64,000 bases of DNA from Trichomonas vaginalis G3 (lineage: Eukaryota > Parabasalia > Trichomonadida > Trichomonadidae). The notes beneath the pieces were generated by a model. That model saw only the letters and a program-made list of their open reading frames with translations. It had not been told where the DNA came from and searched no databases. Of this stretch, positions 1 through 64,000 are shown piece by piece. Position numbers and translations under genes: made by a program. The DNA is taken from NCBI RefSeq assembly GCF_026262505.1, contig NC_067206.1:39879660-39943659 (forward strand). Direction: 5' to 3'. Positions within the stretch are counted from its first letter, which is position 1; the number at the start of each line of letters is the position of its first letter.

Positions 1-57
1 ATAGTCTAACGGTTTTGTATCTGCTACTTTTGTTCTTTGTTTTTCAACCTGAAGCAT
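1..57 (-). CDS. Start of a p283-family gene (cut by window edge)
   Basis: The first 19 codons of a minus-strand gene are visible, starting at the ATG complementary to 55-57. They match the start of the gene at 29852-30175 in Maverick B, which is a diverged paralogue of the 283-residue protein at 5660-6511. The upstream side carries TTTTTA eleven bases before the ATG, the usual promoter spacing in this element. The function is unknown. Confidence 0.6.
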   Translation of the reverse strand, partial: MLQVEKQRTKVADTKPLDY

Positions 58-114
58 TTTTATATATGTAAAAATATACTGTTTTAAAAATGTTTTAAAA
101 TGGTATGCAATGTT

Positions 115-2268
115 TTATTTCATGCAATGTTTAACTATTTCACCATCTTCTTTAACACCCCAATATTTCCTTTTCGATATTACATGAACTTCGGAAAATA
201 CCTTGTCTAGCTTAAAACAGCCCATCTTTTCACCGACTAAACCCATTTCAATGAGTTTGTTATAGCCTTCCTCGTTCGTCATGAGTGCGTCAATGTTCTC
301 ATAGTATACCACAATTTTGGATTTAACTTCGGAGAAGAATTTGTTGTAGTTGTCAAGGACTGCCTTTGCGAACTGAGGATAAGACCAATGTTCGACAATA
401 GGTTTTACTGTGGTTACTAAGCCACCTTGACCTTGAGTAAATTCGTATTTCAAAACAAAAGGGGAGAACCTTTCAACAAAGTTGTCGACCTTCTCATAGT
501 GTTTACTCTTCATCTTTTGAGGTTTCTTAATGGAATATCCCCATGTCGAATTCATAAGCAATTTGATTGTCATTGCAAGTTTGGGGTTTGAAGCTTTCCT
601 AATATCATAGAGTTGTTGTATGACTTTTCCAACTGTATAGTTCCTTCCCGGGAAGTCACCGTCTTCGTTTGGAATTCCAGTCGGAATATATTGGACGAAC
701 CTCATGTACGCAGCGTTAAGGTCGACATAGTATATTTTTTCGTATGAGTCGAACTTATCGCATCCAATCGGCCCAGTTCGTGGAAATTCAAGTGAGTCTC
801 TTATCTTCTGAGAAACTTCTCCTGTTATCTCATAGACATCGTCGAAGCAACCTGTTTCATATAAAACCTTCTGACCTAACTCTGATGCTCTCCAATACAA
901 TTTGACATCAATTGGATGTCTCAATGGAAGTTTGTTTATAGCATCTTGAAGTTCTTGCAACCTCATTGGAAGTTCTTCTGGCTCAGGTTGGTATCCGAAC
1001 AATCCAACTCCTTTTGGAACTGTGTACTTCTTTTGTGCTATAACTTTGTCTGGAACAACTTTTGGTCTTACCAACAATGAAAAGTTTGTTTCGTCTTTTG
1101 GTACAAAAGTTTCTGTCAGCTTGTCATCTGGAATTGGTTCCAACAAGCCTTTCTCGAAAAGAATGTTAACAGCTCTGACAATGTTGCACTTGCCTTTTCC
1201 GAACAATGGGTTTGTAAGACTTTCGTTCAACATGAAGTGGTTGTGGACAAGTACAATCTTCAACCATGGCAATTTGAAGTCAATAACATAGTCGTCATGT
1301 GAAGAACCTTTCTCAGTCGGAATGTTGACTCGGATATTGACATTTGCCAACGGTGCAATCTTTGTCAATTGACTTCTGAGAATGTACCTTGTTTTCACAC
1401 ATGACTCAAGATACTTCATCTTCTCATCTGTAACAAGACCAGAGTTCCTGAGACATGTAAGAATACAAGGTTCATTGACAATTTTTTCAATTGAATTGTA
1501 AATTCCATACCTTGTCAGGTTAATGTCAGACTTGTTTATGAACGGGAAGTATCCAGCATGTTGTCTGACTGCTTGAGGGTTGGGTTGATACCATTCGAAC
1601 TTCACGCTTGCAATTCCTTCAATTGCATTCAAAATATCTGAGTCGGAGTCAAACATTTGTTCTCTCTTTGTAGTCTTGAAAGCGTCAAGAAGTTGTGCGG
1701 CTGTTGTGACATTGCCATGTGCATAGTATATATGACCATCTAAATCTGTTACGGTTAGTCTGAGATTGTATCCTTTCTTATTTCCGTCTTGTATGGCAGC
1801 AAGTACTCCCATGAAGCCTTCTTTGTTCTTTCCTTCGTCAAAGTTTACTGTAAAGGTTCGACCAGATGTAATTTTACTTCTGACTTCACGGTACTTTTCA
1901 TATGCATATCTTGTTCTTTCCATGGGAGCATGTGCGTCTTCACCCTTCCCTTTTTTCCGTCTCAAGGGATGCAATTGTTCGTCATGTTTCCAGTAGAACC
2001 TGGCAAAGCCGTCGTGTCCTTCAACCTGAGGCTCATTAACATTGAAAGGCATATCCATAAGACGCTCTTCTTCTAACCTCTCAAGTCTGTTTGGATAATT
2101 TGCACGTGCTGTTTCCAAGTCCATTTCGTAGGTCAGACCAGCCAGTTTGTCATAGACTTTTATGGGTCTTCCCTTCCTATATTTAAAATTCTTTGAAACT
2201 CTCCAACCATATCTTTCTAACTCTGCTTTTATTCTAGCAGATTTTCTGTCCATTCTATACGGGGGCAT
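115..2268 (-). CDS. polB: Protein-primed type family B DNA polymerase (Maverick pPolB), 717 aa
   Basis: This is the replicative polymerase of the element, expected to copy its linear DNA by protein priming. Polymerase motif A is visible as DLNAAYM near residue 515 and motif B as KLLMNSTWGYS near 573. The motif C position near 657 reads YENIDA where the family has YxDTDS, so the first catalytic Asp is Asn. The distance from motif A to motif B is short and no clear DxE exonuclease motif was seen, so an internal deletion is possible. I chose the ATG at 2268 because TTTTTATAAAA lies directly before it; the reading frame extends upstream only into the previous gene. Family assignment is firm, activity doubtful. 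Confidence 0.85.
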   Translation of the reverse strand: MPPYRMDRKSARIKAELERYGWRVSKNFKYRKGRPIKVYDKLAGLTYEMDLETARANYPNRLERLEEERLMDMPFNVNEPQVEGHDGFARFYWKHDEQLHPLRRKKGKGEDAHAPMERTRYAYEKYREVRSKITSGRTFTVNFDEGKNKEGFMGVLAAIQDGNKKGYNLRLTVTDLDGHIYYAHGNVTTAAQLLDAFKTTKREQMFDSDSDILNAIEGIASVKFEWYQPNPQAVRQHAGYFPFINKSDINLTRYGIYNSIEKIVNEPCILTCLRNSGLVTDEKMKYLESCVKTRYILRSQLTKIAPLANVNIRVNIPTEKGSSHDDYVIDFKLPWLKIVLVHNHFMLNESLTNPLFGKGKCNIVRAVNILFEKGLLEPIPDDKLTETFVPKDETNFSLLVRPKVVPDKVIAQKKYTVPKGVGLFGYQPEPEELPMRLQELQDAINKLPLRHPIDVKLYWRASELGQKVLYETGCFDDVYEITGEVSQKIRDSLEFPRTGPIGCDKFDSYEKIYYVDLNAAYMRFVQYIPTGIPNEDGDFPGRNYTVGKVIQQLYDIRKASNPKLAMTIKLLMNSTWGYSIKKPQKMKSKHYEKVDNFVERFSPFVLKYEFTQGQGGLVTTVKPIVEHWSYPQFAKAVLDNYNKFFSEVKSKIVVYYENIDALMTNEEGYNKLIEMGLVGEKMGCFKLDKVFSEVHVISKRKYWGVKEDGEIVKHCMK

Positions 2269-2297
2269 TTTTATAAAAATAAAAAAATGTTTTTTCT

Positions 2298-2882
2298 TTA
2301 CTTTACGTAACCACCCGCTGCCAAAAGTCTTTGACGCCAACCCATACCAGCTAATGAAGGTTGACTTGTTTTAGTCTCCAAACTAAACTTTGGTTTTGGT
2401 TTATCTTCAGTTTTTGGCTTCCCTTCTTCTATCTGTTTTTCGTCACTTTTCGGTTCATTTGACTTTACTTCACTTGCTGGAATAGTTGTGTCGTTAGTAT
2501 CTTCATAAATATCATATGCCATCTGTTTTTGTTTTCCTTTCAACTTTTTGTGTTTGTTGTAAAGTTTAGAATATTTCGACTCTAAGTCAATGAGATGTTC
2601 TATAATGAACTGTTGGTCAGTGAAGTAAACTTTTCCATCTGTTGTCTCGAAAGCTCCTTCAGACTTCAATATTTTATTTGTGAGAGTCTGTTTCTTTTTT
2701 GAGATACTTGCCGTTCCATTTTTATGAAAAGTGACTTTGTAGTTAGGATTTGTATTTCCAGACCTCACACTTTCTATTATTGAATTTTTCTCTTCATCTG
2801 TAAGTTCTTTGACAGGTTTTGACAATGGTTCTGAACTTTTTGTTTGTGGTGTCAAATCTACCGTTTCAACTTCTTCGGTCAT
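2298..2882 (-). CDS. Conserved Maverick protein p194, function unknown
   Basis: This is a 194-residue hydrophilic protein with a Lys/Glu/Pro-rich second half and a conserved C-terminal tail ending MGWRQRLLAAGGYVK. The partner at 30604-31188 in Maverick B has the same length and differs at scattered sites, mainly in the acidic linker. No known domain was recognised. The leader before the ATG is TTTTTTACTGAGATGAA, shared almost exactly with the small gene just upstream (2902-3057). It sits between polymerase and small virion-type genes, so a structural or DNA-associated role is possible but only inferred. Confidence 0.8.
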   Translation of the reverse strand: MTEEVETVDLTPQTKSSEPLSKPVKELTDEEKNSIIESVRSGNTNPNYKVTFHKNGTASISKKKQTLTNKILKSEGAFETTDGKVYFTDQQFIIEHLIDLESKYSKLYNKHKKLKGKQKQMAYDIYEDTNDTTIPASEVKSNEPKSDEKQIEEGKPKTEDKPKPKFSLETKTSQPSLAGMGWRQRLLAAGGYVK

Positions 2883-2901
2883 TTCATCTCAGTAAAAAAT
2901 T

Positions 2902-3057
2902 TTAGTTTGTTTTGTTTTCAACTGGTTGTTTAGGTTTTTTAAGTCGGTCTAAAACTTCCTGAGGTATAGGAAGAACTTGACAAACACGTGGTTGTGTAAC
3001 TGCTGGAAGCCGACAAAGCCATCTTGAGCCCATTTGTCTCAATGCTGTATTGTTCAT
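2902..3057 (-). CDS. Small conserved Maverick protein p51
   Basis: This is a 51-codon reading frame, basic and proline-rich (begins MNNTALRQMGSRW). The Maverick B partner at 31208-31360 has 50 residues; the two differ by 3-base indels that keep the frame, which is good evidence for coding. It has the same promoter leader as the neighbouring p194 gene (TTTTTTACTGAGATGAA before ATG). The short length, tryptophan and basic residues would suit a small virion or DNA-binding peptide, but no family was recognised. Confidence 0.65.
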   Translation of the reverse strand: MNNTALRQMGSRWLCRLPAVTQPRVCQVLPIPQEVLDRLKKPKQPVENKTN

Positions 3058-3076
3058 TTCATCTCAGTAAAAAAAT

Positions 3077-3478
3077 TTACATTCCCCACGTTTGAGGCGG
3101 TTGAGGTTGGTTGTTGTTTACCCACTGTTGTGCATGGTTATATCCTCTGTTAAAGAATCTTTCACCTTGGTCCATATAGTGCCCTGCTTGGTTATAGTAG
3201 TCATTTGCTTTGTTATAGTAGTTTCCTGCTTGTCTTCCTACATTGTCCATCCAGCCTTGAACTTTTCCTCTTGTTTCAGGATTTGGAATAAGATTTGCTG
3301 CATCTCGTGCTACATCCCAACCTTTCTGTACGGTTTGTATAATAGGTTGTGCTTTCTCTTTCAGTATACCTAATGTACTCAAAATCTTCCTTCCAATTCC
3401 AAATGCACCTCTGGCTAGTGTTCCCACTGCGGGCAAAAATCTAGATGCGACTCCTGCTATTGCGCCAAATAAACCCAT
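3077..3478 (-). CDS. Small Gly-start, membrane-active-like virion protein p133
   Basis: This 133-residue protein starts MGLFGAIAGVASRFLP, a glycine after Met (a possible N-myristoylation site) in a hydrophobic and amphipathic segment. The second half is Asn/Tyr/Gln-rich, with repeated YYNQAG-like stretches. The profile resembles membrane-lytic minor capsid proteins, but no homology was tested. It diverges from the integrase gene with only 16 bases between the two start codons. The partner in Maverick B is 31380-31781, of identical length. Confidence 0.75.
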   Translation of the reverse strand: MGLFGAIAGVASRFLPAVGTLARGAFGIGRKILSTLGILKEKAQPIIQTVQKGWDVARDAANLIPNPETRGKVQGWMDNVGRQAGNYYNKANDYYNQAGHYMDQGERFFNRGYNHAQQWVNNNQPQPPQTWGM

Positions 3479-3494
3479 TTCTTATGGGTTAAAA

Positions 3495-4450
3495 ATGACG
3501 AATTCAAACAAGGACCCGTATGTTTCTAAGGCGACAAAGAAAGCACTCATGGTAAAAATCTTTAGTTCAACACCAAATGCTTGGTTTATGGATATCTTGG
3601 AAAACATTCCGAGATATAGAGAAGATGGACCACCATACTGGCTAATATTTGTCGGTCAAAACACAAGATACTGTGAAGCCATACCATTATGGTCCAAAAA
3701 TATTTTAGATGTGAAAACTGCTTTGACAATATTCGTTGACAAATACCATCCAACAAAACTGACATCTGACTGTGAAAGTTCTTTCAAATCAGACGATAAA
3801 AACTATCTGCGTTCAAAAAATGTAAACCAATATTTCATTGTCGACCAAAACCATTCTGCTCTTGGTGTCATTGACAGTTGTATAAAAATCTTAAGAGACT
3901 TAAATCAACCACAAGGTGGTGAGGTAGATGAAATGTCATATGACGACAATATAGACACTTCTCCATGGCAAAGATGAGACAAGTTTTAAATATTTACAAT
4001 AGCCGTAAACAAAAAGGTTTGGGAAACCACTCCCCCGAAGAAATGAAAAACAACCCTGACTTAGAGAAAGACTATATATTTAATAGTTTAGTCAAAAGAG
4101 ACAAACAAGAAAGAATGCCAGGCTTCAAACTTCAGAAAGGTGACAAAGTAAAAATAGAAATACCTAAACGCGACCCATATGAAAATACTATTGACTATGA
4201 CAACAATGGGAACTCGACAGGTACTCACGTTCGTGTTCGTAAAAATAGAAGAAAGTATACAAGAGAATATTATGAAGTTTTAGGCAAACATGGCAAAATG
4301 TACAGACTGCAAGCAGAAGATAAAACTACTATTGTCAGACCTCGTTTCAAACTTGTTAAGGTTCAAGGTGGTATACTTTCAAAGACAGTTCCTAACAAAT
4401 ATAAGACAACTCCTGACGAATATGCTAAAGAAGTTGAAAATGACGACTAA
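3495..4450 (+). pseudogene. Maverick retroviral-type integrase, frameshifted
   Basis: This is an rve-type DDE integrase that would insert the element. It is split into two frames, 3495-3977 and 3965-4450. Compared with the intact copy at 31799-32758, one G is missing near 3949-3950 (GACAAT against GACAAGTAT), which throws the frame just after the catalytic core. A separate 3-base loss near 3800 removes one residue between the second and third acidic positions. The C-terminal basic region survives in the second frame. As it stands this copy should not make full-length integrase. Confidence 0.85.
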
Positions 4451-5641
4451 GCATTCTATACCATGCGTAAACTGTCATGTAAGGTGGCATGTAGTCTTTA
4501 CTTTGTCCCGTTGTTTGCGTATACCCTGAAACGCGATGTGTATGGTTTCCTCCTCCCTGAGTGTCATCCCAGTAACAATTTATAGCAAACTTAACGTCGT
4601 CTTTAACATCATATCCTTTACCTTTTGTCATTGCTGACCAATCCCAATATCTATGCTTATGCCAACCTGCTTCAGCTGTAGTTAAATTATGTAGTGACTG
4701 TGTGCAGGTAGTTTTCACCTGAAATCGTTTTACTTCCACCTGTTTCCTTTGAAGAGTTTGCACAATACAAAAACCTGTCGACTATTTGAGTCCAAGTTCC
4801 AAAACCAAGTACTACTTCTGGTTTGGTAGAGTTCATTGACGTAAATAGAACCTATAGGATATAGTGTTTGAAGTATTTCTGTCTTTAACGTTTGAAGCTC
4901 TGTTTTGTCAGCTTTTTTATATAACTTTTCTTCAAGTTCATTTACGTCAGAGATGCTATGTCTATGATATTTTTGTGGGTATGTTCCTTCTGTCCATGCG
5001 AAAATATACTCTTTTGTTGCATCTACATATCCAGCTATCCATGTCGAGTCTGCTTTTGTATTCCTTAACTCTGTAACACCTTTCTCAAGCTCTTTCAACT
5101 GTTGTCCATCTTCCATTAAACCTCTGGTATGACTTGAAACCGTTTGTGCCAACATATCTACAGTTTCTTTGTCGGCTTTAAGGTCTAAACATCCTGAAAC
5201 CCACCCTGTATTGGCTTTACCTTCTAAAATCTTCGATGTCCGTTCATGGTACCATTCAACCATTTCTTTAATTTTTTCATCTTTTTCATCCACATATTCC
5301 TTATCTGCCTTCTTCACTAACCCACTAGCCAGATATGCTAACTCATCGTCAACATACTCTTTGTCAGCTTTGTTGTCAATATCTGCTTTCAAAAGAAGTT
5401 CATCTATAGGTTTCTCGTTTAAAGTTCTTTTTGTTGGATTTATACAAACAGTATGGTTCTTACTGTCTTGAAACAGAAACTCGTCTGTCAATGGGTTTAT
5501 CGTCAGTTTTAAGTTTCCTTCTTTCAATGACTCAGATATCTTAGAATAGTTTGAAAAGTTTGTTGTGTTCTTATTTAGAGCTTGCAAAATGAGTTGTCGG
5601 TTGTGTTGTATTTCTCTCATAGACGCTGTTTCTTTCGACAT
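4425..5641 (-). pseudogene. Phage-like tail-fibre/collar protein, broken by frameshifts
   Basis: The N-terminal part (4730-5641, 303 aa) has repeated KADKEYVD-type units typical of trimeric fibre shafts. The C-terminal part (4425-4763) carries HTHR and PPYMTVYAWYR, the conserved end of phage collar/Gp10-like C-terminal domains. Against the intact partner at 32755-34140, small deletions are seen near 4455, 4688, 4709 and 4843, and the shaft is shorter. The gene converges on integrase, where the two original stop codons share CTAA (4447-4450). Confidence 0.8.
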
Positions 5642-5659
5642 TTTTATTCTAGATAAAAT
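5642..5659. promoter_or_regulatory. 18-bp bidirectional Maverick promoter between fibre and p283
   Basis: Only 18 bases separate the divergent ATGs at 5641 (minus) and 5660 (plus). They read as a near-palindrome, TTTTTATTCTAGATAAA, centred on TCTAGA. Each direction offers a T-run plus A about eleven bases before its ATG. The same arrangement recurs at 34141-34158 and 17808-17825. Confidence 0.6.
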
Positions 5660-6511
5660 ATGCTTTCAATAGAAAAAGAAAATTCAAGAGTTGCTACAAC
5701 TAAACCATTAGATGAACTTTTTACGAATGTCGGTCAAAAGTTTGAGACAGAGACCGTAAAGCATGAAGGCTATCGTTTTGACTACCCACTAAGATGGCTA
5801 AGAGACCCATCCGTCACAAAAGCTGTTGGCTTTCGTAGAATGAAGTTCATTTCAGAAGCCATACATGGTTTCCCATTTACGGTCGCTTTTGAAATTCGAT
5901 ACTATAACAAAGAGAAACGTACGTATGAGAAATTTGAACAGGGAAAACTTTTACAAGTGAATTTGCTTGTAAACTTAGAAACAACTCTTCAAGCTTTTCA
6001 AGAAAAAATAAACGATATCTATCTCGAATATGCAAAACAGTACAACATTGACGAAGGAGAGTACCATCTCGATATTATATATGACAGGAAAAATGCAACT
6101 GTTAAAATCAATAGAATAGAAGACCTTGGAGAAGACGTTTATATTTCTACAAAATATAACAACTTGGCATGGTATAGATTTTTGAGGATGTTAAATCAGC
6201 CTGCAGCATATCCAGTACACCCGGACTTTTATGAAGTCGAAAACCCTAATGGAACATATGAAAATGTTTTCGACTCAGATGCTATTATCGTTCATGCTTC
6301 ATTTTCTGGCGCACAAAACTCTTTTTTATGCTTGGCAAATGATGACTTTTACGAAAAACCTACAAAGCTATATGAACCGCCGAGTGGAAGTATTTCAGAC
6401 TTTCAAGTATGGTTTACTACAGATGGAAGAAAGAGAATAATTCCATTATACCATGCGTTTTACTTAGAACTTAGTTTCATATACAACTACTATCGAACGG
6501 TAAAAATATAA
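5660..6511 (+). CDS. Conserved Maverick protein p283, function unknown
   Basis: This 283-residue protein has no recognised domain and is intact in both Mavericks (partner 34159-35007, 282 aa). It contains conserved blocks RFDYPLRWL, GFRRMKF, NSFLCLAND and SDFQVWFTTDGRKRIIPLY. A diverged paralogue lies on the opposite strand elsewhere in the element (1-57 here; 29317-30175 in B), so the family was duplicated within the lineage. The mixed hydrophobic pattern suits a folded structural protein, but this is inference. It converges on the p80 gene with three bases between the stops. Confidence 0.8.
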   Translation: MLSIEKENSRVATTKPLDELFTNVGQKFETETVKHEGYRFDYPLRWLRDPSVTKAVGFRRMKFISEAIHGFPFTVAFEIRYYNKEKRTYEKFEQGKLLQVNLLVNLETTLQAFQEKINDIYLEYAKQYNIDEGEYHLDIIYDRKNATVKINRIEDLGEDVYISTKYNNLAWYRFLRMLNQPAAYPVHPDFYEVENPNGTYENVFDSDAIIVHASFSGAQNSFLCLANDDFYEKPTKLYEPPSGSISDFQVWFTTDGRKRIIPLYHAFYLELSFIYNYYRTVKI

Positions 6512-6514
6512 TTT

Positions 6515-6757
6515 TTAATACGGTTGAGGTGTTGGATTTGGTTGCCAACTTGACTGTGGTGCAGGTTCAGGCTGTTGTATAACAGGAGCTTGTTCTTCTG
6601 GTTCAGGGTCTTTAGGTATAATACCAACGAACTGACCTACTCTTTTACCAATATTTTTGACTCCGTTCCAAATTCCTCTTCCTACGGTTTTTATTCCATT
6701 CCATATACCTCTTCCAACTCTTCTGAAGAAGTTTCCAATACTACTGAAGAAACCCAT
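6515..6757 (-). CDS. Small basic amphipathic Maverick protein p80
   Basis: This 80-residue protein starts MGFFSSIGNFFRRVGRG, again glycine after Met, followed by two near-repeats of GRGIWNGVK and then an acidic and proline/glutamine-rich tail. The basic, aromatic, amphipathic front suggests membrane or nucleic-acid contact, comparable in style to small core or membrane-penetration peptides of DNA viruses; no homology is claimed. TTTTTACATATAGTAAA precedes the ATG. The partner in Maverick B is 35012-35254. Confidence 0.75.
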   Translation of the reverse strand: MGFFSSIGNFFRRVGRGIWNGIKTVGRGIWNGVKNIGKRVGQFVGIIPKDPEPEEQAPVIQQPEPAPQSSWQPNPTPQPY

Positions 6758-6775
6758 TTTACTATATGTAAAAAT

Positions 6776-7138
6776 CTAATGTCCGCCTAGTCTCTTACGT
6801 TTCCTGTTGAGTTCCATAGCATTCTTTAACTGGAGCTCATACATTCTATTTCTCCTCTGGTAGAAAACATACTCTGGGTCAACTCCTGTGTTCGCGTCAT
6901 CTGCATAGAGTTGTTTATATCCCACTTCAGGGTTTGTATAAAACTCTTTCCATCTCATATTTGCATACCATGGTGGCAAACCTAACGCAGCGTCATTTGA
7001 CATGGCAGTTTGCATTTGTACATCTGTTGGCACTTGACCATAGTTTGCCATTGCAGTTTGTATTCTAACTTCATTTGGAATATTCTCTGGGTTTGGTTGT
7101 CCAGGTTGCTGTGCATTCGCTAAGTTCTGTGCGTCCAT
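6776..7138 (-). CDS. Conserved Maverick protein p120, function unknown
   Basis: This 120-residue protein is identical over its whole length to the partner at 35273-35635, which makes it one of the best conserved genes of the pair. It has a Gln/Asn/Pro-rich front with two copies of a Q(T/M)QTAM-like segment, a central aromatic stretch (LPPWYANMRWKEFYTNPEVGYKQLY) and a basic C-terminus. TTTTTATCTAATATTAA lies directly before the ATG. No family was recognised; a virion component is plausible from its company. Confidence 0.75.
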   Translation of the reverse strand: MDAQNLANAQQPGQPNPENIPNEVRIQTAMANYGQVPTDVQMQTAMSNDAALGLPPWYANMRWKEFYTNPEVGYKQLYADDANTGVDPEYVFYQRRNRMYELQLKNAMELNRKRKRLGGH

Positions 7139-7161
7139 TTAATATTAGATAAAAATATCTC

Positions 7162-7293
7162 TTACGAGTACATATGCTGAACATTTGCTGGTATTGGTTC
7201 ATCTTCATATTCTCTATATCTTTCTGCCACGTCAAATAAGTAAATGACACAATGGAAAAAACCTAAAACAAGTAGTCCTATTTCAAACCACAT
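7162..7293 (-). CDS. Small single-span membrane protein p43
   Basis: This 43-residue frame begins MWFEIGLLVLGFFHCVIYLF, one clear transmembrane helix, followed by a charged tail. Its ATG lies inside the last codons of the methyltransferase gene, giving a 16-base overlap in another frame. The same frame with only conservative changes (Arg to Lys, Ile to Met) is at 35659-35790 in Maverick B, which supports coding. The role is unknown. Confidence 0.65.
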   Translation of the reverse strand: MWFEIGLLVLGFFHCVIYLFDVAERYREYEDEPIPANVQHMYS

Positions 7294-8096
7294 TTAGTTA
7301 CCAATAAAATTTCTTTGTTGTGACACTTTTTCCGGTTTATAGGACCTCTCTCATATTCTATCTTATCGTATCTAAAATCATAGTCATGTATATCCTCTAA
7401 CCATCTCATGACACTTTCCAAACCACTTTTATCGGATGTAAAGTAAAAGCATGGATGGTTATGTAAAACGTCTAAAGTTTCTAAAGAGTCTCTCAAAGTC
7501 CAGTCTACTTGGTATTGAAAATCATATGTGTTATAGAACGGCGGGTCTACTATAAAGAAAACATTTTCCTTGTTTTTATATTTTTCATACAACTCTGTCC
7601 AACGACATCTCACAAACTCTATACCCTCAGTATATTTTTCTATGTCCTCTTTGAAAACCTTTGTATAGTTAAGATATAAAACGTTTGACATAAGTGTTTC
7701 AATGTCATGAACTCTTATAGAACCACTATACAATAGTCTAGAAGATATACTATCCCAGTCAATATACTCTGCTTTTTTCAAAACCTCTCTGACAGTATTT
7801 TTCTTATCTAATGGTATACGTTCCATCTTACCTATAGGTATCTTTTCTTTCAACTCACTCAATATTTTGTTTGTGTCTGGTATATGTTTGAGACGGTTCA
7901 TATAGTTGTCGAAGTCATTGCATATAATCTTTGAGTTTGGGAATACGGTATGGCACAAATGAGATATATAGAAACTTCCACCGAACAAATCTACAAATGT
8001 TAGACCATTCGGTAGTTTCTTAAGTTCTCTCAATAGAATATCTTTACATCTACTCTTATTTCCAAAGAAGGGTAGCGGTGGTTTTGTAAAATTCAT
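7278..8096 (-). CDS. Dam-like (D12 class) adenine-N6 DNA methyltransferase, 272 aa
   Basis: It is expected to methylate adenine in DNA using S-adenosylmethionine. D12-family landmarks appear in the right order: PFFGNKSR at the front, VDLFGGSF as the cofactor loop, then ICNDFDN, and DPPFYNT as the DPPY catalytic motif near residue 180. The start at 8096 follows TTTTTATTAAATATAAA and gives the same 272 residues as the copy at 35775-36593. The frame stays open another 32 codons into the terminal repeat, which I treat as chance. GATC, the usual Dam target, is the centre of the iterons in Maverick B. Target specificity was not tested. Confidence 0.88.
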   Translation of the reverse strand: MNFTKPPLPFFGNKSRCKDILLRELKKLPNGLTFVDLFGGSFYISHLCHTVFPNSKIICNDFDNYMNRLKHIPDTNKILSELKEKIPIGKMERIPLDKKNTVREVLKKAEYIDWDSISSRLLYSGSIRVHDIETLMSNVLYLNYTKVFKEDIEKYTEGIEFVRCRWTELYEKYKNKENVFFIVDPPFYNTYDFQYQVDWTLRDSLETLDVLHNHPCFYFTSDKSGLESVMRWLEDIHDYDFRYDKIEYERGPINRKKCHNKEILLVTKCGLK

Positions 8097-8154
8097 TTTA
8101 TATTTAATAAAAATGTTTTTTCCCTGAAAAGTGACAGAAAAGTGACAAAACATC

Positions 8155-8193
8155 TTCGGGGCTAGAGGGCACGAAGTGCCTGGAAGCCCCAAT
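8155..8193. repeat. Right terminal hairpin of Maverick A
   Basis: The sequence reads GGGGCTAGAGGGCAC, GAA, GTGCCTGGAAGCCCC and folds into an interrupted hairpin. It aligns with the end of Maverick B (36802-36835), where the inner stem is GGGGC/GCCCC instead of GGCAC/GTGCC. The exact last base is uncertain; I place it before the T-run at about 8194. Confidence 0.65.
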
Positions 8194-8247
8194 ACTTTTT
8201 TTTTTTAGTACCATTGCATTTTCTTCCAAATTTTTGTTTAAATCTAA

Positions 8248-9204
8248 ATGTCAGATATTAGTCCTGAAATTGATTTCCAGTTTGGAAAGTATTCCACTAT
8301 TAACGGGAGGCTTCTCAAAACCGAGTATCAGCCAATTTGCAGTGGCAGTACTTGCAGATTTAATTATCCCTGTACGGTCAGTTTCTCATGTACACCGATA
8401 AAACTAGATCTGAAAGTTGGAAGATACTATTTTGAAGTTTATGGAGCTGCTGGGGGACATTATATAAGTACTCAAGGCTATGAGGGCAACTTGGACTATG
8501 ATGGTTATTTTGGTTATGGAGGTTTTGGAGGTTATGCAGCTATGCAAGTTTCTTTGTCTCAAAAAATATCTTTATATCTTTATATTGGAGGCTAAGGAGG
8601 AGTTTGGCCAGATTTCCACGAGAATGCTTTTAATGGCGGTGGTTGGGGCGGTTTGTCAAATTCAGGAGGAGGCGCCACTGACTTTCGAATTAAACTAGAT
8701 GATTTAAAATCTCGATTTTTGATTGCTGGCGGTGGTGGAGGGCAAGATAATCGTAAAGCAGCTGGTTCAGGTGGCGGAATAACAGGTGGTGATTTTGATA
8801 ATAAAGAATACTCTGGTGCAAATCAAACACATCATGGAAAATATCTTGATTATCCCCCCGGCACATTTGGTATTGGATTCATTGGAGAAGACAACATGAT
8901 ACATAACTACTTTCCAGGCGGAGGTGGTGGATTATACGGAGGAGGTCTTGGAGCAGGTGGTTCTGGTTTTGTTTATTCTGAGGACAGATTGACCACTGAA
9001 ATTGATCCTTTGCCTGCATCAATTAGAGTTGAAAATTCTGAATTAAAATTTGCAAATAATAGAGGTCATGGCTATGCTATCATTACGTCATTATCTCCTT
9101 CAGAATGCAAGTGCGTTCAAAAATGCTTTTGTTCGAATGAACGCTTGCTTCTCAGGAATGTTCATGCAGTTCCATTCATGTATAGTTATTTGTTTAAATC
9201 ATAA
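8248..9204 (+). pseudogene. Glycine-rich secreted/surface-type protein with one in-frame stop
   Basis: One reading frame covers 318 codons but is cut by TAA at 8593-8595. The protein has a beta-rich front (VGRYYFEVYGAAGG) and then long glycine runs (GGGWGG, AGGGGG, GGGGGLYGGG), the pattern of glycine-rich domains found in large trichomonad gene families and in ALK-type receptors. The end is cysteine-containing (SECKCVQKCFC). Both sides of the stop keep glycine-rich coding character, so the break looks recent or is a single-base error. It lies just beyond Maverick A and belongs to the host. Confidence 0.7.
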
Positions 9205-9452
9205 TAAAATCCTTTTTCATGCCTTTCATTTGCTGCTGGTTTGCTTTTTATCAATCTTTTTGCATATCACACATCCTTTCAGCTCCAATTCAGTTTAGAC
9301 TTAATGATTATTATTTATGTATCGATGAACAGTAAAGCTTAGATGAACCAAGTGATTGTTGAAAAACATTTTTTTTTATTTTTTCATCAGGTAAAAAAAC
9401 TTGGTTTATTATGAATTTTAGTTTTCCAATTTTTCCCATATGAACCACTAAA

Positions 9453-11963
9453 ATGATAATTTTCTTAGTTTATTTCTCCAAATCCCTCAATACCGATGAA
9501 TTCGGCGTTGAGTATTCAGATGATTACACTGATCTTAGGAAAACTCGAGAAACAATTCCAAGCCAATATGTTGTTAGAGCTGCATGTACCACCATACTTG
9601 GTGGGGACACAAATTTAAAGAGTGCGTTTGCAAATTGTCTTACAAAACTCAAGAATATTTCATTTGAAATAGGAAGTCAGATCAAATATATCTACCCATG
9701 GGTATTTTCATCGTCTAGTTTAGAATACATTGATTTTTCGAACTGTTTCCTTCTTTTAGACCTAAATTATTCTATTTTTGCTCAATGCAACAATCTTAAA
9801 AACGTAACATTACCACCAAATCTTCAGTACATCAGAGCAGGCTGCTTCTATAATTGTGCCTCTCTCAAATACATTAAATTACCAGATTCTTTGCTTGAGA
9901 TCGACGACTACATCAAAGGATACGATCACGTCTTTCAAGGAAGTCTGAATCAAATTGACATTTCACCTGACTGCAAACTTCAAAAAATCGGAGCAGATGC
10001 GTTTATGGGAACAAGGCTGACTTATTTCTTCATTCCAAAGGACGTCAACCAAATTGTTTCTTCAGCCTTCTCCGGTGTGGCCATTTCCAACTTCGAAATC
10101 GACCCGAGAAACGGAAATTTCAAGACAGATGGTTTGATTATTTACCAAGGCAATTCTAACTCTACTTTGAAGATTGTTTCTAGGACGTATAACTGGGATT
10201 TCGTTGTTCCTGACTTTGTTACTTATATCGCTCCCCACGCTTTCAGAGGAGTTCCAATTCCTTCGATAACAATCCACGACAACATCTGGAAAATCGATGT
10301 CCGTTCTCTGTCATCTACCATGATACAAGAGTTCAAATGCAACGGTATCATGACTCTGATAATGAGCGCTTGTTTCGCATCCTGTTCCAGACTGGAGAAG
10401 GTTTATTTGACTGAGAAAATCACTGAGATACATGAATCAGCTTTCTCTGGCTGTCCTCTTCTTAATTTAATTGTTTTACCTGATTCACTGACTACAATTG
10501 GCAAAAACGCTTTCGCCAGCTGCGTTTCTCTGACGAATATTTCGATTCCTCCAAAAGTCAACTCAATTGGCGCCGGTGTTTACCTCAATTGCAATTCTTC
10601 CCTTGTTGTGGACACAGACAGAAATGAGTACTGCTCAATTGACGACCAGATTCTGATTGTTGACAATAAACAGAACATGGTTGACTACTTCGGGAGTGAT
10701 GCAACGAAAGATTTGCATGTTCCATCGACTTGCAATAAGATTTCTGCGAGTACTTTCAAGTCGAAGGAGTTCAGGAGTCTGATTTTTGATGGAAACCCTT
10801 CTCTTGTTGTCGAATCGAGTGTTTTTGAGTCGAGCAAAATCAAAACAATTGAGTTCCCAATAGGATTGAGGACTCTTGGAGAAAACTGTTTCCTCAACTG
10901 CAATTTATTGCAAAGTGTGAAATTCCACGCGGACTGCACCATCAGTATCATTCCTTTGAACTGTTTCAAAAACTGCATCAATATGGAAATAATTATTTTG
11001 CCTCAATCCATCACAAAAATTGCGAATTACGCTTTCCTTTCCTGCACGAAGATATCGAACATCGGACTGGAAAACACAAAACTCCAGTCGCTTGGAAACC
11101 AATGTTTTGCAAAGAGTGGCTTGAAAACAGCAAATCTCCCTTCAACAGTGAATTTCATTGACATTTCCGCTTTCGAATCTTCTCTTTTGACAACATTTTC
11201 CACATCAACAGCAACAATTCCCGTAAAATGCTGCTATTCGTGCCAAAACCTAGAGACTTTAATTATAAACAACGGCGTAGAAGTCATTGAGGAAAGCGCT
11301 TTCCAGAACTGCGACATAAAAGAATTAACCCTCCCTGCATCCATCACTACTTTATCAGAGAATTCTTTTGCAGACAATGAAAACTTTGCAACTCTGAAAC
11401 TGGAGCAAAACTCAAACCTTACAGAAGTGAGGGGCGGCTGCTTTTTGAGCTGTCCATTGCTGAAGAGGATACAGCTGTTTGAAGGGAAAAACAAGTTTTT
11501 GTTTGACAATGGAGCATTGCTGAGTATTGATCAAACAATTCTCTACACTTTCCTTCCTTCAAGCGACATCAGAACTTTCGTTGTTTCTGTGAAAACTCAG
11601 AAAATTTTGTCAAGATCTTTTTATTTCTGTAGGAAGTTGAATCAAATTTTGTTTAACGGAAATTATATTTCTGTCATAGGTTTTGAGGCGTTCAAAGGCT
11701 GCACAAATCTGAATTTTGTTTTCGTGAGCTCTCCAAGTATAACACAAATTGACAAAGACGCCTTCGCAGACTGTCCTGAACTCAAAAAATGTGGCTCATT
11801 CAGCATTCCGAAGGAGAGTTTCCAGATCTTTAAATCTAGAGGCGTAACAGACTTATCTTTGAGAGAAGATTGCAAGAACGAGTGCAATTCAGTACCAATA
11901 CGTAATACAGGGCATATTTCATTATCAAACATTGCTGTTTTAATAGTATTGACTCTTGGATAA
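9453..11963 (+). CDS. BspA-like leucine-rich-repeat surface protein, 836 aa
   Basis: Roughly twenty-three-residue repeats of the type F.NC..L..I.LP.SL..I...AF run through most of the protein, the TpLRR pattern of BspA-like proteins, a very large family in Trichomonas tied to the cell surface. The front (MIIFLVYFSKSLN) is hydrophobic and may be a short signal. The end has a hydrophobic segment (ISLSNIAVLIVLTLG) and stops at once, so it would be a membrane anchor with no cytoplasmic tail, unlike longer members. CCACT lies eight bases before the ATG, close to the host initiator consensus. The gene appears intact. Confidence 0.85.
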   Translation: MIIFLVYFSKSLNTDEFGVEYSDDYTDLRKTRETIPSQYVVRAACTTILGGDTNLKSAFANCLTKLKNISFEIGSQIKYIYPWVFSSSSLEYIDFSNCFLLLDLNYSIFAQCNNLKNVTLPPNLQYIRAGCFYNCASLKYIKLPDSLLEIDDYIKGYDHVFQGSLNQIDISPDCKLQKIGADAFMGTRLTYFFIPKDVNQIVSSAFSGVAISNFEIDPRNGNFKTDGLIIYQGNSNSTLKIVSRTYNWDFVVPDFVTYIAPHAFRGVPIPSITIHDNIWKIDVRSLSSTMIQEFKCNGIMTLIMSACFASCSRLEKVYLTEKITEIHESAFSGCPLLNLIVLPDSLTTIGKNAFASCVSLTNISIPPKVNSIGAGVYLNCNSSLVVDTDRNEYCSIDDQILIVDNKQNMVDYFGSDATKDLHVPSTCNKISASTFKSKEFRSLIFDGNPSLVVESSVFESSKIKTIEFPIGLRTLGENCFLNCNLLQSVKFHADCTISIIPLNCFKNCINMEIIILPQSITKIANYAFLSCTKISNIGLENTKLQSLGNQCFAKSGLKTANLPSTVNFIDISAFESSLLTTFSTSTATIPVKCCYSCQNLETLIINNGVEVIEESAFQNCDIKELTLPASITTLSENSFADNENFATLKLEQNSNLTEVRGGCFLSCPLLKRIQLFEGKNKFLFDNGALLSIDQTILYTFLPSSDIRTFVVSVKTQKILSRSFYFCRKLNQILFNGNYISVIGFEAFKGCTNLNFVFVSSPSITQIDKDAFADCPELKKCGSFSIPKESFQIFKSRGVTDLSLREDCKNECNSVPIRNTGHISLSNIAVLIVLTLG

Positions 11964-12023
11964 AAATATAAAATTCTAGTAGTTAAAGTGTATTAACAAT
12001 TTTTCAAATACAAATATATAAAT

Positions 12024-12207
12024 AAAGATCCTTCAAGAACCACAGACCAGACTCAATAACCACAGATCAAATTGAATACCTTCTTCTCAAAAAATCATAT
12101 ATTATATCTATTTTGATCATTTTATATTGTATGAACATTTGTTTTCTATGGGGTCTCAATCTGGTCTGTGGTTTTTGAGAGGAGTATCTGATTCTTGAAG
12201 GATCTTT
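12024..12207. repeat. Imperfect inverted repeat downstream of BspA gene
   Basis: AAAGATCCTTCAAGAA at 12024-12039 is complementary to TTCTTGAAGGATCTTT at the right end, and inside it AACCACAGA(T/C)CA recurs inverted on both sides. The arms are about 60 bp with a loop of about 70 bp. It could fold as a large hairpin; it might be a small non-autonomous transposon or a 3' processing structure. No open frame inside looks real. Confidence 0.5.
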
Positions 12208-12312
12208 AATTTGAATAAAAGCATTTAAAATTTTCCGAAAGCCTTCAATAATTGAATTCAGATTTTTTTGAAAGGTTAAAGGGAATATGATATTTGTTTT
12301 CAAATACGTATC

Positions 12313-12317
12313 ATTTA
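12313..12317. repeat. Target-site duplication, left (ATTTA)
   Basis: ATTTA sits directly outside the left terminal repeat of Maverick B and is repeated at 36848-36852 directly outside the right one. Five or six bases are usual for Maverick integrases. Confidence 0.75.
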
Positions 12318-12422
12318 AGGTCAGGTATGAGGGGCTTCCAGGGGCTGCGCCCCTTCTAGCCCTAAGAATTTTGCCCAAGACCCAAGAGGAGGACCGAACC
12401 CCAGCCGACCAGCCGGTGACAA
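12318..12422. repeat. Maverick B left terminal inverted repeat
   Basis: It begins AGGTCAGGTATGAGGGG and matches the reverse complement of 36744-36847, with one extra C and one G/A difference. The hairpin GGGGCTGCGCCCC lies within the first 40 bases. GC content is far above the surrounding DNA. Confidence 0.9.
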
Positions 12423-12505
12423 CACTTTGACCGAGTAGTTTTTTGTGCTGAACAAAAAGTGTCATATAAACATCTGTCAAAAACCGCTTTTTAACTTCAC
12501 TTAAA

Positions 12506-15500
12506 ATGCCACGTAAGCTACGTAAGAATATACGTAAGAGGAAGGGAGCATTGAAACATCCAATAGTAAAACTGACACCGCAACAACAGTTGCAACAACA
12601 AATGATGAATGACCCCACTATGTTGCAACAAATGTCAAGCAACCCTATGCTTTTAAACCGAGTTATTGGTGCACAGAGTGGAGGTTTAAGAGCGGCACTT
12701 TTAGCGAAAATGGCAGGCTATGGTGGAGCTGCAGACGGAACAGCTTATAACCCTCAAAGTCAAATGAATTTGAGTTCACTCAAAAATCAAATAACAGATG
12801 TCAAAAAGTCAAACATAGACATACAGAAACAAATAAGTGAAAACGAAAAGAAACTAGAATATGACAGACACACAAAGAAACTCAATGAGTTAAACGTAGA
12901 GAAAAAGAAGAAAGAAGAACAACTGAAAGAACTAAGTACAGAGGAATATGCGAAAAAAGTGTCAGAAAAAGCAGCAGAAGTAGCAAAAATGGAACAAGAT
13001 GTTATAAATTTGAAAAACCATACTACTCAATATAAAGTACTGAAAGATGAAGAGATAAAACAAAAAGCCCTGAAGACATATATGGATAGCGATGAGTATA
13101 AAAAAGAAGTTGAAGCAAATGTAAAGGCAGAAAAACTTTTACAGTTGCAAAACCAAACCGTACAGTATGAAAACTTAGCACAAGAAAGTAAAAATAACGA
13201 CGCAGCCATGCAAAAGGCAATGAAAAGCGCAGATATTATAAAAGCTAATAATGACTGGTTAGATGCCCAAGCCAACGCTAAAGCAGCCCAACTTATAGGG
13301 TCAATAAGGACAAAAATACAAGCAGATGAAGACAGTTCAAATGAAGCTTTAATGAATGCTGACTTTAAGAACGCCTTCGAAGCTCTTCATAGTAAGGTGA
13401 AACTAGTGAACGACTTCTCATCTGGAAAGAAACTGAAGTCTGAAGGTTTCGACAAAGAGTTAAGAGAAGTAGCACAAAATATGACGAAAATAACAGATGC
13501 AGCAACGAGACAGGCAGTTCAAAGTGCCTATGACGCCGTTAGAGCAACTGTTGTGGAAAGTCAAGAAAAAGAGTTACAACAGACCAAAACAGACCTAGTA
13601 AATGCTTTCTTAAGAACGAAAAGTCAGGTAGGACATTATGCTGCAGATGGAACATATGTGCCAGCTGGTGGAACTTATATACTAGCTAGTGGAACTTATA
13701 TACCACCAAACCCTCCAAGAGAAGCACCTGCACCAGGACTACCTAAAACATTTACATCGTCACATGGACACAGACACAGGCATGCACAACAACAACAACC
13801 AACACAACAACCAACAGTTCAAAATCCAGCACAGCAACCAACAGTTCAAAATCCAGCACCACAACAACAACCAAAACCAACAGTTCAAAATCCAGCACAA
13901 CAACCACCTCCACAACCAGCACAGCAACCACCTCCACAACCAGCACAACAACCAGCACAAACAGAGCAAGGAAACCAAGAATTCTTAAAAATGCTTAAGA
14001 AAAAATATGGTTACCCAGATACTCTTGACTTTAGTGACAGATATAAAGAAGCTATTAGAAAGTTCAAGGAAGGAAATACTGACCCGAACCTATTTAGCTT
14101 TATGGCTCAGCACCAAATTGGATATAATCTCAAACCTGGAAAATACAAGCTCGCTAAGGGATATGATTTAATAGCATATCATCCAAATGACATGAATGAA
14201 TTTACTCCGAGATATTTGGTGTCAGAGATAAATGATGATTCAACTCTCTTCATGAAACGCGTAAAAAATAGAGACGGAACGAAAGAAGAAAGGCTTATGA
14301 ATGCGGATGACTTAAATAGGGAACTTGTTAAAAACGGTCTCGGAATATATGAAATGCCAGCAGATGAGGTACAAGAAACTCCACAGGAAGAAGTTCAGAT
14401 ACAACCAGACATGGAAGAAATAGTTCAGCAACAACAGCTAGAAGAGCCTGAAGGAAACGAACAAGTCCCTCCTTTGGAAACTAACTTCACAGAACTAGAT
14501 GAAGATTTGGAACAGCCGAAAAATCTTGACCCTCAACAAGAGTATGCGGAGAATATGGAATCTTTCCAAGAGTCTAAGAAAAATTCGGCTGACAAAGTAG
14601 AAGAATATCGAAAAATGTTCGCCGACATACAAAAGACTCCAACATCAGATGAAAATATTCAGCAAAGAATGGAAGAACTGAAAGATAATGTACGCAAATA
14701 CAATAACCCTTTTTACTTACGACCATATAACGTTCAATCTGTGGCTGAACTCGGTGAAAATAAAAGGTTAAATTTCAACAAAACATATAGAAATGAAACA
14801 TTGTTTAAAGTTCATTCAGAACCCAACCAATATGGAAACAAACCTACTTTTGTTTCTGCAGACTATGGAACTACAATGAGATGGGGTCATAAAGCTAATC
14901 CGGATAGGTGGTTCATAAACTTACAACCACAATTCCAAGAAGTTGTAGACGCAATGGAAGTGAATGGTGAACCAGATATAGCTGGTATTTTCAGCGCGGC
15001 TTTAATGCCATTGAAAGATATGAAACATGCAGATATTTTGGACCAGTATGAAATGAACATGGCTGAAGGAAATATAACACCTGACGTTCTAAAACATTTA
15101 TCTCAAAGAACTACACAGAACCATAGAGATGGTATATTTGGTGAAGAGTTTAGAAAGAAAGTTAGGGAGAGAGAAGGAAGAGAACCTATTGTACATGACC
15201 TTGCAAACGAAAGTTTGCAAAATGTCATAAAAACTTACTTTGCAGACAATGAACCGAGAATGGATGAATATTTAAGAAAACTCAAATGGACAGTACCAAA
15301 TGAAATGTTAGTATTGAAAAACATGTTCCTTGACAAAATAAAACCAACTACAGAAATAAATGACGCAAGACTGAAACAGTGGGTAAAAGCTTTCCCATTC
15401 ACAAAAGATATTATTGGTTACATGGAAAGAAAACCAGAATGGCTACAAAAACATATATTTGGAAACGAGCTTATTCCATATGGACAAGCTCTGTTTGAAG

Positions 15501-15739
15501 AGCTTGAACCGGAAACTCAGGAAAGAGTCATGCAAACAATAAGCGAAGACTCAAATACAAACTATGACAAAATCTTTCTAAGATATAGGTTACCTGAGAT
15601 GGGCGACCAGAGCCCAAAGGCAAAAAGGACATGGGAAATTTACAACATACTAGGTGAACATGAGGCAAAGATGCAACAACTTGAAGCAGAGGGCAAGTTA
15701 CCAAAAGCGACACCAAAGAAGAAGAGTAGAACAAAGTGA
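12506..15739 (+). CDS. Large hydrophilic Maverick protein, 1077 aa, function unknown
   Basis: The front is strongly basic (MPRKLRKNIRKRKG), followed by Gln-rich and then long charged coiled-coil-like stretches to about residue 370. Next come a GTY(V/I) repeat, a His-rich patch (HGHRHRHAQQQQ) and repeats of QPTVQNPA and QPPPQPAQ around residues 430-490, then a folded-looking C-terminal half with many aromatic residues, ending in Lys. It is the first gene after the left terminal repeat, led by TTTTTAACTTCACTTAAA. It may be a virion core or scaffold protein; no family was recognised. A Ser/Glu-rich frame continues past the stop in another register. Confidence 0.8.
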   Translation: MPRKLRKNIRKRKGALKHPIVKLTPQQQLQQQMMNDPTMLQQMSSNPMLLNRVIGAQSGGLRAALLAKMAGYGGAADGTAYNPQSQMNLSSLKNQITDVKKSNIDIQKQISENEKKLEYDRHTKKLNELNVEKKKKEEQLKELSTEEYAKKVSEKAAEVAKMEQDVINLKNHTTQYKVLKDEEIKQKALKTYMDSDEYKKEVEANVKAEKLLQLQNQTVQYENLAQESKNNDAAMQKAMKSADIIKANNDWLDAQANAKAAQLIGSIRTKIQADEDSSNEALMNADFKNAFEALHSKVKLVNDFSSGKKLKSEGFDKELREVAQNMTKITDAATRQAVQSAYDAVRATVVESQEKELQQTKTDLVNAFLRTKSQVGHYAADGTYVPAGGTYILASGTYIPPNPPREAPAPGLPKTFTSSHGHRHRHAQQQQPTQQPTVQNPAQQPTVQNPAPQQQPKPTVQNPAQQPPPQPAQQPPPQPAQQPAQTEQGNQEFLKMLKKKYGYPDTLDFSDRYKEAIRKFKEGNTDPNLFSFMAQHQIGYNLKPGKYKLAKGYDLIAYHPNDMNEFTPRYLVSEINDDSTLFMKRVKNRDGTKEERLMNADDLNRELVKNGLGIYEMPADEVQETPQEEVQIQPDMEEIVQQQQLEEPEGNEQVPPLETNFTELDEDLEQPKNLDPQQEYAENMESFQESKKNSADKVEEYRKMFADIQKTPTSDENIQQRMEELKDNVRKYNNPFYLRPYNVQSVAELGENKRLNFNKTYRNETLFKVHSEPNQYGNKPTFVSADYGTTMRWGHKANPDRWFINLQPQFQEVVDAMEVNGEPDIAGIFSAALMPLKDMKHADILDQYEMNMAEGNITPDVLKHLSQRTTQNHRDGIFGEEFRKKVREREGREPIVHDLANESLQNVIKTYFADNEPRMDEYLRKLKWTVPNEMLVLKNMFLDKIKPTTEINDARLKQWVKAFPFTKDIIGYMERKPEWLQKHIFGNELIPYGQALFEELEPETQERVMQTISEDSNTNYDKIFLRYRLPEMGDQSPKAKRTWEIYNILGEHEAKMQQLEAEGKLPKATPKKKSRTK

Positions 15740-15887
15740 AAGTAGTGAAGAAGTAACTTCATCTAGTGAAAGTAGTGGCAATGAAGGAAAAAGAAGAGTT
15801 AAAAACTCAGTCAGGAAGAAAGTAAAGCTTGGTACGAAACAATTATGACATATAAATCCAACTATTCTATATTTTTACCCATATGAA

Positions 15888-17408
15888 ATGTACGCCGCTC
15901 AGAATATAACGCCAACAGTTTTGGATGCCATGAACGGAAATGTTTCCGAATGGTATAACGAATGCGACAATGCCATTAGAAGGTCAGAAATAGTTCCTGG
16001 AACTTACGAATATACAACTGCTGTTTCTTATGGAAACGTAGGTGAGTTTGGAGAAGGTTCTTCAACAACAGTAGATATTGCTTGCGACAGGTTTCATATT
16101 ATTTCTATTGACAACTCATTCTTATACGTGGAACAAGACATTGAAATAAAACCTTCTGCCAAGTTGTCTGACAAGAAAGGTTGCAATGGAATTTTCTATA
16201 TCGGATACCAATATGCTCCAGAAGTTTTCATGGGATATAAGATATATTCTAACTCTGACTTAGTTCAAACAGTAACATGGGCAAACTATGAATGGTTCGC
16301 TTTGAGAAACTCAGTACAACCACAAGCTAGAGAACAAACAGACCAGTATGCAACTATTGAGAAAATAAGAAGACTTGACCCTAACGTTCCAGGAGTTTAT
16401 GTTAACCTTTCTGGACAAACTGCAGCAGCAGTAACCAAAGTAAAACTGAAACTTAGAGTTCCTTTGTCATCTTTCCTCATCTTCAGGTTTTTAAGATACT
16501 TACCAAACTGGGCAGGAAAAATTTCTATTGAACTTACTCCAAGCAAAAATAACTTAGTCATTGCACCAACACAAGACCCATTCACTATTACAGACGTAAA
16601 GGGAACAAATCAAACGTCATTCGCCGAATTTTGCAAAGACAAAGTTGACTTAGACTTTGGTTTCTCAAACCTCAACACTGAAGTAAACTATTATTTCAAT
16701 GCTGGTGGAACTGCTTGGGACCCAGTTAAGTTTACATGCGAAAAATTTGAATGCAAGAGAATAGAAAGCAGACTTGCAGTCTATATGTTGGACCCAGATA
16801 TTTCAAATGCTTTAGCTGCCAAATATATTGCAGTTCCACTTATGTTCCCTATACACCAAATATCTGTCAAAGACTTTGCAGGTGAAGTTGGAAACCAAAG
16901 TGCTGACCCAGGTGCAAGAACAGATATTGCTTTAACAACTGCAATGAAACATGCAGATACTATGTTTGTACTGTTCAGACGAACTATAAATGACTATTCT
17001 TGTTTCTACAACCCTGGTATTAAATATCATATAAACATAGATGGCAAATATTATCCAAGAGAAGAATATTCTACAGTTGAGGATATGAGGTCATACAACT
17101 TGACATTAGATGCTATGAACTTTAACAACAACTTCACAACAACTATTAACCCTGAAATGCAAAGTTCTATTATGCCATATGTGAAAGTATGGACTCATAC
17201 AGGAAGTCAAAAAACTCAATATACAAATGGAGACCGTTCAAACTTTTGGCTTGGCATTCCATTTGCTGACTCAGAAGACTTTATGGGTGGTATTTCAACT
17301 GTTGGTACAGTTCAAATACAATATACTGGTGACAGAGACGGTCCAGATGAATTGAAAGCAAAGAAGTTTACAAAACCAATAGCACTTTTCACGGAAGATG
17401 CTCTTTGA
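15888..17408 (+). CDS. Probable double-jelly-roll major capsid protein, 506 aa
   Basis: Length, position and beta-rich pattern fit the Maverick major capsid protein (the PY protein of earlier work). A central segment, KLKLRVPLSSFLIFRFLRYLP followed by a strand ending TPSKNNLVIAP, resembles the junction region between jelly rolls in Polinton capsid proteins. It is followed by other structural-type genes, including the probable penton at 18412. TTTTTACCCATATGAA precedes the ATG. The gene is fully open. The assignment comes from pattern and context; a structure-based comparison would settle it. Confidence 0.6.
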   Translation: MYAAQNITPTVLDAMNGNVSEWYNECDNAIRRSEIVPGTYEYTTAVSYGNVGEFGEGSSTTVDIACDRFHIISIDNSFLYVEQDIEIKPSAKLSDKKGCNGIFYIGYQYAPEVFMGYKIYSNSDLVQTVTWANYEWFALRNSVQPQAREQTDQYATIEKIRRLDPNVPGVYVNLSGQTAAAVTKVKLKLRVPLSSFLIFRFLRYLPNWAGKISIELTPSKNNLVIAPTQDPFTITDVKGTNQTSFAEFCKDKVDLDFGFSNLNTEVNYYFNAGGTAWDPVKFTCEKFECKRIESRLAVYMLDPDISNALAAKYIAVPLMFPIHQISVKDFAGEVGNQSADPGARTDIALTTAMKHADTMFVLFRRTINDYSCFYNPGIKYHINIDGKYYPREEYSTVEDMRSYNLTLDAMNFNNNFTTTINPEMQSSIMPYVKVWTHTGSQKTQYTNGDRSNFWLGIPFADSEDFMGGISTVGTVQIQYTGDRDGPDELKAKKFTKPIALFTEDAL

Positions 17409-17807
17409 AGATTCGTTCGATGAAACCTGCTGGGGCTCCTCAGATTGGCATAACGACAGCTTCCATCGAGCAGATTTTGGCAGCAGGTCAGTAAGTTGTT
17501 CTTGAACTGACTTCTCTCCATCGTAAATAGTTATGACACCTGTTTTGACATAATATTGTATTATAAACTTTCCTTTAGTAATATCGGTCAGTTTTGAAGT
17601 TATATTTTTGTCTGCTTCAAGAACTTTCACCATCTCGGTTATACCAACTTTCTTTGCTTTATGAAAATATTTAGGTTCAGCAAAGACTGCTATTCTATAA
17701 CATTTTCCATTGTTTGTGTAAAGAACTATTCTGTCAATGTATTTGTATTGTTTGTGAGTATAAACCTTGTTTTGCTTCAATTCGAAGAGATATCCGAATT
17801 CGTCCAT
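17295..17807 (-). CDS. Maverick protein of unknown function, up to 170 aa, overlapping capsid gene end
   Basis: The front 110 residues look like real protein (MDEFGYLFELKQNKVYTHK..., a small beta-rich domain). The last 60 residues run antisense into the capsid gene and turn Ser/Cys-rich, so the true end may be nearer 17400-17480 with a small indel. It diverges from the gene at 17826 with 18 bases between start codons. No family was recognised. Confidence 0.6.
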   Translation of the reverse strand: MDEFGYLFELKQNKVYTHKQYKYIDRIVLYTNNGKCYRIAVFAEPKYFHKAKKVGITEMVKVLEADKNITSKLTDITKGKFIIQYYVKTGVITIYDGEKSVQEQLTDLLPKSARWKLSLCQSEEPQQVSSNESSKSIFREKCYWFCKLLCFQFIWTVSVTSILYLNCTNS

Positions 17808-17825
17808 CTTTTTATTCTAAATAAA
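17808..17825. promoter_or_regulatory. 18-bp bidirectional Maverick promoter
   Basis: It contains TTTTTATTCTAAATAAA between divergent ATGs at 17807 (minus) and 17826 (plus), nearly the same sequence as 5642-5659. TTTTTA is eleven bases before the plus-strand ATG. Confidence 0.6.
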
Positions 17826-18407
17826 ATGTCATTTCCGAAAAATAGAAGCGTAAGTGTTTCAAAAGGTTTAATGGCGGTGGCAGATGTGAAGTTAAATTCA
17901 CCAACTCAAACAAACAGTCAAAGTGTTATTGTCAATGTCAAAGACAGAGATGTTGAAGTGGGGAAACCATACGAAGATGAAGATGGTATAACAATTGTTC
18001 CTGTAAAAGAACAACCAACATACCCTGAAGTTAACAGAGACTTAAGTTCTGTTGCAGATATTCGAAACGACTACCAACAACTGAAAGACAAACTTCAAAC
18101 TCAGGAGAAGATTTGTCAAGCTTTAAGTATAATGTTAAACTTGGTCGAACACAACCCTGTAAAAGTGAACTCATATGTCATTGCACCTCATGAAGTTTTG
18201 AAAGAACTATTGAAACTTTTGACAGAGGCAGACGATATAAACATCAAAGAAATAGAACCCGACATTAGTTGCTGTGGTGTTTCATATAATGTCATTGACA
18301 AGATATACGTTATGAAAGGAGGTGAAACGTTGAACTTAAAATATAGTTTCCCAGACGTTATAAAAATATTTGACGACCACAACATTTCATTAAAATTTAT
18401 TTGCTAA
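17826..18407 (+). CDS. Maverick protein of unknown function, 193 aa
   Basis: The start at 17826 is set by the promoter motif directly before it; the frame is open further upstream but antisense to the neighbouring gene. The front third is low in structure (Ser/Val/Thr, charged), and a coiled-coil-like stretch (LKDKLQTQEKICQALSIMLNLV) lies near residue 100. The C-terminal third looks folded. It lies between the probable major capsid and penton genes, four bases before the latter, so co-expression is likely. A small virion protein is possible. Confidence 0.7.
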   Translation: MSFPKNRSVSVSKGLMAVADVKLNSPTQTNSQSVIVNVKDRDVEVGKPYEDEDGITIVPVKEQPTYPEVNRDLSSVADIRNDYQQLKDKLQTQEKICQALSIMLNLVEHNPVKVNSYVIAPHEVLKELLKLLTEADDINIKEIEPDISCCGVSYNVIDKIYVMKGGETLNLKYSFPDVIKIFDDHNISLKFIC

Positions 18408-18411
18408 GTAA

Positions 18412-19209
18412 ATGGCAGAAGACATAATGGTTTATACTATTACGACTAAAAACCCTGAGTCATATAATTCTATAACAACAAACTTACAAAGTCCTCAAGG
18501 ACGATATTGTAAACTAACCTTAAACACAATGACGACTAAAGCCTGTTTTGCTCTTTTGACACCAGAAGACTTTATTGTTGTGAATGGTAAAAAATACTCC
18601 TTTGAAGATACTTACTCAGATATACCACCAACAGGTTTTGTTGACTTATTTAATACTTTAAGGACGGATGTAACATGTGCTGCAACTAGAGCAGGTTTCA
18701 TTATGTTTGGATGTCCGACTGAGTTTACTATAAACGATATGAGCTATAATACAAAACTTATTTCTGGTTTTTACTACCAACAGTTTCCTATAACAGGAAA
18801 AGGTGTCATACAAGGAATGTCTATTCCATTGACATTAAGCACACCAATCTTATATATTGTTTCAAACTTAGGTTCAAAGTGTTATTCGAATGTCGACAGA
18901 AACTATTATGACCAAAAGATACTTATGCGTATAAACAATACTTTCTCTGCTGGTTTGCCTATTGTTCATTCGAATGCAGAATTTTCAACCTTAGTGAACT
19001 CAAACACTTTGGCAAGTATAACGTTGACATTAGTTGACGCAAACTTTGTTCCTGTAAAACTTTTATGTCCTATGTATTTGTCAATGACGGCAGAAAGTTT
19101 CGAATTGGAAGATGCAACTGGTGAAAGTATTGTATTACAAGAACAACTTCAACAACAAATAGCTCAAGAACAACAAATGCAACAAATGGAACAACAAAGT
19201 CAAGAATAA
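18412..19209 (+). CDS. Probable minor capsid (penton-like) protein, 265 aa
   Basis: This is a beta-rich protein of the size of Polinton minor capsid (PX) proteins. It ends its fold with a strand set (SITLTLVDANFVPVKLLCPMYL) typical of single jelly-roll virion proteins, then a Gln/Glu-rich tail of about 30 residues. It starts four bases after the previous gene stops, without its own TTTTTA leader in clear view, suggesting expression together with it. The assignment is inference from pattern and gene order. Confidence 0.5.
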   Translation: MAEDIMVYTITTKNPESYNSITTNLQSPQGRYCKLTLNTMTTKACFALLTPEDFIVVNGKKYSFEDTYSDIPPTGFVDLFNTLRTDVTCAATRAGFIMFGCPTEFTINDMSYNTKLISGFYYQQFPITGKGVIQGMSIPLTLSTPILYIVSNLGSKCYSNVDRNYYDQKILMRINNTFSAGLPIVHSNAEFSTLVNSNTLASITLTLVDANFVPVKLLCPMYLSMTAESFELEDATGESIVLQEQLQQQIAQEQQMQQMEQQSQE

Positions 19210-19239
19210 AAAAATAATATTTTTTTTATTTTTATAAAA

Positions 19240-20475
19240 ATGTACAGAATAGATGTTTCAGATTTTTATGACTTCCAAGCATTCAGAAATATGTGTCCAT
19301 TTAGAGACTATAACAAAGCAGTCGAGAATTTGAAACGTTTAGTCATTTATGTTGACTCTGCCCCAGAATGTTATGTCATGAAAGAATGGGATGTTGTCTT
19401 TAACAAACCAAGAGCAACAATAGTTTCAGAACAAGAATGTAGACAAAAACTTAAGAAAATAAAAGTTGTACAAGTTGGAATGAAGATGTTAGATGCTTGG
19501 GATATCTTATTGTCAAAGTTAGAAGATTTTTCAGTTCGAGGTATAAAGTTCTATACACCTTCTCCAAACTTCTATTCTATCTTCACTGGATATAAATACG
19601 AACAAGTAGAATGGAAAGAAAATATTATAGAAGCTTGGTTAGACCATGTCAAAGAAATTATATGCAATGGAAACGAAAAGGTTTATGAGTATATCTTATG
19701 TTGGTTTGCAAATATCTTACAACATCCAAGTGCTAAAAATGAAACTGCTCTCATTATAATTGGAAAACAAGGAACAGGTAAGAATACTTTCTTTACAGAT
19801 ATTTTGTGCAAACTGTTAGAAGGTTATTCGAACCCTAATATGACAAACTTAGAAAACATCTGCGGTAAATTTAACTCTTCAATTGAGAATATGAAACTTA
19901 TAGTTTGCAATGAACTTCAAAGTATAGATACAACAAAAGTTTTGAACTCAGATGCTTTGAAGAGTCTTATAACAGACAAAGTTGGAGTTGTTGAAAGAAA
20001 GTATAAAGACCAAAGAGTTTGTGAAAATGTTGCAAACTTCATTATGGTTTCAAACAATGTTGTTCCGATGAAGTTAGAAAGTTCTGACAGAAGATATGTA
20101 GTTGTCAGAACGTCAGAAGCTCATATGCAAGATACTGAATATTTTGACGACTTAGCAGAAACTTTGACATCTGACTTTTACAACCACTTGTTCTCATATT
20201 TCATGACATTAGATATTTCTAAGTTCAATCCAAGACAAATTCCACATACCGAAGAGAGACAAACATTGTTAGAAGCAAACAAGAGTGTATATGAACTGTT
20301 CATAGATGAAACTGACTTTGTGTCATTAGATGAAAGGTCATTGTACGATTCGTATAAACAATATTGTCAAGAATATGGTTATATGACAGCTTCTAAACGA
20401 ACATTCTTGGCAAATGTCAAAAGTCTTTTAGATGTTCAGAATGGTGTATATACAAAGAAAAATTTTTCTGAGTAA
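19240..20475 (+). CDS. Superfamily 3 (D5-type) DNA helicase, 411 aa
   Basis: This is a hexameric replicative helicase by family. Walker A GKQGTGKNTF is near residue 174, Walker B KLIVCNEL near 220 and motif C NFIMVSNN near 265, the SF3 order and spacing. The C-terminal region (YELFIDETDF..., SLYDSYKQYC) resembles the winged-helix tail of D5-type proteins. No primase domain precedes it. TTTTTTATTTTTATAAAA precedes the ATG. D5-like genes are known among trichomonad virus-like repeats; here it clearly belongs to a Maverick. Confidence 0.85.
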   Translation: MYRIDVSDFYDFQAFRNMCPFRDYNKAVENLKRLVIYVDSAPECYVMKEWDVVFNKPRATIVSEQECRQKLKKIKVVQVGMKMLDAWDILLSKLEDFSVRGIKFYTPSPNFYSIFTGYKYEQVEWKENIIEAWLDHVKEIICNGNEKVYEYILCWFANILQHPSAKNETALIIIGKQGTGKNTFFTDILCKLLEGYSNPNMTNLENICGKFNSSIENMKLIVCNELQSIDTTKVLNSDALKSLITDKVGVVERKYKDQRVCENVANFIMVSNNVVPMKLESSDRRYVVVRTSEAHMQDTEYFDDLAETLTSDFYNHLFSYFMTLDISKFNPRQIPHTEERQTLLEANKSVYELFIDETDFVSLDERSLYDSYKQYCQEYGYMTASKRTFLANVKSLLDVQNGVYTKKNFSE

Positions 20476-20516
20476 ATTTAAAAACAAAAAATATTTTTTT
20501 TATCCGATAGAAAAAG

Positions 20517-20952
20517 ATGACAAAATTCATCTCAGTAAATAAGTACATGACAGGACTTAAAGAAGAACTAGACCATTCACATATTTGAATGTTTACTTCT
20601 ACCATTTTGAAAAGTCTTCATTCAGCAAAGTTTGGAACATCGAACCAGTTAAGTTTGCTATTGTGACTAAAAATGGTGCGAAATTTGAAGACTTAGACAT
20701 AGAAGGTTTGTTAACAGTCAAAGAAAGTTTTGACAGAAGGTTCTCAAACCTTAAAGAAGGCAAAGCATACAAACTTGTTATACCTTATGAACCAAAGAAA
20801 GCAGACGACTATGAATATTATGAGTCTAAGATAGTTGAAGTTCAAGGTAAATTGGGTAAAAAGATTTTAGAGTCTAAGCCAGTGTTTACTCCTAAAGAGG
20901 AAGAGAACATTGACATTGACCCAGAAATGTTTCTAAAAATAAAATTTTATTT
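20517..20952 (+). pseudogene. Frameshifted Maverick gene, about 140 codons, unknown
   Basis: The ATG at 20517 opens 23 codons and meets TGA at 20586. The continuing coding sense (VYFYHFEKSSFSKVWNIEPVK...) is in another frame, so one base seems lost near 20585. Downstream the frame reads on, without a stop, antisense through the next gene, so the original stop is not visible. The C-terminal part is rich in Lys and Glu. No family was recognised. Confidence 0.55.
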
Positions 20953-21402
20953 TTACATGTCAAATTTCTTTTTCTCTGGAACTGGCTCTGGTTCTTTCTT
21001 CTCTTCTACTTTCTTTTCTTTCTTTTCTTTCTTCTTCTTTTCTGGTGGAGTTATGTCAAATTTGGCGCAACTATATTTATGTAAAAGTTCTTTGTCCTTT
21101 AATAGCTCATCTATTCTGTTTTCTATTTCATCTTCAAGAACAGCGCATGTGTCTTCTTTGCATTCTAAGAACTTTTGTTGGACTTCATCTTTCCAATCGG
21201 CGTCATCTCTGTCAACAAGTCTGTCAATGACAAATTTTAAGACTGCTCTGCTTAATGTTTTATGGTTCTTGTCATATTCCCAGAAACAGAACTTTAGAAC
21301 AAATTCACCTTTCTTGTTTACACTATGTAAGATTTTATGGTCGACAGATGTTTTGCTGTCGAAAAGCTTGTCTCGAATATAGATAGCGAAATCGCTAGAC
21401 AT
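20953..21402 (-). CDS. Maverick protein of unknown function, 149 aa
   Basis: The first 110 residues look folded (SSDFAIYIRDKLFDSKTS..., with two Cys and several Trp). The end is a long Lys/Glu tract then Pro/Glu (KKKKEKKEKKVEEKK). TTTTATCTTTTAGAAA lies before the ATG, close to the element promoter pattern. It diverges from the ATPase gene. No family was recognised. Confidence 0.65.
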   Translation of the reverse strand: MSSDFAIYIRDKLFDSKTSVDHKILHSVNKKGEFVLKFCFWEYDKNHKTLSRAVLKFVIDRLVDRDDADWKDEVQQKFLECKEDTCAVLEDEIENRIDELLKDKELLHKYSCAKFDITPPEKKKKEKKEKKVEEKKEPEPVPEKKKFDM

Positions 21403-21437
21403 TTTCTAAAAGATAAAATTTTAATTTTTCTAAAAAT

Positions 21438-22313
21438 ATGTTAGAAAAAAAAGTTTGCTGACATTGACAAGAAATTTGAGAATGTTTTAAACAAGAACAG
21501 AGGAAGTTAGAAAATGCTCAGATAAAAGCCTATACATGACAAGTTCTTATTTGCTCAGAATGGTATAACAGGTCTAATTGCACCACCTGGGTCGGGTAAG
21601 ACTTTCACTTATCTTAAAATGGCTGCACAACAACAAGAACTAGATGAGAAGAACCCATTCTATGAGTTAGTTGTTATTTGTAGTACTTCTGGTCAATTTG
21701 ACCAAACCGTCAATTCGTTCAAAGATATTATAAAGAAGTCTAAGTTAGTATGTATAAAGGATACTGAGTTGTTAGATTGGATAAAGAAGTACCAAAGAAG
21801 AGTTTTGAAGTATAATGCTATAAATGAGTATATAAATTCTAAGTTTAAAGACCCAAATGAGGAAATGCAGGAATATTAGAGAAGAAACACTTCAGAAACA
21901 AACAGAAAGAGATAGAATACATTTCGAAGAAATTGCAATCTTACGATTGGAAGACATACCCTCATAGATGTCTTCTTATCTTAGATGATTTCGCCTCTCA
22001 TCCTTTGTTAAAGAACAGAGAACAAGACATGTGTCGAATTCTTAAGAAGCTCAGACACTTTAACATCTCAGTCGTAATATGTGTACAGACAGCCAAGAGT
22101 TTAAGTAAGGATGTTAAAAGAATACTTACTGACATAATACTTTTCCCCGGATTGTCCGAAGACGATTTCATGGAACTTATGAAAGAGTCCATGGCAGGTA
22201 AGTTTGACAGATATGAACTATGGGAGAAGTACAAAGTCATACAAGACCCTCATACTTCTTTCAGAATTCATATCTACGCAAACAAAGTTCAAATTGTAAA
22301 AAGTCAAGCTTGA
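21438..22313 (+). pseudogene. FtsK/HerA-type genome-packaging ATPase, broken
   Basis: This family pumps DNA into Maverick-type capsids. Walker A (APPGSGKT) is encoded near 21570-21605 and Walker B (LLILDDF) near 21970-21990, followed by a sensor-like ISVVICVQTAKSL stretch. The coding sense jumps frame several times: after codon 7, at least twice before the Walker A, and again near 21876 where a TAG ends the first long part. The pieces lie in the correct order, so this is one decayed gene rather than separate small ones. Confidence 0.75.
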
Positions 22314-22329
22314 AAAATAAAGAGTTCAT

Positions 22330-23175
22330 TTACCCTACTTGTTTGAAGTTGTCAAAATACTCTGTTATTTTTTCCTTTAACAATGGCAAATCTTCTTTGA
22401 AGGTAAGAATTGTACAACCTTTAATATCATAGTGTGTTTGAGGTAACGTATCTTGAACTATTTGTTTCACATCTTCATTCGGTGTCATTGAAATCGGTAA
22501 GTTTTCGCGATAGAACCAATTTCTGTCAGATTTGTAAATCTTAGCAAGGTCGTAAAAGCTTTTGTTGTTTCTTCTGACTAAATGCAACATAACCATATCT
22601 TTATCTTCTTCATTTTCCATCTCTTCAGTATAAATCATATACTTATAGTTCTTTTCCTTTCCTTTTGGTACCGAACGTGGTATTCTTTTCTGAATGCTTT
22701 TGTCTTTTGCTTCAATGACTTCATCTTTTGCTTCAATGACTTCATCTTTTGCATGAAGTTTCTTTTCCATCTCTTCACGTTCTTGTCTATGAATTTCGTC
22801 AAGAAGTCTGTAAATATACCAAGCATAACGAGGCGAAGCCCACATTGCAACAGCATTTACAAGAAGTCTATGTACATACCAACCTCTCAAACCATTTGGC
22901 AAATTTTTACGATTTTCATGAGTTTTAGGCGACCCCGAAGGAAGTCGGGCTCGCTGTGCTTCGCTCAAAAGTTCTTGTGTGCTTTGGTTTTTGAACCAAT
23001 CGTCTGTATGTTTGGTATCTGGAGCATAACATGCTGTCAAAATACTTTGCATTTGGTACATGTCATCTTTGACCGAACGAATGAGACGGAGTTGTTTGTT
23101 AAACTGAACCCACTCATATTCTTCATTTATATCTTCATGGACTATAACTGTTGTTGTGTTCTCTGTTGTTGACAT
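22330..23175 (-). CDS. KilA-N domain DNA-binding protein, 281 aa
   Basis: The KilA-N fold appears around residues 40-125, with DDWFKNQSTQELL at the front and the hallmark NAVAMWASPRYAWYIYRLLDEI at the end. A coil follows with the repeated unit KDEVIEA, then a C-terminal domain of the sort found after KilA-N in large DNA viruses. A GC-rich stretch (22930-22970) encodes a variable loop inside the domain. The start at 23175 is used because the shared leader (ATTTTGTATGTAAAGACAGAT) ends there. It is probably a regulator or replication factor acting on element DNA. Confidence 0.85.
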   Translation of the reverse strand: MSTTENTTTVIVHEDINEEYEWVQFNKQLRLIRSVKDDMYQMQSILTACYAPDTKHTDDWFKNQSTQELLSEAQRARLPSGSPKTHENRKNLPNGLRGWYVHRLLVNAVAMWASPRYAWYIYRLLDEIHRQEREEMEKKLHAKDEVIEAKDEVIEAKDKSIQKRIPRSVPKGKEKNYKYMIYTEEMENEEDKDMVMLHLVRRNNKSFYDLAKIYKSDRNWFYRENLPISMTPNEDVKQIVQDTLPQTHYDIKGCTILTFKEDLPLLKEKITEYFDNFKQVG

Positions 23176-23212
23176 ATCTGTCTTTACATACAAAATAAAA
23201 AAATATTTTATA
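23176..23212 (-). promoter_or_regulatory. Shared leader of KilA/T5orf172-group genes
   Basis: Read on the minus strand, a T-run followed by ATTTTGTATGTAAGAACAGA precedes the ATG. Nearly identical leaders precede the genes starting at 23875, 25620 and 27267. This differs from the short TTTTTA-N11-ATG leader of virion-type genes and marks a second expression class. Confidence 0.6.
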
Positions 23213-23263
23213 AAAAAATTAGCGTTATTTTCTGACTTTCACAAAAGACCAAAAATAAACGCT

Positions 23264-23875
23264 TTACATGTATTTTTCAGTAACTTCGTCAAATAATTTT
23301 ATAGCTTTATCTATCTCATCTACTTCAAACGTTTCCCTACCTTTCGTGGGAGCACCATACATTTTCTCAAACTTTTCAAGTAGTTCTGTTTCTGCAGCTC
23401 TCATATCATTAACAAACACAACCCTGACTCTATTGACTGTACTGTCATATCTTTGAGTTATATTATATGTTCTTCCTATCTTATATCTCTTTGTGTTGAA
23501 GTCCTTCGGTTTCTGAACGATGTAAAGTAAGCCTTCACTGCAACGTTCCGTATCGAATGAACCATAAGTTATGAAGTTATATCCAACAACTGGGTCAATC
23601 CATAACAAAACTATTGGTATAAGACTTTTGTCTATAAGATATGCTCTTGTTCCATAGAATCTTACCGATATCATGAGCTTAGGATTTCTTGTCAAAATTT
23701 TCTGAGTAGAAGCAATTCTAACCCAGTCGTGTGGTTGCTTTCCAGATGGAGATATAATGTCTGACAAAGAATATTTGTTGTATTTCTTTGAGTATCTTAC
23801 GTTTAAATCCCCTATTCTAACCACTTTGGTGTCATTGTCTATCTTTCTAACTGTTTCAAACTCATTGTTTGTCAT
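23264..23875 (-). CDS. T5orf172 (GIY-YIG-like) domain protein, 203 aa, copy 1
   Basis: The C-terminal half shows the T5orf172/MUG113 pattern: GLLYIVQKPKDFN...YKIGRT, then a conserved Arg-rich strand, AAETELLEKFEKMYG and GRETFEVD, related to GIY-YIG nucleases. The front half has a KilA-N-like SLSDI...DWVRIASTQKIL block and GTRAYLIDKSLIPIVLLWIDP. A close paralogue lies at 26656-27267. It probably binds or cuts DNA at element sites; nuclease activity is not shown by sequence alone. Confidence 0.8.
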   Translation of the reverse strand: MTNNEFETVRKIDNDTKVVRIGDLNVRYSKKYNKYSLSDIISPSGKQPHDWVRIASTQKILTRNPKLMISVRFYGTRAYLIDKSLIPIVLLWIDPVVGYNFITYGSFDTERCSEGLLYIVQKPKDFNTKRYKIGRTYNITQRYDSTVNRVRVVFVNDMRAAETELLEKFEKMYGAPTKGRETFEVDEIDKAIKLFDEVTEKYM

Positions 23876-24049
23876 TTTCTGTTCTTACATACAAAATAAA
23901 AAAATAAATAAAAATAAAACTAACTTTATTTTTTCTATCTTAAGGAAATTCATGATTTTCATACGGAATCTCTTCTCTCGGTTTTCCGAGGGAAGCAAGC
24001 ATATGTCATTTTACTCAGAATTTTGGTCATTTTTCAGCAAAAATAATGT

Positions 24050-24681
24050 TTAGGTGAAGTGGTGAGATCTCACCCGTTTTTTCACCTGTTTTCTCACCTG
24101 TTTTCTCACCTCATGTTTTGTCAAGACTTCTTCGTAAATGTTTTGTCAAGACTTCTTCGTACATGTTTTGTCAAGACTTCTTCGTAAATGTTTTGTCAAG
24201 ACTTCTTCGTACATGTTTTGTCAAGACTTCTTCGTAATGAGCGTAAATCAGACAAAAATAATGTTTAGGTGAAGAGGTGAGATCTCACCCGTTTTCTCAC
24301 CCAAGTTATTTTTTTAAATTTTGTGAAAACTCAACGGTTTGACACGTGCCATATGTCATTTTACTCAGAATTTTGTTGCTGAATTCAATAAAAATAATGT
24401 TTATGTTAACATGTTAGATCTAACACGTTTTCTCACCTGTTTTCTCACCTCTTGAATTTTCATGAATTTTGTTGCTGAATTCAGCAAAAATAATGTTTAT
24501 GTTAGAATGTTAGATCTAACACCTTTTCTAACATGTTTTCTCACCTCATGTTTTGTCAAGACTTCTTCGTACATGTTTTGTCAAGACTTCTTCGTAATGA
24601 GCGTAAATCAGACAAAAATAATGTTTATGTTAACATGTTAGATCTAACACGTTTTTTCACCCGTTTTCTCACCTGTTTTTT
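24050..24681. repeat. Iteron-like repeat block, left arm (GATC palindromes and 24-bp repeats)
   Basis: Five modules are centred on AGATCT. Two have the form GTGAGATCTCAC (near 24064 and 24277); three have GTTAGATCTAAC (near 24405, 24510 and 24635). Each is followed on the right by 12-bp-spaced CACCTGTTTTCT or similar half-sites. Between them are tandem copies of a 24-bp unit (CATGTTTTGTCAAGACTTCT plus TCGTA) around 24113-24240 and 24548-24595. The block is oriented opposite to those right of the gene at 24682-25620. Confidence 0.8.
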
Positions 24682-25620
24682 TCACAAGCGTTTTACATGG
24701 TATATGTTGCGATGGTTCATGACTTTAAACAGTTTCGTAGCTTCTATTTCTTCTTTTAGTACATCGAATGTTTTAACTATGCCGAAGGTTTCTTTATACT
24801 TCTTCTTGACGTCAGATAGAAGGAAATCTTCTGCTGTTGGATAGTTTTTGTTCAGAAATGTCAACATATCCATTTTATCTTCTACCGGCTTCTCTGCTTC
24901 TTTCTTTAAGTCTGCATAGTCGTTTCTCATTCTTTCTATCTCTTTGACGGAGTAGTTATATCTCCTCATTGCTGCTTTACATTTAGAACATTGCGGGTTC
25001 ATTTTTGCGTTATATTCTGAAACCTTACCTGCTAAAACAACCAAGGCGTCAATGGTTTTCTTCATCTCAAACATAGCGGGTCTTATTTGTTTGTTCCATA
25101 CTTTGCCTCTTCTATCTTTATCTCTTATTTCCCAAACACATTCAGCAACTAACGAAACAAAGTTGTCGTAGGTCTTAAATTCTTCAGATTTATATATGTC
25201 AGAAATATTTTTATAAACCATGTCGCAATCTTTGTCCATAACCTTATGGTTGCAATGAAAACCAAGGAATTCATAGTTTACCCTTCGTATGAACTTCTTT
25301 ATTTCTACCGAGTCAGTTGGTTTGACTTCAATTTCGTCGAATTCAGGAATAGTGAGTTTTTGTTGTTGGATTTCAGGTAGTTTAGGCAAATGGTCAATAA
25401 TGTCCTCCATTTCATAAAGATATTCTTCATTTTCTTCATCTTTCGCACTACAGTCTAAATTACTTGTTAAAAGTTCCTGCTTTATTCTTTGTATTTCTGT
25501 TTCGAAAGTATATGAAGAAGGAATGAAGCTTTTCATCTCTACTAACATTGACGTAGGATTCATAACTAACGAGTTTGGTGCTGTAGTTGTTTGTATTGCT
25601 GTTGTGCCGATTGTTGACAT
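24682..25620 (-). CDS. Maverick protein of unknown function, 312 aa, inside the iteron region
   Basis: The start is placed at 25620 (MSTIGTTAIQ) because the KilA-group leader ends there. The front is Thr/Pro-rich. The middle has a Cys/His set (GFHCNHKVMDKDC) and a CSKC pair near residue 220 that might bind metal. The rest is charged and helical. Iteron blocks of opposite orientation flank it on both sides, which suggests it is linked to their function, perhaps as an initiator or binding protein; this is inference. No family was recognised. Confidence 0.7.
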   Translation of the reverse strand: MSTIGTTAIQTTTAPNSLVMNPTSMLVEMKSFIPSSYTFETEIQRIKQELLTSNLDCSAKDEENEEYLYEMEDIIDHLPKLPEIQQQKLTIPEFDEIEVKPTDSVEIKKFIRRVNYEFLGFHCNHKVMDKDCDMVYKNISDIYKSEEFKTYDNFVSLVAECVWEIRDKDRRGKVWNKQIRPAMFEMKKTIDALVVLAGKVSEYNAKMNPQCSKCKAAMRRYNYSVKEIERMRNDYADLKKEAEKPVEDKMDMLTFLNKNYPTAEDFLLSDVKKKYKETFGIVKTFDVLKEEIEATKLFKVMNHRNIYHVKRL

Positions 25621-25699
25621 TTCTGTTCTTACATACAAAATAAAAAAATAAATAAAAATAAAACTAACTTTATTTTTTATTTCGGGAAAATTCATGAAA

Positions 25700-26365
25700 A
25701 TTCATGAGTTTTCTACGATGTTAGAAAACAGGTTAGAAAACGTGTTAGATCTAACATGCTAACATAAACATTATTTTTTGGTCATTTACGCTCATTACGA
25801 TGAAATCATGACAAAACATTTACGATGAAATCATGACAAAACATTTACGAAGAAGTTTTGACAAAACATTTACGTTCATGTTTGACAAAACATTTACGAA
25901 GAAGTTTCGACAAAACATTTACGATGAAGAAGTCTTGACAAAACATTTACGATGAAGAAGTTTCGACAAAACATTTACGATGAAGAAGTCTTGACAAAAC
26001 ATTTACGAAGAAGTCTTGACAAAACATTTACGAAGAAGTTTCGACAAAACATTTACGTTCATGTTTGACAAAACATTTACGAAGAAGTCTTGACAAAACA
26101 TATACGATGAAGTTTTGACAAAACATATACGTTCATGTTTGACAAAACATTTACGAAGAAATCATGAAAATTCAAGAGGTTAGAAAAGAGGTTAGAAAAC
26201 GTGTTAGATCTAACATGCTAACATAAACATTATTTTTTGGTCATTTACGCTCATTACGATGAAGAAGTCTTGACAAAACATTTACGATGAAATCATGAAA
26301 ATTCAAGAGGTTAGAAATGAGGTTAGAAAACAGGTTAGATCTAACATGCTAACATAAACATTCTC
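25700..26365. repeat. Iteron-like repeat block, right arm
   Basis: Three modules (near 25744, 26205 and 26335) read GGTTAGAAAA half-sites, then GTTAGATCTAAC, then GCTAACATAAACA. Between the modules are about fifteen copies of the 22-25-bp unit CATTTACGAAGAAGT(C/T)TTGACAAAA in several variants (GAAGAAG, GATGAAG, GTTCATG). Orientation is the mirror of 24050-24681. Confidence 0.8.
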
Positions 26366-26371
26366 GTCAAA

Positions 26372-26640
26372 TACAAAAAAATGAAAAAAATGACACTTTT
26401 TCATTAGATAACTGTTATTTTTTGACGAAGTGAAGGATAACACTTCGTCAAAAAAATCCCTGAAATCATATCTTACATACAAAAAAATGAAAAAAATGAC
26501 ACTTTTTCATTAGATAACTGTTATTTTTTGACGAAGTGAAGGGTAACACTTCGTCAAAAAAATCCCTGAAATCATACCTTACATACAAAAAATGACACTT
26601 TTTCATTAGATAACTGTTATTTTCTGACTTTCACAAAAGA
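26372..26640. repeat. 106-bp tandem repeat with strong hairpins
   Basis: Two full units and a partial third start at 26372, 26478 and 26584. Each full unit holds TTTTTTGACGAAGTG, an 8-base loop and its exact complement (26418-26455 and 26524-26561). The block lies directly 3' of the minus-strand gene at 26656-27267, so a transcript end or boundary function is possible. A stub of the KilA-group leader (CTTACATACAAAA) is carried in the units. Confidence 0.7.
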
Positions 26641-26655
26641 CCAAAAATAAACGCT

Positions 26656-27267
26656 TTACATGTATTTTTCAGCAACTTCGTCAAATAATTTTATAGCTTT
26701 ATCTATCTCATCTACTTCAAACGTTTCCCTACCTTTTATGGGAGCACCATACATTTTCTCAAACTTTTCAAGTAGTTCTGTTTCTGCAGCTCTCATATCA
26801 TAAACGAACACAACCCTGACTCTATTGACTGTACTGTCATATCTTTGAGTTATATTATATGTTCTTCCTATCTTATATCTTTTTGTGTTGAAGTCCTTCG
26901 GTTTCTGAACGATGTAAAGTAAGCCTTCACTGCAACGTTCCGTATCGAATGAACCATAAGTTATGAAGTTATATCCAACAACTGGGTCAATCCATAACAA
27001 AACTATTGGTATAAGACTTTTGTCTATAAGATATGCTCTTGTTCCATGAAATGCTACTGATATCATGAGCTTAGGATTTCTTGTCAAAATTTTCTGAGTA
27101 GAAACAATTCTAACCCAGTCCATCGGTCTCTTTCCAGATGGAGATAAAATGTCTGACAAAGAATATTTGTTGTATTTCTTTGAGTATCTTACGTTTAAAT
27201 CACCAATTCTAACCACTTTGGTGTCATTGTCTATCTTTCTAACTGTTTCAAACTCAATGTTTGTCAT
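26656..27267 (-). CDS. T5orf172 (GIY-YIG-like) domain protein, 203 aa, copy 2
   Basis: Same length as the gene at 23264-23875 and near-identical, with about a dozen changes clustered in the front half (for example SGKRPMDWVRIV against SGKQPHDWVRIA and AFHGTRAYL against RFYGTRAYL). The nuclease-like C-terminal half is almost unchanged. It carries the same leader before the ATG. The clustering of changes in the DNA-binding-like half could reflect a shift in recognition. Confidence 0.8.
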   Translation of the reverse strand: MTNIEFETVRKIDNDTKVVRIGDLNVRYSKKYNKYSLSDILSPSGKRPMDWVRIVSTQKILTRNPKLMISVAFHGTRAYLIDKSLIPIVLLWIDPVVGYNFITYGSFDTERCSEGLLYIVQKPKDFNTKRYKIGRTYNITQRYDSTVNRVRVVFVYDMRAAETELLEKFEKMYGAPIKGRETFEVDEIDKAIKLFDEVAEKYM

Positions 27268-27339
27268 TTTCTGTTCTTACATACAAAATAAAAAAATAAA
27301 TACAAAATAAAACTAATTTTATTTTTTCTATCTTAAGGA

Positions 27340-27830
27340 AATTCATGAAAATTCATGAGGTGAGAAAAGAGGTGAGAAAACGTGTTAGATCTAACATGCT
27401 AACATAAACATTATTTTTGGGTCATTTACGCTCATTACGATGAAGTTTCGACAAAACATATACGTTCATGTTTGACAAAACATTTACGATGAAATCATGA
27501 CAAAACATATACGATGAAGAAGTTTCGACAAAACATTTACGATGAAATTCATGAAAATTCAAGAGGTGAGAAAACAGGTGAGAAAAGAGGTGAGATCTCA
27601 CCACTTCACCTAAAATATATTTTTGTCGGATTTACGCTCATTACGATGAAGTTTCGACAAAACATTTACGAAGAAGTCTTGACAAAACATTTACGATGAA
27701 ATCATGACAAAACATTTACGTTCATGTTTGACAAAACATTAATATATAAAATTCATGAAAATTCAAGAGGTTAGAAATGAGGTTAGAAAACGTGTTAGAT
27801 CTAACATGCTAACATAAAATATATTTTTAC
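27340..27830. repeat. Iteron-like repeat block, third cluster
   Basis: Three modules lie near 27386, 27595 and 27800. The first is mixed: GGTGAG half-sites on the left but a GTTAGATCTAAC centre. The second is wholly of the GTGAG type (AGGTGAGATCTCACCACTTCACC). The third is wholly GTTAG. Copies of the CATTTACGATGAAG...GACAAAA spacer repeat fill the gaps. Confidence 0.75.
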
Positions 27831-28035
27831 TGAATTTAGCAACAAAATGAACGAGGTCAGGATGTATGTTGCTGAATTCATTCATAACACCCTTTGTAAG
27901 CTCATAAAATGTTTGTTTTGAGGTCGAGCCACTTTTGGCTCCACCGTATTCTTTCAACCAAAACTCAAGAATTTCCCGCATGAATTTTGTATAAAAACCA
28001 ACCGTCCGAATTCCGGCGGTTGCTATATTCTTCAC
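27830..28035 (-). pseudogene. Gene fragment in cargo region, unknown
   Basis: A minus-strand stretch of about 68 codons (IRTVGFYTKFMREILEFWLK...) has protein-like composition and higher GC than the repeats around it, but has no convincing start or end: it runs into iteron DNA on the left. It looks like the remnant of a captured or decayed gene. No family was recognised. Confidence 0.4.
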
Positions 28036-28074
28036 AAAACATTTACGTTTAGTTTACGAAGAAGTCATGACAAA

Positions 28075-28140
28075 TTCAAGAGGGTAGAAATGAGGGTAGA
28101 AATGAGGTTAGATCCAACCTTCTACCCTAAACATTATTTT
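28075..28140. repeat. Iteron module of a third sequence class
   Basis: Half-sites read GGGTAGAAATGA twice, then GGTTAGATCCAACC, then TCTACCCTAAACATT. The outer half-sites have shifted together to GGGTAG/CTACCC, and the centre has lost the exact GATC palindrome. Confidence 0.7.
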
Positions 28141-28149
28141 TTGGTCCGG

Positions 28150-28490
28150 GAACAACTTTCTCTCAATTGGAGCTGTAGCATACTCTTTGCGTAAGCGGTT
28201 CAGACCTTCTTCGATCTCTTGGTCTCTCTTCGATTTGTATTGGAATTGGAATTGTTGGGGTGGAGCTTGCTGGAACATCCAAGGGTTGGGGCAGTAAGGC
28301 ATAGGCTGAGGAGGAGGGTAGTTCGGGAAGCCTTGTAGTGGAAATTGGTAGTAACCTTGAGGTGGAAATTGGTAGTAATTTGGATTGAGATTGGAATTGT
28401 TGGAACTGAGGTGTAGGGGCTGGTGCTTTCGGTTCTTCTGGATTGAGATTGGACTCGGTTGGTGGGACGTGGGACATTCGTTGGTGGCTT
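28150..28490 (-). pseudogene. Pro/Gln-rich gene fragment, frameshifted
   Basis: Two overlapping minus-strand frames share one sense. One gives the front (NPEEPKAPAPTPQFQQFQ) and the other continues as proline/glutamine/aromatic-rich sequence to MPYCPNPWMFQQAPPQQ and a charged helix (RDQEIEEGLNRLRKEYATAP). A frame change near 28390 joins them. No start or stop is obvious. It diverges from the gene at 28814 across a 21-bp repeat array. Confidence 0.4.
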
Positions 28491-28519
28491 AACCGTCGGA
28501 CCACAACGATAAAAATCTC

Positions 28520-28813
28520 TGCTACTAGCAGTACTTCTACTGACAGTAGAAGTACTTTTACTGACAGTAGCAGTACTTTTTCTGACAGTAGAAGTACTTT
28601 TACTGACAGTAGAAGTACTTTATCGTCGAAAACCCTCTCAAATTTTCCTTTTTACTGACGGTAGAAGTACTTTTACTGACAGTAGAAGTACTTTTACTGA
28701 CAGTAGCAGTACTTTTACTGACAGTAGCAGTACTTTTTCTGACAGTAGCAGTACTTTTACTGACAGTAGCAGTACTTTTTCTGACAGTAGCAGTACTTTT
28801 ACTGACAGTAGCA
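28520..28813. repeat. 21-bp tandem repeat array (minisatellite)
   Basis: The unit is AGTACTTTTACTGACAGTAGC with variants (AGAAG for AGCAG, TTTTTC for TTTTAC). About twelve copies lie in two blocks split at 28620-28655. The period is a multiple of three, so long frames through it are artefacts. It ends directly at the ATG of the next gene. Confidence 0.85.
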
Positions 28814-29179
28814 ATGGACAACATCGAGCCATTAGATGAGGCAGTTTACCTAATTTAAATTAACGAGCTTGTTAAGCAGTACTTGCGCAAGGTCATGAAG
28901 CCCAAGGTCAAGTTCACCACTATTTCTGGAAGGGCTGCCTTGACTCTCGAGATTTCGACTGGAATTCCAATTGAGGTACCAGAAGGCACTCCTTTCGACG
29001 ACATAAAGCAAGCAAAGAAGGAAGCCATTATAAAGTTCTTTGCCAAGCGTCCTTGGATACAACTTCCAAACAGAGAGAGTCCAATTCCACGAATTATACA
29101 AATTCTCAGAGCACTGTTCCACTTCTCTGGTCAACCATTCTACATAACCTGTGAAGGCGGCATCCAACCAGTTCAGTAA
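28814..29179 (+). pseudogene. Small cargo gene with one in-frame stop, unknown, about 121 codons
   Basis: The frame starts ATGGACAACATCGAG at 28814 and is open to TAA at 29177 apart from TAA at 28856-28858. The repeated ATT on each side of that stop suggests a 6-base insertion. Sequence after it is protein-like and richer in GC than the element (KPKVKFTTISGRAALTLEIS, EGTPFDDIKQAKKEAIIKFF, then PFYITCEGG). No family was recognised. Its codon use differs from Maverick genes, suggesting a host or foreign origin. Confidence 0.45.
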
Positions 29180-29244
29180 ACCTTAACGTTTAACTTCACT
29201 TTTTTATGTTTTTTGTGAAAGTGTCAAAAATAAATTGTTTTCAT

Positions 29245-29315
29245 GAGTTTTCTACGATGTTAGAAAAGTGGTTAGAAAACGTGTTAGATCTAACATGCTA
29301 ACATAAACATTATTT
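29245..29315. repeat. Iteron module, last copy
   Basis: A GTTAG-type module: CGATGTTAGAAAAGTGGTTAG half-sites, GTTAGATCTAAC near 29284, then GCTAACATAAACATT. It closes the repeat region and lies at the 3' end of the next minus-strand gene. Confidence 0.75.
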
Positions 29316-29316
29316 T

Positions 29317-30175
29317 TCAATACTTTTTCAGCACTTTTCCGTAGTTATATATGAAAGACAATTCGAGATAAAAGTCATAGTACAATGGAATAATATGTTG
29401 CACACCATTTGTTGTGAACCAAACTTGAAAGTCAGAGAAACTGTTACTAGGTGGTTCGTAGAATTTAGAAGCAAAGTCATAAAAGTCCTTACCAATACAT
29501 AGAAAACTATTGTTGCTTGAACTGAAACTTGCATGACACATAACATTTTGAGGGTCAAACACGTTTCTATAAACTGTCAAATCTGCTGGTGGAAGTATAA
29601 ATTTAAATGGACCATCTGGTGGTAATGGTTCGTTCTGGTTTAGTAACCGAAGAAATTGTGCCCAAGAACGTTTGTCTACTTTCCAAAATAAAAACTCTGT
29701 ATCTCTTGGAGGGTTAATTTCAATCTTTTGAAATGAAACGGTGGAGTTCATCTTGTCATATTCTAGTTTCAGATAGTATGTTCCATTTAGTAAAGAGTCG
29801 TATTTTTTTGAAATTCCCAATAATATTTGTTCATTTGAGTTTGAAAGTCATTTAGAGTTTTCTCAAGACTTTCGTCTGAACGAACTTAAAGATTCTCATT
29901 TCGTCAAATTTGTCTATTAGACCATCATGACCTTTATACTGCCCATGAAAATATACTGCGAACATAAATGCGTTAGTTCTATTTGAAAACAAAACTCTTC
30001 TAAATCCTATTGCCTTTGCATCTGAAGGACTTTGAAGCCAACGAATTGGATAGTCAAACCTGTATGCTCGGGATGAAATTTCTTCATCTGAAATAGTCCT
30101 ACCAGCATTTGTAAAGATATAGTCTAACGGTTTTGTATCTGCTACTTTTGTTCTTTGTTTTTCAACCTGAAGCAT
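29317..30175 (-). pseudogene. p283-family paralogue, frameshifted
   Basis: The front part (29852-30175) and back part (29317-29820) align in order with the two ends of the 283-residue proteins: KPLDYIFTNAG, YRFDYPIRWL and GFRRVLF in front; NSFLCIGKDFYD and SDFQVWFTTNGVQHIIPLYYDF behind. The frame changes near 29821-29851. The start carries TTTTTACATATATTAA before the ATG. Divergence from the plus-strand family member is large, so the duplication is old. Confidence 0.75.
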
Positions 30176-30328
30176 TTAATATATGTAAAAATATATTGTT
30201 TTAAAATGGTATGCCATTTCATATTTCTCATCTAACAAACAAGTTTCCCAACGGTCTTCTCCAACAAACTCAGCGTACATTTCAAATAAAATTAAAAAAT
30301 GTCACTTTTTTAAAATAAATTTTTTACT

Positions 30329-30574
30329 TCATGCAATGTTTAACACATCGAAAGGCATGTCCATAAGACGTTCTTCTTCTAACCTCTCTAGTCTGTTTGG
30401 ATAATTGGCACGTGCTGTTTCCAAATCCATTTCGTAGCGAAGACCAGACAATTTGTCATAGACTTTTATGGGTCTTCCCTTCCTATATTTAAACTTCTTC
30501 GAAACTCTCCAACCATATCCTTGCAACTCTGCTTTTATTCTAGCAGACTTTCTGTCCATTCTATATGGGGGCAT
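30329..30574 (-). pseudogene. polB: Polymerase B remnant, first ~80 codons only
   Basis: The promoter, start and first 77 or so codons match the polymerase gene of Maverick A (115-2268). The sequence then jumps straight to the last codons, removing about 1.9 kb with both motif A and motif C. At the junction both parents carry TTAAC, so the loss fits a microhomology-mediated deletion. No polymerase can be made from this copy. Confidence 0.85.
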
Positions 30575-30603
30575 TTTTATAAAAATAAAAAAATATTTTT
30601 TCT

Positions 30604-31188
30604 TTACTTTACATAACCGCCTGCTGCCATAAGTCTTTGACGCCAACCCATACCAGCTAATGAAGGTTGACTTGGTTTAGTTTGGAAACTAAACTTTGGT
30701 TTTGGTTTATCTTCAGTTTTTGGTTTTTCTTCTTCTATCGGTTTTTCGTCACTTTTCGGTTCCGCTGGCTTTACCTCACCTGCAGGAACAGTTGTGTCGT
30801 CAACATCTTCATAAATATCATATGCCATTTGTTTTTGTTTTCCTTTCAACTTTTTGTGTTTGTTGTAAAGTTTAGAATATTTCGACTCTAAGTCAATGAG
30901 ATGTTCTATAATGAACTGTTGGTCAGTGAAGTAAACTTTTCCATCTGTTGTCTCGAAAGCTCCTTCAGACTTCAATATTTTATTTGTGAGAGTCTGTTTC
31001 TTTTTTGAGATACTAGCCGTTCCATTTTTATGAAAAGTGACTTTGTAGTTAGGGTTTGTATTTCCAGACCTGGCACTTTCTATTATTGAATTTTTCTCTT
31101 CATCTGTAAGTTCTTTGACAGGTTTTGACAATGGTTCTGAACTTTTTGTTTGTGGTGTCAAATCTACCGTTTCAACTTCTTCGGTCAT
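30604..31188 (-). CDS. Conserved Maverick protein p194, copy B
   Basis: This 194-residue partner of 2298-2882 differs mainly in the acidic linker (EDVDDTTVPAGEVKPAEPK against EDTNDTTIPASEVKSNEPK), and the tail MGWRQRL is kept. Equal length and mostly conservative changes support continuing constraint. The leader TTTTTTACTGAGATGAA is retained. The function is unknown. Confidence 0.8.
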   Translation of the reverse strand: MTEEVETVDLTPQTKSSEPLSKPVKELTDEEKNSIIESARSGNTNPNYKVTFHKNGTASISKKKQTLTNKILKSEGAFETTDGKVYFTDQQFIIEHLIDLESKYSKLYNKHKKLKGKQKQMAYDIYEDVDDTTVPAGEVKPAEPKSDEKPIEEEKPKTEDKPKPKFSFQTKPSQPSLAGMGWRQRLMAAGGYVK

Positions 31189-31207
31189 TTCATCTCAGTA
31201 AAAAATT

Positions 31208-31360
31208 TTAGTTTGGTTTGTTTTCAACTGGTTGTTGTTGTTTTTTAAGTCGGTCTAAAACTTCCTGAGGTATAGGAAGAACTTGACAAACACGTGGTGT
31301 AACTGCTGGAAGTCGACAAATCCATCTTGAACCCATTTGTCTCAATGCTGTATTGTTCAT
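31208..31360 (-). CDS. Small conserved Maverick protein p51, copy B (50 aa)
   Basis: Partner of 2902-3057. One Gln codon (TQPR to TPR) is missing compared with copy A, while all other differences are substitutions, so the frame is preserved. It has the same leader and the same place between p194 and p133. Confidence 0.65.
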   Translation of the reverse strand: MNNTALRQMGSRWICRLPAVTPRVCQVLPIPQEVLDRLKKQQQPVENKPN

Positions 31361-31379
31361 TTCATCTCAGTAAAAAACT

Positions 31380-31781
31380 TTACATTCCCCACGTTTGAGG
31401 CGGTTGCGGTTGGTTATTGTTTACCCATTGTTGTGCATGGTTATATCCTCTGTTAAAGAATCTTTCACCTTGGTCCATATAGTGTCCTGCTTGGTTATAG
31501 TAGTCATTTGCTTTGTTATAATAGTTTCCTGCTTGTCTTCCTACATTGTCCATCCATCCTTGAACTTTTCCTCTTGTTTCAGGATTTGGAATAAGATTTG
31601 TTGCATCTCGTGCTACATCCCAACCTTTCTGTACAGTTTGTATAATAGGTTGTGCTTTCTCTTTAAGTATACCTAATGTACTCAAAATCTTCCTTCCAAT
31701 TCCAAATGCACCTCTGGCTATTGTTCCCACTGCGGGCAAAAATCTAGATGCGACTCCTGCTAATGCGCCAAATAAACCCAT
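31380..31781 (-). CDS. Small Gly-start, membrane-active-like protein p133, copy B
   Basis: It has the same 133 residues as 3077-3478 with a few conservative changes (AIAG to ALAG, GTLARG to GTIARG). The MGLFG start, amphipathic front and Tyr/Asn-rich back are kept. It diverges from the intact integrase with a 17-base gap. Confidence 0.75.
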   Translation of the reverse strand: MGLFGALAGVASRFLPAVGTIARGAFGIGRKILSTLGILKEKAQPIIQTVQKGWDVARDATNLIPNPETRGKVQGWMDNVGRQAGNYYNKANDYYNQAGHYMDQGERFFNRGYNHAQQWVNNNQPQPPQTWGM

Positions 31782-31798
31782 TTCTTATGGGTTAAAAA

Positions 31799-32758
31799 AT
31801 GACGAATCCAAACAAGGACCCCTATGTTTCTAAAGCGACAAAGAAAGCACTCCTGATAAAAATCTTTAGTTCAACACCAAATGCTTGGTTTATGGATATC
31901 TTGGAAAACATTCCGAGGTATAGAGAAGATGGACCACCATACTGGCTAATATTTATCGGTCAAAACACAAGATACTGTGAAGCCATACCATTATGGTCCA
32001 AAAATATTTTAGATGTGAAAACTGCTTTGACAATATTCGTTGACAAATACCATCCAACAAAACTGACATCTGACTGTGAAAGTTCTTTCAAATCAGATGA
32101 TGTAAAAAACTATCTGCGTTCAAAAAATGTAAACCAATATTTCATTGTCGACCAAAACCATTCTGCTCTTGGTGTCATTGACGGTTGTATAAAAATGTTA
32201 AGAGACTTAAACCAACCACAAGGTGGTGAAGCAAATGAAATGTCATATGACGACAAGTATAGACACTTCTCCATGGCAAAGATGAGACAAGTTTTAAATA
32301 TTTACAATAACCGTAAACAAAAAGGTTTGGGAAACCACTCCCCCGAAGAAATGAAAAACAACCCTGACTTAGAGAAAGACTATATATTTAATAATTTAGT
32401 CAAAAGAGACAAACAAGAAAGAATGCCGGGCTTCAAACTTCGGAAGGGTGACAAAGTAAAAATAGAAATACCTAAACGCGACCCATATGAAAATACTATT
32501 GACTATGACAACAATGGGAACCCGACAGGTACTCACATTCGTGTTCGTAAAAATAGAAGAAAGTATACAAGAGAATATTATGAAGTTTTAGGCAAACATG
32601 GCAAAATGTACACACTGCAAGCAGAAGATAAAACTACTATTGCCAGACCTCGTTTCAAACTTGTCAAAGTTCAAGGTGGTATACTTTCAAAGACAGTTCC
32701 TAACAAATATAAGACAACTCCTGACGAATATGCTAAAGAAGTTGAAAATGACGACTAA
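31799..32758 (+). CDS. Maverick retroviral-type integrase, intact, 319 aa
   Basis: It is predicted to cut and join the element ends to a target, making the 5-bp duplication seen here. The rve core is at about residues 25-140: first Asp in NAWFMDILE, second in TSDCESSF near 91, then exactly 35 residues to LGVID, where other family members have Glu, so the triad reads D,D-35-D. A basic barrel-like C-terminal domain follows (GDKVKIEIPKRDP, then RVRKNRRKYTREYYEV). No zinc-binding HHCC front is present. It converges with the fibre gene, sharing CTAA for both stops. Confidence 0.88.
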   Translation: MTNPNKDPYVSKATKKALLIKIFSSTPNAWFMDILENIPRYREDGPPYWLIFIGQNTRYCEAIPLWSKNILDVKTALTIFVDKYHPTKLTSDCESSFKSDDVKNYLRSKNVNQYFIVDQNHSALGVIDGCIKMLRDLNQPQGGEANEMSYDDKYRHFSMAKMRQVLNIYNNRKQKGLGNHSPEEMKNNPDLEKDYIFNNLVKRDKQERMPGFKLRKGDKVKIEIPKRDPYENTIDYDNNGNPTGTHIRVRKNRRKYTREYYEVLGKHGKMYTLQAEDKTTIARPRFKLVKVQGGILSKTVPNKYKTTPDEYAKEVENDD

Positions 32759-34140
32759 GCATTTCTATACCATGCGTAAACTGTCATGTAAGGTGGCATG
32801 TATTCTTTACTTTGTCCCGTTGTTTGCGTATATCCTGTAACGCGATGTGTATGGTTTCCATCTCCCTGAGTGTTACCCCAGAAACAATTTATAGCAAACT
32901 GAACGTCGTCTTTAACATCATATCCTTTACCTTTTTTCAAGCCGTGCCAATCCCAAAATTTATGCTTATGCCAACCTGCTTGAGATGTACTTAAATCTAT
33001 GTAGTGACTGTGTGCAGGTAAATTTTCACCTGAAATCGTTTTACTTCCACCTGTTTCCTTTGAAGAGTTTGCACAATACAAAAACCTGTCGACTATTTGA
33101 GTCCAAGTTCCAAAACCAAGTACTACTTCTGGATTTGTTGAGTTCATTGACGTATAAATAGAGCCTATAGGATATAATGTTTGAAGCATTTCTGTCTTTA
33201 ATGTTTGAAGCTCTGTTTTGTCTGCTTTCTTATCTAACATTGTTGGTAGTTCATATGCTTCAAAGTTTCTGGCATGACTTTCAATGTTCCTGCAACTGTT
33301 ATCTAAATTGTTAAGAGTATCTTTTACGCTTGCACTTGGATTCTCTAAAGGTGCACTTGAACCAAGGTCAAAGTTCAGTATTATGTCGTCTGCCGTAAAA
33401 GTTGTAAAACTTGTATGTGTATGAGTCTTATTTGCTTTCTTCTCTAACTCATCGTTAACATAAGTTTTATCTGCTTTAAGGTCTAAACATCCTGAAACCC
33501 ATCCTGTATTAGCTTTAGTTTTAAAAATCTTCGATGTCCATTCATGATACCATTCAGCCCTTTCTATAATTTCTTTATCTTTTTCATCCACATATTCCTT
33601 ATCCGCCTTCTTCACTAACACACTAGCCATAAGTCCCTTATCTACCTTATTTTCAAGGCTAACGTTTAAGTCTGTTATTTCAGATATAGAATGTATATGA
33701 GTCTTTTTAGAATATTCGTTTTCAGCTCTTGTCACTTCACTTGACATTTTATTGTCAACATATGTTTTGTCTGCTAGTTCGGGATGAGTATGTTCTTTTG
33801 TTGCATAAGCATTGTTAGCTCTTTCTTCTTCTTTTGCTATTGCATCGTCTACATATTCTTTGTCAGCTTTGTTGTCAACATCTGCTTTCAAAAGAAGTTC
33901 ATTTATAGGTTTCTCGTTTAAAGTTCCTTTTGTTGGATTTATACAGACAGTATGGTTCTTATTGTCTTGAAACAGAAACTCATCTGTCATTGGGTTTATT
34001 GTCAGTTTTAAGTCACCCTCTTTCAATGACTCAGATATCTTAGAATAGTTTGAAAAGTTTGTTGTGTTCTTATTTAGAGCTTGCATAATGAGTTGTCGGT
34101 TGTGTTGTATTTCTCTCATGGAAGCAATATCTTTCGACAT
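32755..34140 (-). CDS. Phage-like tail-fibre/collar protein, intact, 461 aa
   Basis: Probably a trimeric receptor-binding fibre. The shaft (about residues 80-310) has repeated (K)ADKEYVD and HTHxxxx units. The C-terminal domain has the phage collar/Gp10-like signature: YPIGSIYTSMNSTNPEVVLGFGTW, RFLYCANSS, GG then LPAHSH, HTHRV and PPYMTVYAWYR. Such heads are well known in caudoviruses and giant viruses; in a eukaryotic Maverick it suggests virions that attach to cells. The shaft differs in length from the broken copy in A, so this part evolves quickly. Confidence 0.85.
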   Translation of the reverse strand: MSKDIASMREIQHNRQLIMQALNKNTTNFSNYSKISESLKEGDLKLTINPMTDEFLFQDNKNHTVCINPTKGTLNEKPINELLLKADVDNKADKEYVDDAIAKEEERANNAYATKEHTHPELADKTYVDNKMSSEVTRAENEYSKKTHIHSISEITDLNVSLENKVDKGLMASVLVKKADKEYVDEKDKEIIERAEWYHEWTSKIFKTKANTGWVSGCLDLKADKTYVNDELEKKANKTHTHTSFTTFTADDIILNFDLGSSAPLENPSASVKDTLNNLDNSCRNIESHARNFEAYELPTMLDKKADKTELQTLKTEMLQTLYPIGSIYTSMNSTNPEVVLGFGTWTQIVDRFLYCANSSKETGGSKTISGENLPAHSHYIDLSTSQAGWHKHKFWDWHGLKKGKGYDVKDDVQFAINCFWGNTQGDGNHTHRVTGYTQTTGQSKEYMPPYMTVYAWYRNA

Positions 34141-34158
34141 TTTTATTATAGATAAAAT

Positions 34159-35007
34159 ATGCTTCCAATAGAAAAAGAAAATTCAAGAGTTGCTACAACT
34201 AAACCATTAGATGAACTTTTTACTAATGTCGGTCAAAAGTTTGAGACAGAGACCGTAAAGCATGAAGGCTATCGTTTTGACTACCCATTAAGATGGCTAA
34301 GAGACCCATCTGTCACAAAAGCTATTGGCTTTCGTAGAATGAAGTTCATTTCAGAAGCCATACATGGTTTCCCATTTACGGTCGGTTTTGAAGTTCGATA
34401 CTATAACAAAGAAAAACATATGTATGAGAAATTTGAACAGGGAAAACTTTTACAAGTTAGTTTGCTTATAAATTTAGAAACAACTCTTCAAGCTTTTCAA
34501 GAAAAAATAAACGATATCTATATCGAATATGCAAACCAGTATAACATTGACGAAGGAGAATACCATCTCGATATTATTTATGACAGGAAAAATGCAACTG
34601 TTAAAATCAATAGAATAGAAGACCTTGGAGAAAACGTTTATATTTCTACAAAATATAACAACTTGGCATGGTATAGATTTATGAGGATGTTAAATCAGCC
34701 TGCAGCATATCCAGTACACCCGGACTATTATGAAGTCGAAAACCCTAATGGAACATATGAAAATGTTTTCGACCAAGATGCTATTATTGTTCATGCTTCA
34801 TTTTCTGGCGCCCAAAACTCTTTCTTATGCTTGGCAAATGACTTTTACGAAAAACCTACAAAGTTATACGAACCGCCGAGTGGAAGTATTTCAGACTTTC
34901 AAGTATGGTTTACTACAGATGGAAGAAAAAGAATAATTCCATTATACCATGCGTTTTACTTAGAACTTAGTTTCATATACAACTACTATCGAACGGTAAA
35001 AATATAA
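34159..35007 (+). CDS. Conserved Maverick protein p283, copy B (282 aa)
   Basis: Partner of 5660-6511 with one residue fewer (LANDFYEK against LANDDFYEK), an in-frame 3-base difference. All conserved blocks are retained. It shares an 18-base divergent promoter with the fibre gene and converges on p80 with four bases between stops. Function unknown. Confidence 0.8.
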   Translation: MLPIEKENSRVATTKPLDELFTNVGQKFETETVKHEGYRFDYPLRWLRDPSVTKAIGFRRMKFISEAIHGFPFTVGFEVRYYNKEKHMYEKFEQGKLLQVSLLINLETTLQAFQEKINDIYIEYANQYNIDEGEYHLDIIYDRKNATVKINRIEDLGENVYISTKYNNLAWYRFMRMLNQPAAYPVHPDYYEVENPNGTYENVFDQDAIIVHASFSGAQNSFLCLANDFYEKPTKLYEPPSGSISDFQVWFTTDGRKRIIPLYHAFYLELSFIYNYYRTVKI

Positions 35008-35011
35008 TTTT

Positions 35012-35254
35012 TTAATACGGTTGAGGTGTTGGATTTGGTTGCCAACTAGACTGTGGTGCAGGTTCAGGCTGTTGTATAACAGGAGCTTGTTCTTCTGGTT
35101 CAGGGTCTTTAGGTATAATACCAACAAACTGACCTACTCTTTTACCAATATTTTTGACTCCGTTCCATACTCCTCTTCCGACAGATTTTATTCCATTCCA
35201 TATACCTCTTCCAACATTTCGAAAGAAGTTTCCTATCTTACTGAAGAAACCCAT
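35012..35254 (-). CDS. Small basic amphipathic Maverick protein p80, copy B
   Basis: This 80-residue partner of 6515-6757 starts MGFFSKIGNFFRNVGRG. Changes keep the amphipathic and basic pattern, and the Pro/Gln tail is identical. TTTTTACATATAGTAAA precedes the ATG. Confidence 0.75.
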   Translation of the reverse strand: MGFFSKIGNFFRNVGRGIWNGIKSVGRGVWNGVKNIGKRVGQFVGIIPKDPEPEEQAPVIQQPEPAPQSSWQPNPTPQPY

Positions 35255-35272
35255 TTTACTATATGTAAAAAT

Positions 35273-35635
35273 CTAATGTCCGCCTAGTCTCTTACGTTTC
35301 CTGTTGAGTTCCATAGCATTCTTTAACTGGAGCTCATACATTCTGTTTCTCCTCTGGTAGAAAACATATTCTGGGTCAACTCCTGTGTTCGCGTCATCTG
35401 CATAAAGTTGTTTATATCCCACTTCAGGGTTTGTATAAAACTCTTTCCATCTCATATTTGCATACCATGGTGGCAAACCTAACGCAGCGTCATTTGACAT
35501 GGCAGTTTGCATTTGTACATCTGTTGGCACTTGACCATAGTTTGCCATTGCAGTTTGTATTCTAACTTCATTTGGAATATTCTCTGGGTTTGGTTGTCCA
35601 GGTTGCTGTGCATTCGCTAAGTTCTGTGCGTCCAT
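35273..35635 (-). CDS. Conserved Maverick protein p120, copy B
   Basis: Protein identical to that of 6776-7138 although several DNA positions differ (for example near 35344 and 35370), all silent. That points to purifying selection or a recent common source. Function unknown. Confidence 0.75.
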   Translation of the reverse strand: MDAQNLANAQQPGQPNPENIPNEVRIQTAMANYGQVPTDVQMQTAMSNDAALGLPPWYANMRWKEFYTNPEVGYKQLYADDANTGVDPEYVFYQRRNRMYELQLKNAMELNRKRKRLGGH

Positions 35636-35658
35636 TTAATATTAGATAAAAATATCTC

Positions 35659-35790
35659 TTACGAGTACATATGCTGAACATTTGCAGGCATTGGTTCATC
35701 TTCATATTCTCTGTACTTTTCTGCCACGTCAAATAAATAAATGACACAATGGAAAAAACCTAAAACAAGTAGTCCTATTTCAAACCACAT
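35659..35790 (-). CDS. Small single-span membrane protein p43, copy B
   Basis: The same 43-residue frame as 7162-7293, with a transmembrane helix at the front. Its start overlaps the methyltransferase end by 16 bases in another frame, as in copy A. Confidence 0.65.
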   Translation of the reverse strand: MWFEIGLLVLGFFHCVIYLFDVAEKYREYEDEPMPANVQHMYS

Positions 35791-36593
35791 TTACTTACTA
35801 ATAAAATTTCTTTATTGTGACACTTTCTCCCGTTTATAGGACCTCTCTCATATTCTATCTTGTCATATTTAAACACATAGTCATGTATGTCCTCTAACCA
35901 TCTCATAACGGTTTCCAAACCACTTTTATCGGATGTAAAGTAAAAGCATGGATGGTTATGTATAACGTCTAAAGTTTCTAAAGAGTCTCTCAAAGTCCAG
36001 TCTACTTGGTATTGAAAATCCCATGTGTTATAGAACGGCGGGTCCACTATAAAGAAAACATTTTCCTTGTCTTTATATTTTTCATACAACTCTGTCCAAT
36101 GACATCTCACAAACTCTATACCCTCAATATATTTTTCTATGTCCTCTTTGAAAACATTTGTATAGTTGAGATATAAAACTTTTGACATGAGTGTTTCAAT
36201 GTCATGAACTCTTATAGAACCACTATATAATAGTCTAGCAGATATACTATCCCAGTCTATATATTCTGCTTTTTTCAAAACCTCTCTCACAATATTTTTC
36301 TTATCTAATGGTATACGTTCCATCTTACCTATAGGTATCTTTTCTTTTAACTCTTTCAATATATTGTTTGTGTCTGGAATATGTTTGAGACGGTCCATAT
36401 AGTTGTCGAAGTCATTGCATATAATCTTTGAGTCTGGGAATATTGTATGACATAAATGGGATATATAGAAACTTCCACCGAACAAATCTACAAATGTTAG
36501 ACCATTCGGTAGTTTCTTAAGTTCTCTCAATATAATATCTTTACATCTACTCTTATTTCCAAAGAACGGTAACGGTGGTTTTGTAAAATTCAT
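35775..36593 (-). CDS. Dam-like (D12 class) adenine-N6 DNA methyltransferase, copy B
   Basis: 272 residues with the same landmarks as 7278-8096: PFFGNKSR, VDLFGGSF, ICNDFDN and DPPFYNT. It is open throughout and is the last gene before the right terminal repeat. About twenty substitutions separate it from copy A, none in the motifs. It may methylate the GATC-centred iterons of the same element; adenine methylation is reported in Trichomonas, but the link here is inference. Confidence 0.88.
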   Translation of the reverse strand: MNFTKPPLPFFGNKSRCKDIILRELKKLPNGLTFVDLFGGSFYISHLCHTIFPDSKIICNDFDNYMDRLKHIPDTNNILKELKEKIPIGKMERIPLDKKNIVREVLKKAEYIDWDSISARLLYSGSIRVHDIETLMSKVLYLNYTNVFKEDIEKYIEGIEFVRCHWTELYEKYKDKENVFFIVDPPFYNTWDFQYQVDWTLRDSLETLDVIHNHPCFYFTSDKSGLETVMRWLEDIHDYVFKYDKIEYERGPINGRKCHNKEILLVSKCGLK

Positions 36594-36743
36594 TTATATA
36601 TAATAATAAAAATGTTTTTACCCGAAAAGTGACAAAAAAGTGACAAAACATGAAAACATATATAATTTGTGAAAAGTGAAACAAAAAGTGACATTTTTAA
36701 AAGTGACACCATTAATATGATGTAAATAACAACGGTTTTGGTT

Positions 36744-36847
36744 TTGTCACCGGTTGGTCGGCTGGGTTCGGTCCTCCTCTTGGGTCTTGGGCAAAATTCT
36801 TAGGGCTAGAAGGGGCGCAGCCCCTGGAAGCCCCTCATACCTGACCT
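36744..36847. repeat. Maverick B right terminal inverted repeat
   Basis: Reverse complement of 12318-12422 apart from one missing C and one substitution. It ends CATACCTGACCT at 36847, followed directly by ATTTA. It contains the hairpin GGGGCGCAGCCCC nested inside GGGCT/AGCCC. Confidence 0.9.
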
Positions 36848-36852
36848 ATTTA
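36848..36852. repeat. Target-site duplication, right (ATTTA)
   Basis: Matches 12313-12317. It lies 41 bases before the ATG of the second BspA-like gene, so the insertion sits in that gene's probable promoter region. Confidence 0.75.
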
Positions 36853-36893
36853 CAATTATGAATAATAAGATTCGGAATGGCAATTTTTGACAA

Positions 36894-39800
36894 ATGTTGT
36901 ACGCCTTCTCCTTGATTGCTGTTAAGTTTTCCTTTTCTGACAATATCATAACAACATCAGGAGAAGGTGAAATTAGTCAATGGGATCTTAAACAATATGA
37001 TACAAATACAATTCAGCAAATTATTACCACAAACGGGATTACTAAAATAAACGCATTAGCATTTTTAGAATTTCGCTATCTTGTTAAACTTCATTTATCA
37101 AAAACAATTACATATTTCGCAGGAAATGCAATAAGATTGTGTTCTCGATTTAGGACTCTAACAATAGATCCCGAAAATACTGCATATATACTTGATGCAT
37201 ATGGTAGCCTATTAACATATGATGGCACCTTTCTTGTATATGTCAATAGAACGCTTAATTATTATGAAATACCATCTACAGTTAAGATTATTGGATCACA
37301 TAGTTTCCATCAAATGACTAGGATGTCATATCTTAAGATTCCACATAATGTTTCAAGAGCTGAAAAAGGTCCATTTTACACTGCTAAGATGAAAACGGTT
37401 GAATTTGCAGAAGACTCACTGTGTGAAGCAATTACAGATAATATGTTCGCATATTTCGTGTTTGTGAACATATTTATTCCGAAATTAGTCAAATTGATTG
37501 AATCAAATGCATTTTACAGCGCAAGATCGCTTCAAAATATCACATTTGCAAAAGATTCAGCATTAGAAACAATAGTAGCAAATGCATTTTCCCTAACAAA
37601 TATATTAACAATTACATTACCAGCAAATGTCAATCTTTCTCAAGACGCGTTCAATTTTTCACCAAATCTAGCATCGGTATGCATAACCAACGACAACACA
37701 ACTCTGCAGATAGGCTGCTTCAACGGATGTCCCAATCTCCAAACTATTTCTATCGAAGGCGCAACGAAATACATATTTTCAGACGGAATTCTGATAAATG
37801 CATTGGATAAAACTTGCTTTTTTATTTTATCTAATAGAAAATCTGTTCATTTCAAAAGTGATATGATTCTAAGTTATCAATTGGTTCAAATTTGCCCAAA
37901 TTTGACATCTGTCACTTTTGACGATAATTCATATTTAACATCCATTGATGGAGTGATTTACACTCGCGATTTATCAACTGTATTTGCTATTTGCGGAGGG
38001 TTAAGAGAGGTAAACATCTCAGAAACAGTGAAAATAATCGGAAAAATGAGTTTTGCGGGTTGTCAAAATTTACAAAAAGTGACATTCAATTCTGACATTG
38101 AATTGATAGATGATAATGCCTTTCAGAACTGTAATATCCCAGAATTACATTTCAAGAAAGTGGAAACTGTTATGGAGAACAGTTTTTTGAGCTGCACTGC
38201 AACAGTCATTGATTTCGAGGAAGGACCAAATGCAATTTCTAAGTATTCATTCAGGGAGATCAATGCAAGAGAATTTGTGTTTAAAAACTTAAAGTCAATC
38301 AAAACACAAGCATTCTATTCTTCCTACGTCCAAACAATTACTTTTGATGAATCGTGCACAGTTTCTAATTTGGAAAACAACGCGTTCATGATCTGCAAAT
38401 CTTTGGAAAACGTGACATTTTGCTCATCAATCAGAAAAATTGATTTCAGATGCTTTATTGAATGCAACAGTTTGATTAACATTGTATTCCCTAGCAATTC
38501 AAGTTTGGAATCAATTGGTGTAGACGCTTTCAAAAGTTGTAATCTAATATCGTTTTGCCACCAAATTTGACTGATGTAGACGGAATGGCTTTCGAGTATT
38601 GTCAAAAACTGCGGACCGTTGAGTTTACATCCGAAACTTTAACATTAAAAAGTGGAGTCTTTTCATTTTGTAATAAATTACAAAAAGTGATATTTAAAAA
38701 AGTGACAAGTGTTGATAAAGAAGCATTTACAAAGTGCTCTAGTTTAGTTTCATTACTTATTCTGGACTCTGACAGAGAACAAGATTTGCCACTTTACTCA
38801 TATAATGGTTCAAATTACAGGCGTGAAGATATGTCACTTTTTGTTGTACCAAATGGTATTACTGAGCTATTTATTTATGACAAGGCATCGCAAATAACAT
38901 CAGGTATTTTATCTATTTGTACGAATTTGAAAACAATTATTTTCCCAAATAATTGCCAAGATTTGATTTTGTCACTTTCAGAGTTATCAAATGTTACTTC
39001 ATTAGAAACAATCGTTTTCCCAGTAACTTATAAGAAAATTCAATTTTCATCTTTATCAAGTTTAACAAATCTCAGAAGCATTTCTTTAGACTTTGTAGAA
39101 GGAAATAGTTTTAAAAATTTGGAAAATTTAGAAACAGTCAATTTTTGGGAAACAAGTACTTTTGAAACACTCCCTGAAGGTTATTTTGAAAATTGCTTCT
39201 CACTGAAAGAAATAAATTTACCTCAAAGTATAAAGACTTTGTCAAAAAGATGTTTTTATTCATGCAATTCACTGGAAAACATTAATTTGCCAAATAATCT
39301 CGAAACAATTGAAGAAGAATGCTTCGCAAGATGTTCAAAACTAAAAGAAATTGAATGCAGGAACTGTAAAAACTTTGGAATTTATTGCTTCAAAAACTGC
39401 GAGAAAATGGTGAAATTCAATTTGAACAATAGTAATTTCACGGTTTTAGAAGGAATGTTTATGAATAATTTCAAATTGATTGAACTAGAATCAGTTGTCA
39501 TTAAAAATGTTTCTAAACATGGGTTCGCAAATTGTTTCTCTTTGAGTGATGAATATTTAATGAATGTTGAGGAACTTGGGGATGAAAGTTTGATTAATTG
39601 CTCAAATATTACTGTCATTCCACGTCAAATTAAAAAGATCGGAGCTAGTTGTTTTACTAATTGCAATATTTTGAAGACGATTTATTTACCGAAAACAATT
39701 TTATCTATTGGAGAGAATTCATTTGAGTTATCAGGGGTAAAATATTTGAATTACTGCGGTAGAAATGATTTCTCATCATCTCCAAATGCTTTTGGAAATT

Positions 39801-39961
39801 CACAAGTAATTGTTTACGTTACAAATGCTTATAATTTCCAGCTGTTTTGCGGCATAAAACCAATTACTAAGCAGCAATGTAACTATGAAATTAAGACAGA
39901 AGATTATGTTCCTTTTTCATTCATAGGAAGTGGTAGATTGGTTCGAAGAATGAATTTTTAA
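36894..39961 (+). pseudogene. BspA-like leucine-rich-repeat protein, frameshifted (~1020 codons)
   Basis: The first frame (36894-38570, 558 aa) and second frame (38555-39961, 468 aa) both carry BspA/TpLRR repeats such as CPNLTSVTFDDNSYL and CSKLKEIECRNC. The break near 38550 falls inside one repeat, as expected from loss of one base. The front is hydrophobic (MLYAFSLIAVKFSF), perhaps a signal. The end lacks a transmembrane segment. No clear host initiator is seen in the 41 bases left between Maverick B and the ATG, so expression may also be affected. Confidence 0.8.
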
Positions 39962-40678
39962 TTATATAATTTCTATATTGTTTTGTTTATTTGTATATAA
40001 ATTTTATTTTTCATTTTTCTTCGTTTTTATACGAATAGAAAAGATCTGAAATCAACACTTGGTAATTATATCCTATCTGGAAAGCTAGAATAAATTTTAT
40101 CATCTTCATGTAAGTAATCATGAAATAAATTTTTAATTCAACAATCAATAGACAAGTAGACCTGATACTAGCCCTTAATTATTTTGCGGAATAATTGGAT
40201 TTTTGAGATTGAATGTTTTTTTTCCAACAATAAAATATTAAGTTCAAGATCTTATATTTTTCAATGTATCGTAATCGAATGGAATGATATAACTAGTTAA
40301 ATTGCTCTGATTCTATTATTTGAGCTTCAGAACATAGAATAATCCATTCAAACATCAATTAATATAAAAAACATATTAGCAACTGTTTTCACTTTCCTAA
40401 AAAGTGACACCGTTCTTACACAATCATTGCATAAAGTTTGAAAATTATTTTATTAAAAGCTCATACCTAAAGAATAATAGTATTAATTGAGCATCAAATA
40501 GACAACTATAATGAAATGCATTTTGCATTCATGAGTAATTCTTTCAATTACTAATATTATATAGTTTATAAATATAATTCTATTTCACATTCAGAGAATC
40601 ACTTTATATAAAAGTTTGCATAAAATTCCTATAAAATTATAGAATATATTTTGAAAATTGTTAACAAAAAATTATACA
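39962..40678. other. AT-rich intergenic stretch, no gene seen
   Basis: This 717-bp stretch separates the BspA-like gene from the 40-63 kb element. No frame, repeat or hairpin of note was seen. Similarity to U2 of the next element starts abruptly at 40679 (AACTTATACTCAAAAG), so this is taken as host flank. Confidence 0.6.
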
Positions 40679-40735
40679 AAAACTTATACTCAAAAGTTAA
40701 ATCGAGAACATGAAGACAGAAATCATTTTAAGAAG

Positions 40736-41374
40736 ATGAAGTACGTTCCAATCGTGATCACTGGCCCAATTGGTGCAGGAAAATCAACATTAGCACGAAT
40801 GATTTCGAAACATCTTGCTATTGATTATGTAAAAGAATATATTGATATAAATGATGGCGAAGAGATGCTTCTAAAGTTCAAAGCGAATTCCATATCATCG
40901 CAAGATTTCCAAGAGTATATTCTTCAAACATACAAAAGCCAGCTCATGCATGTTAAAGGCAATGCATTTATAATGGAGAGACTTCCTGAAGAAGGTTCGA
41001 TCATTTTCAGCAACAGTGATAAAAGCATTCTTGAAAGAGTAGTTCAAGTTCAAGAAGAGTTTGATATTTATGGATACAAAGGAGAAGCAACAGTTCTCAC
41101 GATTCATAACAGTGGCCAAAGTACAGAAATGATAATGAATGAAGTACTTTGCACATTGTTCGGAACCAAACACGTTTCGCGAGAAATGCTGATTTATCTA
41201 AAGAGTTTGAACGGTATCATCATTTATTTGAGAACAACACCAGAGATGTGTATCGAAAGAATAAGAAGGAGAAACAGATTTGCTGAGAAGTCCATAACAT
41301 TGGATGATATGAAAGAAATGTGTAAAAAGTATGATACATACATCAATAATTTCAAGAACTACTATATTCAATAA
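40736..41374 (+). CDS. Deoxynucleoside-kinase-like P-loop kinase, copy 1, 212 aa
   Basis: It probably phosphorylates a nucleoside, supplying precursors for element replication. It begins MKYVPIVITGPIGAGKSTLA with the P-loop at residues 10-18. FIMERLPEEGSIIF near 80 resembles the ERS region of the dNK family, and ERIRRRNRFAEKSI near 185 matches the arginine-rich lid. The start is set by TCATTTTAAGAAG directly before the ATG, a host-type initiator, and by equal length in copies 2 and 3. The frame opens 26 codons earlier in flank. Thymidylate-kinase-like proteins are the main alternative. Confidence 0.75.
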   Translation: MKYVPIVITGPIGAGKSTLARMISKHLAIDYVKEYIDINDGEEMLLKFKANSISSQDFQEYILQTYKSQLMHVKGNAFIMERLPEEGSIIFSNSDKSILERVVQVQEEFDIYGYKGEATVLTIHNSGQSTEMIMNEVLCTLFGTKHVSREMLIYLKSLNGIIIYLRTTPEMCIERIRRRNRFAEKSITLDDMKEMCKKYDTYINNFKNYYIQ

Positions 41375-41640
41375 AAGAATATTTTTTTTTGAAATATTTA
41401 TATAATTATATATCATTTCTAAATATGCACAAAAATATCATGTGAATATACTTACATTAATAGAATAGATTACTGAATTAAGCAAATAACAAGTTAACAA
41501 CTTTATGAATAATGATAAAAGATATAGAATGCTTCCCACACTATAGTTTTTTTTTTAATTATGGCGAGTGTTCACCATATATCAGTCATTCATGAAATAA
41601 ACATTAATGAAAAAAAAATATTTAAAACTGGTACTTTTTA

Positions 41641-41910
41641 CTAATGATATAAACTATTTAAACTCTTAAGCATTTCAAGGTGAGAAATGATTTTGCATAT
41701 TGTGTAAGTTGCGGTTCTTGCTTCCTCAACAATCGTATTTATTGACCTTATGTAAGCTTCTGTATCGCTTTCATTCATCACACTTAAATTTTCAATGAAA
41801 TTGTCAATATCAATGAGATCCGGAGTTTGTTCATTAATAGTTCTTAAGAACTCAAATACTGAACTAAGTTCTGGATCTTGTGACAGAACATTGATAGAAA
41901 CACTTGACAT
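41641..41910 (-). CDS. Small acidic helical protein p89, copy 1
   Basis: This 89-residue protein is acidic, largely helical and of unrecognised family (MSSVSINVLSQDPELSSVFE...). CTCATTTTTCTCAGAAGAG precedes the ATG, a host-type initiator. Copies at 53328-53597 and 61624-61893 have the same protein, the last with Lys to Arg. It always sits between the kinase and W. Confidence 0.7.
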   Translation of the reverse strand: MSSVSINVLSQDPELSSVFEFLRTINEQTPDLIDIDNFIENLSVMNESDTEAYIRSINTIVEEARTATYTICKIISHLEMLKSLNSLYH

Positions 41911-42085
41911 CTCTTCTGAGAAAAATGAGATAATAGAAATTGAATTGATCTGGGCATGATTTTAAAAGTTCATCTTGAACTTTTCATATGATTGAAGGAA
42001 TGCAAATTTAATGAAATATTCTGAAATGATTTTATTAATCATTATATTTTAAATGGATATTTTTAATATTTACTATAAAAAAAAT

Positions 42086-42395
42086 TTACTTTTGAAGTAT
42101 TCATTCAAAAGTGATATTTGATCGTACTCAAAATTATTTTTTGTTTATAGTCTTATTTATGCTTATTATCGAATTATAACTGGTTTCCACTTTTGTGAAG
42201 AAGTAAATTTTCAATGAGAAAACAAAAGTTAACGTATAGTTTTTTATGTAGATATTTTACATGCGAAAAAGATAAAATTTATTCGAAAAATTGTTTAATA
42301 TCTTATGTATGCAATATTAATTTATCGTTCATCAAAATTATCGGAACCACTTTTGAGTACTTTTCGATTTTTGTCAAAAGTTAACTTTTGAATAG
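42086..42395 (+). repeat. W repeat, copy 1 (forward, helicase side)
   Basis: This 310-bp AT-rich repeat begins TTACTTTTGAAGTATTC and ends in the perfect palindrome TCAAAAGTTAACTTTTGA (42374-42391) plus ATAG. It lies between p89 and the helicase. It shares its variant bases with copy 4, the other helicase-side W. Confidence 0.9.
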
Positions 42396-42543
42396 CATCA
42401 GTAATATTTAAACTTTGTTATTTGAGAGGATATCTTTAATACTATATTTATTTTCAAAAATCTTTACAAATTTTTAAAATTTAAAATGATTTCACATCAT
42501 TTTTCATTTTTTCAATTTTATTTTATACCAGACGTGCTAGAGA

Positions 42544-45500
42544 ATGGTAGAAGTTGACCGCAGTGATAACATTGAGGAGTCAATTTTAAAATCTCTATCA
42601 TCAATAAAATTAAGCAATTCATTCATAAAAGATACAATTGAAGAGAAAGATGAAAAGATTAACTCTGGAGAGTATGGCGATCTATCGACACGCTCATTAC
42701 AAATACTGCTTGAAACAAATGAATTATCAATTGTTTCAGAAGGAAGTTTGGCTGCTTATACTAACGACCTACTAGAATTTTCTGATAGACCTACATCAAC
42801 AGATCATGTTGCTAACTCCATTCATGTCTCAATCAGGGTTCTCGATTCAATTGGAGATAAAGAGGCAACCAACTGTCTTCTTTCAAAGATACAAATCGAT
42901 CAAAGCAAGCACAATCACAAAATCGTATCTCCTGCTCATATCATTCATGCATACTGCTCGCATACAGATCATCTATCAATTGTACATGGATATTATGCAA
43001 ATTCATGTGCATATATTGCAGCAAACAAAGAAATGGATCACTTTTATGCATTATTGCAGTCTTATTCTTCAGACAATGAATATATAATAGCAGATTATAG
43101 TATTCATAGGTATTCAACGCATGAAGAGAAAATAAAATTAAGCTCCCTTGTGATTATATACTCTGTTATTTACTTAGATGAGAATAAGAGATCAATACCA
43201 AAAAGAATTGCTTCAGCTTCAGCTTCTAAATCATCAGTTATTGATGATTTAATTAAGATGAGCGCCATCTCAAGTGCTGGAATTCCAGTATCAGACTTTA
43301 TACCATCATTCAACTCTCTCGAAGAAGCAACAAAAAATGATCAGACAATAGCTATTTATTTTGATGATTTCCAAAACATTGTCGGATATCGAATTCTTAA
43401 TAAGATTTCTAGCATAATTTCTGATCCAAATGAAGGAAACTGTATTTCTTTTACGAAGATCGGACTGTTCATTTTACGTGGTACTCAGAAGAAAATAAGA
43501 AATGCATCAGATTCAGTTATCAAAGAATCATCAAATGGAGTTCAAAAGAGTATAAAGTCATATTCAATTGACATTTTCAACAAAGTATGCACATATCTTA
43601 TGGATAAATTCAAAGAAAGAAACTCAACATTTAATATAAATTTTGGAGATCCGATATCTGCGATGAATTTTGTAACAAAAATGCTATATGGCAAAAGTCC
43701 AAATGAAACTCAAGCTGCATTTGCACAATCAGCATTCAAAATAGACTCTAATTTTAAAAATCAAAGTAGAGTGTTTTTCTTATCAACACCACCAGGTTCA
43801 GGAAAAACTGCATGTGAAATAATGCCAGCTGTATTAGAGAGATTCAGACAAATTGATTCAAAAATAGGTGACGAAAAAGGATCAGTAATCATTGCAACTT
43901 CTTTAGTTCAAGTATCTGCTCAGATAGCAACATTTGCAAGCAAAATGATTTGCAGTAGTGAAAAATGGATCCGCGTCAAACGACTTGATGGAGGTATTAA
44001 AGAACAAACTGAAGATGGATATCATTCAAATATGTTATTTCGGAAAAAATCATTTCGAGAAAACATTGCTAATATCAAATGGTTTTACAAGCAGCTCGTT
44101 GATGACGAAAATATTCCTTCAATCGTTCAAGATCTAATGAAAAAATTTAATGTCAGCGAAAACAAAGAAATCGAAAATGAAATAACATCCGTATTTGAAG
44201 ACGAAAATTTATTCAGGAAAAAAGTATTTAGTGAAGTTTTAGATGGATTCGATTCAGAAAGTCAATGCATAGCAGATTGTATTGTTGGGACATATGAAAT
44301 GGTAGCATCAGCCTTATCATATTCAATTTCAACAGGAAAATCACAAGATATCATTCGAAAAATCAAATACATCATTATTGATGAATGGGACACTATTTTT
44401 AGGGTTGCTACAATGAACAACAATAGAACATTAATGCAAACAATGAATCAAAGATTTTCACAATCTTATTGCTTAATAGCTCTTGCTATACTAATAATGA
44501 AAGTTAATCCTTCAACAAAACTAATACTTGCATCTGGAACAGGAAATGAAATGCTGAATAAATGCGAGGATAACTTTAGAACAGGAAAACAATCGAACAT
44601 GCTTGAACCATTAATGAGACCGATAATTTCATACTGTGACTATGAATCCATCATTAAGAAGATTGAAGAATTATCAAATGATAAAAACAATGCTGCAGCA
44701 AATTTTTCACTCAATATAATGCGCAACAAAATTAAAACAATTGAAGAGTTTATGAAAGAAAGCATACCAAGAATGATCAAAATATCATCATCGAATATTT
44801 GGGGTACCAGAAAACTTTCATCATTACCAAAGTCAGTGCTTAGCACAGTAATGCAAGCATATACAATGGTTAATTATATATTTTGCGAAAAATGCATGAA
44901 TAGCGGGGTAATTCGCGCATCATATGCATTGAAATCTACAACAACAAACGATCATGTAATGCATACAATAATGCATCTTACAGCATTATTCTTAATTGAT
45001 ATGAATATTGCAGAAACAATCAAAATGCTTGCAAAATACCCATCAATGCAATCATGGATGTTTATGATATCAGTGATAATTTGCGTATTGACACACGAGA
45101 ATATGTCATTTAGTGAAAAGACTTCACTAATATTTATTCAAAAGAAAGAACTTCATATTGGCATGATGATTTTAATTGGAACAATTTTGCTTATTCTTAA
45201 GAAAGAAGGAAAAATCGATGCAGAATTCCTTTCAAATAGATCACCTCCAGATAATGAAATTTTAGAAACAATTGCAGCAATATCTGCAAAGCCTATAAAA
45301 TTTGTCGATAAATGTTCATCTATTGCACAAACAAGCAAATCATACTCAATTGATCACATAGTACATAAATCAGAGTTGACAAAAGAAAATTACGTAAAGA
45401 TAAAACAAATAACTAGCATTGACGAGGTCGATTATGCAGCATATGCCATTTCAAAAGATCTCTTGAAATTGAACTTTGATATTGACCATATATGGAATCT

Positions 45501-47334
45501 TTGCGAACTCTGCGTTGCAAATGGAATCATTTCTATTACACGCGAGACAGTAAGCCAGGAAAGCATGAACAAATATATAGGAAATCAAGATAATAACAGA
45601 ATTCCACTAATAGCTATTTGCACATCAAGACTTGGAGAGGGAGTTGACTTAGTGAATGTTGGATCTGTTTTTGTTATGGCTCAAAACCATTCATTAGGTA
45701 TCCCCACAAGCAGAGATTGCGAACAATGGATTGGAAGAGGATACAGAAATTCACATCTTTCACTTGGATGCCCAATAAACAATCCTGCATATGAAGATTA
45801 TAGAAGCTACTGTGCTGATGATCAAAATAAGTTTCAGTTTTCGCATACAGCAGTTTATAGTGGATTTCTTTCAACTCAAGTAGCAAGAAGAATCATTTCG
45901 ATCGATGCATTTTCTCCAATAATAAAAAAGCAAAATGGATCATTGTATCTGATGGACTTTCTACCAAAATCTTTTTCTGAATTAAATATTTCATATTATT
46001 CTCCATTGATTCTCGATCATTTGCAAGATGTAGATGGATCACCTAATATGAAATCAATTATATCATCAATAGAGTTAATGACAATACCAGCTAAAATGGT
46101 AATAAGGAAAACAAATATGTTCACTCTTACAGTAAGGGATATCACACAGTATATACCTGATTTAGTCATTACAGAAACACTTAGCATAGCATGCAATGTA
46201 TGGCCAATTTTTGTTTCATCAATGTATGTAGCACTTGTACGTAATTGCCATTTTGAAGAATCAAATTCTTTTCCTCTTATTCAATTTACAAAATCGGTTG
46301 CATCATGCATGTCAATTCTATCCCCGAAGTCACAAGAAAGTGAAGAGTATAAACTTTGGAATAATATTTATGAATCATTAAAAAGTCCTGATATAAATGC
46401 AGCATCACAGTTACTATCAAAACTTGGATTGAAGATGCCAGATATTTTTGAATACAGAACTATTTCACAGTTTAGTTTCACTATTGGCTCAAAAATAGCA
46501 AACTATAGTGGAATAGCATCTTTATACTTTATTTTTATTATTGGAGTGCTATCAACTGATACAAATATCGATGTTTTTGGACCAAATCCAGAAGGCTTTG
46601 AGAAAAAAGACATATTTGTGATTGATGAAGCAGCATCTAATATTATTGCAAACAATATGATGCTTGTTTTTGATTTGATTGTCACATTTGGTTTTGGAAT
46701 GAATTTGACAAATTTGGGAATTAGCAAATGTCAAAGAACAAAATATCCCCGAATTTATGAATCAAGTAATATTCATGTTTCACCTTGCAGCTGTAGGCCT
46801 TCACTGTATTATATGTGTAAAGAATATAATCCATTTATGATGAGAACGGGTGCAAATGATGAAATTATCATGAACTGTGAAAAAGAAGAAGACGTGTTCA
46901 AATGCTTTTCATCATGCTTCAATGCACTTTTATCTCTTAATGAAGAATATGACAGCTTATTCATTCATTTTACTGATGATGAAAATTGGACTCAATATTC
47001 AACCAAATTCAGTAATTTAATGGAATTACTCATAAAGAGAACAAAGACATCGCATGACCCTCGTTTAGAAGTATTTAGCGACGGGATGCGTAAACTTAAT
47101 GATATCTATGAAAACTTAAAAATACATTCTGATCAATTATCCGAAGCAATGTCACCATTTATTTCACTCATAAATGGATTTTGCTTCAATTTCTTACCGC
47201 AATTCTCAACTGAGAGCTACAATGATGATGAAATTGCCGAAAATTTCAAAAGATTTGTTTTAGTTGCTCTTAATGATATTGGGATAAATAATATTGAAGA
47301 AATAATTGTTCTTAGTAAGAAAACTTCTAATTGA
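42544..47334 (+). CDS. Giant superfamily 2 helicase, 1596 aa, intact
   Basis: Helicase motifs: I STPPGSGKTACE near residue 418, II IIIDEWD near 612, III LILASGTG near 660, V GEGVDLVNV near 1031, VI QWIGRGYRNS near 1061. About 400 residues before and 530 after the core match nothing I recognise, and about 370 residues separate motifs III and V. It is probably the replication or transcription helicase of the element. TTCATTTTTTC lies 40 bases before the ATG. Compared with copy 2 it lacks two single codons, in frame, and none of the frame breaks. The distant family is unknown. Confidence 0.8.
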   Translation: MVEVDRSDNIEESILKSLSSIKLSNSFIKDTIEEKDEKINSGEYGDLSTRSLQILLETNELSIVSEGSLAAYTNDLLEFSDRPTSTDHVANSIHVSIRVLDSIGDKEATNCLLSKIQIDQSKHNHKIVSPAHIIHAYCSHTDHLSIVHGYYANSCAYIAANKEMDHFYALLQSYSSDNEYIIADYSIHRYSTHEEKIKLSSLVIIYSVIYLDENKRSIPKRIASASASKSSVIDDLIKMSAISSAGIPVSDFIPSFNSLEEATKNDQTIAIYFDDFQNIVGYRILNKISSIISDPNEGNCISFTKIGLFILRGTQKKIRNASDSVIKESSNGVQKSIKSYSIDIFNKVCTYLMDKFKERNSTFNINFGDPISAMNFVTKMLYGKSPNETQAAFAQSAFKIDSNFKNQSRVFFLSTPPGSGKTACEIMPAVLERFRQIDSKIGDEKGSVIIATSLVQVSAQIATFASKMICSSEKWIRVKRLDGGIKEQTEDGYHSNMLFRKKSFRENIANIKWFYKQLVDDENIPSIVQDLMKKFNVSENKEIENEITSVFEDENLFRKKVFSEVLDGFDSESQCIADCIVGTYEMVASALSYSISTGKSQDIIRKIKYIIIDEWDTIFRVATMNNNRTLMQTMNQRFSQSYCLIALAILIMKVNPSTKLILASGTGNEMLNKCEDNFRTGKQSNMLEPLMRPIISYCDYESIIKKIEELSNDKNNAAANFSLNIMRNKIKTIEEFMKESIPRMIKISSSNIWGTRKLSSLPKSVLSTVMQAYTMVNYIFCEKCMNSGVIRASYALKSTTTNDHVMHTIMHLTALFLIDMNIAETIKMLAKYPSMQSWMFMISVIICVLTHENMSFSEKTSLIFIQKKELHIGMMILIGTILLILKKEGKIDAEFLSNRSPPDNEILETIAAISAKPIKFVDKCSSIAQTSKSYSIDHIVHKSELTKENYVKIKQITSIDEVDYAAYAISKDLLKLNFDIDHIWNLCELCVANGIISITRETVSQESMNKYIGNQDNNRIPLIAICTSRLGEGVDLVNVGSVFVMAQNHSLGIPTSRDCEQWIGRGYRNSHLSLGCPINNPAYEDYRSYCADDQNKFQFSHTAVYSGFLSTQVARRIISIDAFSPIIKKQNGSLYLMDFLPKSFSELNISYYSPLILDHLQDVDGSPNMKSIISSIELMTIPAKMVIRKTNMFTLTVRDITQYIPDLVITETLSIACNVWPIFVSSMYVALVRNCHFEESNSFPLIQFTKSVASCMSILSPKSQESEEYKLWNNIYESLKSPDINAASQLLSKLGLKMPDIFEYRTISQFSFTIGSKIANYSGIASLYFIFIIGVLSTDTNIDVFGPNPEGFEKKDIFVIDEAASNIIANNMMLVFDLIVTFGFGMNLTNLGISKCQRTKYPRIYESSNIHVSPCSCRPSLYYMCKEYNPFMMRTGANDEIIMNCEKEEDVFKCFSSCFNALLSLNEEYDSLFIHFTDDENWTQYSTKFSNLMELLIKRTKTSHDPRLEVFSDGMRKLNDIYENLKIHSDQLSEAMSPFISLINGFCFNFLPQFSTESYNDDEIAENFKRFVLVALNDIGINNIEEIIVLSKKTSN

Positions 47335-47635
47335 TCAAATAGTGTATTTCATTTATGTATATATAAAATATTTATTATTTAACTATTTCCATTCACTGAT
47401 TTTTTGTCATCATACTATAACATATCGGAATATAAATCATTTCAATTTGTTTTGAGTATCATAAATCCATTAAAATTTAAAAAAAGATACAATAAAGTGA
47501 ATGATAAATACTATGTACTTATATTAATAAAATGAAATATTATTTAGAAAATATATTTTCTCATATAATTAATCTCATTATTCATTAAATAAAAGTAAAT
47601 ATAAATAATTTTGAATTTGTTTAGTTAAAGCTAAA

Positions 47636-47980
47636 TCACTCTTTCTTCTTTATTTGCTTGCGTGTATTTTTGGTACTTTTCGAAACAAGCACATTAACAA
47701 GTGTATTATTAATTATTGGAGCAATTCTTTCACTAAAATCAATATCAGATGCCATACCAAACGCAATTGCTTTGCAGAGATCAATATCACTTTTGATGCT
47801 TTCGTTGAAAACATTAGATGCCTCAACAAACTTTAGTGCTCTTTCAAAGTTCTCTGAAGTAGTTTTTGGCATATCATTATTTTTTTCTTCTTTCACTGAA
47901 TCGGATTCAGTAGTATGTGGGGCATATTGATAAGGAGCCTTAGAGTGAAACTTGCCACCGTATGGAGACTTGGATGACAT
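47636..47980 (-). CDS. Unknown protein p114, copy 1
   Basis: 114 residues: a basic/aromatic front (MSSKSPYGGKFHSKAPYQYAP), an acidic linker, a helical middle with an aspartate-rich turn, and a strongly basic end (KSTKNTRKQIKKKE). Identical protein at 55552-55896. It might be a small DNA-binding or nuclear protein. It converges on the helicase with a 300-base AT-rich gap that holds nothing obvious. TCAATA stands just before the ATG, a weaker initiator than in the other genes. Confidence 0.7.
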   Translation of the reverse strand: MSSKSPYGGKFHSKAPYQYAPHTTESDSVKEEKNNDMPKTTSENFERALKFVEASNVFNESIKSDIDLCKAIAFGMASDIDFSERIAPIINNTLVNVLVSKSTKNTRKQIKKKE

Positions 47981-48503
47981 TATTGATTAATAAAAATTTC
48001 TATATCTTCTCAAAACTACATTTTATATGATTTAAGATCAAAAACTATCATTGTAATATTAACTATTGAGCAATTATAAGCGAAATTAAAAAAAATTTGA
48101 CTCAAAAGTTATTTGAATAGTATCACAATTTTATTTAGTTTTGAGAATCATTCAAAAGTAGATTTACGAAAATAAGTTTTACTAATATAAATAATAATTT
48201 GCATTATCTTAATCCCTAAACTGTACAAAAAGAGAAAAAAGTCTTTTAAGTGTGATTTAATGAATTAAAATCTTTAAATATATCATCTGATAATTATGAT
48301 TACATTTAAAAGATGAAAAGAAATAAACAGTATTTATACATATAAAATATTACTATAATACACATATCTACCGAAAGTATCTGCATTTTTTCAAAAGTAT
48401 GCATTTACACTTATGTTTATTTTCACAAAGTTAATTGTAATGTGTGTGGATACATAGATGTTGGCAAAAAAATAACTCACTATAGTAGTTAAAATAATAT
48501 TTA
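47981..48503. promoter_or_regulatory. Intergenic region with TCAAAAGT motifs
   Basis: This 523-bp stretch lies upstream of p114 and downstream of p274. It has at least three TCAAAAGT octamers (near 48103, 48151 and 48394) and no plausible frame. The inverted copy is 55028-55551. Confidence 0.5.
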
Positions 48504-49328
48504 TTAATTTTCTTCATTTTCATCAATATTTGATTCACAATTATTCAAGTCATAATAATCAACAAAAGGTTCGGATATAGTGCTGTTATCAACCCACTTT
48601 TCAGAGCTACCCAATGCATCAACTTCAACATCCATTGTACACTGCTCATCAGATCCTGATGCAAAATCTGTGAGAGCTTTGTATCCTATTTTGACTGAAT
48701 TACCTGGATAGTCAACACAGTGAATTATTATTTCTGATATATCTTTTCCCCATGGATTTTCTCTATTTATCATTCTATGGGCAAGTTCGATTTCTTGAAC
48801 TTTGTCGAATCCTATTGAAGAGAGAATCTGGCGATTCAACTTATTCTTTTGATAGATATCATACAATTCATCGATAACATCATAAAAGATTATTGGAAGC
48901 CATTTGCAAAAAAGAGTTGCATCATGCATGTCTATCTTTGCACATATAACATCAACTTTTCCACTAGCTAAAGCAAGTTTTGTCCAGTCAAATATGCTGA
49001 AAGGAAATATGTAGTATTTGCTTCTCCTGAAACTTGGACTGACAAGGAATTCAGGGTATTCTGTGTCTATTGGAATTATAGAAATCCTACAAAAAGCAGG
49101 TGCTTGCATTTTGGATAATGCAAACATTGTTGGGCCCATCAGCATTGCCTGCCTTTCTTCTTCATTTTTACTACAGAATTGCTCTCTGCTAGAGATCATT
49201 TTCGTAATTAATCTTCTCATTGCGATATCAGGTACTATATTATCTGGATAAATGAGCTGTGGTGACCAAAAACTATTAATATTATGCTCTTCACCATTTG
49301 TTATATCTTTTACTTCCTGAGAGTCCAT
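48504..49328 (-). CDS. Unknown protein p274, copy 1
   Basis: This 274-residue protein appears folded, with many aromatic residues (RRSKYYIFPFSIFDWTKLALASG), Cys residues spread through it and an acidic end (NNCESNIDENEEN). Identical protein at 54203-55027. TTCATTTTTTATT directly precedes the ATG, the clearest initiator of the set. No family was recognised; a tyrosine-recombinase signature was looked for and not found. Confidence 0.75.
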   Translation of the reverse strand: MDSQEVKDITNGEEHNINSFWSPQLIYPDNIVPDIAMRRLITKMISSREQFCSKNEEERQAMLMGPTMFALSKMQAPAFCRISIIPIDTEYPEFLVSPSFRRSKYYIFPFSIFDWTKLALASGKVDVICAKIDMHDATLFCKWLPIIFYDVIDELYDIYQKNKLNRQILSSIGFDKVQEIELAHRMINRENPWGKDISEIIIHCVDYPGNSVKIGYKALTDFASGSDEQCTMDVEVDALGSSEKWVDNSTISEPFVDYYDLNNCESNIDENEEN

Positions 49329-49447
49329 AATAAAAAATGAATTTTGTGAATAATTTTCATATATTCAAAAAGATATCTAAAATAAAAACAATAATCCAGA
49401 TAATGCCTCTTAAACGAAATAAATTAAAATTGGTAGATAATAGACAA

Positions 49448-49758
49448 CTATTCAAAAAGTTAACTTTTGACAAAAATCGAAAAGTACTCAAAAGTGGTTC
49501 CGATAATTTTGATGAACGATAAATTAATATTGCATAAATAAGATATTAAACAATTTTTCGAATAAATTTTATCTTTTTCGCATGTAAAATATCTACATAA
49601 AAAATTATACGTTAACTTTTGTTTTCTCATTGAAAATTTACTTCTTCACAAAAGTGGAAACCAGTTATAATTCGATAATAAGCATAAATAAAACTATAAA
49701 CAAAAAATAATTTTGAGTACGATCAAATATCACTTTTGAATGAATAATTCAAAAGTAA
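49448..49758 (-). repeat. W repeat, copy 2 (reverse, p274 side)
   Basis: Reverse-oriented W. The palindrome carries one extra A (TTCAAAAAGTTAACTTTTGA), and the outer end reads GAATTATTC on the W strand, variants shared with copy 3, the other p274-side W. Confidence 0.9.
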
Positions 49759-50062
49759 GATTTTAAAATTAGTCCCTTTCAAATTTAATAATACTTCAAA
49801 ATTTTATGTTGATTGAGATATAATTCTATTTATTAATCAATGATTTATTTGAAATTAATATTTTTTTCAATAAATGTCTTATCAATCTAATTCAAATCCC
49901 ATCAATATTAGAAGAAATATGTTTGAAAACACAATATAAATACAAAACATGTATAAATTTTGAAATTTATATAAAAAAATAATAAATTAAGATAATTTAA
50001 TTGATAATAAGTAATAAATTAGGATTGTATTAATGAAATATACAAAAATTATTAGTATTAAG

Positions 50063-51403
50063 TTATTTTAGATCTCTATCATTAAATTTGTCCTTCAAAA
50101 CTTGGATATAGCATTTAATCATGCATATCATACCATTTAAGTATTGTGCTACTTCATTATCGATCTGCATTTCTGCTTCTTTCCATATATTCGAATCTAC
50201 AACATCTTGAATTAACATTTTTGCAATATTGATGATTGAACAAGAACCATCATCAACAAATATTGAATGTAGAAAGATCTCAATTATGCTTTTGTTGTCA
50301 GTCATGAAGTAATCACATCTTTCTTTGAGTGTCCCAGAAAAGAATGTTTTCAATGATTCAATTCCCATAACATATATCGGGGTTATGATATCTTTATCCA
50401 CTGAAAAAATTCGTTGAGAAAATGATAGTATTTCATTTCTCTCAGTTATGGAGTCATCAATCAAATCGAATTCATTTTCATTGAATGAATAATTTGAGCA
50501 TGAAAAATTTAATGCATCAATTTTTTTATGTACAGAAATGTTAATATTTGTATCTTCGTAGCCATTCTCATTACTATTGATAGCATTAATTGATTTAATG
50601 AGATAAAGAGGTAAATCTTCCCATAAATTGAAATAACTGATATCAAGATTTCTTATATCTCCATATATATCTGCGTTCAGAATGTCATGCAATTCATTGA
50701 TAAAGTCATAGTTATTCATTATATTTCCGGTTTTAAACTCCGTATCAATGAACCATGGTACAATTAATCCATTTTCCAATATCGAAATTACATCATTAAT
50801 CAATTCACCATTAATATTTTCATAATCTTGATCATTATCTTCTTCATAGTCCCATAAATCTTGGCTGACTGGGGTAATTACGATAGATTGGAACCAAACT
50901 GGAATTGATGAATCAACATCAATGAGTCCTGATTTAGATCGCATTAAATTAAAAGTTGGATAGTTGACGACTTTATTATTATTTTGTGCTTCATAAAATT
51001 TTCCTTTTTCATAAATAAAGCAAAATCTTCCATTCCCTATTCTTTCTTCAGATCTGGTAGTTCCAAATGACTGAATATGATCAAACTCATTGTAATGTTC
51101 ATGAATTCCAGAAATATCTTTGGAATGAATTATTGTTTCATTATAAAAAGTTATGAATCTGTGGATAACAAGAACAAGAATTGAAAGGGGATCATGAAAT
51201 TCTGAGATGTATCTGTAAGATGCTGCAATCCCTTTAAGGAAATCTTTACTTTCCTGAAAACTATTAAAGCACAAAGCAAGTTTATATGCCTCGGATATCA
51301 GGATATCAATTGGAATATTTCCTGAAATCTTATCTTTAGATAACTTGACTTCTGTATCATTGCCTTCATGTATTTCTTCTTCAGTAATATATTTGTAGAA
51401 CAT
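50063..51403 (-). CDS. Unknown acidic protein, 446 aa (p446), single copy
   Basis: This is the only gene of the unit present once. It is acidic, with Asp/Asn-rich stretches (WDYEEDNDQDYENINGE) and no recognised domain or membrane segment. The ATG at 51403 is preferred over the one six codons upstream because TTCATTTTTAATA directly precedes it, as in p274 and p178. It lies between W copy 2 and p178. The right-hand inverted U2 stops just before this gene, so no second copy is seen. Confidence 0.7.
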   Translation of the reverse strand: MFYKYITEEEIHEGNDTEVKLSKDKISGNIPIDILISEAYKLALCFNSFQESKDFLKGIAASYRYISEFHDPLSILVLVIHRFITFYNETIIHSKDISGIHEHYNEFDHIQSFGTTRSEERIGNGRFCFIYEKGKFYEAQNNNKVVNYPTFNLMRSKSGLIDVDSSIPVWFQSIVITPVSQDLWDYEEDNDQDYENINGELINDVISILENGLIVPWFIDTEFKTGNIMNNYDFINELHDILNADIYGDIRNLDISYFNLWEDLPLYLIKSINAINSNENGYEDTNINISVHKKIDALNFSCSNYSFNENEFDLIDDSITERNEILSFSQRIFSVDKDIITPIYVMGIESLKTFFSGTLKERCDYFMTDNKSIIEIFLHSIFVDDGSCSIINIAKMLIQDVVDSNIWKEAEMQIDNEVAQYLNGMICMIKCYIQVLKDKFNDRDLK

Positions 51404-51694
51404 TATTAAAAATGAACTCATAATGAAAATTTTAAAAATAATTTTCAGAGCTGAACAAATTATAGTATATAAAAAGAATTAAACAAATGATGTCCAATTA
51501 AACAAAAATCAATCAAATCAAAATTTAAATTTCCTTCAAAAGTGTTTCCGATAATTTTAATAAAAGTGAACGATTATGTATAAATCAAAGAGTACTTCTT
51601 TTTATCGACGATCCAAAATTTTATTTTATTTCTCTCAAAAGTAGAACACTGAGAATAAAAATTGTGAAGAACTTTCAAAAAAAATCAATATTTA

Positions 51695-52231
51695 TTATAA
51701 TCTATCATAAAGTTCTATAAATTCAGAGTTATTAATGCATAAATAGACTAATGCATATATTCCTGTTCTGAATTTTTCATTTTTTTGGTTCATATTCATT
51801 GACTTTGTAAGAAATTTATTAATTTCGATATGAAAATTTTCACAAAGCTTTATCTTGTCAGAGAATTCAGGGATTCCTAGTTCATTCTGACCTATTGTGC
51901 AAAGTTGCATCATCTCTGCACATTTTTCGCAATCATAAAGTCCAAGATCTTCAAGAAGTCTTAAAAGATCTTCAAATCTTGATATTCTATCTGAAGCATG
52001 AAAATATGGAGCAATTAGTTCGACGTACATCGAAAATGATCCCAATGCAGATTTGCAGATCGAAAATGCTGTTGCAACAGCTGGATGGTAGTCGTTTTTA
52101 TCATTCATTGCATCTGAGAAAATTAATTCTATTTCCTTGTAACTCTCTGTGTTCATCGCATTTTCTTTAACTGCATGAATGGCGAAATCGAAAATATTTC
52201 GAAATATGTCTTTCCTTTCTTGAAAGAACAT
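51695..52231 (-). CDS. Unknown helical protein p178, copy 1
   Basis: 178 residues from the ATG at 52231, chosen because TTCATTTTTTATT directly precedes it; 22 more upstream codons are open but lie in promoter sequence. The protein is helical, with a CEKCAEMMQLC cluster near residue 110. No family was recognised. It diverges from the kinase; TCAAAAGT octamers at 52340 and 52380 lie between them. Confidence 0.7.
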   Translation of the reverse strand: MFFQERKDIFRNIFDFAIHAVKENAMNTESYKEIELIFSDAMNDKNDYHPAVATAFSICKSALGSFSMYVELIAPYFHASDRISRFEDLLRLLEDLGLYDCEKCAEMMQLCTIGQNELGIPEFSDKIKLCENFHIEINKFLTKSMNMNQKNEKFRTGIYALVYLCINNSEFIELYDRL

Positions 52232-52425
52232 AATAAAAAATGAAATAAAATTTAAAAATTGAGTTGATATTATATATTTTAATTGTATTTTGATCAATTA
52301 TCATTTTTAGAACAACTAATTTCCCACCAACTAACTGTATTCAAAAGTTAAATTGAAATATTTCATTCAAAACTTATACTCAAAAGTTAAATCGAGAACA
52401 TGAAGACAGAAATCATTTTAAGAAG

Positions 52426-53064
52426 ATGAAGTACGTTCCAATCGTGATCACTGGCCCAATTGGTGCAGGAAAATCAACATTAGCACGAATGATTTCGAAA
52501 CATCTTGCTATTGATTATGTAAAAGAATATATTGATATAAATGATGGCGAAGAGATGCTTCTAAAGTTCAAAGCGAATTCCATATCATCGCAAGATTTCC
52601 AAGAGTATATTCTTCAAACATACAAAAGCCAGCTCATGCATGTTAAAGGCAATGCATTTGTAATGGAGAGACTTCCTGAAGAAGGTTCGATCATTTTCAG
52701 CAACAGTGATAAAAGCATTCTTGAAAGAGTAGTTCAAGTTCAAGAAGAGTTTGATATTTATGGATACAAAGGAGAAGCAACAGTTCTCACGATTCATAAC
52801 AGTGGCCAAAGTACAGAAATGATAATGAATGAAGTACTTTGCACATTGTTCGGAACCAAACACGTTTCGCGAGAAATGCTGATTTATCTAAAGAGTTTGA
52901 ACGGTATCATCATTTATTTGAGAACAACACCAGAGATGTGTATCGAAAGAATAAGAAGGAGAAACAGATTTGCTGAGAAGTCCATAACATTGGATGATAT
53001 GAAAGAAATGTGTAAAAAGTATGATACATACATCAATAGTTTCAAGAACTACTATATTCAATAA
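52426..53064 (+). CDS. Deoxynucleoside-kinase-like P-loop kinase, copy 2
   Basis: 212 residues; differs from copy 1 at two positions (FVMERL for FIMERL, NSFKNYY for NNFKNYY). P-loop GPIGAGKST and the arginine lid are intact. It has the same initiator. This copy sits inside the complete U2 and is the best reference for the unit. Confidence 0.75.
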   Translation: MKYVPIVITGPIGAGKSTLARMISKHLAIDYVKEYIDINDGEEMLLKFKANSISSQDFQEYILQTYKSQLMHVKGNAFVMERLPEEGSIIFSNSDKSILERVVQVQEEFDIYGYKGEATVLTIHNSGQSTEMIMNEVLCTLFGTKHVSREMLIYLKSLNGIIIYLRTTPEMCIERIRRRNRFAEKSITLDDMKEMCKKYDTYINSFKNYYIQ

Positions 53065-53327
53065 AAGAATATTTTTTTTTGAAATATTTATATAATTATA
53101 TATCATTTCTAAATATGCACAAAAATATCATGTGAATATACTTACATTAATAGAATAGATTACTGAATTAAGCAAATAACAAGTTAACAACTTTATGAAT
53201 AATGATAAAAGATATAGAATGCTTCCCACACTATAGTTTTTTTTTAATTATGGCGAGTGTTCACCATATATCAGTCATTCATGAAATAAACATTAATGAA
53301 AAAAAATATTTAAAACTGGTACTTTTA

Positions 53328-53597
53328 CTAATGATATAAACTATTTAAACTCTTAAGCATTTCAAGGTGAGAAATGATTTTGCATATTGTGTAAGTTGCG
53401 GTTCTTGCTTCCTCAACAATCGTATTTATTGACCTTATGTAAGCTTCTGTATCGCTTTCATTCATCACACTTAAATTTTCAATGAAATTGTCAATATCAA
53501 TGAGATCCGGAGTTTGTTCATTAATAGTTCTTAAGAACTCAAATACTGAACTAAGTTCTGGATCTTGTGACAGAACATTGATAGAAACACTTGACAT
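53328..53597 (-). CDS. Small acidic helical protein p89, copy 2
   Basis: Same 89 residues as 41641-41910. Runs of T and A around it are one base shorter than in copy 1. Function unknown. Confidence 0.7.
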   Translation of the reverse strand: MSSVSINVLSQDPELSSVFEFLRTINEQTPDLIDIDNFIENLSVMNESDTEAYIRSINTIVEEARTATYTICKIISHLEMLKSLNSLYH

Positions 53598-53771
53598 CTC
53601 TTCTGAGAAAAATGAGATAATAGAAATTGAATTGATCTGGGCATGATTTTAAAAGTTCATCTTGAACTTTTCATATGATTGAAGGAATGCAAATTTAATG
53701 AAATATTCTGAAATGATTTTATTAATCATTATATTTTAAATGGATATTTTTAATATTTACTATAAAAAAAT

Positions 53772-54083
53772 TTACTTTTGAATTATTCATTCAAAAGTGA
53801 TATTTGATCGTACTCAAAATTATTTTTTGTTTATAGTTTTATTTATGCTTATTATCGAATTATAACTGGTTTCCACTTTTGTGAAGAAGTAAATTTTCAA
53901 TGAGAAAACAAAAGTTAACGTATAATTTTTTTATGTAGATATTTTACATGCGAAAAAGATAAAATTTATTCGAAAAATTGTTTAATATCTTATTTATGCA
54001 ATATTAATTTATCGTTCATCAAAATTATCGGAACCACTTTTGAGTACTTTTCGATTTTTGTCAAAAGTTAACTTTTTGAATAG
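53772..54083 (+). repeat. W repeat, copy 3 (forward, p274 side)
   Basis: Forward W, but followed by p274 rather than the helicase. It carries the variants of copy 2 (extra T in the palindrome; GAATTATTC at the outer end; ATAATTTTTTTATG in the middle). So the W next to p274 is one allele in both arms. Confidence 0.9.
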
Positions 54084-54202
54084 TTGTCTATTATCTACCA
54101 ATTTTAATTTATTTCGTTTAAGAGGCATTATCTGGATTATTGTTTTTATTTTAGATATCTTTTTGAATATATGAAAATTATTCACAAAATTCATTTTTTA
54201 TT

Positions 54203-55027
54203 ATGGACTCTCAGGAAGTAAAAGATATAACAAATGGTGAAGAGCATAATATTAATAGTTTTTGGTCACCACAGCTCATTTATCCAGATAATATAGTACC
54301 TGATATCGCAATGAGAAGATTAATTACGAAAATGATCTCTAGCAGAGAGCAATTCTGTAGTAAAAATGAAGAAGAAAGGCAGGCAATGCTGATGGGCCCA
54401 ACAATGTTTGCATTATCCAAAATGCAAGCACCTGCTTTTTGTAGGATTTCTATAATTCCAATAGACACAGAATACCCTGAATTCCTTGTCAGTCCAAGTT
54501 TCAGGAGAAGCAAATACTACATATTTCCTTTCAGCATATTTGACTGGACAAAACTTGCTTTAGCTAGTGGAAAAGTTGATGTTATATGTGCAAAGATAGA
54601 CATGCATGATGCAACTCTTTTTTGCAAATGGCTTCCAATAATCTTTTATGATGTTATCGATGAATTGTATGATATCTATCAAAAGAATAAGTTGAATCGC
54701 CAGATTCTCTCTTCAATAGGATTCGACAAAGTTCAAGAAATCGAACTTGCCCATAGAATGATAAATAGAGAAAATCCATGGGGAAAAGATATATCAGAAA
54801 TAATAATTCACTGTGTTGACTATCCAGGTAATTCAGTCAAAATAGGATACAAAGCTCTCACAGATTTTGCATCAGGATCTGATGAGCAGTGTACAATGGA
54901 TGTTGAAGTTGATGCATTGGGTAGCTCTGAAAAGTGGGTTGATAACAGCACTATATCCGAACCTTTTGTTGATTATTATGACTTGAATAATTGTGAATCA
55001 AATATTGATGAAAATGAAGAAAATTAA
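54203..55027 (+). CDS. Unknown protein p274, copy 2 (inverted arm)
   Basis: Protein identical to 48504-49328, on the opposite strand as part of inverted U1. TTCATTTTTTATT precedes the ATG. Confidence 0.75.
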   Translation: MDSQEVKDITNGEEHNINSFWSPQLIYPDNIVPDIAMRRLITKMISSREQFCSKNEEERQAMLMGPTMFALSKMQAPAFCRISIIPIDTEYPEFLVSPSFRRSKYYIFPFSIFDWTKLALASGKVDVICAKIDMHDATLFCKWLPIIFYDVIDELYDIYQKNKLNRQILSSIGFDKVQEIELAHRMINRENPWGKDISEIIIHCVDYPGNSVKIGYKALTDFASGSDEQCTMDVEVDALGSSEKWVDNSTISEPFVDYYDLNNCESNIDENEEN

Positions 55028-55551
55028 TAAATATTATTTTAACTACTATAGTGAGTTATTTTTATTGCCAACATCTATGTATCCACACACATTACAATTA
55101 ACTTTGTGAAAATAAACATAAGTGTAAATGCATACTTTTGAAAAAATGCAGATACTTTCGGTAGATATGTGTATTATAGTAATATTTTATATGTATAAAT
55201 ACTGTTTATTTCTTTTCATCTTTTAAATGTAATCATAATTATCAGATGATATATTTAAAGATTTTAATTCATTAAATCACACTTAAAAGACTTTTTTCTC
55301 TTTTTGTACAGTTTAGGGATTAAGATAATGCAAATTATTATTTATATTAGTAAAACTTATTTTCGTAAATCTACTTTTGAATGATTCTCAAAACTAAATA
55401 AAATTGTGATACTATTCAAATAACTTTTGAGTCAAATTTTTTTTAATTTCGCTTATAATTGCTCAATAGTTAATATTACAATGATAGTTTTTGATCTTAA
55501 ATCATATAAAATGTAGTTTTGAGAAGATATAGAAATTTTTATTAATCAATA

Positions 55552-55896
55552 ATGTCATCCAAGTCTCCATACGGTGGCAAGTTTCACTCTAAGGCTCCTT
55601 ATCAATATGCCCCACATACTACTGAATCCGATTCAGTGAAAGAAGAAAAAAATAATGATATGCCAAAAACTACTTCAGAGAACTTTGAAAGAGCACTAAA
55701 GTTTGTTGAGGCATCTAATGTTTTCAACGAAAGCATCAAAAGTGATATTGATCTCTGCAAAGCAATTGCGTTTGGTATGGCATCTGATATTGATTTTAGT
55801 GAAAGAATTGCTCCAATAATTAATAATACACTTGTTAATGTGCTTGTTTCGAAAAGTACCAAAAATACACGCAAGCAAATAAAGAAGAAAGAGTGA
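55552..55896 (+). CDS. Unknown protein p114, copy 2 (inverted arm)
   Basis: Protein identical to 47636-47980. It converges on the broken helicase copy with a 300-base AT-rich gap that mirrors 47335-47635. Confidence 0.7.
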   Translation: MSSKSPYGGKFHSKAPYQYAPHTTESDSVKEEKNNDMPKTTSENFERALKFVEASNVFNESIKSDIDLCKAIAFGMASDIDFSERIAPIINNTLVNVLVSKSTKNTRKQIKKKE

Positions 55897-56197
55897 TTTA
55901 GCTTTAACTAAACAAATTCAAAATTATTTATATTTACTTTTATTTAATGAATAATGAGATTAATTATATGAGAAAATATATTTTCTAAATAATATTTCAT
56001 TTTATTAATATAAGTACATAGTATTTATCATTCACTTTATTGTATCTTTTTTTAAATTTTAATGGATTTATGATACTCAAAACAAATTGAAATGATTTAT
56101 ATTCCGATATGTTATAGTATGATGACAAAAAATCAGTGAATGGAAATAGTTAAATAATAAATATTTTATATATACATAAATGAAATACACTATTTGA

Positions 56198-59100
56198 TCA
56201 ATTAGAAGTTTTCTTACTAAGAACAATTATTTCTTCAATATTATTTATCCCAATATCATTAAGAGCAACTAAAACAAATCTTTTGAAATTTTCGGCAATT
56301 TCATCATCATTGTAGCTCTCAGTTGAGAATTGCGGTAAGAAATTGGAGCAAAATCCATTTATGAGTGAAATAAATGGTGACATTGCTTCGGATAATTGAT
56401 CAGAATGTATTTTAAGTTTTCATAGATATCATTAAGTTTACGCATCCCGTCGCTAAATACTTCTAAACGAGGGTCATGCGATGTCTTTGTTCTCTTTATG
56501 AGTAATTCCATTAAATTACTGAATTTGGTTGAATATTGAGTCCAATTTTCATCATCAGTAAAATGAATGAATAAGCTGTCATATTCTTCATTAAGAGATA
56601 AAAGTGCATTGAAGCATGATGAAAAGCATTTGAACACGTCTTCTTCTTTTTCACAGTTCATGATAATTTCATCATTTGCACCCGTTCTCATCATAAATGG
56701 ATTATATTCTTTACACATATAATACAGTGAAGGCCTACAGCTGCAAGGTGAAACATGAATATTACTTGATTCATAAATTCGGGGATATTTTGTTCTTTGA
56801 CATTTGCTAATTCCCAAATTTGTCAAATTCATTCCAAAACCAAATGTGACAATCAAATCAAAAACAAGCATCATATTGTTTGCAATAATATTAGATGCTG
56901 CTTCATCAATCACAAATATGTCTTTTTTCTCAAAGCCTTCTGGATTTGGTCCAAAAACATCGATATTTGTATCAGTTGATAGCACTCCAATAATAAAAAT
57001 AAAGTATAAAGATGCTATTCCACTATAGTTTGCTATTTTTGAGCCAATAGTGAAACTAAACTGTGAAATAGTTCTGTATTCAAAAATATCTGGCATCTTC
57101 AATCCAAGTTTTGATAGTAACTGTGATGCTGCATTTATATCAGGACTTTTTAATGATTCATAAATATTATTCCAAAGTTTATACTCTTCACTTTCTTGTG
57201 ACTTCGGGATAGAATTGACATGCATGATGCAACCGATTTTGTAAATTGAATAAGAGGAAAAGAATTTGATTCTTCAAAATGGCAATTACGTACAAGTGCT
57301 ACATACATTGATGAAACAAAAATTGGCCATACATTGCATGCTATGCTAAGTGTTTCTGTAATGACTAAATCAGGTATATACTGTGTGATATCCCTTACTG
57401 TAAGAGTGAACATATTTGTTTTCCTTATTACCATTTTAGCTGGTATTGTCATTAACTCTATTGATGATATAATTGATTTCATATTAGGTGATCCATCTAC
57501 ATCTTGCAAATGATCGAGAATCAATGGAGAATAATATGAAATATTTAATTCAGAAAAAGATTTTGGTAGAAAGTCCATCAGATACAATGATCCATTTTGC
57601 TTTTTTATTATTGGAGAAAATGCATCGATCGAAATGATTCTTCTTGCTACTTGAGTTGAAAGAAATCCACTATAAACTGCTGTATGCGAAAACTGAAACT
57701 TATTTTGATCATCAGCACAGTAGCTTCTATAATCTTCATATGCAGGATTGTTTATTGGGCATCCAAGTGAAAGATGTGAATTTCTGTATCCTCTTCCAAT
57801 CCATTGTTCGCAATCTCTGCTTGTGGGGATACCTAATGAATGGTTTTGAGCCATAACAAAAACAGATCCAACATTCACTAAGTCAACTCCCTCTCCAAGT
57901 CTTGATGTGCAAATAGCTATTAGTGGAATTCTGTTATTATCTTGATTTCCTATATATTTGTTCATGCTTTCCTGGCTTACTGTCTCGCGTGTAATAGAAA
58001 TGATTCCATTTGCAACGCAGAGTTCGCAAAGATTCCATATATGGTCAATATCAAAGTTCAATTCAAGAGATCTTTTGAAATGGCATATGCTGCATAATCG
58101 ACCTCGTCAATGCTAGTTATTTGTTTTATCTTTACGTAATTTTCTTTGTCAACTCTGATTTATGTACTATGTGATCAATTGAGTATGATTTGCTTGTTTG
58201 TGCAATAGATGAACATTTATCGACAAATTTTATAGGCTTTGCAGATATTGCTGCAATTGTTTCTAAAATTTCATTATCTGGAGGTGATCTATTTGAAAGG
58301 AATTCTGCATCGATTTTTCCTTCTTTCTTAAGAATAAGCAAAATTGTTCCAATTAAAATCATCATGCCAATATGAAGTTCTTTCTTTTGAATAAATATTA
58401 GTGAAGTCTTTTCACTAAATGACATATTCTCGTGTGTCAATACGCAAATTATCACTGATATCATAAACATCCATGATTGCATTGATGGGTATTTTGCAAG
58501 CATTTTGATTGTTTCTGCAATATTCATATCAATTAAGAATAATGCTGTAAGATGCATTATTGTATGCATTACATGATCGTTTGTTGTTGTAGATTTCAAT
58601 GCATATGATGCGCGAATTACCCCGCTATTCATGCATTTTTCGCAAAATATATAATTAACCATTGTATATGCTTGCATTACTGTGCTAAGCACTGACTTTG
58701 GTAATGATGAAAGTTTTCTGGTACCCCAAATATTCGATGATGATATTTTGATCATTCTTGGTATGCTTTCTTTCATAAACTCTTCAATTGTTTTAATTTT
58801 GTTGCGCATTATATTGAGTGAAAAATTTGCTGCAGCATTGTTTTTATCATTTGATAATTCTTCAATCTTCTTAATGATGGATTCATAGTCACAGTATGAA
58901 ATTATCGGTCTCATTAATGGTTCAAGCATGTTCGATTGTTTTCCTGTTCTAAAGTTATCCTCGCATTTATTCAGCATTTCATTTCCTGTTCCAGATGCAA
59001 GTATTAGTTTTGTTGAAGGATTAACTTTCATTATTAGTATAGCAAGAGCTATTAAGCAATAAGATTGTGAAAATCTTTGATTCATTGTTTGCATTAATGT

Positions 59101-60990
59101 TCTATTGTTGTTCATTGTAGCAACCCTAAAAATAGTGTCCCATTCATCAATAATGATGTATTTGATTTTTCGAATGATATCTTGTGATTTTCCTGTTGAA
59201 ATTGAATATGATAAGGCTGATGCTACCATTTCATATGTCCCAACAATACAATCTGCTATGCATTGACTTTCTGAATCGAATCCATCTAAAACTTCACTAA
59301 ATACTTTTTTCCTGAATAAATTTTCGTCTTCAAATACGGATGTTATTTCATTTTCGATTTCTTTGTTTTCGCTGACATTAAATTTTTTCATTAGATCTTG
59401 AACGATTGAAGGAATATTTTCGTCATCAACGAGCTGCTTGTAAAACCATTTGATATTAGCAATGTTTTCTCGAAATGATTTTTTCCGAAATAACATATTT
59501 GAATGATATCCATCTTCAGTTTGTTCTTTAATACCTCCATCAAGTCGTTTGACGCGGATCCATTTTTCACTACTGCAAATCATTTTGCTTGCAAATGTTG
59601 CTATCTGAGCAGATACTTGAACTAAAGAAGTTGCAATGATTACTGATCCTTTTTCGTCACCTATTTTTGAATCAATTTGTCTGAATCTCTCTAATACAGC
59701 TGGCATTATTTCACATGCAGTTTTTCCTGAACCTGGTGGTGTTGATAAGAAAAACACTCTACTTTGATTTTTAAAATTAGAGTCTATTTTGAAAATTGCT
59801 GATTGTGCAAATGCAGCTTGAGTTTCATTTGGACTTTTGCCATATAGCATTTTTGTTACAAAATTCATCGCAGATATCGGATCTCCAAAATTTATATTAA
59901 ATGTTGAGTTTCTTTCTTTGAATTTATCCATAAGATATGTGCATACTTTGTTGAAAATGTCAATTGAATATGACTTTATACTCTTTTGAACTCCATTTGA
60001 TGATTCTTTGATAACTGAATCTGATGCATTTCTTATTTTCTTCTGAGTACCACGTAAAATGAACAGTCCGATCTTCGTAAAAGAAATACAGTTTCCTTCA
60101 TTTGGATCAGAAATTATGCTAGAAATCTTATTAAGAATTCGATATCCGACAATGTTTTGGAAATCATCAAAATAAATAGCTATTGTCTGATCATTTTTTG
60201 TTGCTTCTTCGAGAGAGTTGAATGATGGTATAAAGTCTGATACTGGAATTCCAGCACTTGAGATGGCGCTCATCTTAATTAAATCATCAATAACTGATGA
60301 TTTAGAAGCTGAAGCTGAAGCAATTCTTTTTGGTATTGATCTCTTATTCTCATCTAAGTAAATAACAGAGTATATAATCACAAGGGAGCTTAATTTTATT
60401 TTCTCTTCATGCGTTGAATACCTATGAATACTATAATCTGCTATTATATATTCATTGTCTGAAGAATAAGACTGCAATAATGCATAAAAGTGATCCATTT
60501 CTTTGTTTGCTGCAATATATGCACATGAATTTGCATAATATCCATGTACAATTGATAGATGATCTGTATGCGAGCAGTATGCATGAATGATATGAGCAGG
60601 AGATACGATTTTGTGATTGTGCTTGCTTTGATCGATTTGTATCTTTGAAAGAAGACAGTTGGTTGCCTCTTTATCTCCAATTGAATCGAGAACCCTGATT
60701 GAGACATGAATGGAGTTAGCAACATGATCTGTTGATGTAGGTCTATCAGAAAATTCTAGTAGGTCGTTAGTATAAGCAGCCAAACTTCCTTCTGAAACAA
60801 TTGATAATTCATTTGTTTCAAGCAGTATTTGTAATGAGCGTGTCGATAGATCGCCATACTCTCCAGAGTTAATCCAGTTTTCATCTTTCTCTTCAATTGT
60901 ATCTTTTATGAATGAATTGCTTAATTTTATTGATGATAGAGATTTTAAAATTGACTCCTCAATGTTATCACTGCGGTCAACTTCTACCAT
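56198..60990 (-). pseudogene. Giant superfamily 2 helicase, copy 2, four frame breaks
   Basis: The same gene as 42544-47334, inverted. Single-base losses, each in a short run, shift the frame near 58140, 58065, 57210 and 56410; between them the protein is near-identical. The helicase core up to motif III is in the first open part (58132-60990, 952 aa); motifs V and VI are in the second (57150-58061). Two extra codons relative to copy 1 are in frame. All breaks are in homopolymers, so sequencing error cannot be excluded. Confidence 0.75.
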
Positions 60991-61138
60991 TCTCTAGCAC
61001 GTCTGGTATAAAATAAAATTGAAAAAATGAAAAATGATGTGAAATCATTTTAAATTTTAAAAATTTGTAAAGATTTTTGAAAATAAATATAGTATTAAAG
61101 ATATCCTCTCAAATAACAAAGTTTAAATATTACTGATG

Positions 61139-61448
61139 CTATTCAAAAGTTAACTTTTGACAAAAATCGAAAAGTACTCAAAAGTGGTTCCGATAATTTT
61201 GATGAACGATAAATTAATATTGCATACATAAGATATTAAACAATTTTTCGAATAAATTTTATCTTTTTCGCATGTAAAATATCTACATAAAAAACTATAC
61301 GTTAACTTTTGTTTTCTCATTGAAAATTTACTTCTTCACAAAAGTGGAAACCAGTTATAATTCGATAATAAGCATAAATAAGACTATAAACAAAAAATAA
61401 TTTTGAGTACGATCAAATATCACTTTTGAATGAATACTTCAAAAGTAA
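61139..61448 (-). repeat. W repeat, copy 4 (reverse, helicase side)
   Basis: Reverse W next to the helicase start of the inverted arm. It has the perfect 18-bp palindrome and the GAAGTATTC outer end of copy 1. Confidence 0.9.
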
Positions 61449-61623
61449 ATTTTTTTTATAGTAAATATTAAAAATATCCATTTAAAATATAATGATTAAT
61501 AAAATCATTTCAGAATATTTCATTAAATTTGCATTCCTTCAATCATATGAAAAGTTCAAGATGAACTTTTAAAATCATGCCCAGATCAATTCAATTTCTA
61601 TTATCTCATTTTTCTCAGAAGAG

Positions 61624-61893
61624 ATGTCAAGTGTTTCTATCAATGTTCTGTCACAAGATCCAGAACTTAGTTCAGTATTTGAGTTCTTAAGAACTATTAA
61701 TGAACAAACTCCGGATCTCATTGATATTGACAATTTCATTGAAAATTTAAGTGTGATGAATGAAAGCGATACAGAAGCTTACATAAGGTCAATAAATACG
61801 ATTGTTGAGGAAGCAAGAACCGCAACTTACACAATATGCAGAATCATTTCTCACCTTGAAATGCTTAAGAGTTTAAATAGTTTATATCATTAG
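61624..61893 (+). CDS. Small acidic helical protein p89, copy 3
   Basis: As copies 1 and 2 with one Lys to Arg change (TICRIIS). Opposite strand, in inverted U2. Confidence 0.7.
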   Translation: MSSVSINVLSQDPELSSVFEFLRTINEQTPDLIDIDNFIENLSVMNESDTEAYIRSINTIVEEARTATYTICRIISHLEMLKSLNSLYH

Positions 61894-62158
61894 TAAAAAG
61901 TACCAGTTTTAAATATTTTTTTTCATTAATGTTTATTTCATGAATGACTGATATATGGTGAACACTCGCCATAATTAAAAAAAAAACTATAGTGTGGGAA
62001 GCATTCTATATCTTTTATCATTATTCATAAAGTTGTTAACTTGTTATTTGCTTAATTCAGTAATCTATTCTATTAATGTAAGTATATTCACATGATATTT
62101 TTGTGCATATTTAGAAATGATATATAATTATATAAATATTTCAAAAAAAAATATTCTT

Positions 62159-62797
62159 TTATTGAATATAGTAGTTCTTGAAACTATTGATGTATGTATC
62201 ATACTTTTTACACATTTCTTTCATATCATCCAATGTTATGGACTTCTCAGCAAATCTGTTTCTCCTTCTTATTCTTTCGATACACATCTCTGGTGTTGTT
62301 CTCAAATAAATGATGATACCGTTCAAACTCTTTAGATAAATCAGCATTTCTCGCGAAACGTGTTTGGTTCCGAACAATGTGCAAAGTACTTCATTCATTA
62401 TCATTTCTGTACTTTGGCCACTGTTATGAATCGTGAGAACTGTTGCTTCTCCTTTGTATCCATAAATATCAAACTCTTCTTGAACTTGAACTGCTCTTTC
62501 AAGAATGCTTTTATCACTGTTGCTGAAAATGATCGAACCTTCTTCAGGAAGTCTCTCCATTATAAATGCATTGCCTTTAACATGCATGAGCTGGCTTTTG
62601 TATGTTTGAAGAATATACTCTTGGAAATCTTGCGATGATATGGAATTCGCTTTGAACTTTAGAAGCATCTCTTCGCCATCATTTATATCAATATATTCTT
62701 TTACATAATCAATAGCAAGATGTTTCGAAATCATTCGTGCTAATGTTAATTTTCCTGCACCAATTGGGCCAGTGATCACGATTGGAACGTACTTCAT
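62159..62797 (-). CDS. Deoxynucleoside-kinase-like kinase, copy 3, P-loop altered
   Basis: 212 residues, open throughout, but the P-loop reads GPIGAGKLT: the Ser after the invariant Lys is Leu through one C-to-T change (TCA to TTA). That residue binds magnesium in P-loop kinases, so the copy is probably inactive. RAVQVQEEF replaces RVVQVQEEF. Other motifs are intact. Confidence 0.7.
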   Translation of the reverse strand: MKYVPIVITGPIGAGKLTLARMISKHLAIDYVKEYIDINDGEEMLLKFKANSISSQDFQEYILQTYKSQLMHVKGNAFIMERLPEEGSIIFSNSDKSILERAVQVQEEFDIYGYKGEATVLTIHNSGQSTEMIMNEVLCTLFGTKHVSREMLIYLKSLNGIIIYLRTTPEMCIERIRRRNRFAEKSITLDDMKEMCKKYDTYINSFKNYYIQ

Positions 62798-62988
62798 CTT
62801 CTTAAAATGATTTCTGTCTTCATGTTCTCGATTTAACTTTTGAGTATAAGTTTTGAATGAAATATTTCAATTTTTTTGAATACAGTTAGTTGGTGGGAAA
62901 TTAGTTGTTCTAAAAATGATAATTGATCAAAATACAATTAAAATATATAATATCAACTCAATTTTTAAATTTTATTTCATTTTTTATT

Positions 62989-63524
62989 ATGTTCTTTCAA
63001 GAAAGGAAAGACATATTTCGAAATATTTTCGATTTCGCCATTCATGCAGTTAAAGAAAATGCGATGAACACAGAGAGTTACAAGGAAATAGAATTAAATT
63101 TCTCAGATGCAATGAATGATAAAAACGACTACCATCCAGCTTTGCAACAGCATTTTCGATCTGCAAATCTGCATTGGGATCATTTTCGATGTACGTCGAA
63201 CTAATTGCTCCATATTTTCATGCTTCAGATAGAATATCAAGATTTGAAGATCTTTTAAGACTTCTTGAAGATCTTGGACTTTATGATTGCGAAAAATGTG
63301 CAGAGATGATGCAACTTTGCACAATAGGTCAGAATGAACTAGGAATCCCTGAATTCTCTGACAAGATAAAGCTTTGTGAAAATTTTCATATCGAAATTAA
63401 TAAATTTCTTACAAAGTCAATGAATATGAACCAAAAAAATGAAAAATTCAGAACAGGAATATATGCATTAGTCTATTTATGCATTAATAACTCTGAATTT
63501 ATAGAACTTTATGATAGATTATAA
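62989..63524 (+). pseudogene. Unknown helical protein p178, copy 2, frameshifted
   Basis: Same gene as 51695-52231, inverted. One base is missing near 63140 (CCAGCTTTGC against CCAGCTGTTGC), which splits it into two frames (62923-63204 and 63174-63524). One further substitution changes Ile to Asn. Similarity to U2 ends about 170 bases after its stop. Confidence 0.7.
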
Positions 63525-63915
63525 TAAATATTGATTTTTTTTTTGAAAGTTCTTCACAATTTTTATTCTCAGTGTTCTACTTTTGAGAGAAATAAAATAA
63601 AATTTTGGATCGTCGATAAAAAGAAGTACTCTTTGATTTATACATAATCGTTCACTTTTATTAAAATTATCGGAAACACTTTTGAAGGAAATTCAAATTG
63701 CATTTATTTTTGATTCAGATGCTGTTCGACAATAGAAGAAAAAATAGTCATAATCTGCATAATATGTTATTATTTTGAATAATAACCCATCGAAATGATG
63801 GTCAGTATTTCGGCTTTTATTCCATCAATAAATTTAGAAAATTCTCTTTTTATTCCAATGTTGATTTTTGCGAATTATAGAAGATTTTGAACATCATAAA
63901 ATAGATTTGATTAAA

Positions 63916-64000
63916 TCATTTTGATTTTGCAGCAGCTTTTTCTTTCTTCTTTCTGTCTTTTTCCAATTTCTTCAGGAAGTTGCACACATCTGGATGTCCT
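63916..64000 (-). CDS. C-terminal end of a host gene, ankyrin-like (cut by window edge)
   Basis: The last 27 codons are visible: GHPDVCNFLKK followed by a Lys/Glu/Ala-rich tail, ending TGA at 63916-63918. GHPDVCNFL fits the end of an ankyrin repeat, a large family in Trichomonas. The 220 bases between the end of the element and this stop hold nothing recognised. Confidence 0.45.
   Translation of the reverse strand, partial: GHPDVCNFLKKLEKDRKKKEKAAAKSK

Follow-up and report, generated by a model that had tools for sequence, protein, structure and literature searches.

Introduction

T. vaginalis harbors Maverick/Polinton elements, long DNA elements with long terminal inverted repeats that carry genes for a protein-primed DNA polymerase B, an integrase, a capsid protein, and an ATPase. 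Cytoplasmic linear plasmids encode their own DNA and RNA polymerases, large DNA viruses carry kinases of the deoxynucleoside kinase (dNK) family plus an SF2 helicase, and the Dictyostelium plasmid Ddp2 has inverted repeats. Documented natural plasmids of eukaryotes are few, and the account in PMC11962162 treats the Dictyostelium nuclear plasmids and the yeast 2-micron plasmid as rare documented cases. As described in PMC3147054, the 2-micron inverted repeats are 599 bp long with the recombinase target inside, and double rolling-circle replication of this plasmid begins with recombination between them. The same source describes herpesvirus genomes as unique segments between inverted repeats, with an orientation that varies among copies.

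Here, we analyzed a 64,000-nucleotide stretch of T. vaginalis G3 DNA (NC_067206.1, positions 39,879,660 to 39,943,659; the window). Self-comparison revealed a chromosomal array of ∼23 kb, or 1.97 units of an 11.7-kb element in opposite orientations. We give about an even chance to the reading that this array is an integrated piece of a multimer of a selfish DNA element, produced by double rolling-circle-type replication.

Results

The array comprises about two units in opposite orientations

The unit can be written W-U1-W'-U2, with both W repeats mutually inverted. The array lies between chromosomal genes, BspA-like on one side and ankyrin-like on the other, and is laid out as follows.

40679..42080, + strand: U2 tail, left partial copy, direct repeat of 52369-53766; host/element junction at 40679
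42081..42395, + strand: W1, left allele (self-comparison)
42396..49447, + strand: U1, forward copy (self-comparison, assembly search)
49448..49764, - strand: W2, right allele (self-comparison)
49765..53766, + strand: U2, complete copy (self-comparison, assembly search)
53767..54083, + strand: W3, right allele joined to the U2 end; sole non-canonical junction and orientation switch
54084..61138, - strand: U1, inverted copy (self-comparison, assembly search)
61139..61453, - strand: W4, left allele (self-comparison)
61454..63699, - strand: U2 tail, inverted partial copy; element/host junction at 63693-63699, a range set by a single mismatch

The layout described by an earlier sequence-only reading was confirmed. 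The four W repeats (315-317 bp each) do alternate in the order + - + -, and U1 (∼7.05 kb) is present once in each orientation. U2 (4,002 bp at full length) is complete once and partly inverted at the right, where its last 2.2 kb is found; we also observed a further partial copy at the left, consisting of the last 1.4 kb in direct orientation. The 9.09-kb arms of the array are 99.8% identical.

The left U2 tail is repeated in direct orientation by the middle one, with a period of 11,690 bp (99.3% identity between the left tail and 52369-53766, W included). The array thus consists of 1.12 head-to-tail units joined at W3 to 0.85 unit in the opposite orientation, in agreement with the proposal that about two units had been captured. 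Its sequence is circularly permuted and terminally redundant, and both ends fall within U2. This period, together with the permuted ends, supports the earlier suggestion that the ∼11.7-kb unit once existed in circular or concatemeric form.

The unit encodes a helicase, a nucleoside kinase, and four orphan proteins

The ORFs of the array are listed below.

40736..41374, + strand: dNK-like ORF (deoxynucleoside kinase), 212 aa, left copy (Pfam dNK, 1.6e-21)
42544..47334, + strand: SF2 helicase ORF, 1596 aa, open copy (Pfam DEAD, 1.3e-7)
47636..47980, - strand: p114, basic orphan ORF
48504..49328, - strand: p274, acidic orphan ORF, forward U1 copy
50063..51421, - strand: p452, acidic orphan ORF
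51695..52231, - strand: p178, acidic orphan ORF
52426..53064, + strand: dNK-like ORF, middle copy
54203..55027, + strand: p274, inverted U1 copy
55552..55896, + strand: p114, inverted U1 copy
56359..60990, - strand: helicase, inverted copy, frame in pieces in the assembly
62159..62797, - strand: dNK-like ORF, inverted copy, with a P-loop substitution
63189..63524, + strand: p178 fragment, inverted copy

Strings resembling motifs I, II, III, V, and VI were found in order in the helicase ORF. Searches of the six ORFs against Pfam, PHROGs, and NCBIfam returned no recombinase, initiator, polymerase, capsid, or integrase family. A Flp-type tyrosine recombinase was likewise not among the families found, although a very divergent one is possible, and the predicted structures were unusable (pLDDT 34 for p274 alone and 30 for the helicase core). 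None of the six ORFs belonged to the Maverick/Polinton hallmark families (polymerase B, integrase, capsid, ATPase), to DNA or RNA polymerase families like those of cytoplasmic linear plasmids, or to the herpesvirus capsid, terminase, or polymerase families. The family searches therefore agree with the earlier impression that the gene content matches no named element family. The helicase had no relative in phage records or prokaryote genome contigs, and its three matches in a plasmid search were at chance level (E = 1).

Compared with a divergent relative on contig C6 (see below), dN/dS was 0.19 for part of the helicase, 0.20 for p274, and 0.31 for p452, at nearly saturated dS; judging by these ratios, the three genes look to be under selection. 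TCATT starts at most 13 nt from the ATG in four of the six genes, and the wider pattern TCAYW occurs in 14-16% of 20-nt intergenic windows. This placement would suit nuclear expression.

Orientation switches at the outer edge of W3

W3 is the only non-canonical junction of the four; here, the U2 end meets the other end of U1. Against a written-out list of arrangements, rather than a simulation, a single such junction is the expectation when concatemers of opposite orientation join at a W. The flank combinations U2end-U1left (twice), U1right-U2start (once), and U2end-U1right (once) are present, and U2start-U1left is missing, so that three of the four possible combinations occur. The proposed flip-flop of U1 is not supported in that form: a simple flip between two W repeats needs two new junctions, only one is seen, the predicted U2start-U1left junction is absent, and the partial U2 to the right is inverted as well. 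What stands of the proposed inverted-repeat isomerization is that orientation switches at an inverted W; isomerization itself is plausible only. We also rejected a hairpin-ended (poxvirus-like) concatemer, as the W3 switch does not have the form of a symmetric unit-end palindrome, and a W-U1-W transposon with terminal inverted repeats inside U2, which has no transposase family and no duplication at its edges. By eye, no target-site duplication was visible at 40679, at 63699, or at the outer W edges around U1.

The W alleles help to position the switch. W1 and W4 are identical; W2 and W3 match them at 98% identity. All five differences between W1/W4 and W2/W3 track the U1 end and none tracks U2; W3 alone has an extra base in a run, which is not counted among these five. 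Because the alleles stay with the U1 ends, the switch in W3 is placed in the first 11 bp, at its outer edge. By simple arithmetic on this single event, a crossover spread evenly over ∼310 bp would fall in that stretch with a chance of ∼3.5%. The 11 bp fall in one arm of a near-palindrome, which occurs in the four repeats as follows.

53772..53800, + strand: 29-bp near-palindrome at the outer edge of W3, two ACTTTTGA-type arms around a 5-bp center
49730-49758: the same 29-bp near-palindrome in W2
42086-42114 (W1) and 61420-61448 (W4): the near-palindrome with one more mismatch

The highest-scoring palindrome of the unit is the W2 version, by a narrow margin (score 11 versus 10 for the next site), and the W1 version scored below the cut-off of the palindrome list. 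In 3.2 kb of intergenic DNA, ACTTTTGA was counted 16 times versus 0.5 expected, and nine of these occurrences lie inside the two W copies. We considered whether ACTTTTGA is the T. vaginalis M3 promoter motif and rejected this, since the M3 pattern as given in PMC9203502 differs. The array ends lie 11 and 8-14 bp from a ACTTTTGA motif; in this post hoc comparison, 3.0% and 2.4-3.6% of U2 positions, and 6.5-9.8% of intergenic positions, are equally close.

Divergent relatives and a possible inverted duplication in the chromosome

Two divergent relatives of the element exist in the same genome, with helicases 58% and 33-36% identical to that of the array; the remaining U1 and U2 matches in the assembly are the relatives, at 65-69%. 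Gene order differs in these relatives. At one locus, C4:40136378-40147785, an 11.4-kb stretch includes the kinase, helicase, p274, and p178. The relative on C6 (helicase 58%) is an inverted pair with near-identical arms around a 6.1-kb center, and part of its length is a high-copy repeat. Since the center contains a probable host gene, inverted duplication within the chromosome is favored at C6. ACTTTTGA is rare there (three matches in 18.7 kb) and is thus not a family-wide site. A further sequence, P0002, was dropped as evidence for the element in another species, being 98.9% identical to the C6 copy of this very genome. Outside T. vaginalis sequence, the searches made found no family member.

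The C6 pair supports a less probable alternative, in which a permuted unit or tandem integrated once and the inverted half arose within the chromosome through break-induced replication, template switching from one W to its inverted partner, or repair-driven inverted duplication, making an isomerizing episome unnecessary. The arms point the same way: left and right copies differ by one substitution in the 7.7 kb of W-U1-W and by four in the 1.4-kb U2 tail (post hoc binomial p 0.0025; two mismatches at 49759-49760, just beyond W homology, are excluded), as if U1 had been copied or homogenized later in place. However, the left-hand 13.1 kb is by itself longer than a single head-to-tail unit, a length that requires a circular or concatemeric stage, and the position of both ends inside U2 close to ACTTTTGA also argues, post hoc, against this route.

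The two U1 copies are distinct and real

Searches of the whole assembly gave four W matches, two near-identical U1 copies, and one full and two partial U2 copies, all within the array; near-identical W, U1, and U2 are thus confined to it in this assembly. No free circle was found, as the searches reached only the array and its divergent relatives, an assembly being weak evidence on circles. Of the 80 contigs C7-C86, 25 were read over their first 10 kb, and none of these stretches contained the element. Two contigs of similar size, C14 (11,691 bp) and C26 (11,703 bp), were considered as an 11.7-kb episome and rejected: their first 10 kb lacks the element, and the size match is a coincidence.

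A tandem or single unit misassembled as an inverted array, a danger that the sequence-only reading had raised, is very unlikely. The repeats are 98-100% identical, and the frame breaks of the inverted helicase fall in base runs and resemble consensus error. Nevertheless, the copies differ by private substitutions and in-frame indels, and the allele pairing W1=W4, W2~W3 is not readily produced by a chance misjoin. Furthermore, TVAG_168400, an older database protein, differs from the left helicase in four columns and carries the right-copy state in all four (three read directly in the right-copy ORF, the fourth via a DNA difference); the two U1 copies are therefore distinct and real, not one molecule read twice. 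Their reality does not by itself prove their order.

There is similarly little chance that the six genes are what survives of a giant transposon or of a larger DNA virus that had integrated: the kinase and helicase co-occur in large DNA viruses and gene order differs among the relatives, but the divergent relative on C4 has a similar unit size, the six ORFs include no capsid, polymerase, or integrase family, and viral contigs yielded no relative of the helicase, kinase, or p452, the three proteins searched there.

Discussion

We return to the integrated multimer. The element would replicate as a circle or concatemer, during which the W at the U2 end would recombine with an opposite W, at or beside the outer palindrome. 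Copying would then run in the other orientation and yield two head-to-tail runs facing opposite ways, in the manner of double rolling-circle replication, and part of the product would have been joined into the chromosome between the BspA-like and ankyrin-like genes. The helicase and kinase would serve replication, whereas the host's own homologous recombination may provide the activity at W.

Several observations count against this proposal. The assembly contains no free circle or dispersed close copy, and no recombinase, initiator, or polymerase family was found in the six ORFs. The C6 relative, too, is an inverted pair, but around a probable host gene. ACTTTTGA is rare at C6, the palindrome lead is slim, and the W3 argument is built on one event.

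The element family is real, and the searches made found no published description of it. A broader reading is doubtful: a family of nuclear plasmids or plasmid-like viruses of trichomonads, with a giant SF2 helicase, a nucleoside kinase, and orphan acidic proteins, that multiplies via inverted repeats (2-micron-like double rolling circle, with the site at the W edge) and is sometimes caught in chromosomes as inverted dimers. If the element replicates outside the chromosome, it would add a deep-branching human parasite to the hosts of natural plasmids and be an instance of amplification through inverted repeats by an element with unrelated genes. A purely chromosomal element would still represent a family found, in the searches made, in T. 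vaginalis sequence alone, whose conserved genes have no assigned function, and this in a genome already much studied for mobile DNA.

Among known systems, Maverick/Polinton elements have long terminal inverted repeats comparable to the W repeats flanking U1; the array differs in lacking their hallmark gene families, in being a permuted multimer, and in having its close copies at a single locus. As in herpesvirus genomes, inverted repeats bound unique segments whose orientation differs between copies, but the array has no virion or herpes replication gene family, is far smaller, and shows one switch, not four isomers. The Ddp2 and Ddp5 families of Dictyostelium, likened here by description and not by sequence, are natural nuclear plasmids of a protist, with a gene content that differs from that of the array. 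The 2-micron plasmid is ∼6 kb, versus an 11.7-kb unit here whose genes include a nucleoside kinase and a large SF2 helicase but no recognized Flp or Rep-like gene, and which is seen only integrated. Nevertheless, the array resembles the 2-micron plasmid in its two unique regions split by inverted repeats, its double rolling-circle-type arrangement, and the near-palindrome within the repeat.

Setting and structure of the array

The window corresponds to C4:39879660-39943659 (C4, contig NC_067206.1). We confirmed the segment order claimed by the sequence-only reading; as assembled, the array (W, inverted repeat; U1 and U2, unique segments) runs U2 tail - W1 - U1 - W2 - U2 - W3 - U1 inverted - W4 - U2 tail inverted. 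Its left flank carries what we take, by eye, to be BspA-like repeat ORFs, and its right flank one presumably ankyrin-like and one presumably cyclase-like ORF; with ordinary genes on both sides, the array is an insertion between them. GC content is 28.8% in one unit versus 34.9% in the window left of the array. That left part also holds a ~6-kb direct duplication (2039-8153 and 30345-36651; 95% identity, 28 kb apart) and, at 23224-28813, densely clustered short repeats in both direct and inverted orientation, with identities of about 77-97%.

We searched the assembly (180.85 Mb, 86 contigs; about 180 Mb according to PMC12316389) for copies. All near-identical matches fell inside the array: four of W, two of U1, three of the kinase segment, and one full plus two partial copies of U2. 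Positions 40679-52368 form one complete permuted unit, the start of which recurs at 52369-53766; at some stage the unit must therefore have existed as a circle or concatemer.

Genes of the unit and their relatives

The 212-aa ORF matched dNK (1.6e-21) and the 1596-aa ORF matched DEAD (1.3e-7) in Pfam. In the latter ORF, motif-like strings appear in the order I, II, III, V, VI. Neither Pfam nor NCBIfam had a match above cut-off for the orphan ORFs p114, p274, p452 and p178, and PHROGs had none at E < 0.05. A search of 5.8 billion proteins gave 2 matches for the helicase (best 7998 candidates scored) and, for each of p274 and p452, a single protein, identical or start-shifted; the helicase, kinase and p452 had no match in viral contigs. 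The G3 database protein matching the helicase is TVAG_168400, which is absent from the five best-ranked of 7,518 papers.

In the array, the frame is open in the forward helicase, in p452 and p178, in both copies of p274 and of p114, and in two copies of the kinase; the inverted helicase and inverted p178 copy are broken, and the inverted kinase copy has a P-loop substitution. Assembly error may account for the frame breaks in the inverted helicase, as TVAG_168400, the older database protein of that allele, is open.

Relatives outside the array (C1, C3, C5 and C6, other contigs of the assembly)
C6:19168114, +, helicase, 58%, one stop
C6:19229567, -, helicase, 58%, one stop
C4:40140905-40145418, -, helicase, 33-36%, in two pieces
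C6 pair, p274, 52%
C4:40146610, p274, 30%
C6:19162729, +, p178, 56%, stops
C6:19236687, -, p178, 51%, stops
C4:40147270, p178, 30%, one stop
C4:40136378, kinase, 48%, one stop
C5:29941706, C1:15826198, C3:22071687, kinase, 42-50%, without helicase match nearby

The kinase relatives on C5, C1 and C3 are possibly host genes. A genome search found no p114 relative outside the array; p452 has at least one (34%) within L031, a stretch of the C6 locus, plus DNA traces of the C6 pair. A third, more divergent copy (C4:40136378-40147785), about 200 kb from the window, holds kinase, helicase, p274 and p178, some with stops, in 11.4 kb, near the array's unit size. Against C6, dN/dS was 0.19 for a helicase part (1224 codons), 0.20 for p274 and 0.31 for p452, values that are rough because dS is 1.6-2.0. 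The unit is a member of an old, selected element family, found in our searches in T. vaginalis sequence only. Literature titles and abstracts, with most subscription papers and bioRxiv outside the search, yielded no such element in Trichomonas.

A recurrent intergenic motif

The window contains 45 occurrences of ACTTTTGA, where shuffles give 8.4. In one unit, 16 of 17 occurrences lie within 3.2 kb of intergenic DNA (0.5 expected under a first-order model), not all of them independent, as 9 of the 16 sit in two W copies. Each of the six genes is preceded, within 260 nt, by one or more copies, and the motif may act as a promoter element, as a replication iteron or as both. It is rare at C6 (3 matches in 18.7 kb). 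We rejected its identification as the M3 motif, because it differs from M3 as given in PMC9203502, which also describes the initiator. TCATT begins at most 13 nt from the ATG in four of the six genes, the exceptions being the helicase and p114. A ACTTTTGA motif lies 11 bp from one host junction of the array and 8-14 bp from the other; post hoc, 3.0% and 2.4-3.6% of U2 positions, or 6.5-9.8% of intergenic positions alone, are as near.

Origin of the inverted arrangement

We wrote out the possible arrangements and compared them with the junctions observed.

W1, U2end-U1left
W2, U1right-U2start
W3, U2end-U1right
W4, U1left-U2end

W3 is the sole junction of the four that deviates from a plain concatemer, and two opposed concatemers meeting at a W predict one such junction. 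No other single explanation accounts for the array anatomy as well as replication as an isomerising circle, to which we give an even chance.

The main rival, a chromosomal inverted duplication, is rather unlikely, and the C6 locus (18.7 kb read) cuts both ways on the origin of inverted pairs, which occur at two of the three loci of the family. C6:19162729-19237187 is a divergent inverted pair whose arms share about 99-100% identity; the pair is interrupted by other sequence, partly high-copy repeat, and the right-hand copy of a further ORF is damaged. The 6.1 kb at its centre carry a 2010-aa coiled-coil-like ORF and are single-copy except for ~70 bp at the 5' side, with at least 43 matches elsewhere (40 of 202 candidates scored). 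We read that ORF as a host gene, which suggests that the C6 pair was made by duplication within the chromosome.

A larger inversion whose far end has since been lost would give the same appearance as the array. The U1 flip-flop proposed in the sequence-only reading does not fit, as it predicts two odd junctions and one was found.

The left and right arms differ by 1 substitution over the 7.7 kb of W-U1-W and by 4 in the U2 tail (p 0.0025, post hoc); the three U2 tails together have 5 substitution sites in 1.4 kb. The tails (40679-42080 and 61454-62854) are more diverged than U1 despite belonging to the same inverted arms. Either U1 was later homogenised or the array ends have another history.

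W1 and W4 differ from W2 and W3 at five positions; W3 alone shows a sixth difference, one additional base in a run. All five travel with the end of U1, whereas the bases that travel with U2 all lie outside the W homology, which places the W3 switch within the shared TTACTTTTGAA at the outer edge. TTACTTTTGAA there forms the first of the two arms of a near-palindrome, whose W2 version narrowly has the top score in the 11.7-kb unit (11 versus 10) and whose W1 version scores under the list cut-off. Assuming evenly spread crossovers, a switch within TTACTTTTGAA has a chance of about 11 in 310. This suggests a process that is site-specific or tied to fork stalling, although one event is not proof.

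For the isomerising circle, double rolling-circle replication would yield a pair of concatemers in opposite orientation that meet at a W, as in the array. In the 2-micron plasmid, such replication begins with recombination between inverted repeats, according to PMC3147054; the geometry of its product is our own inference.
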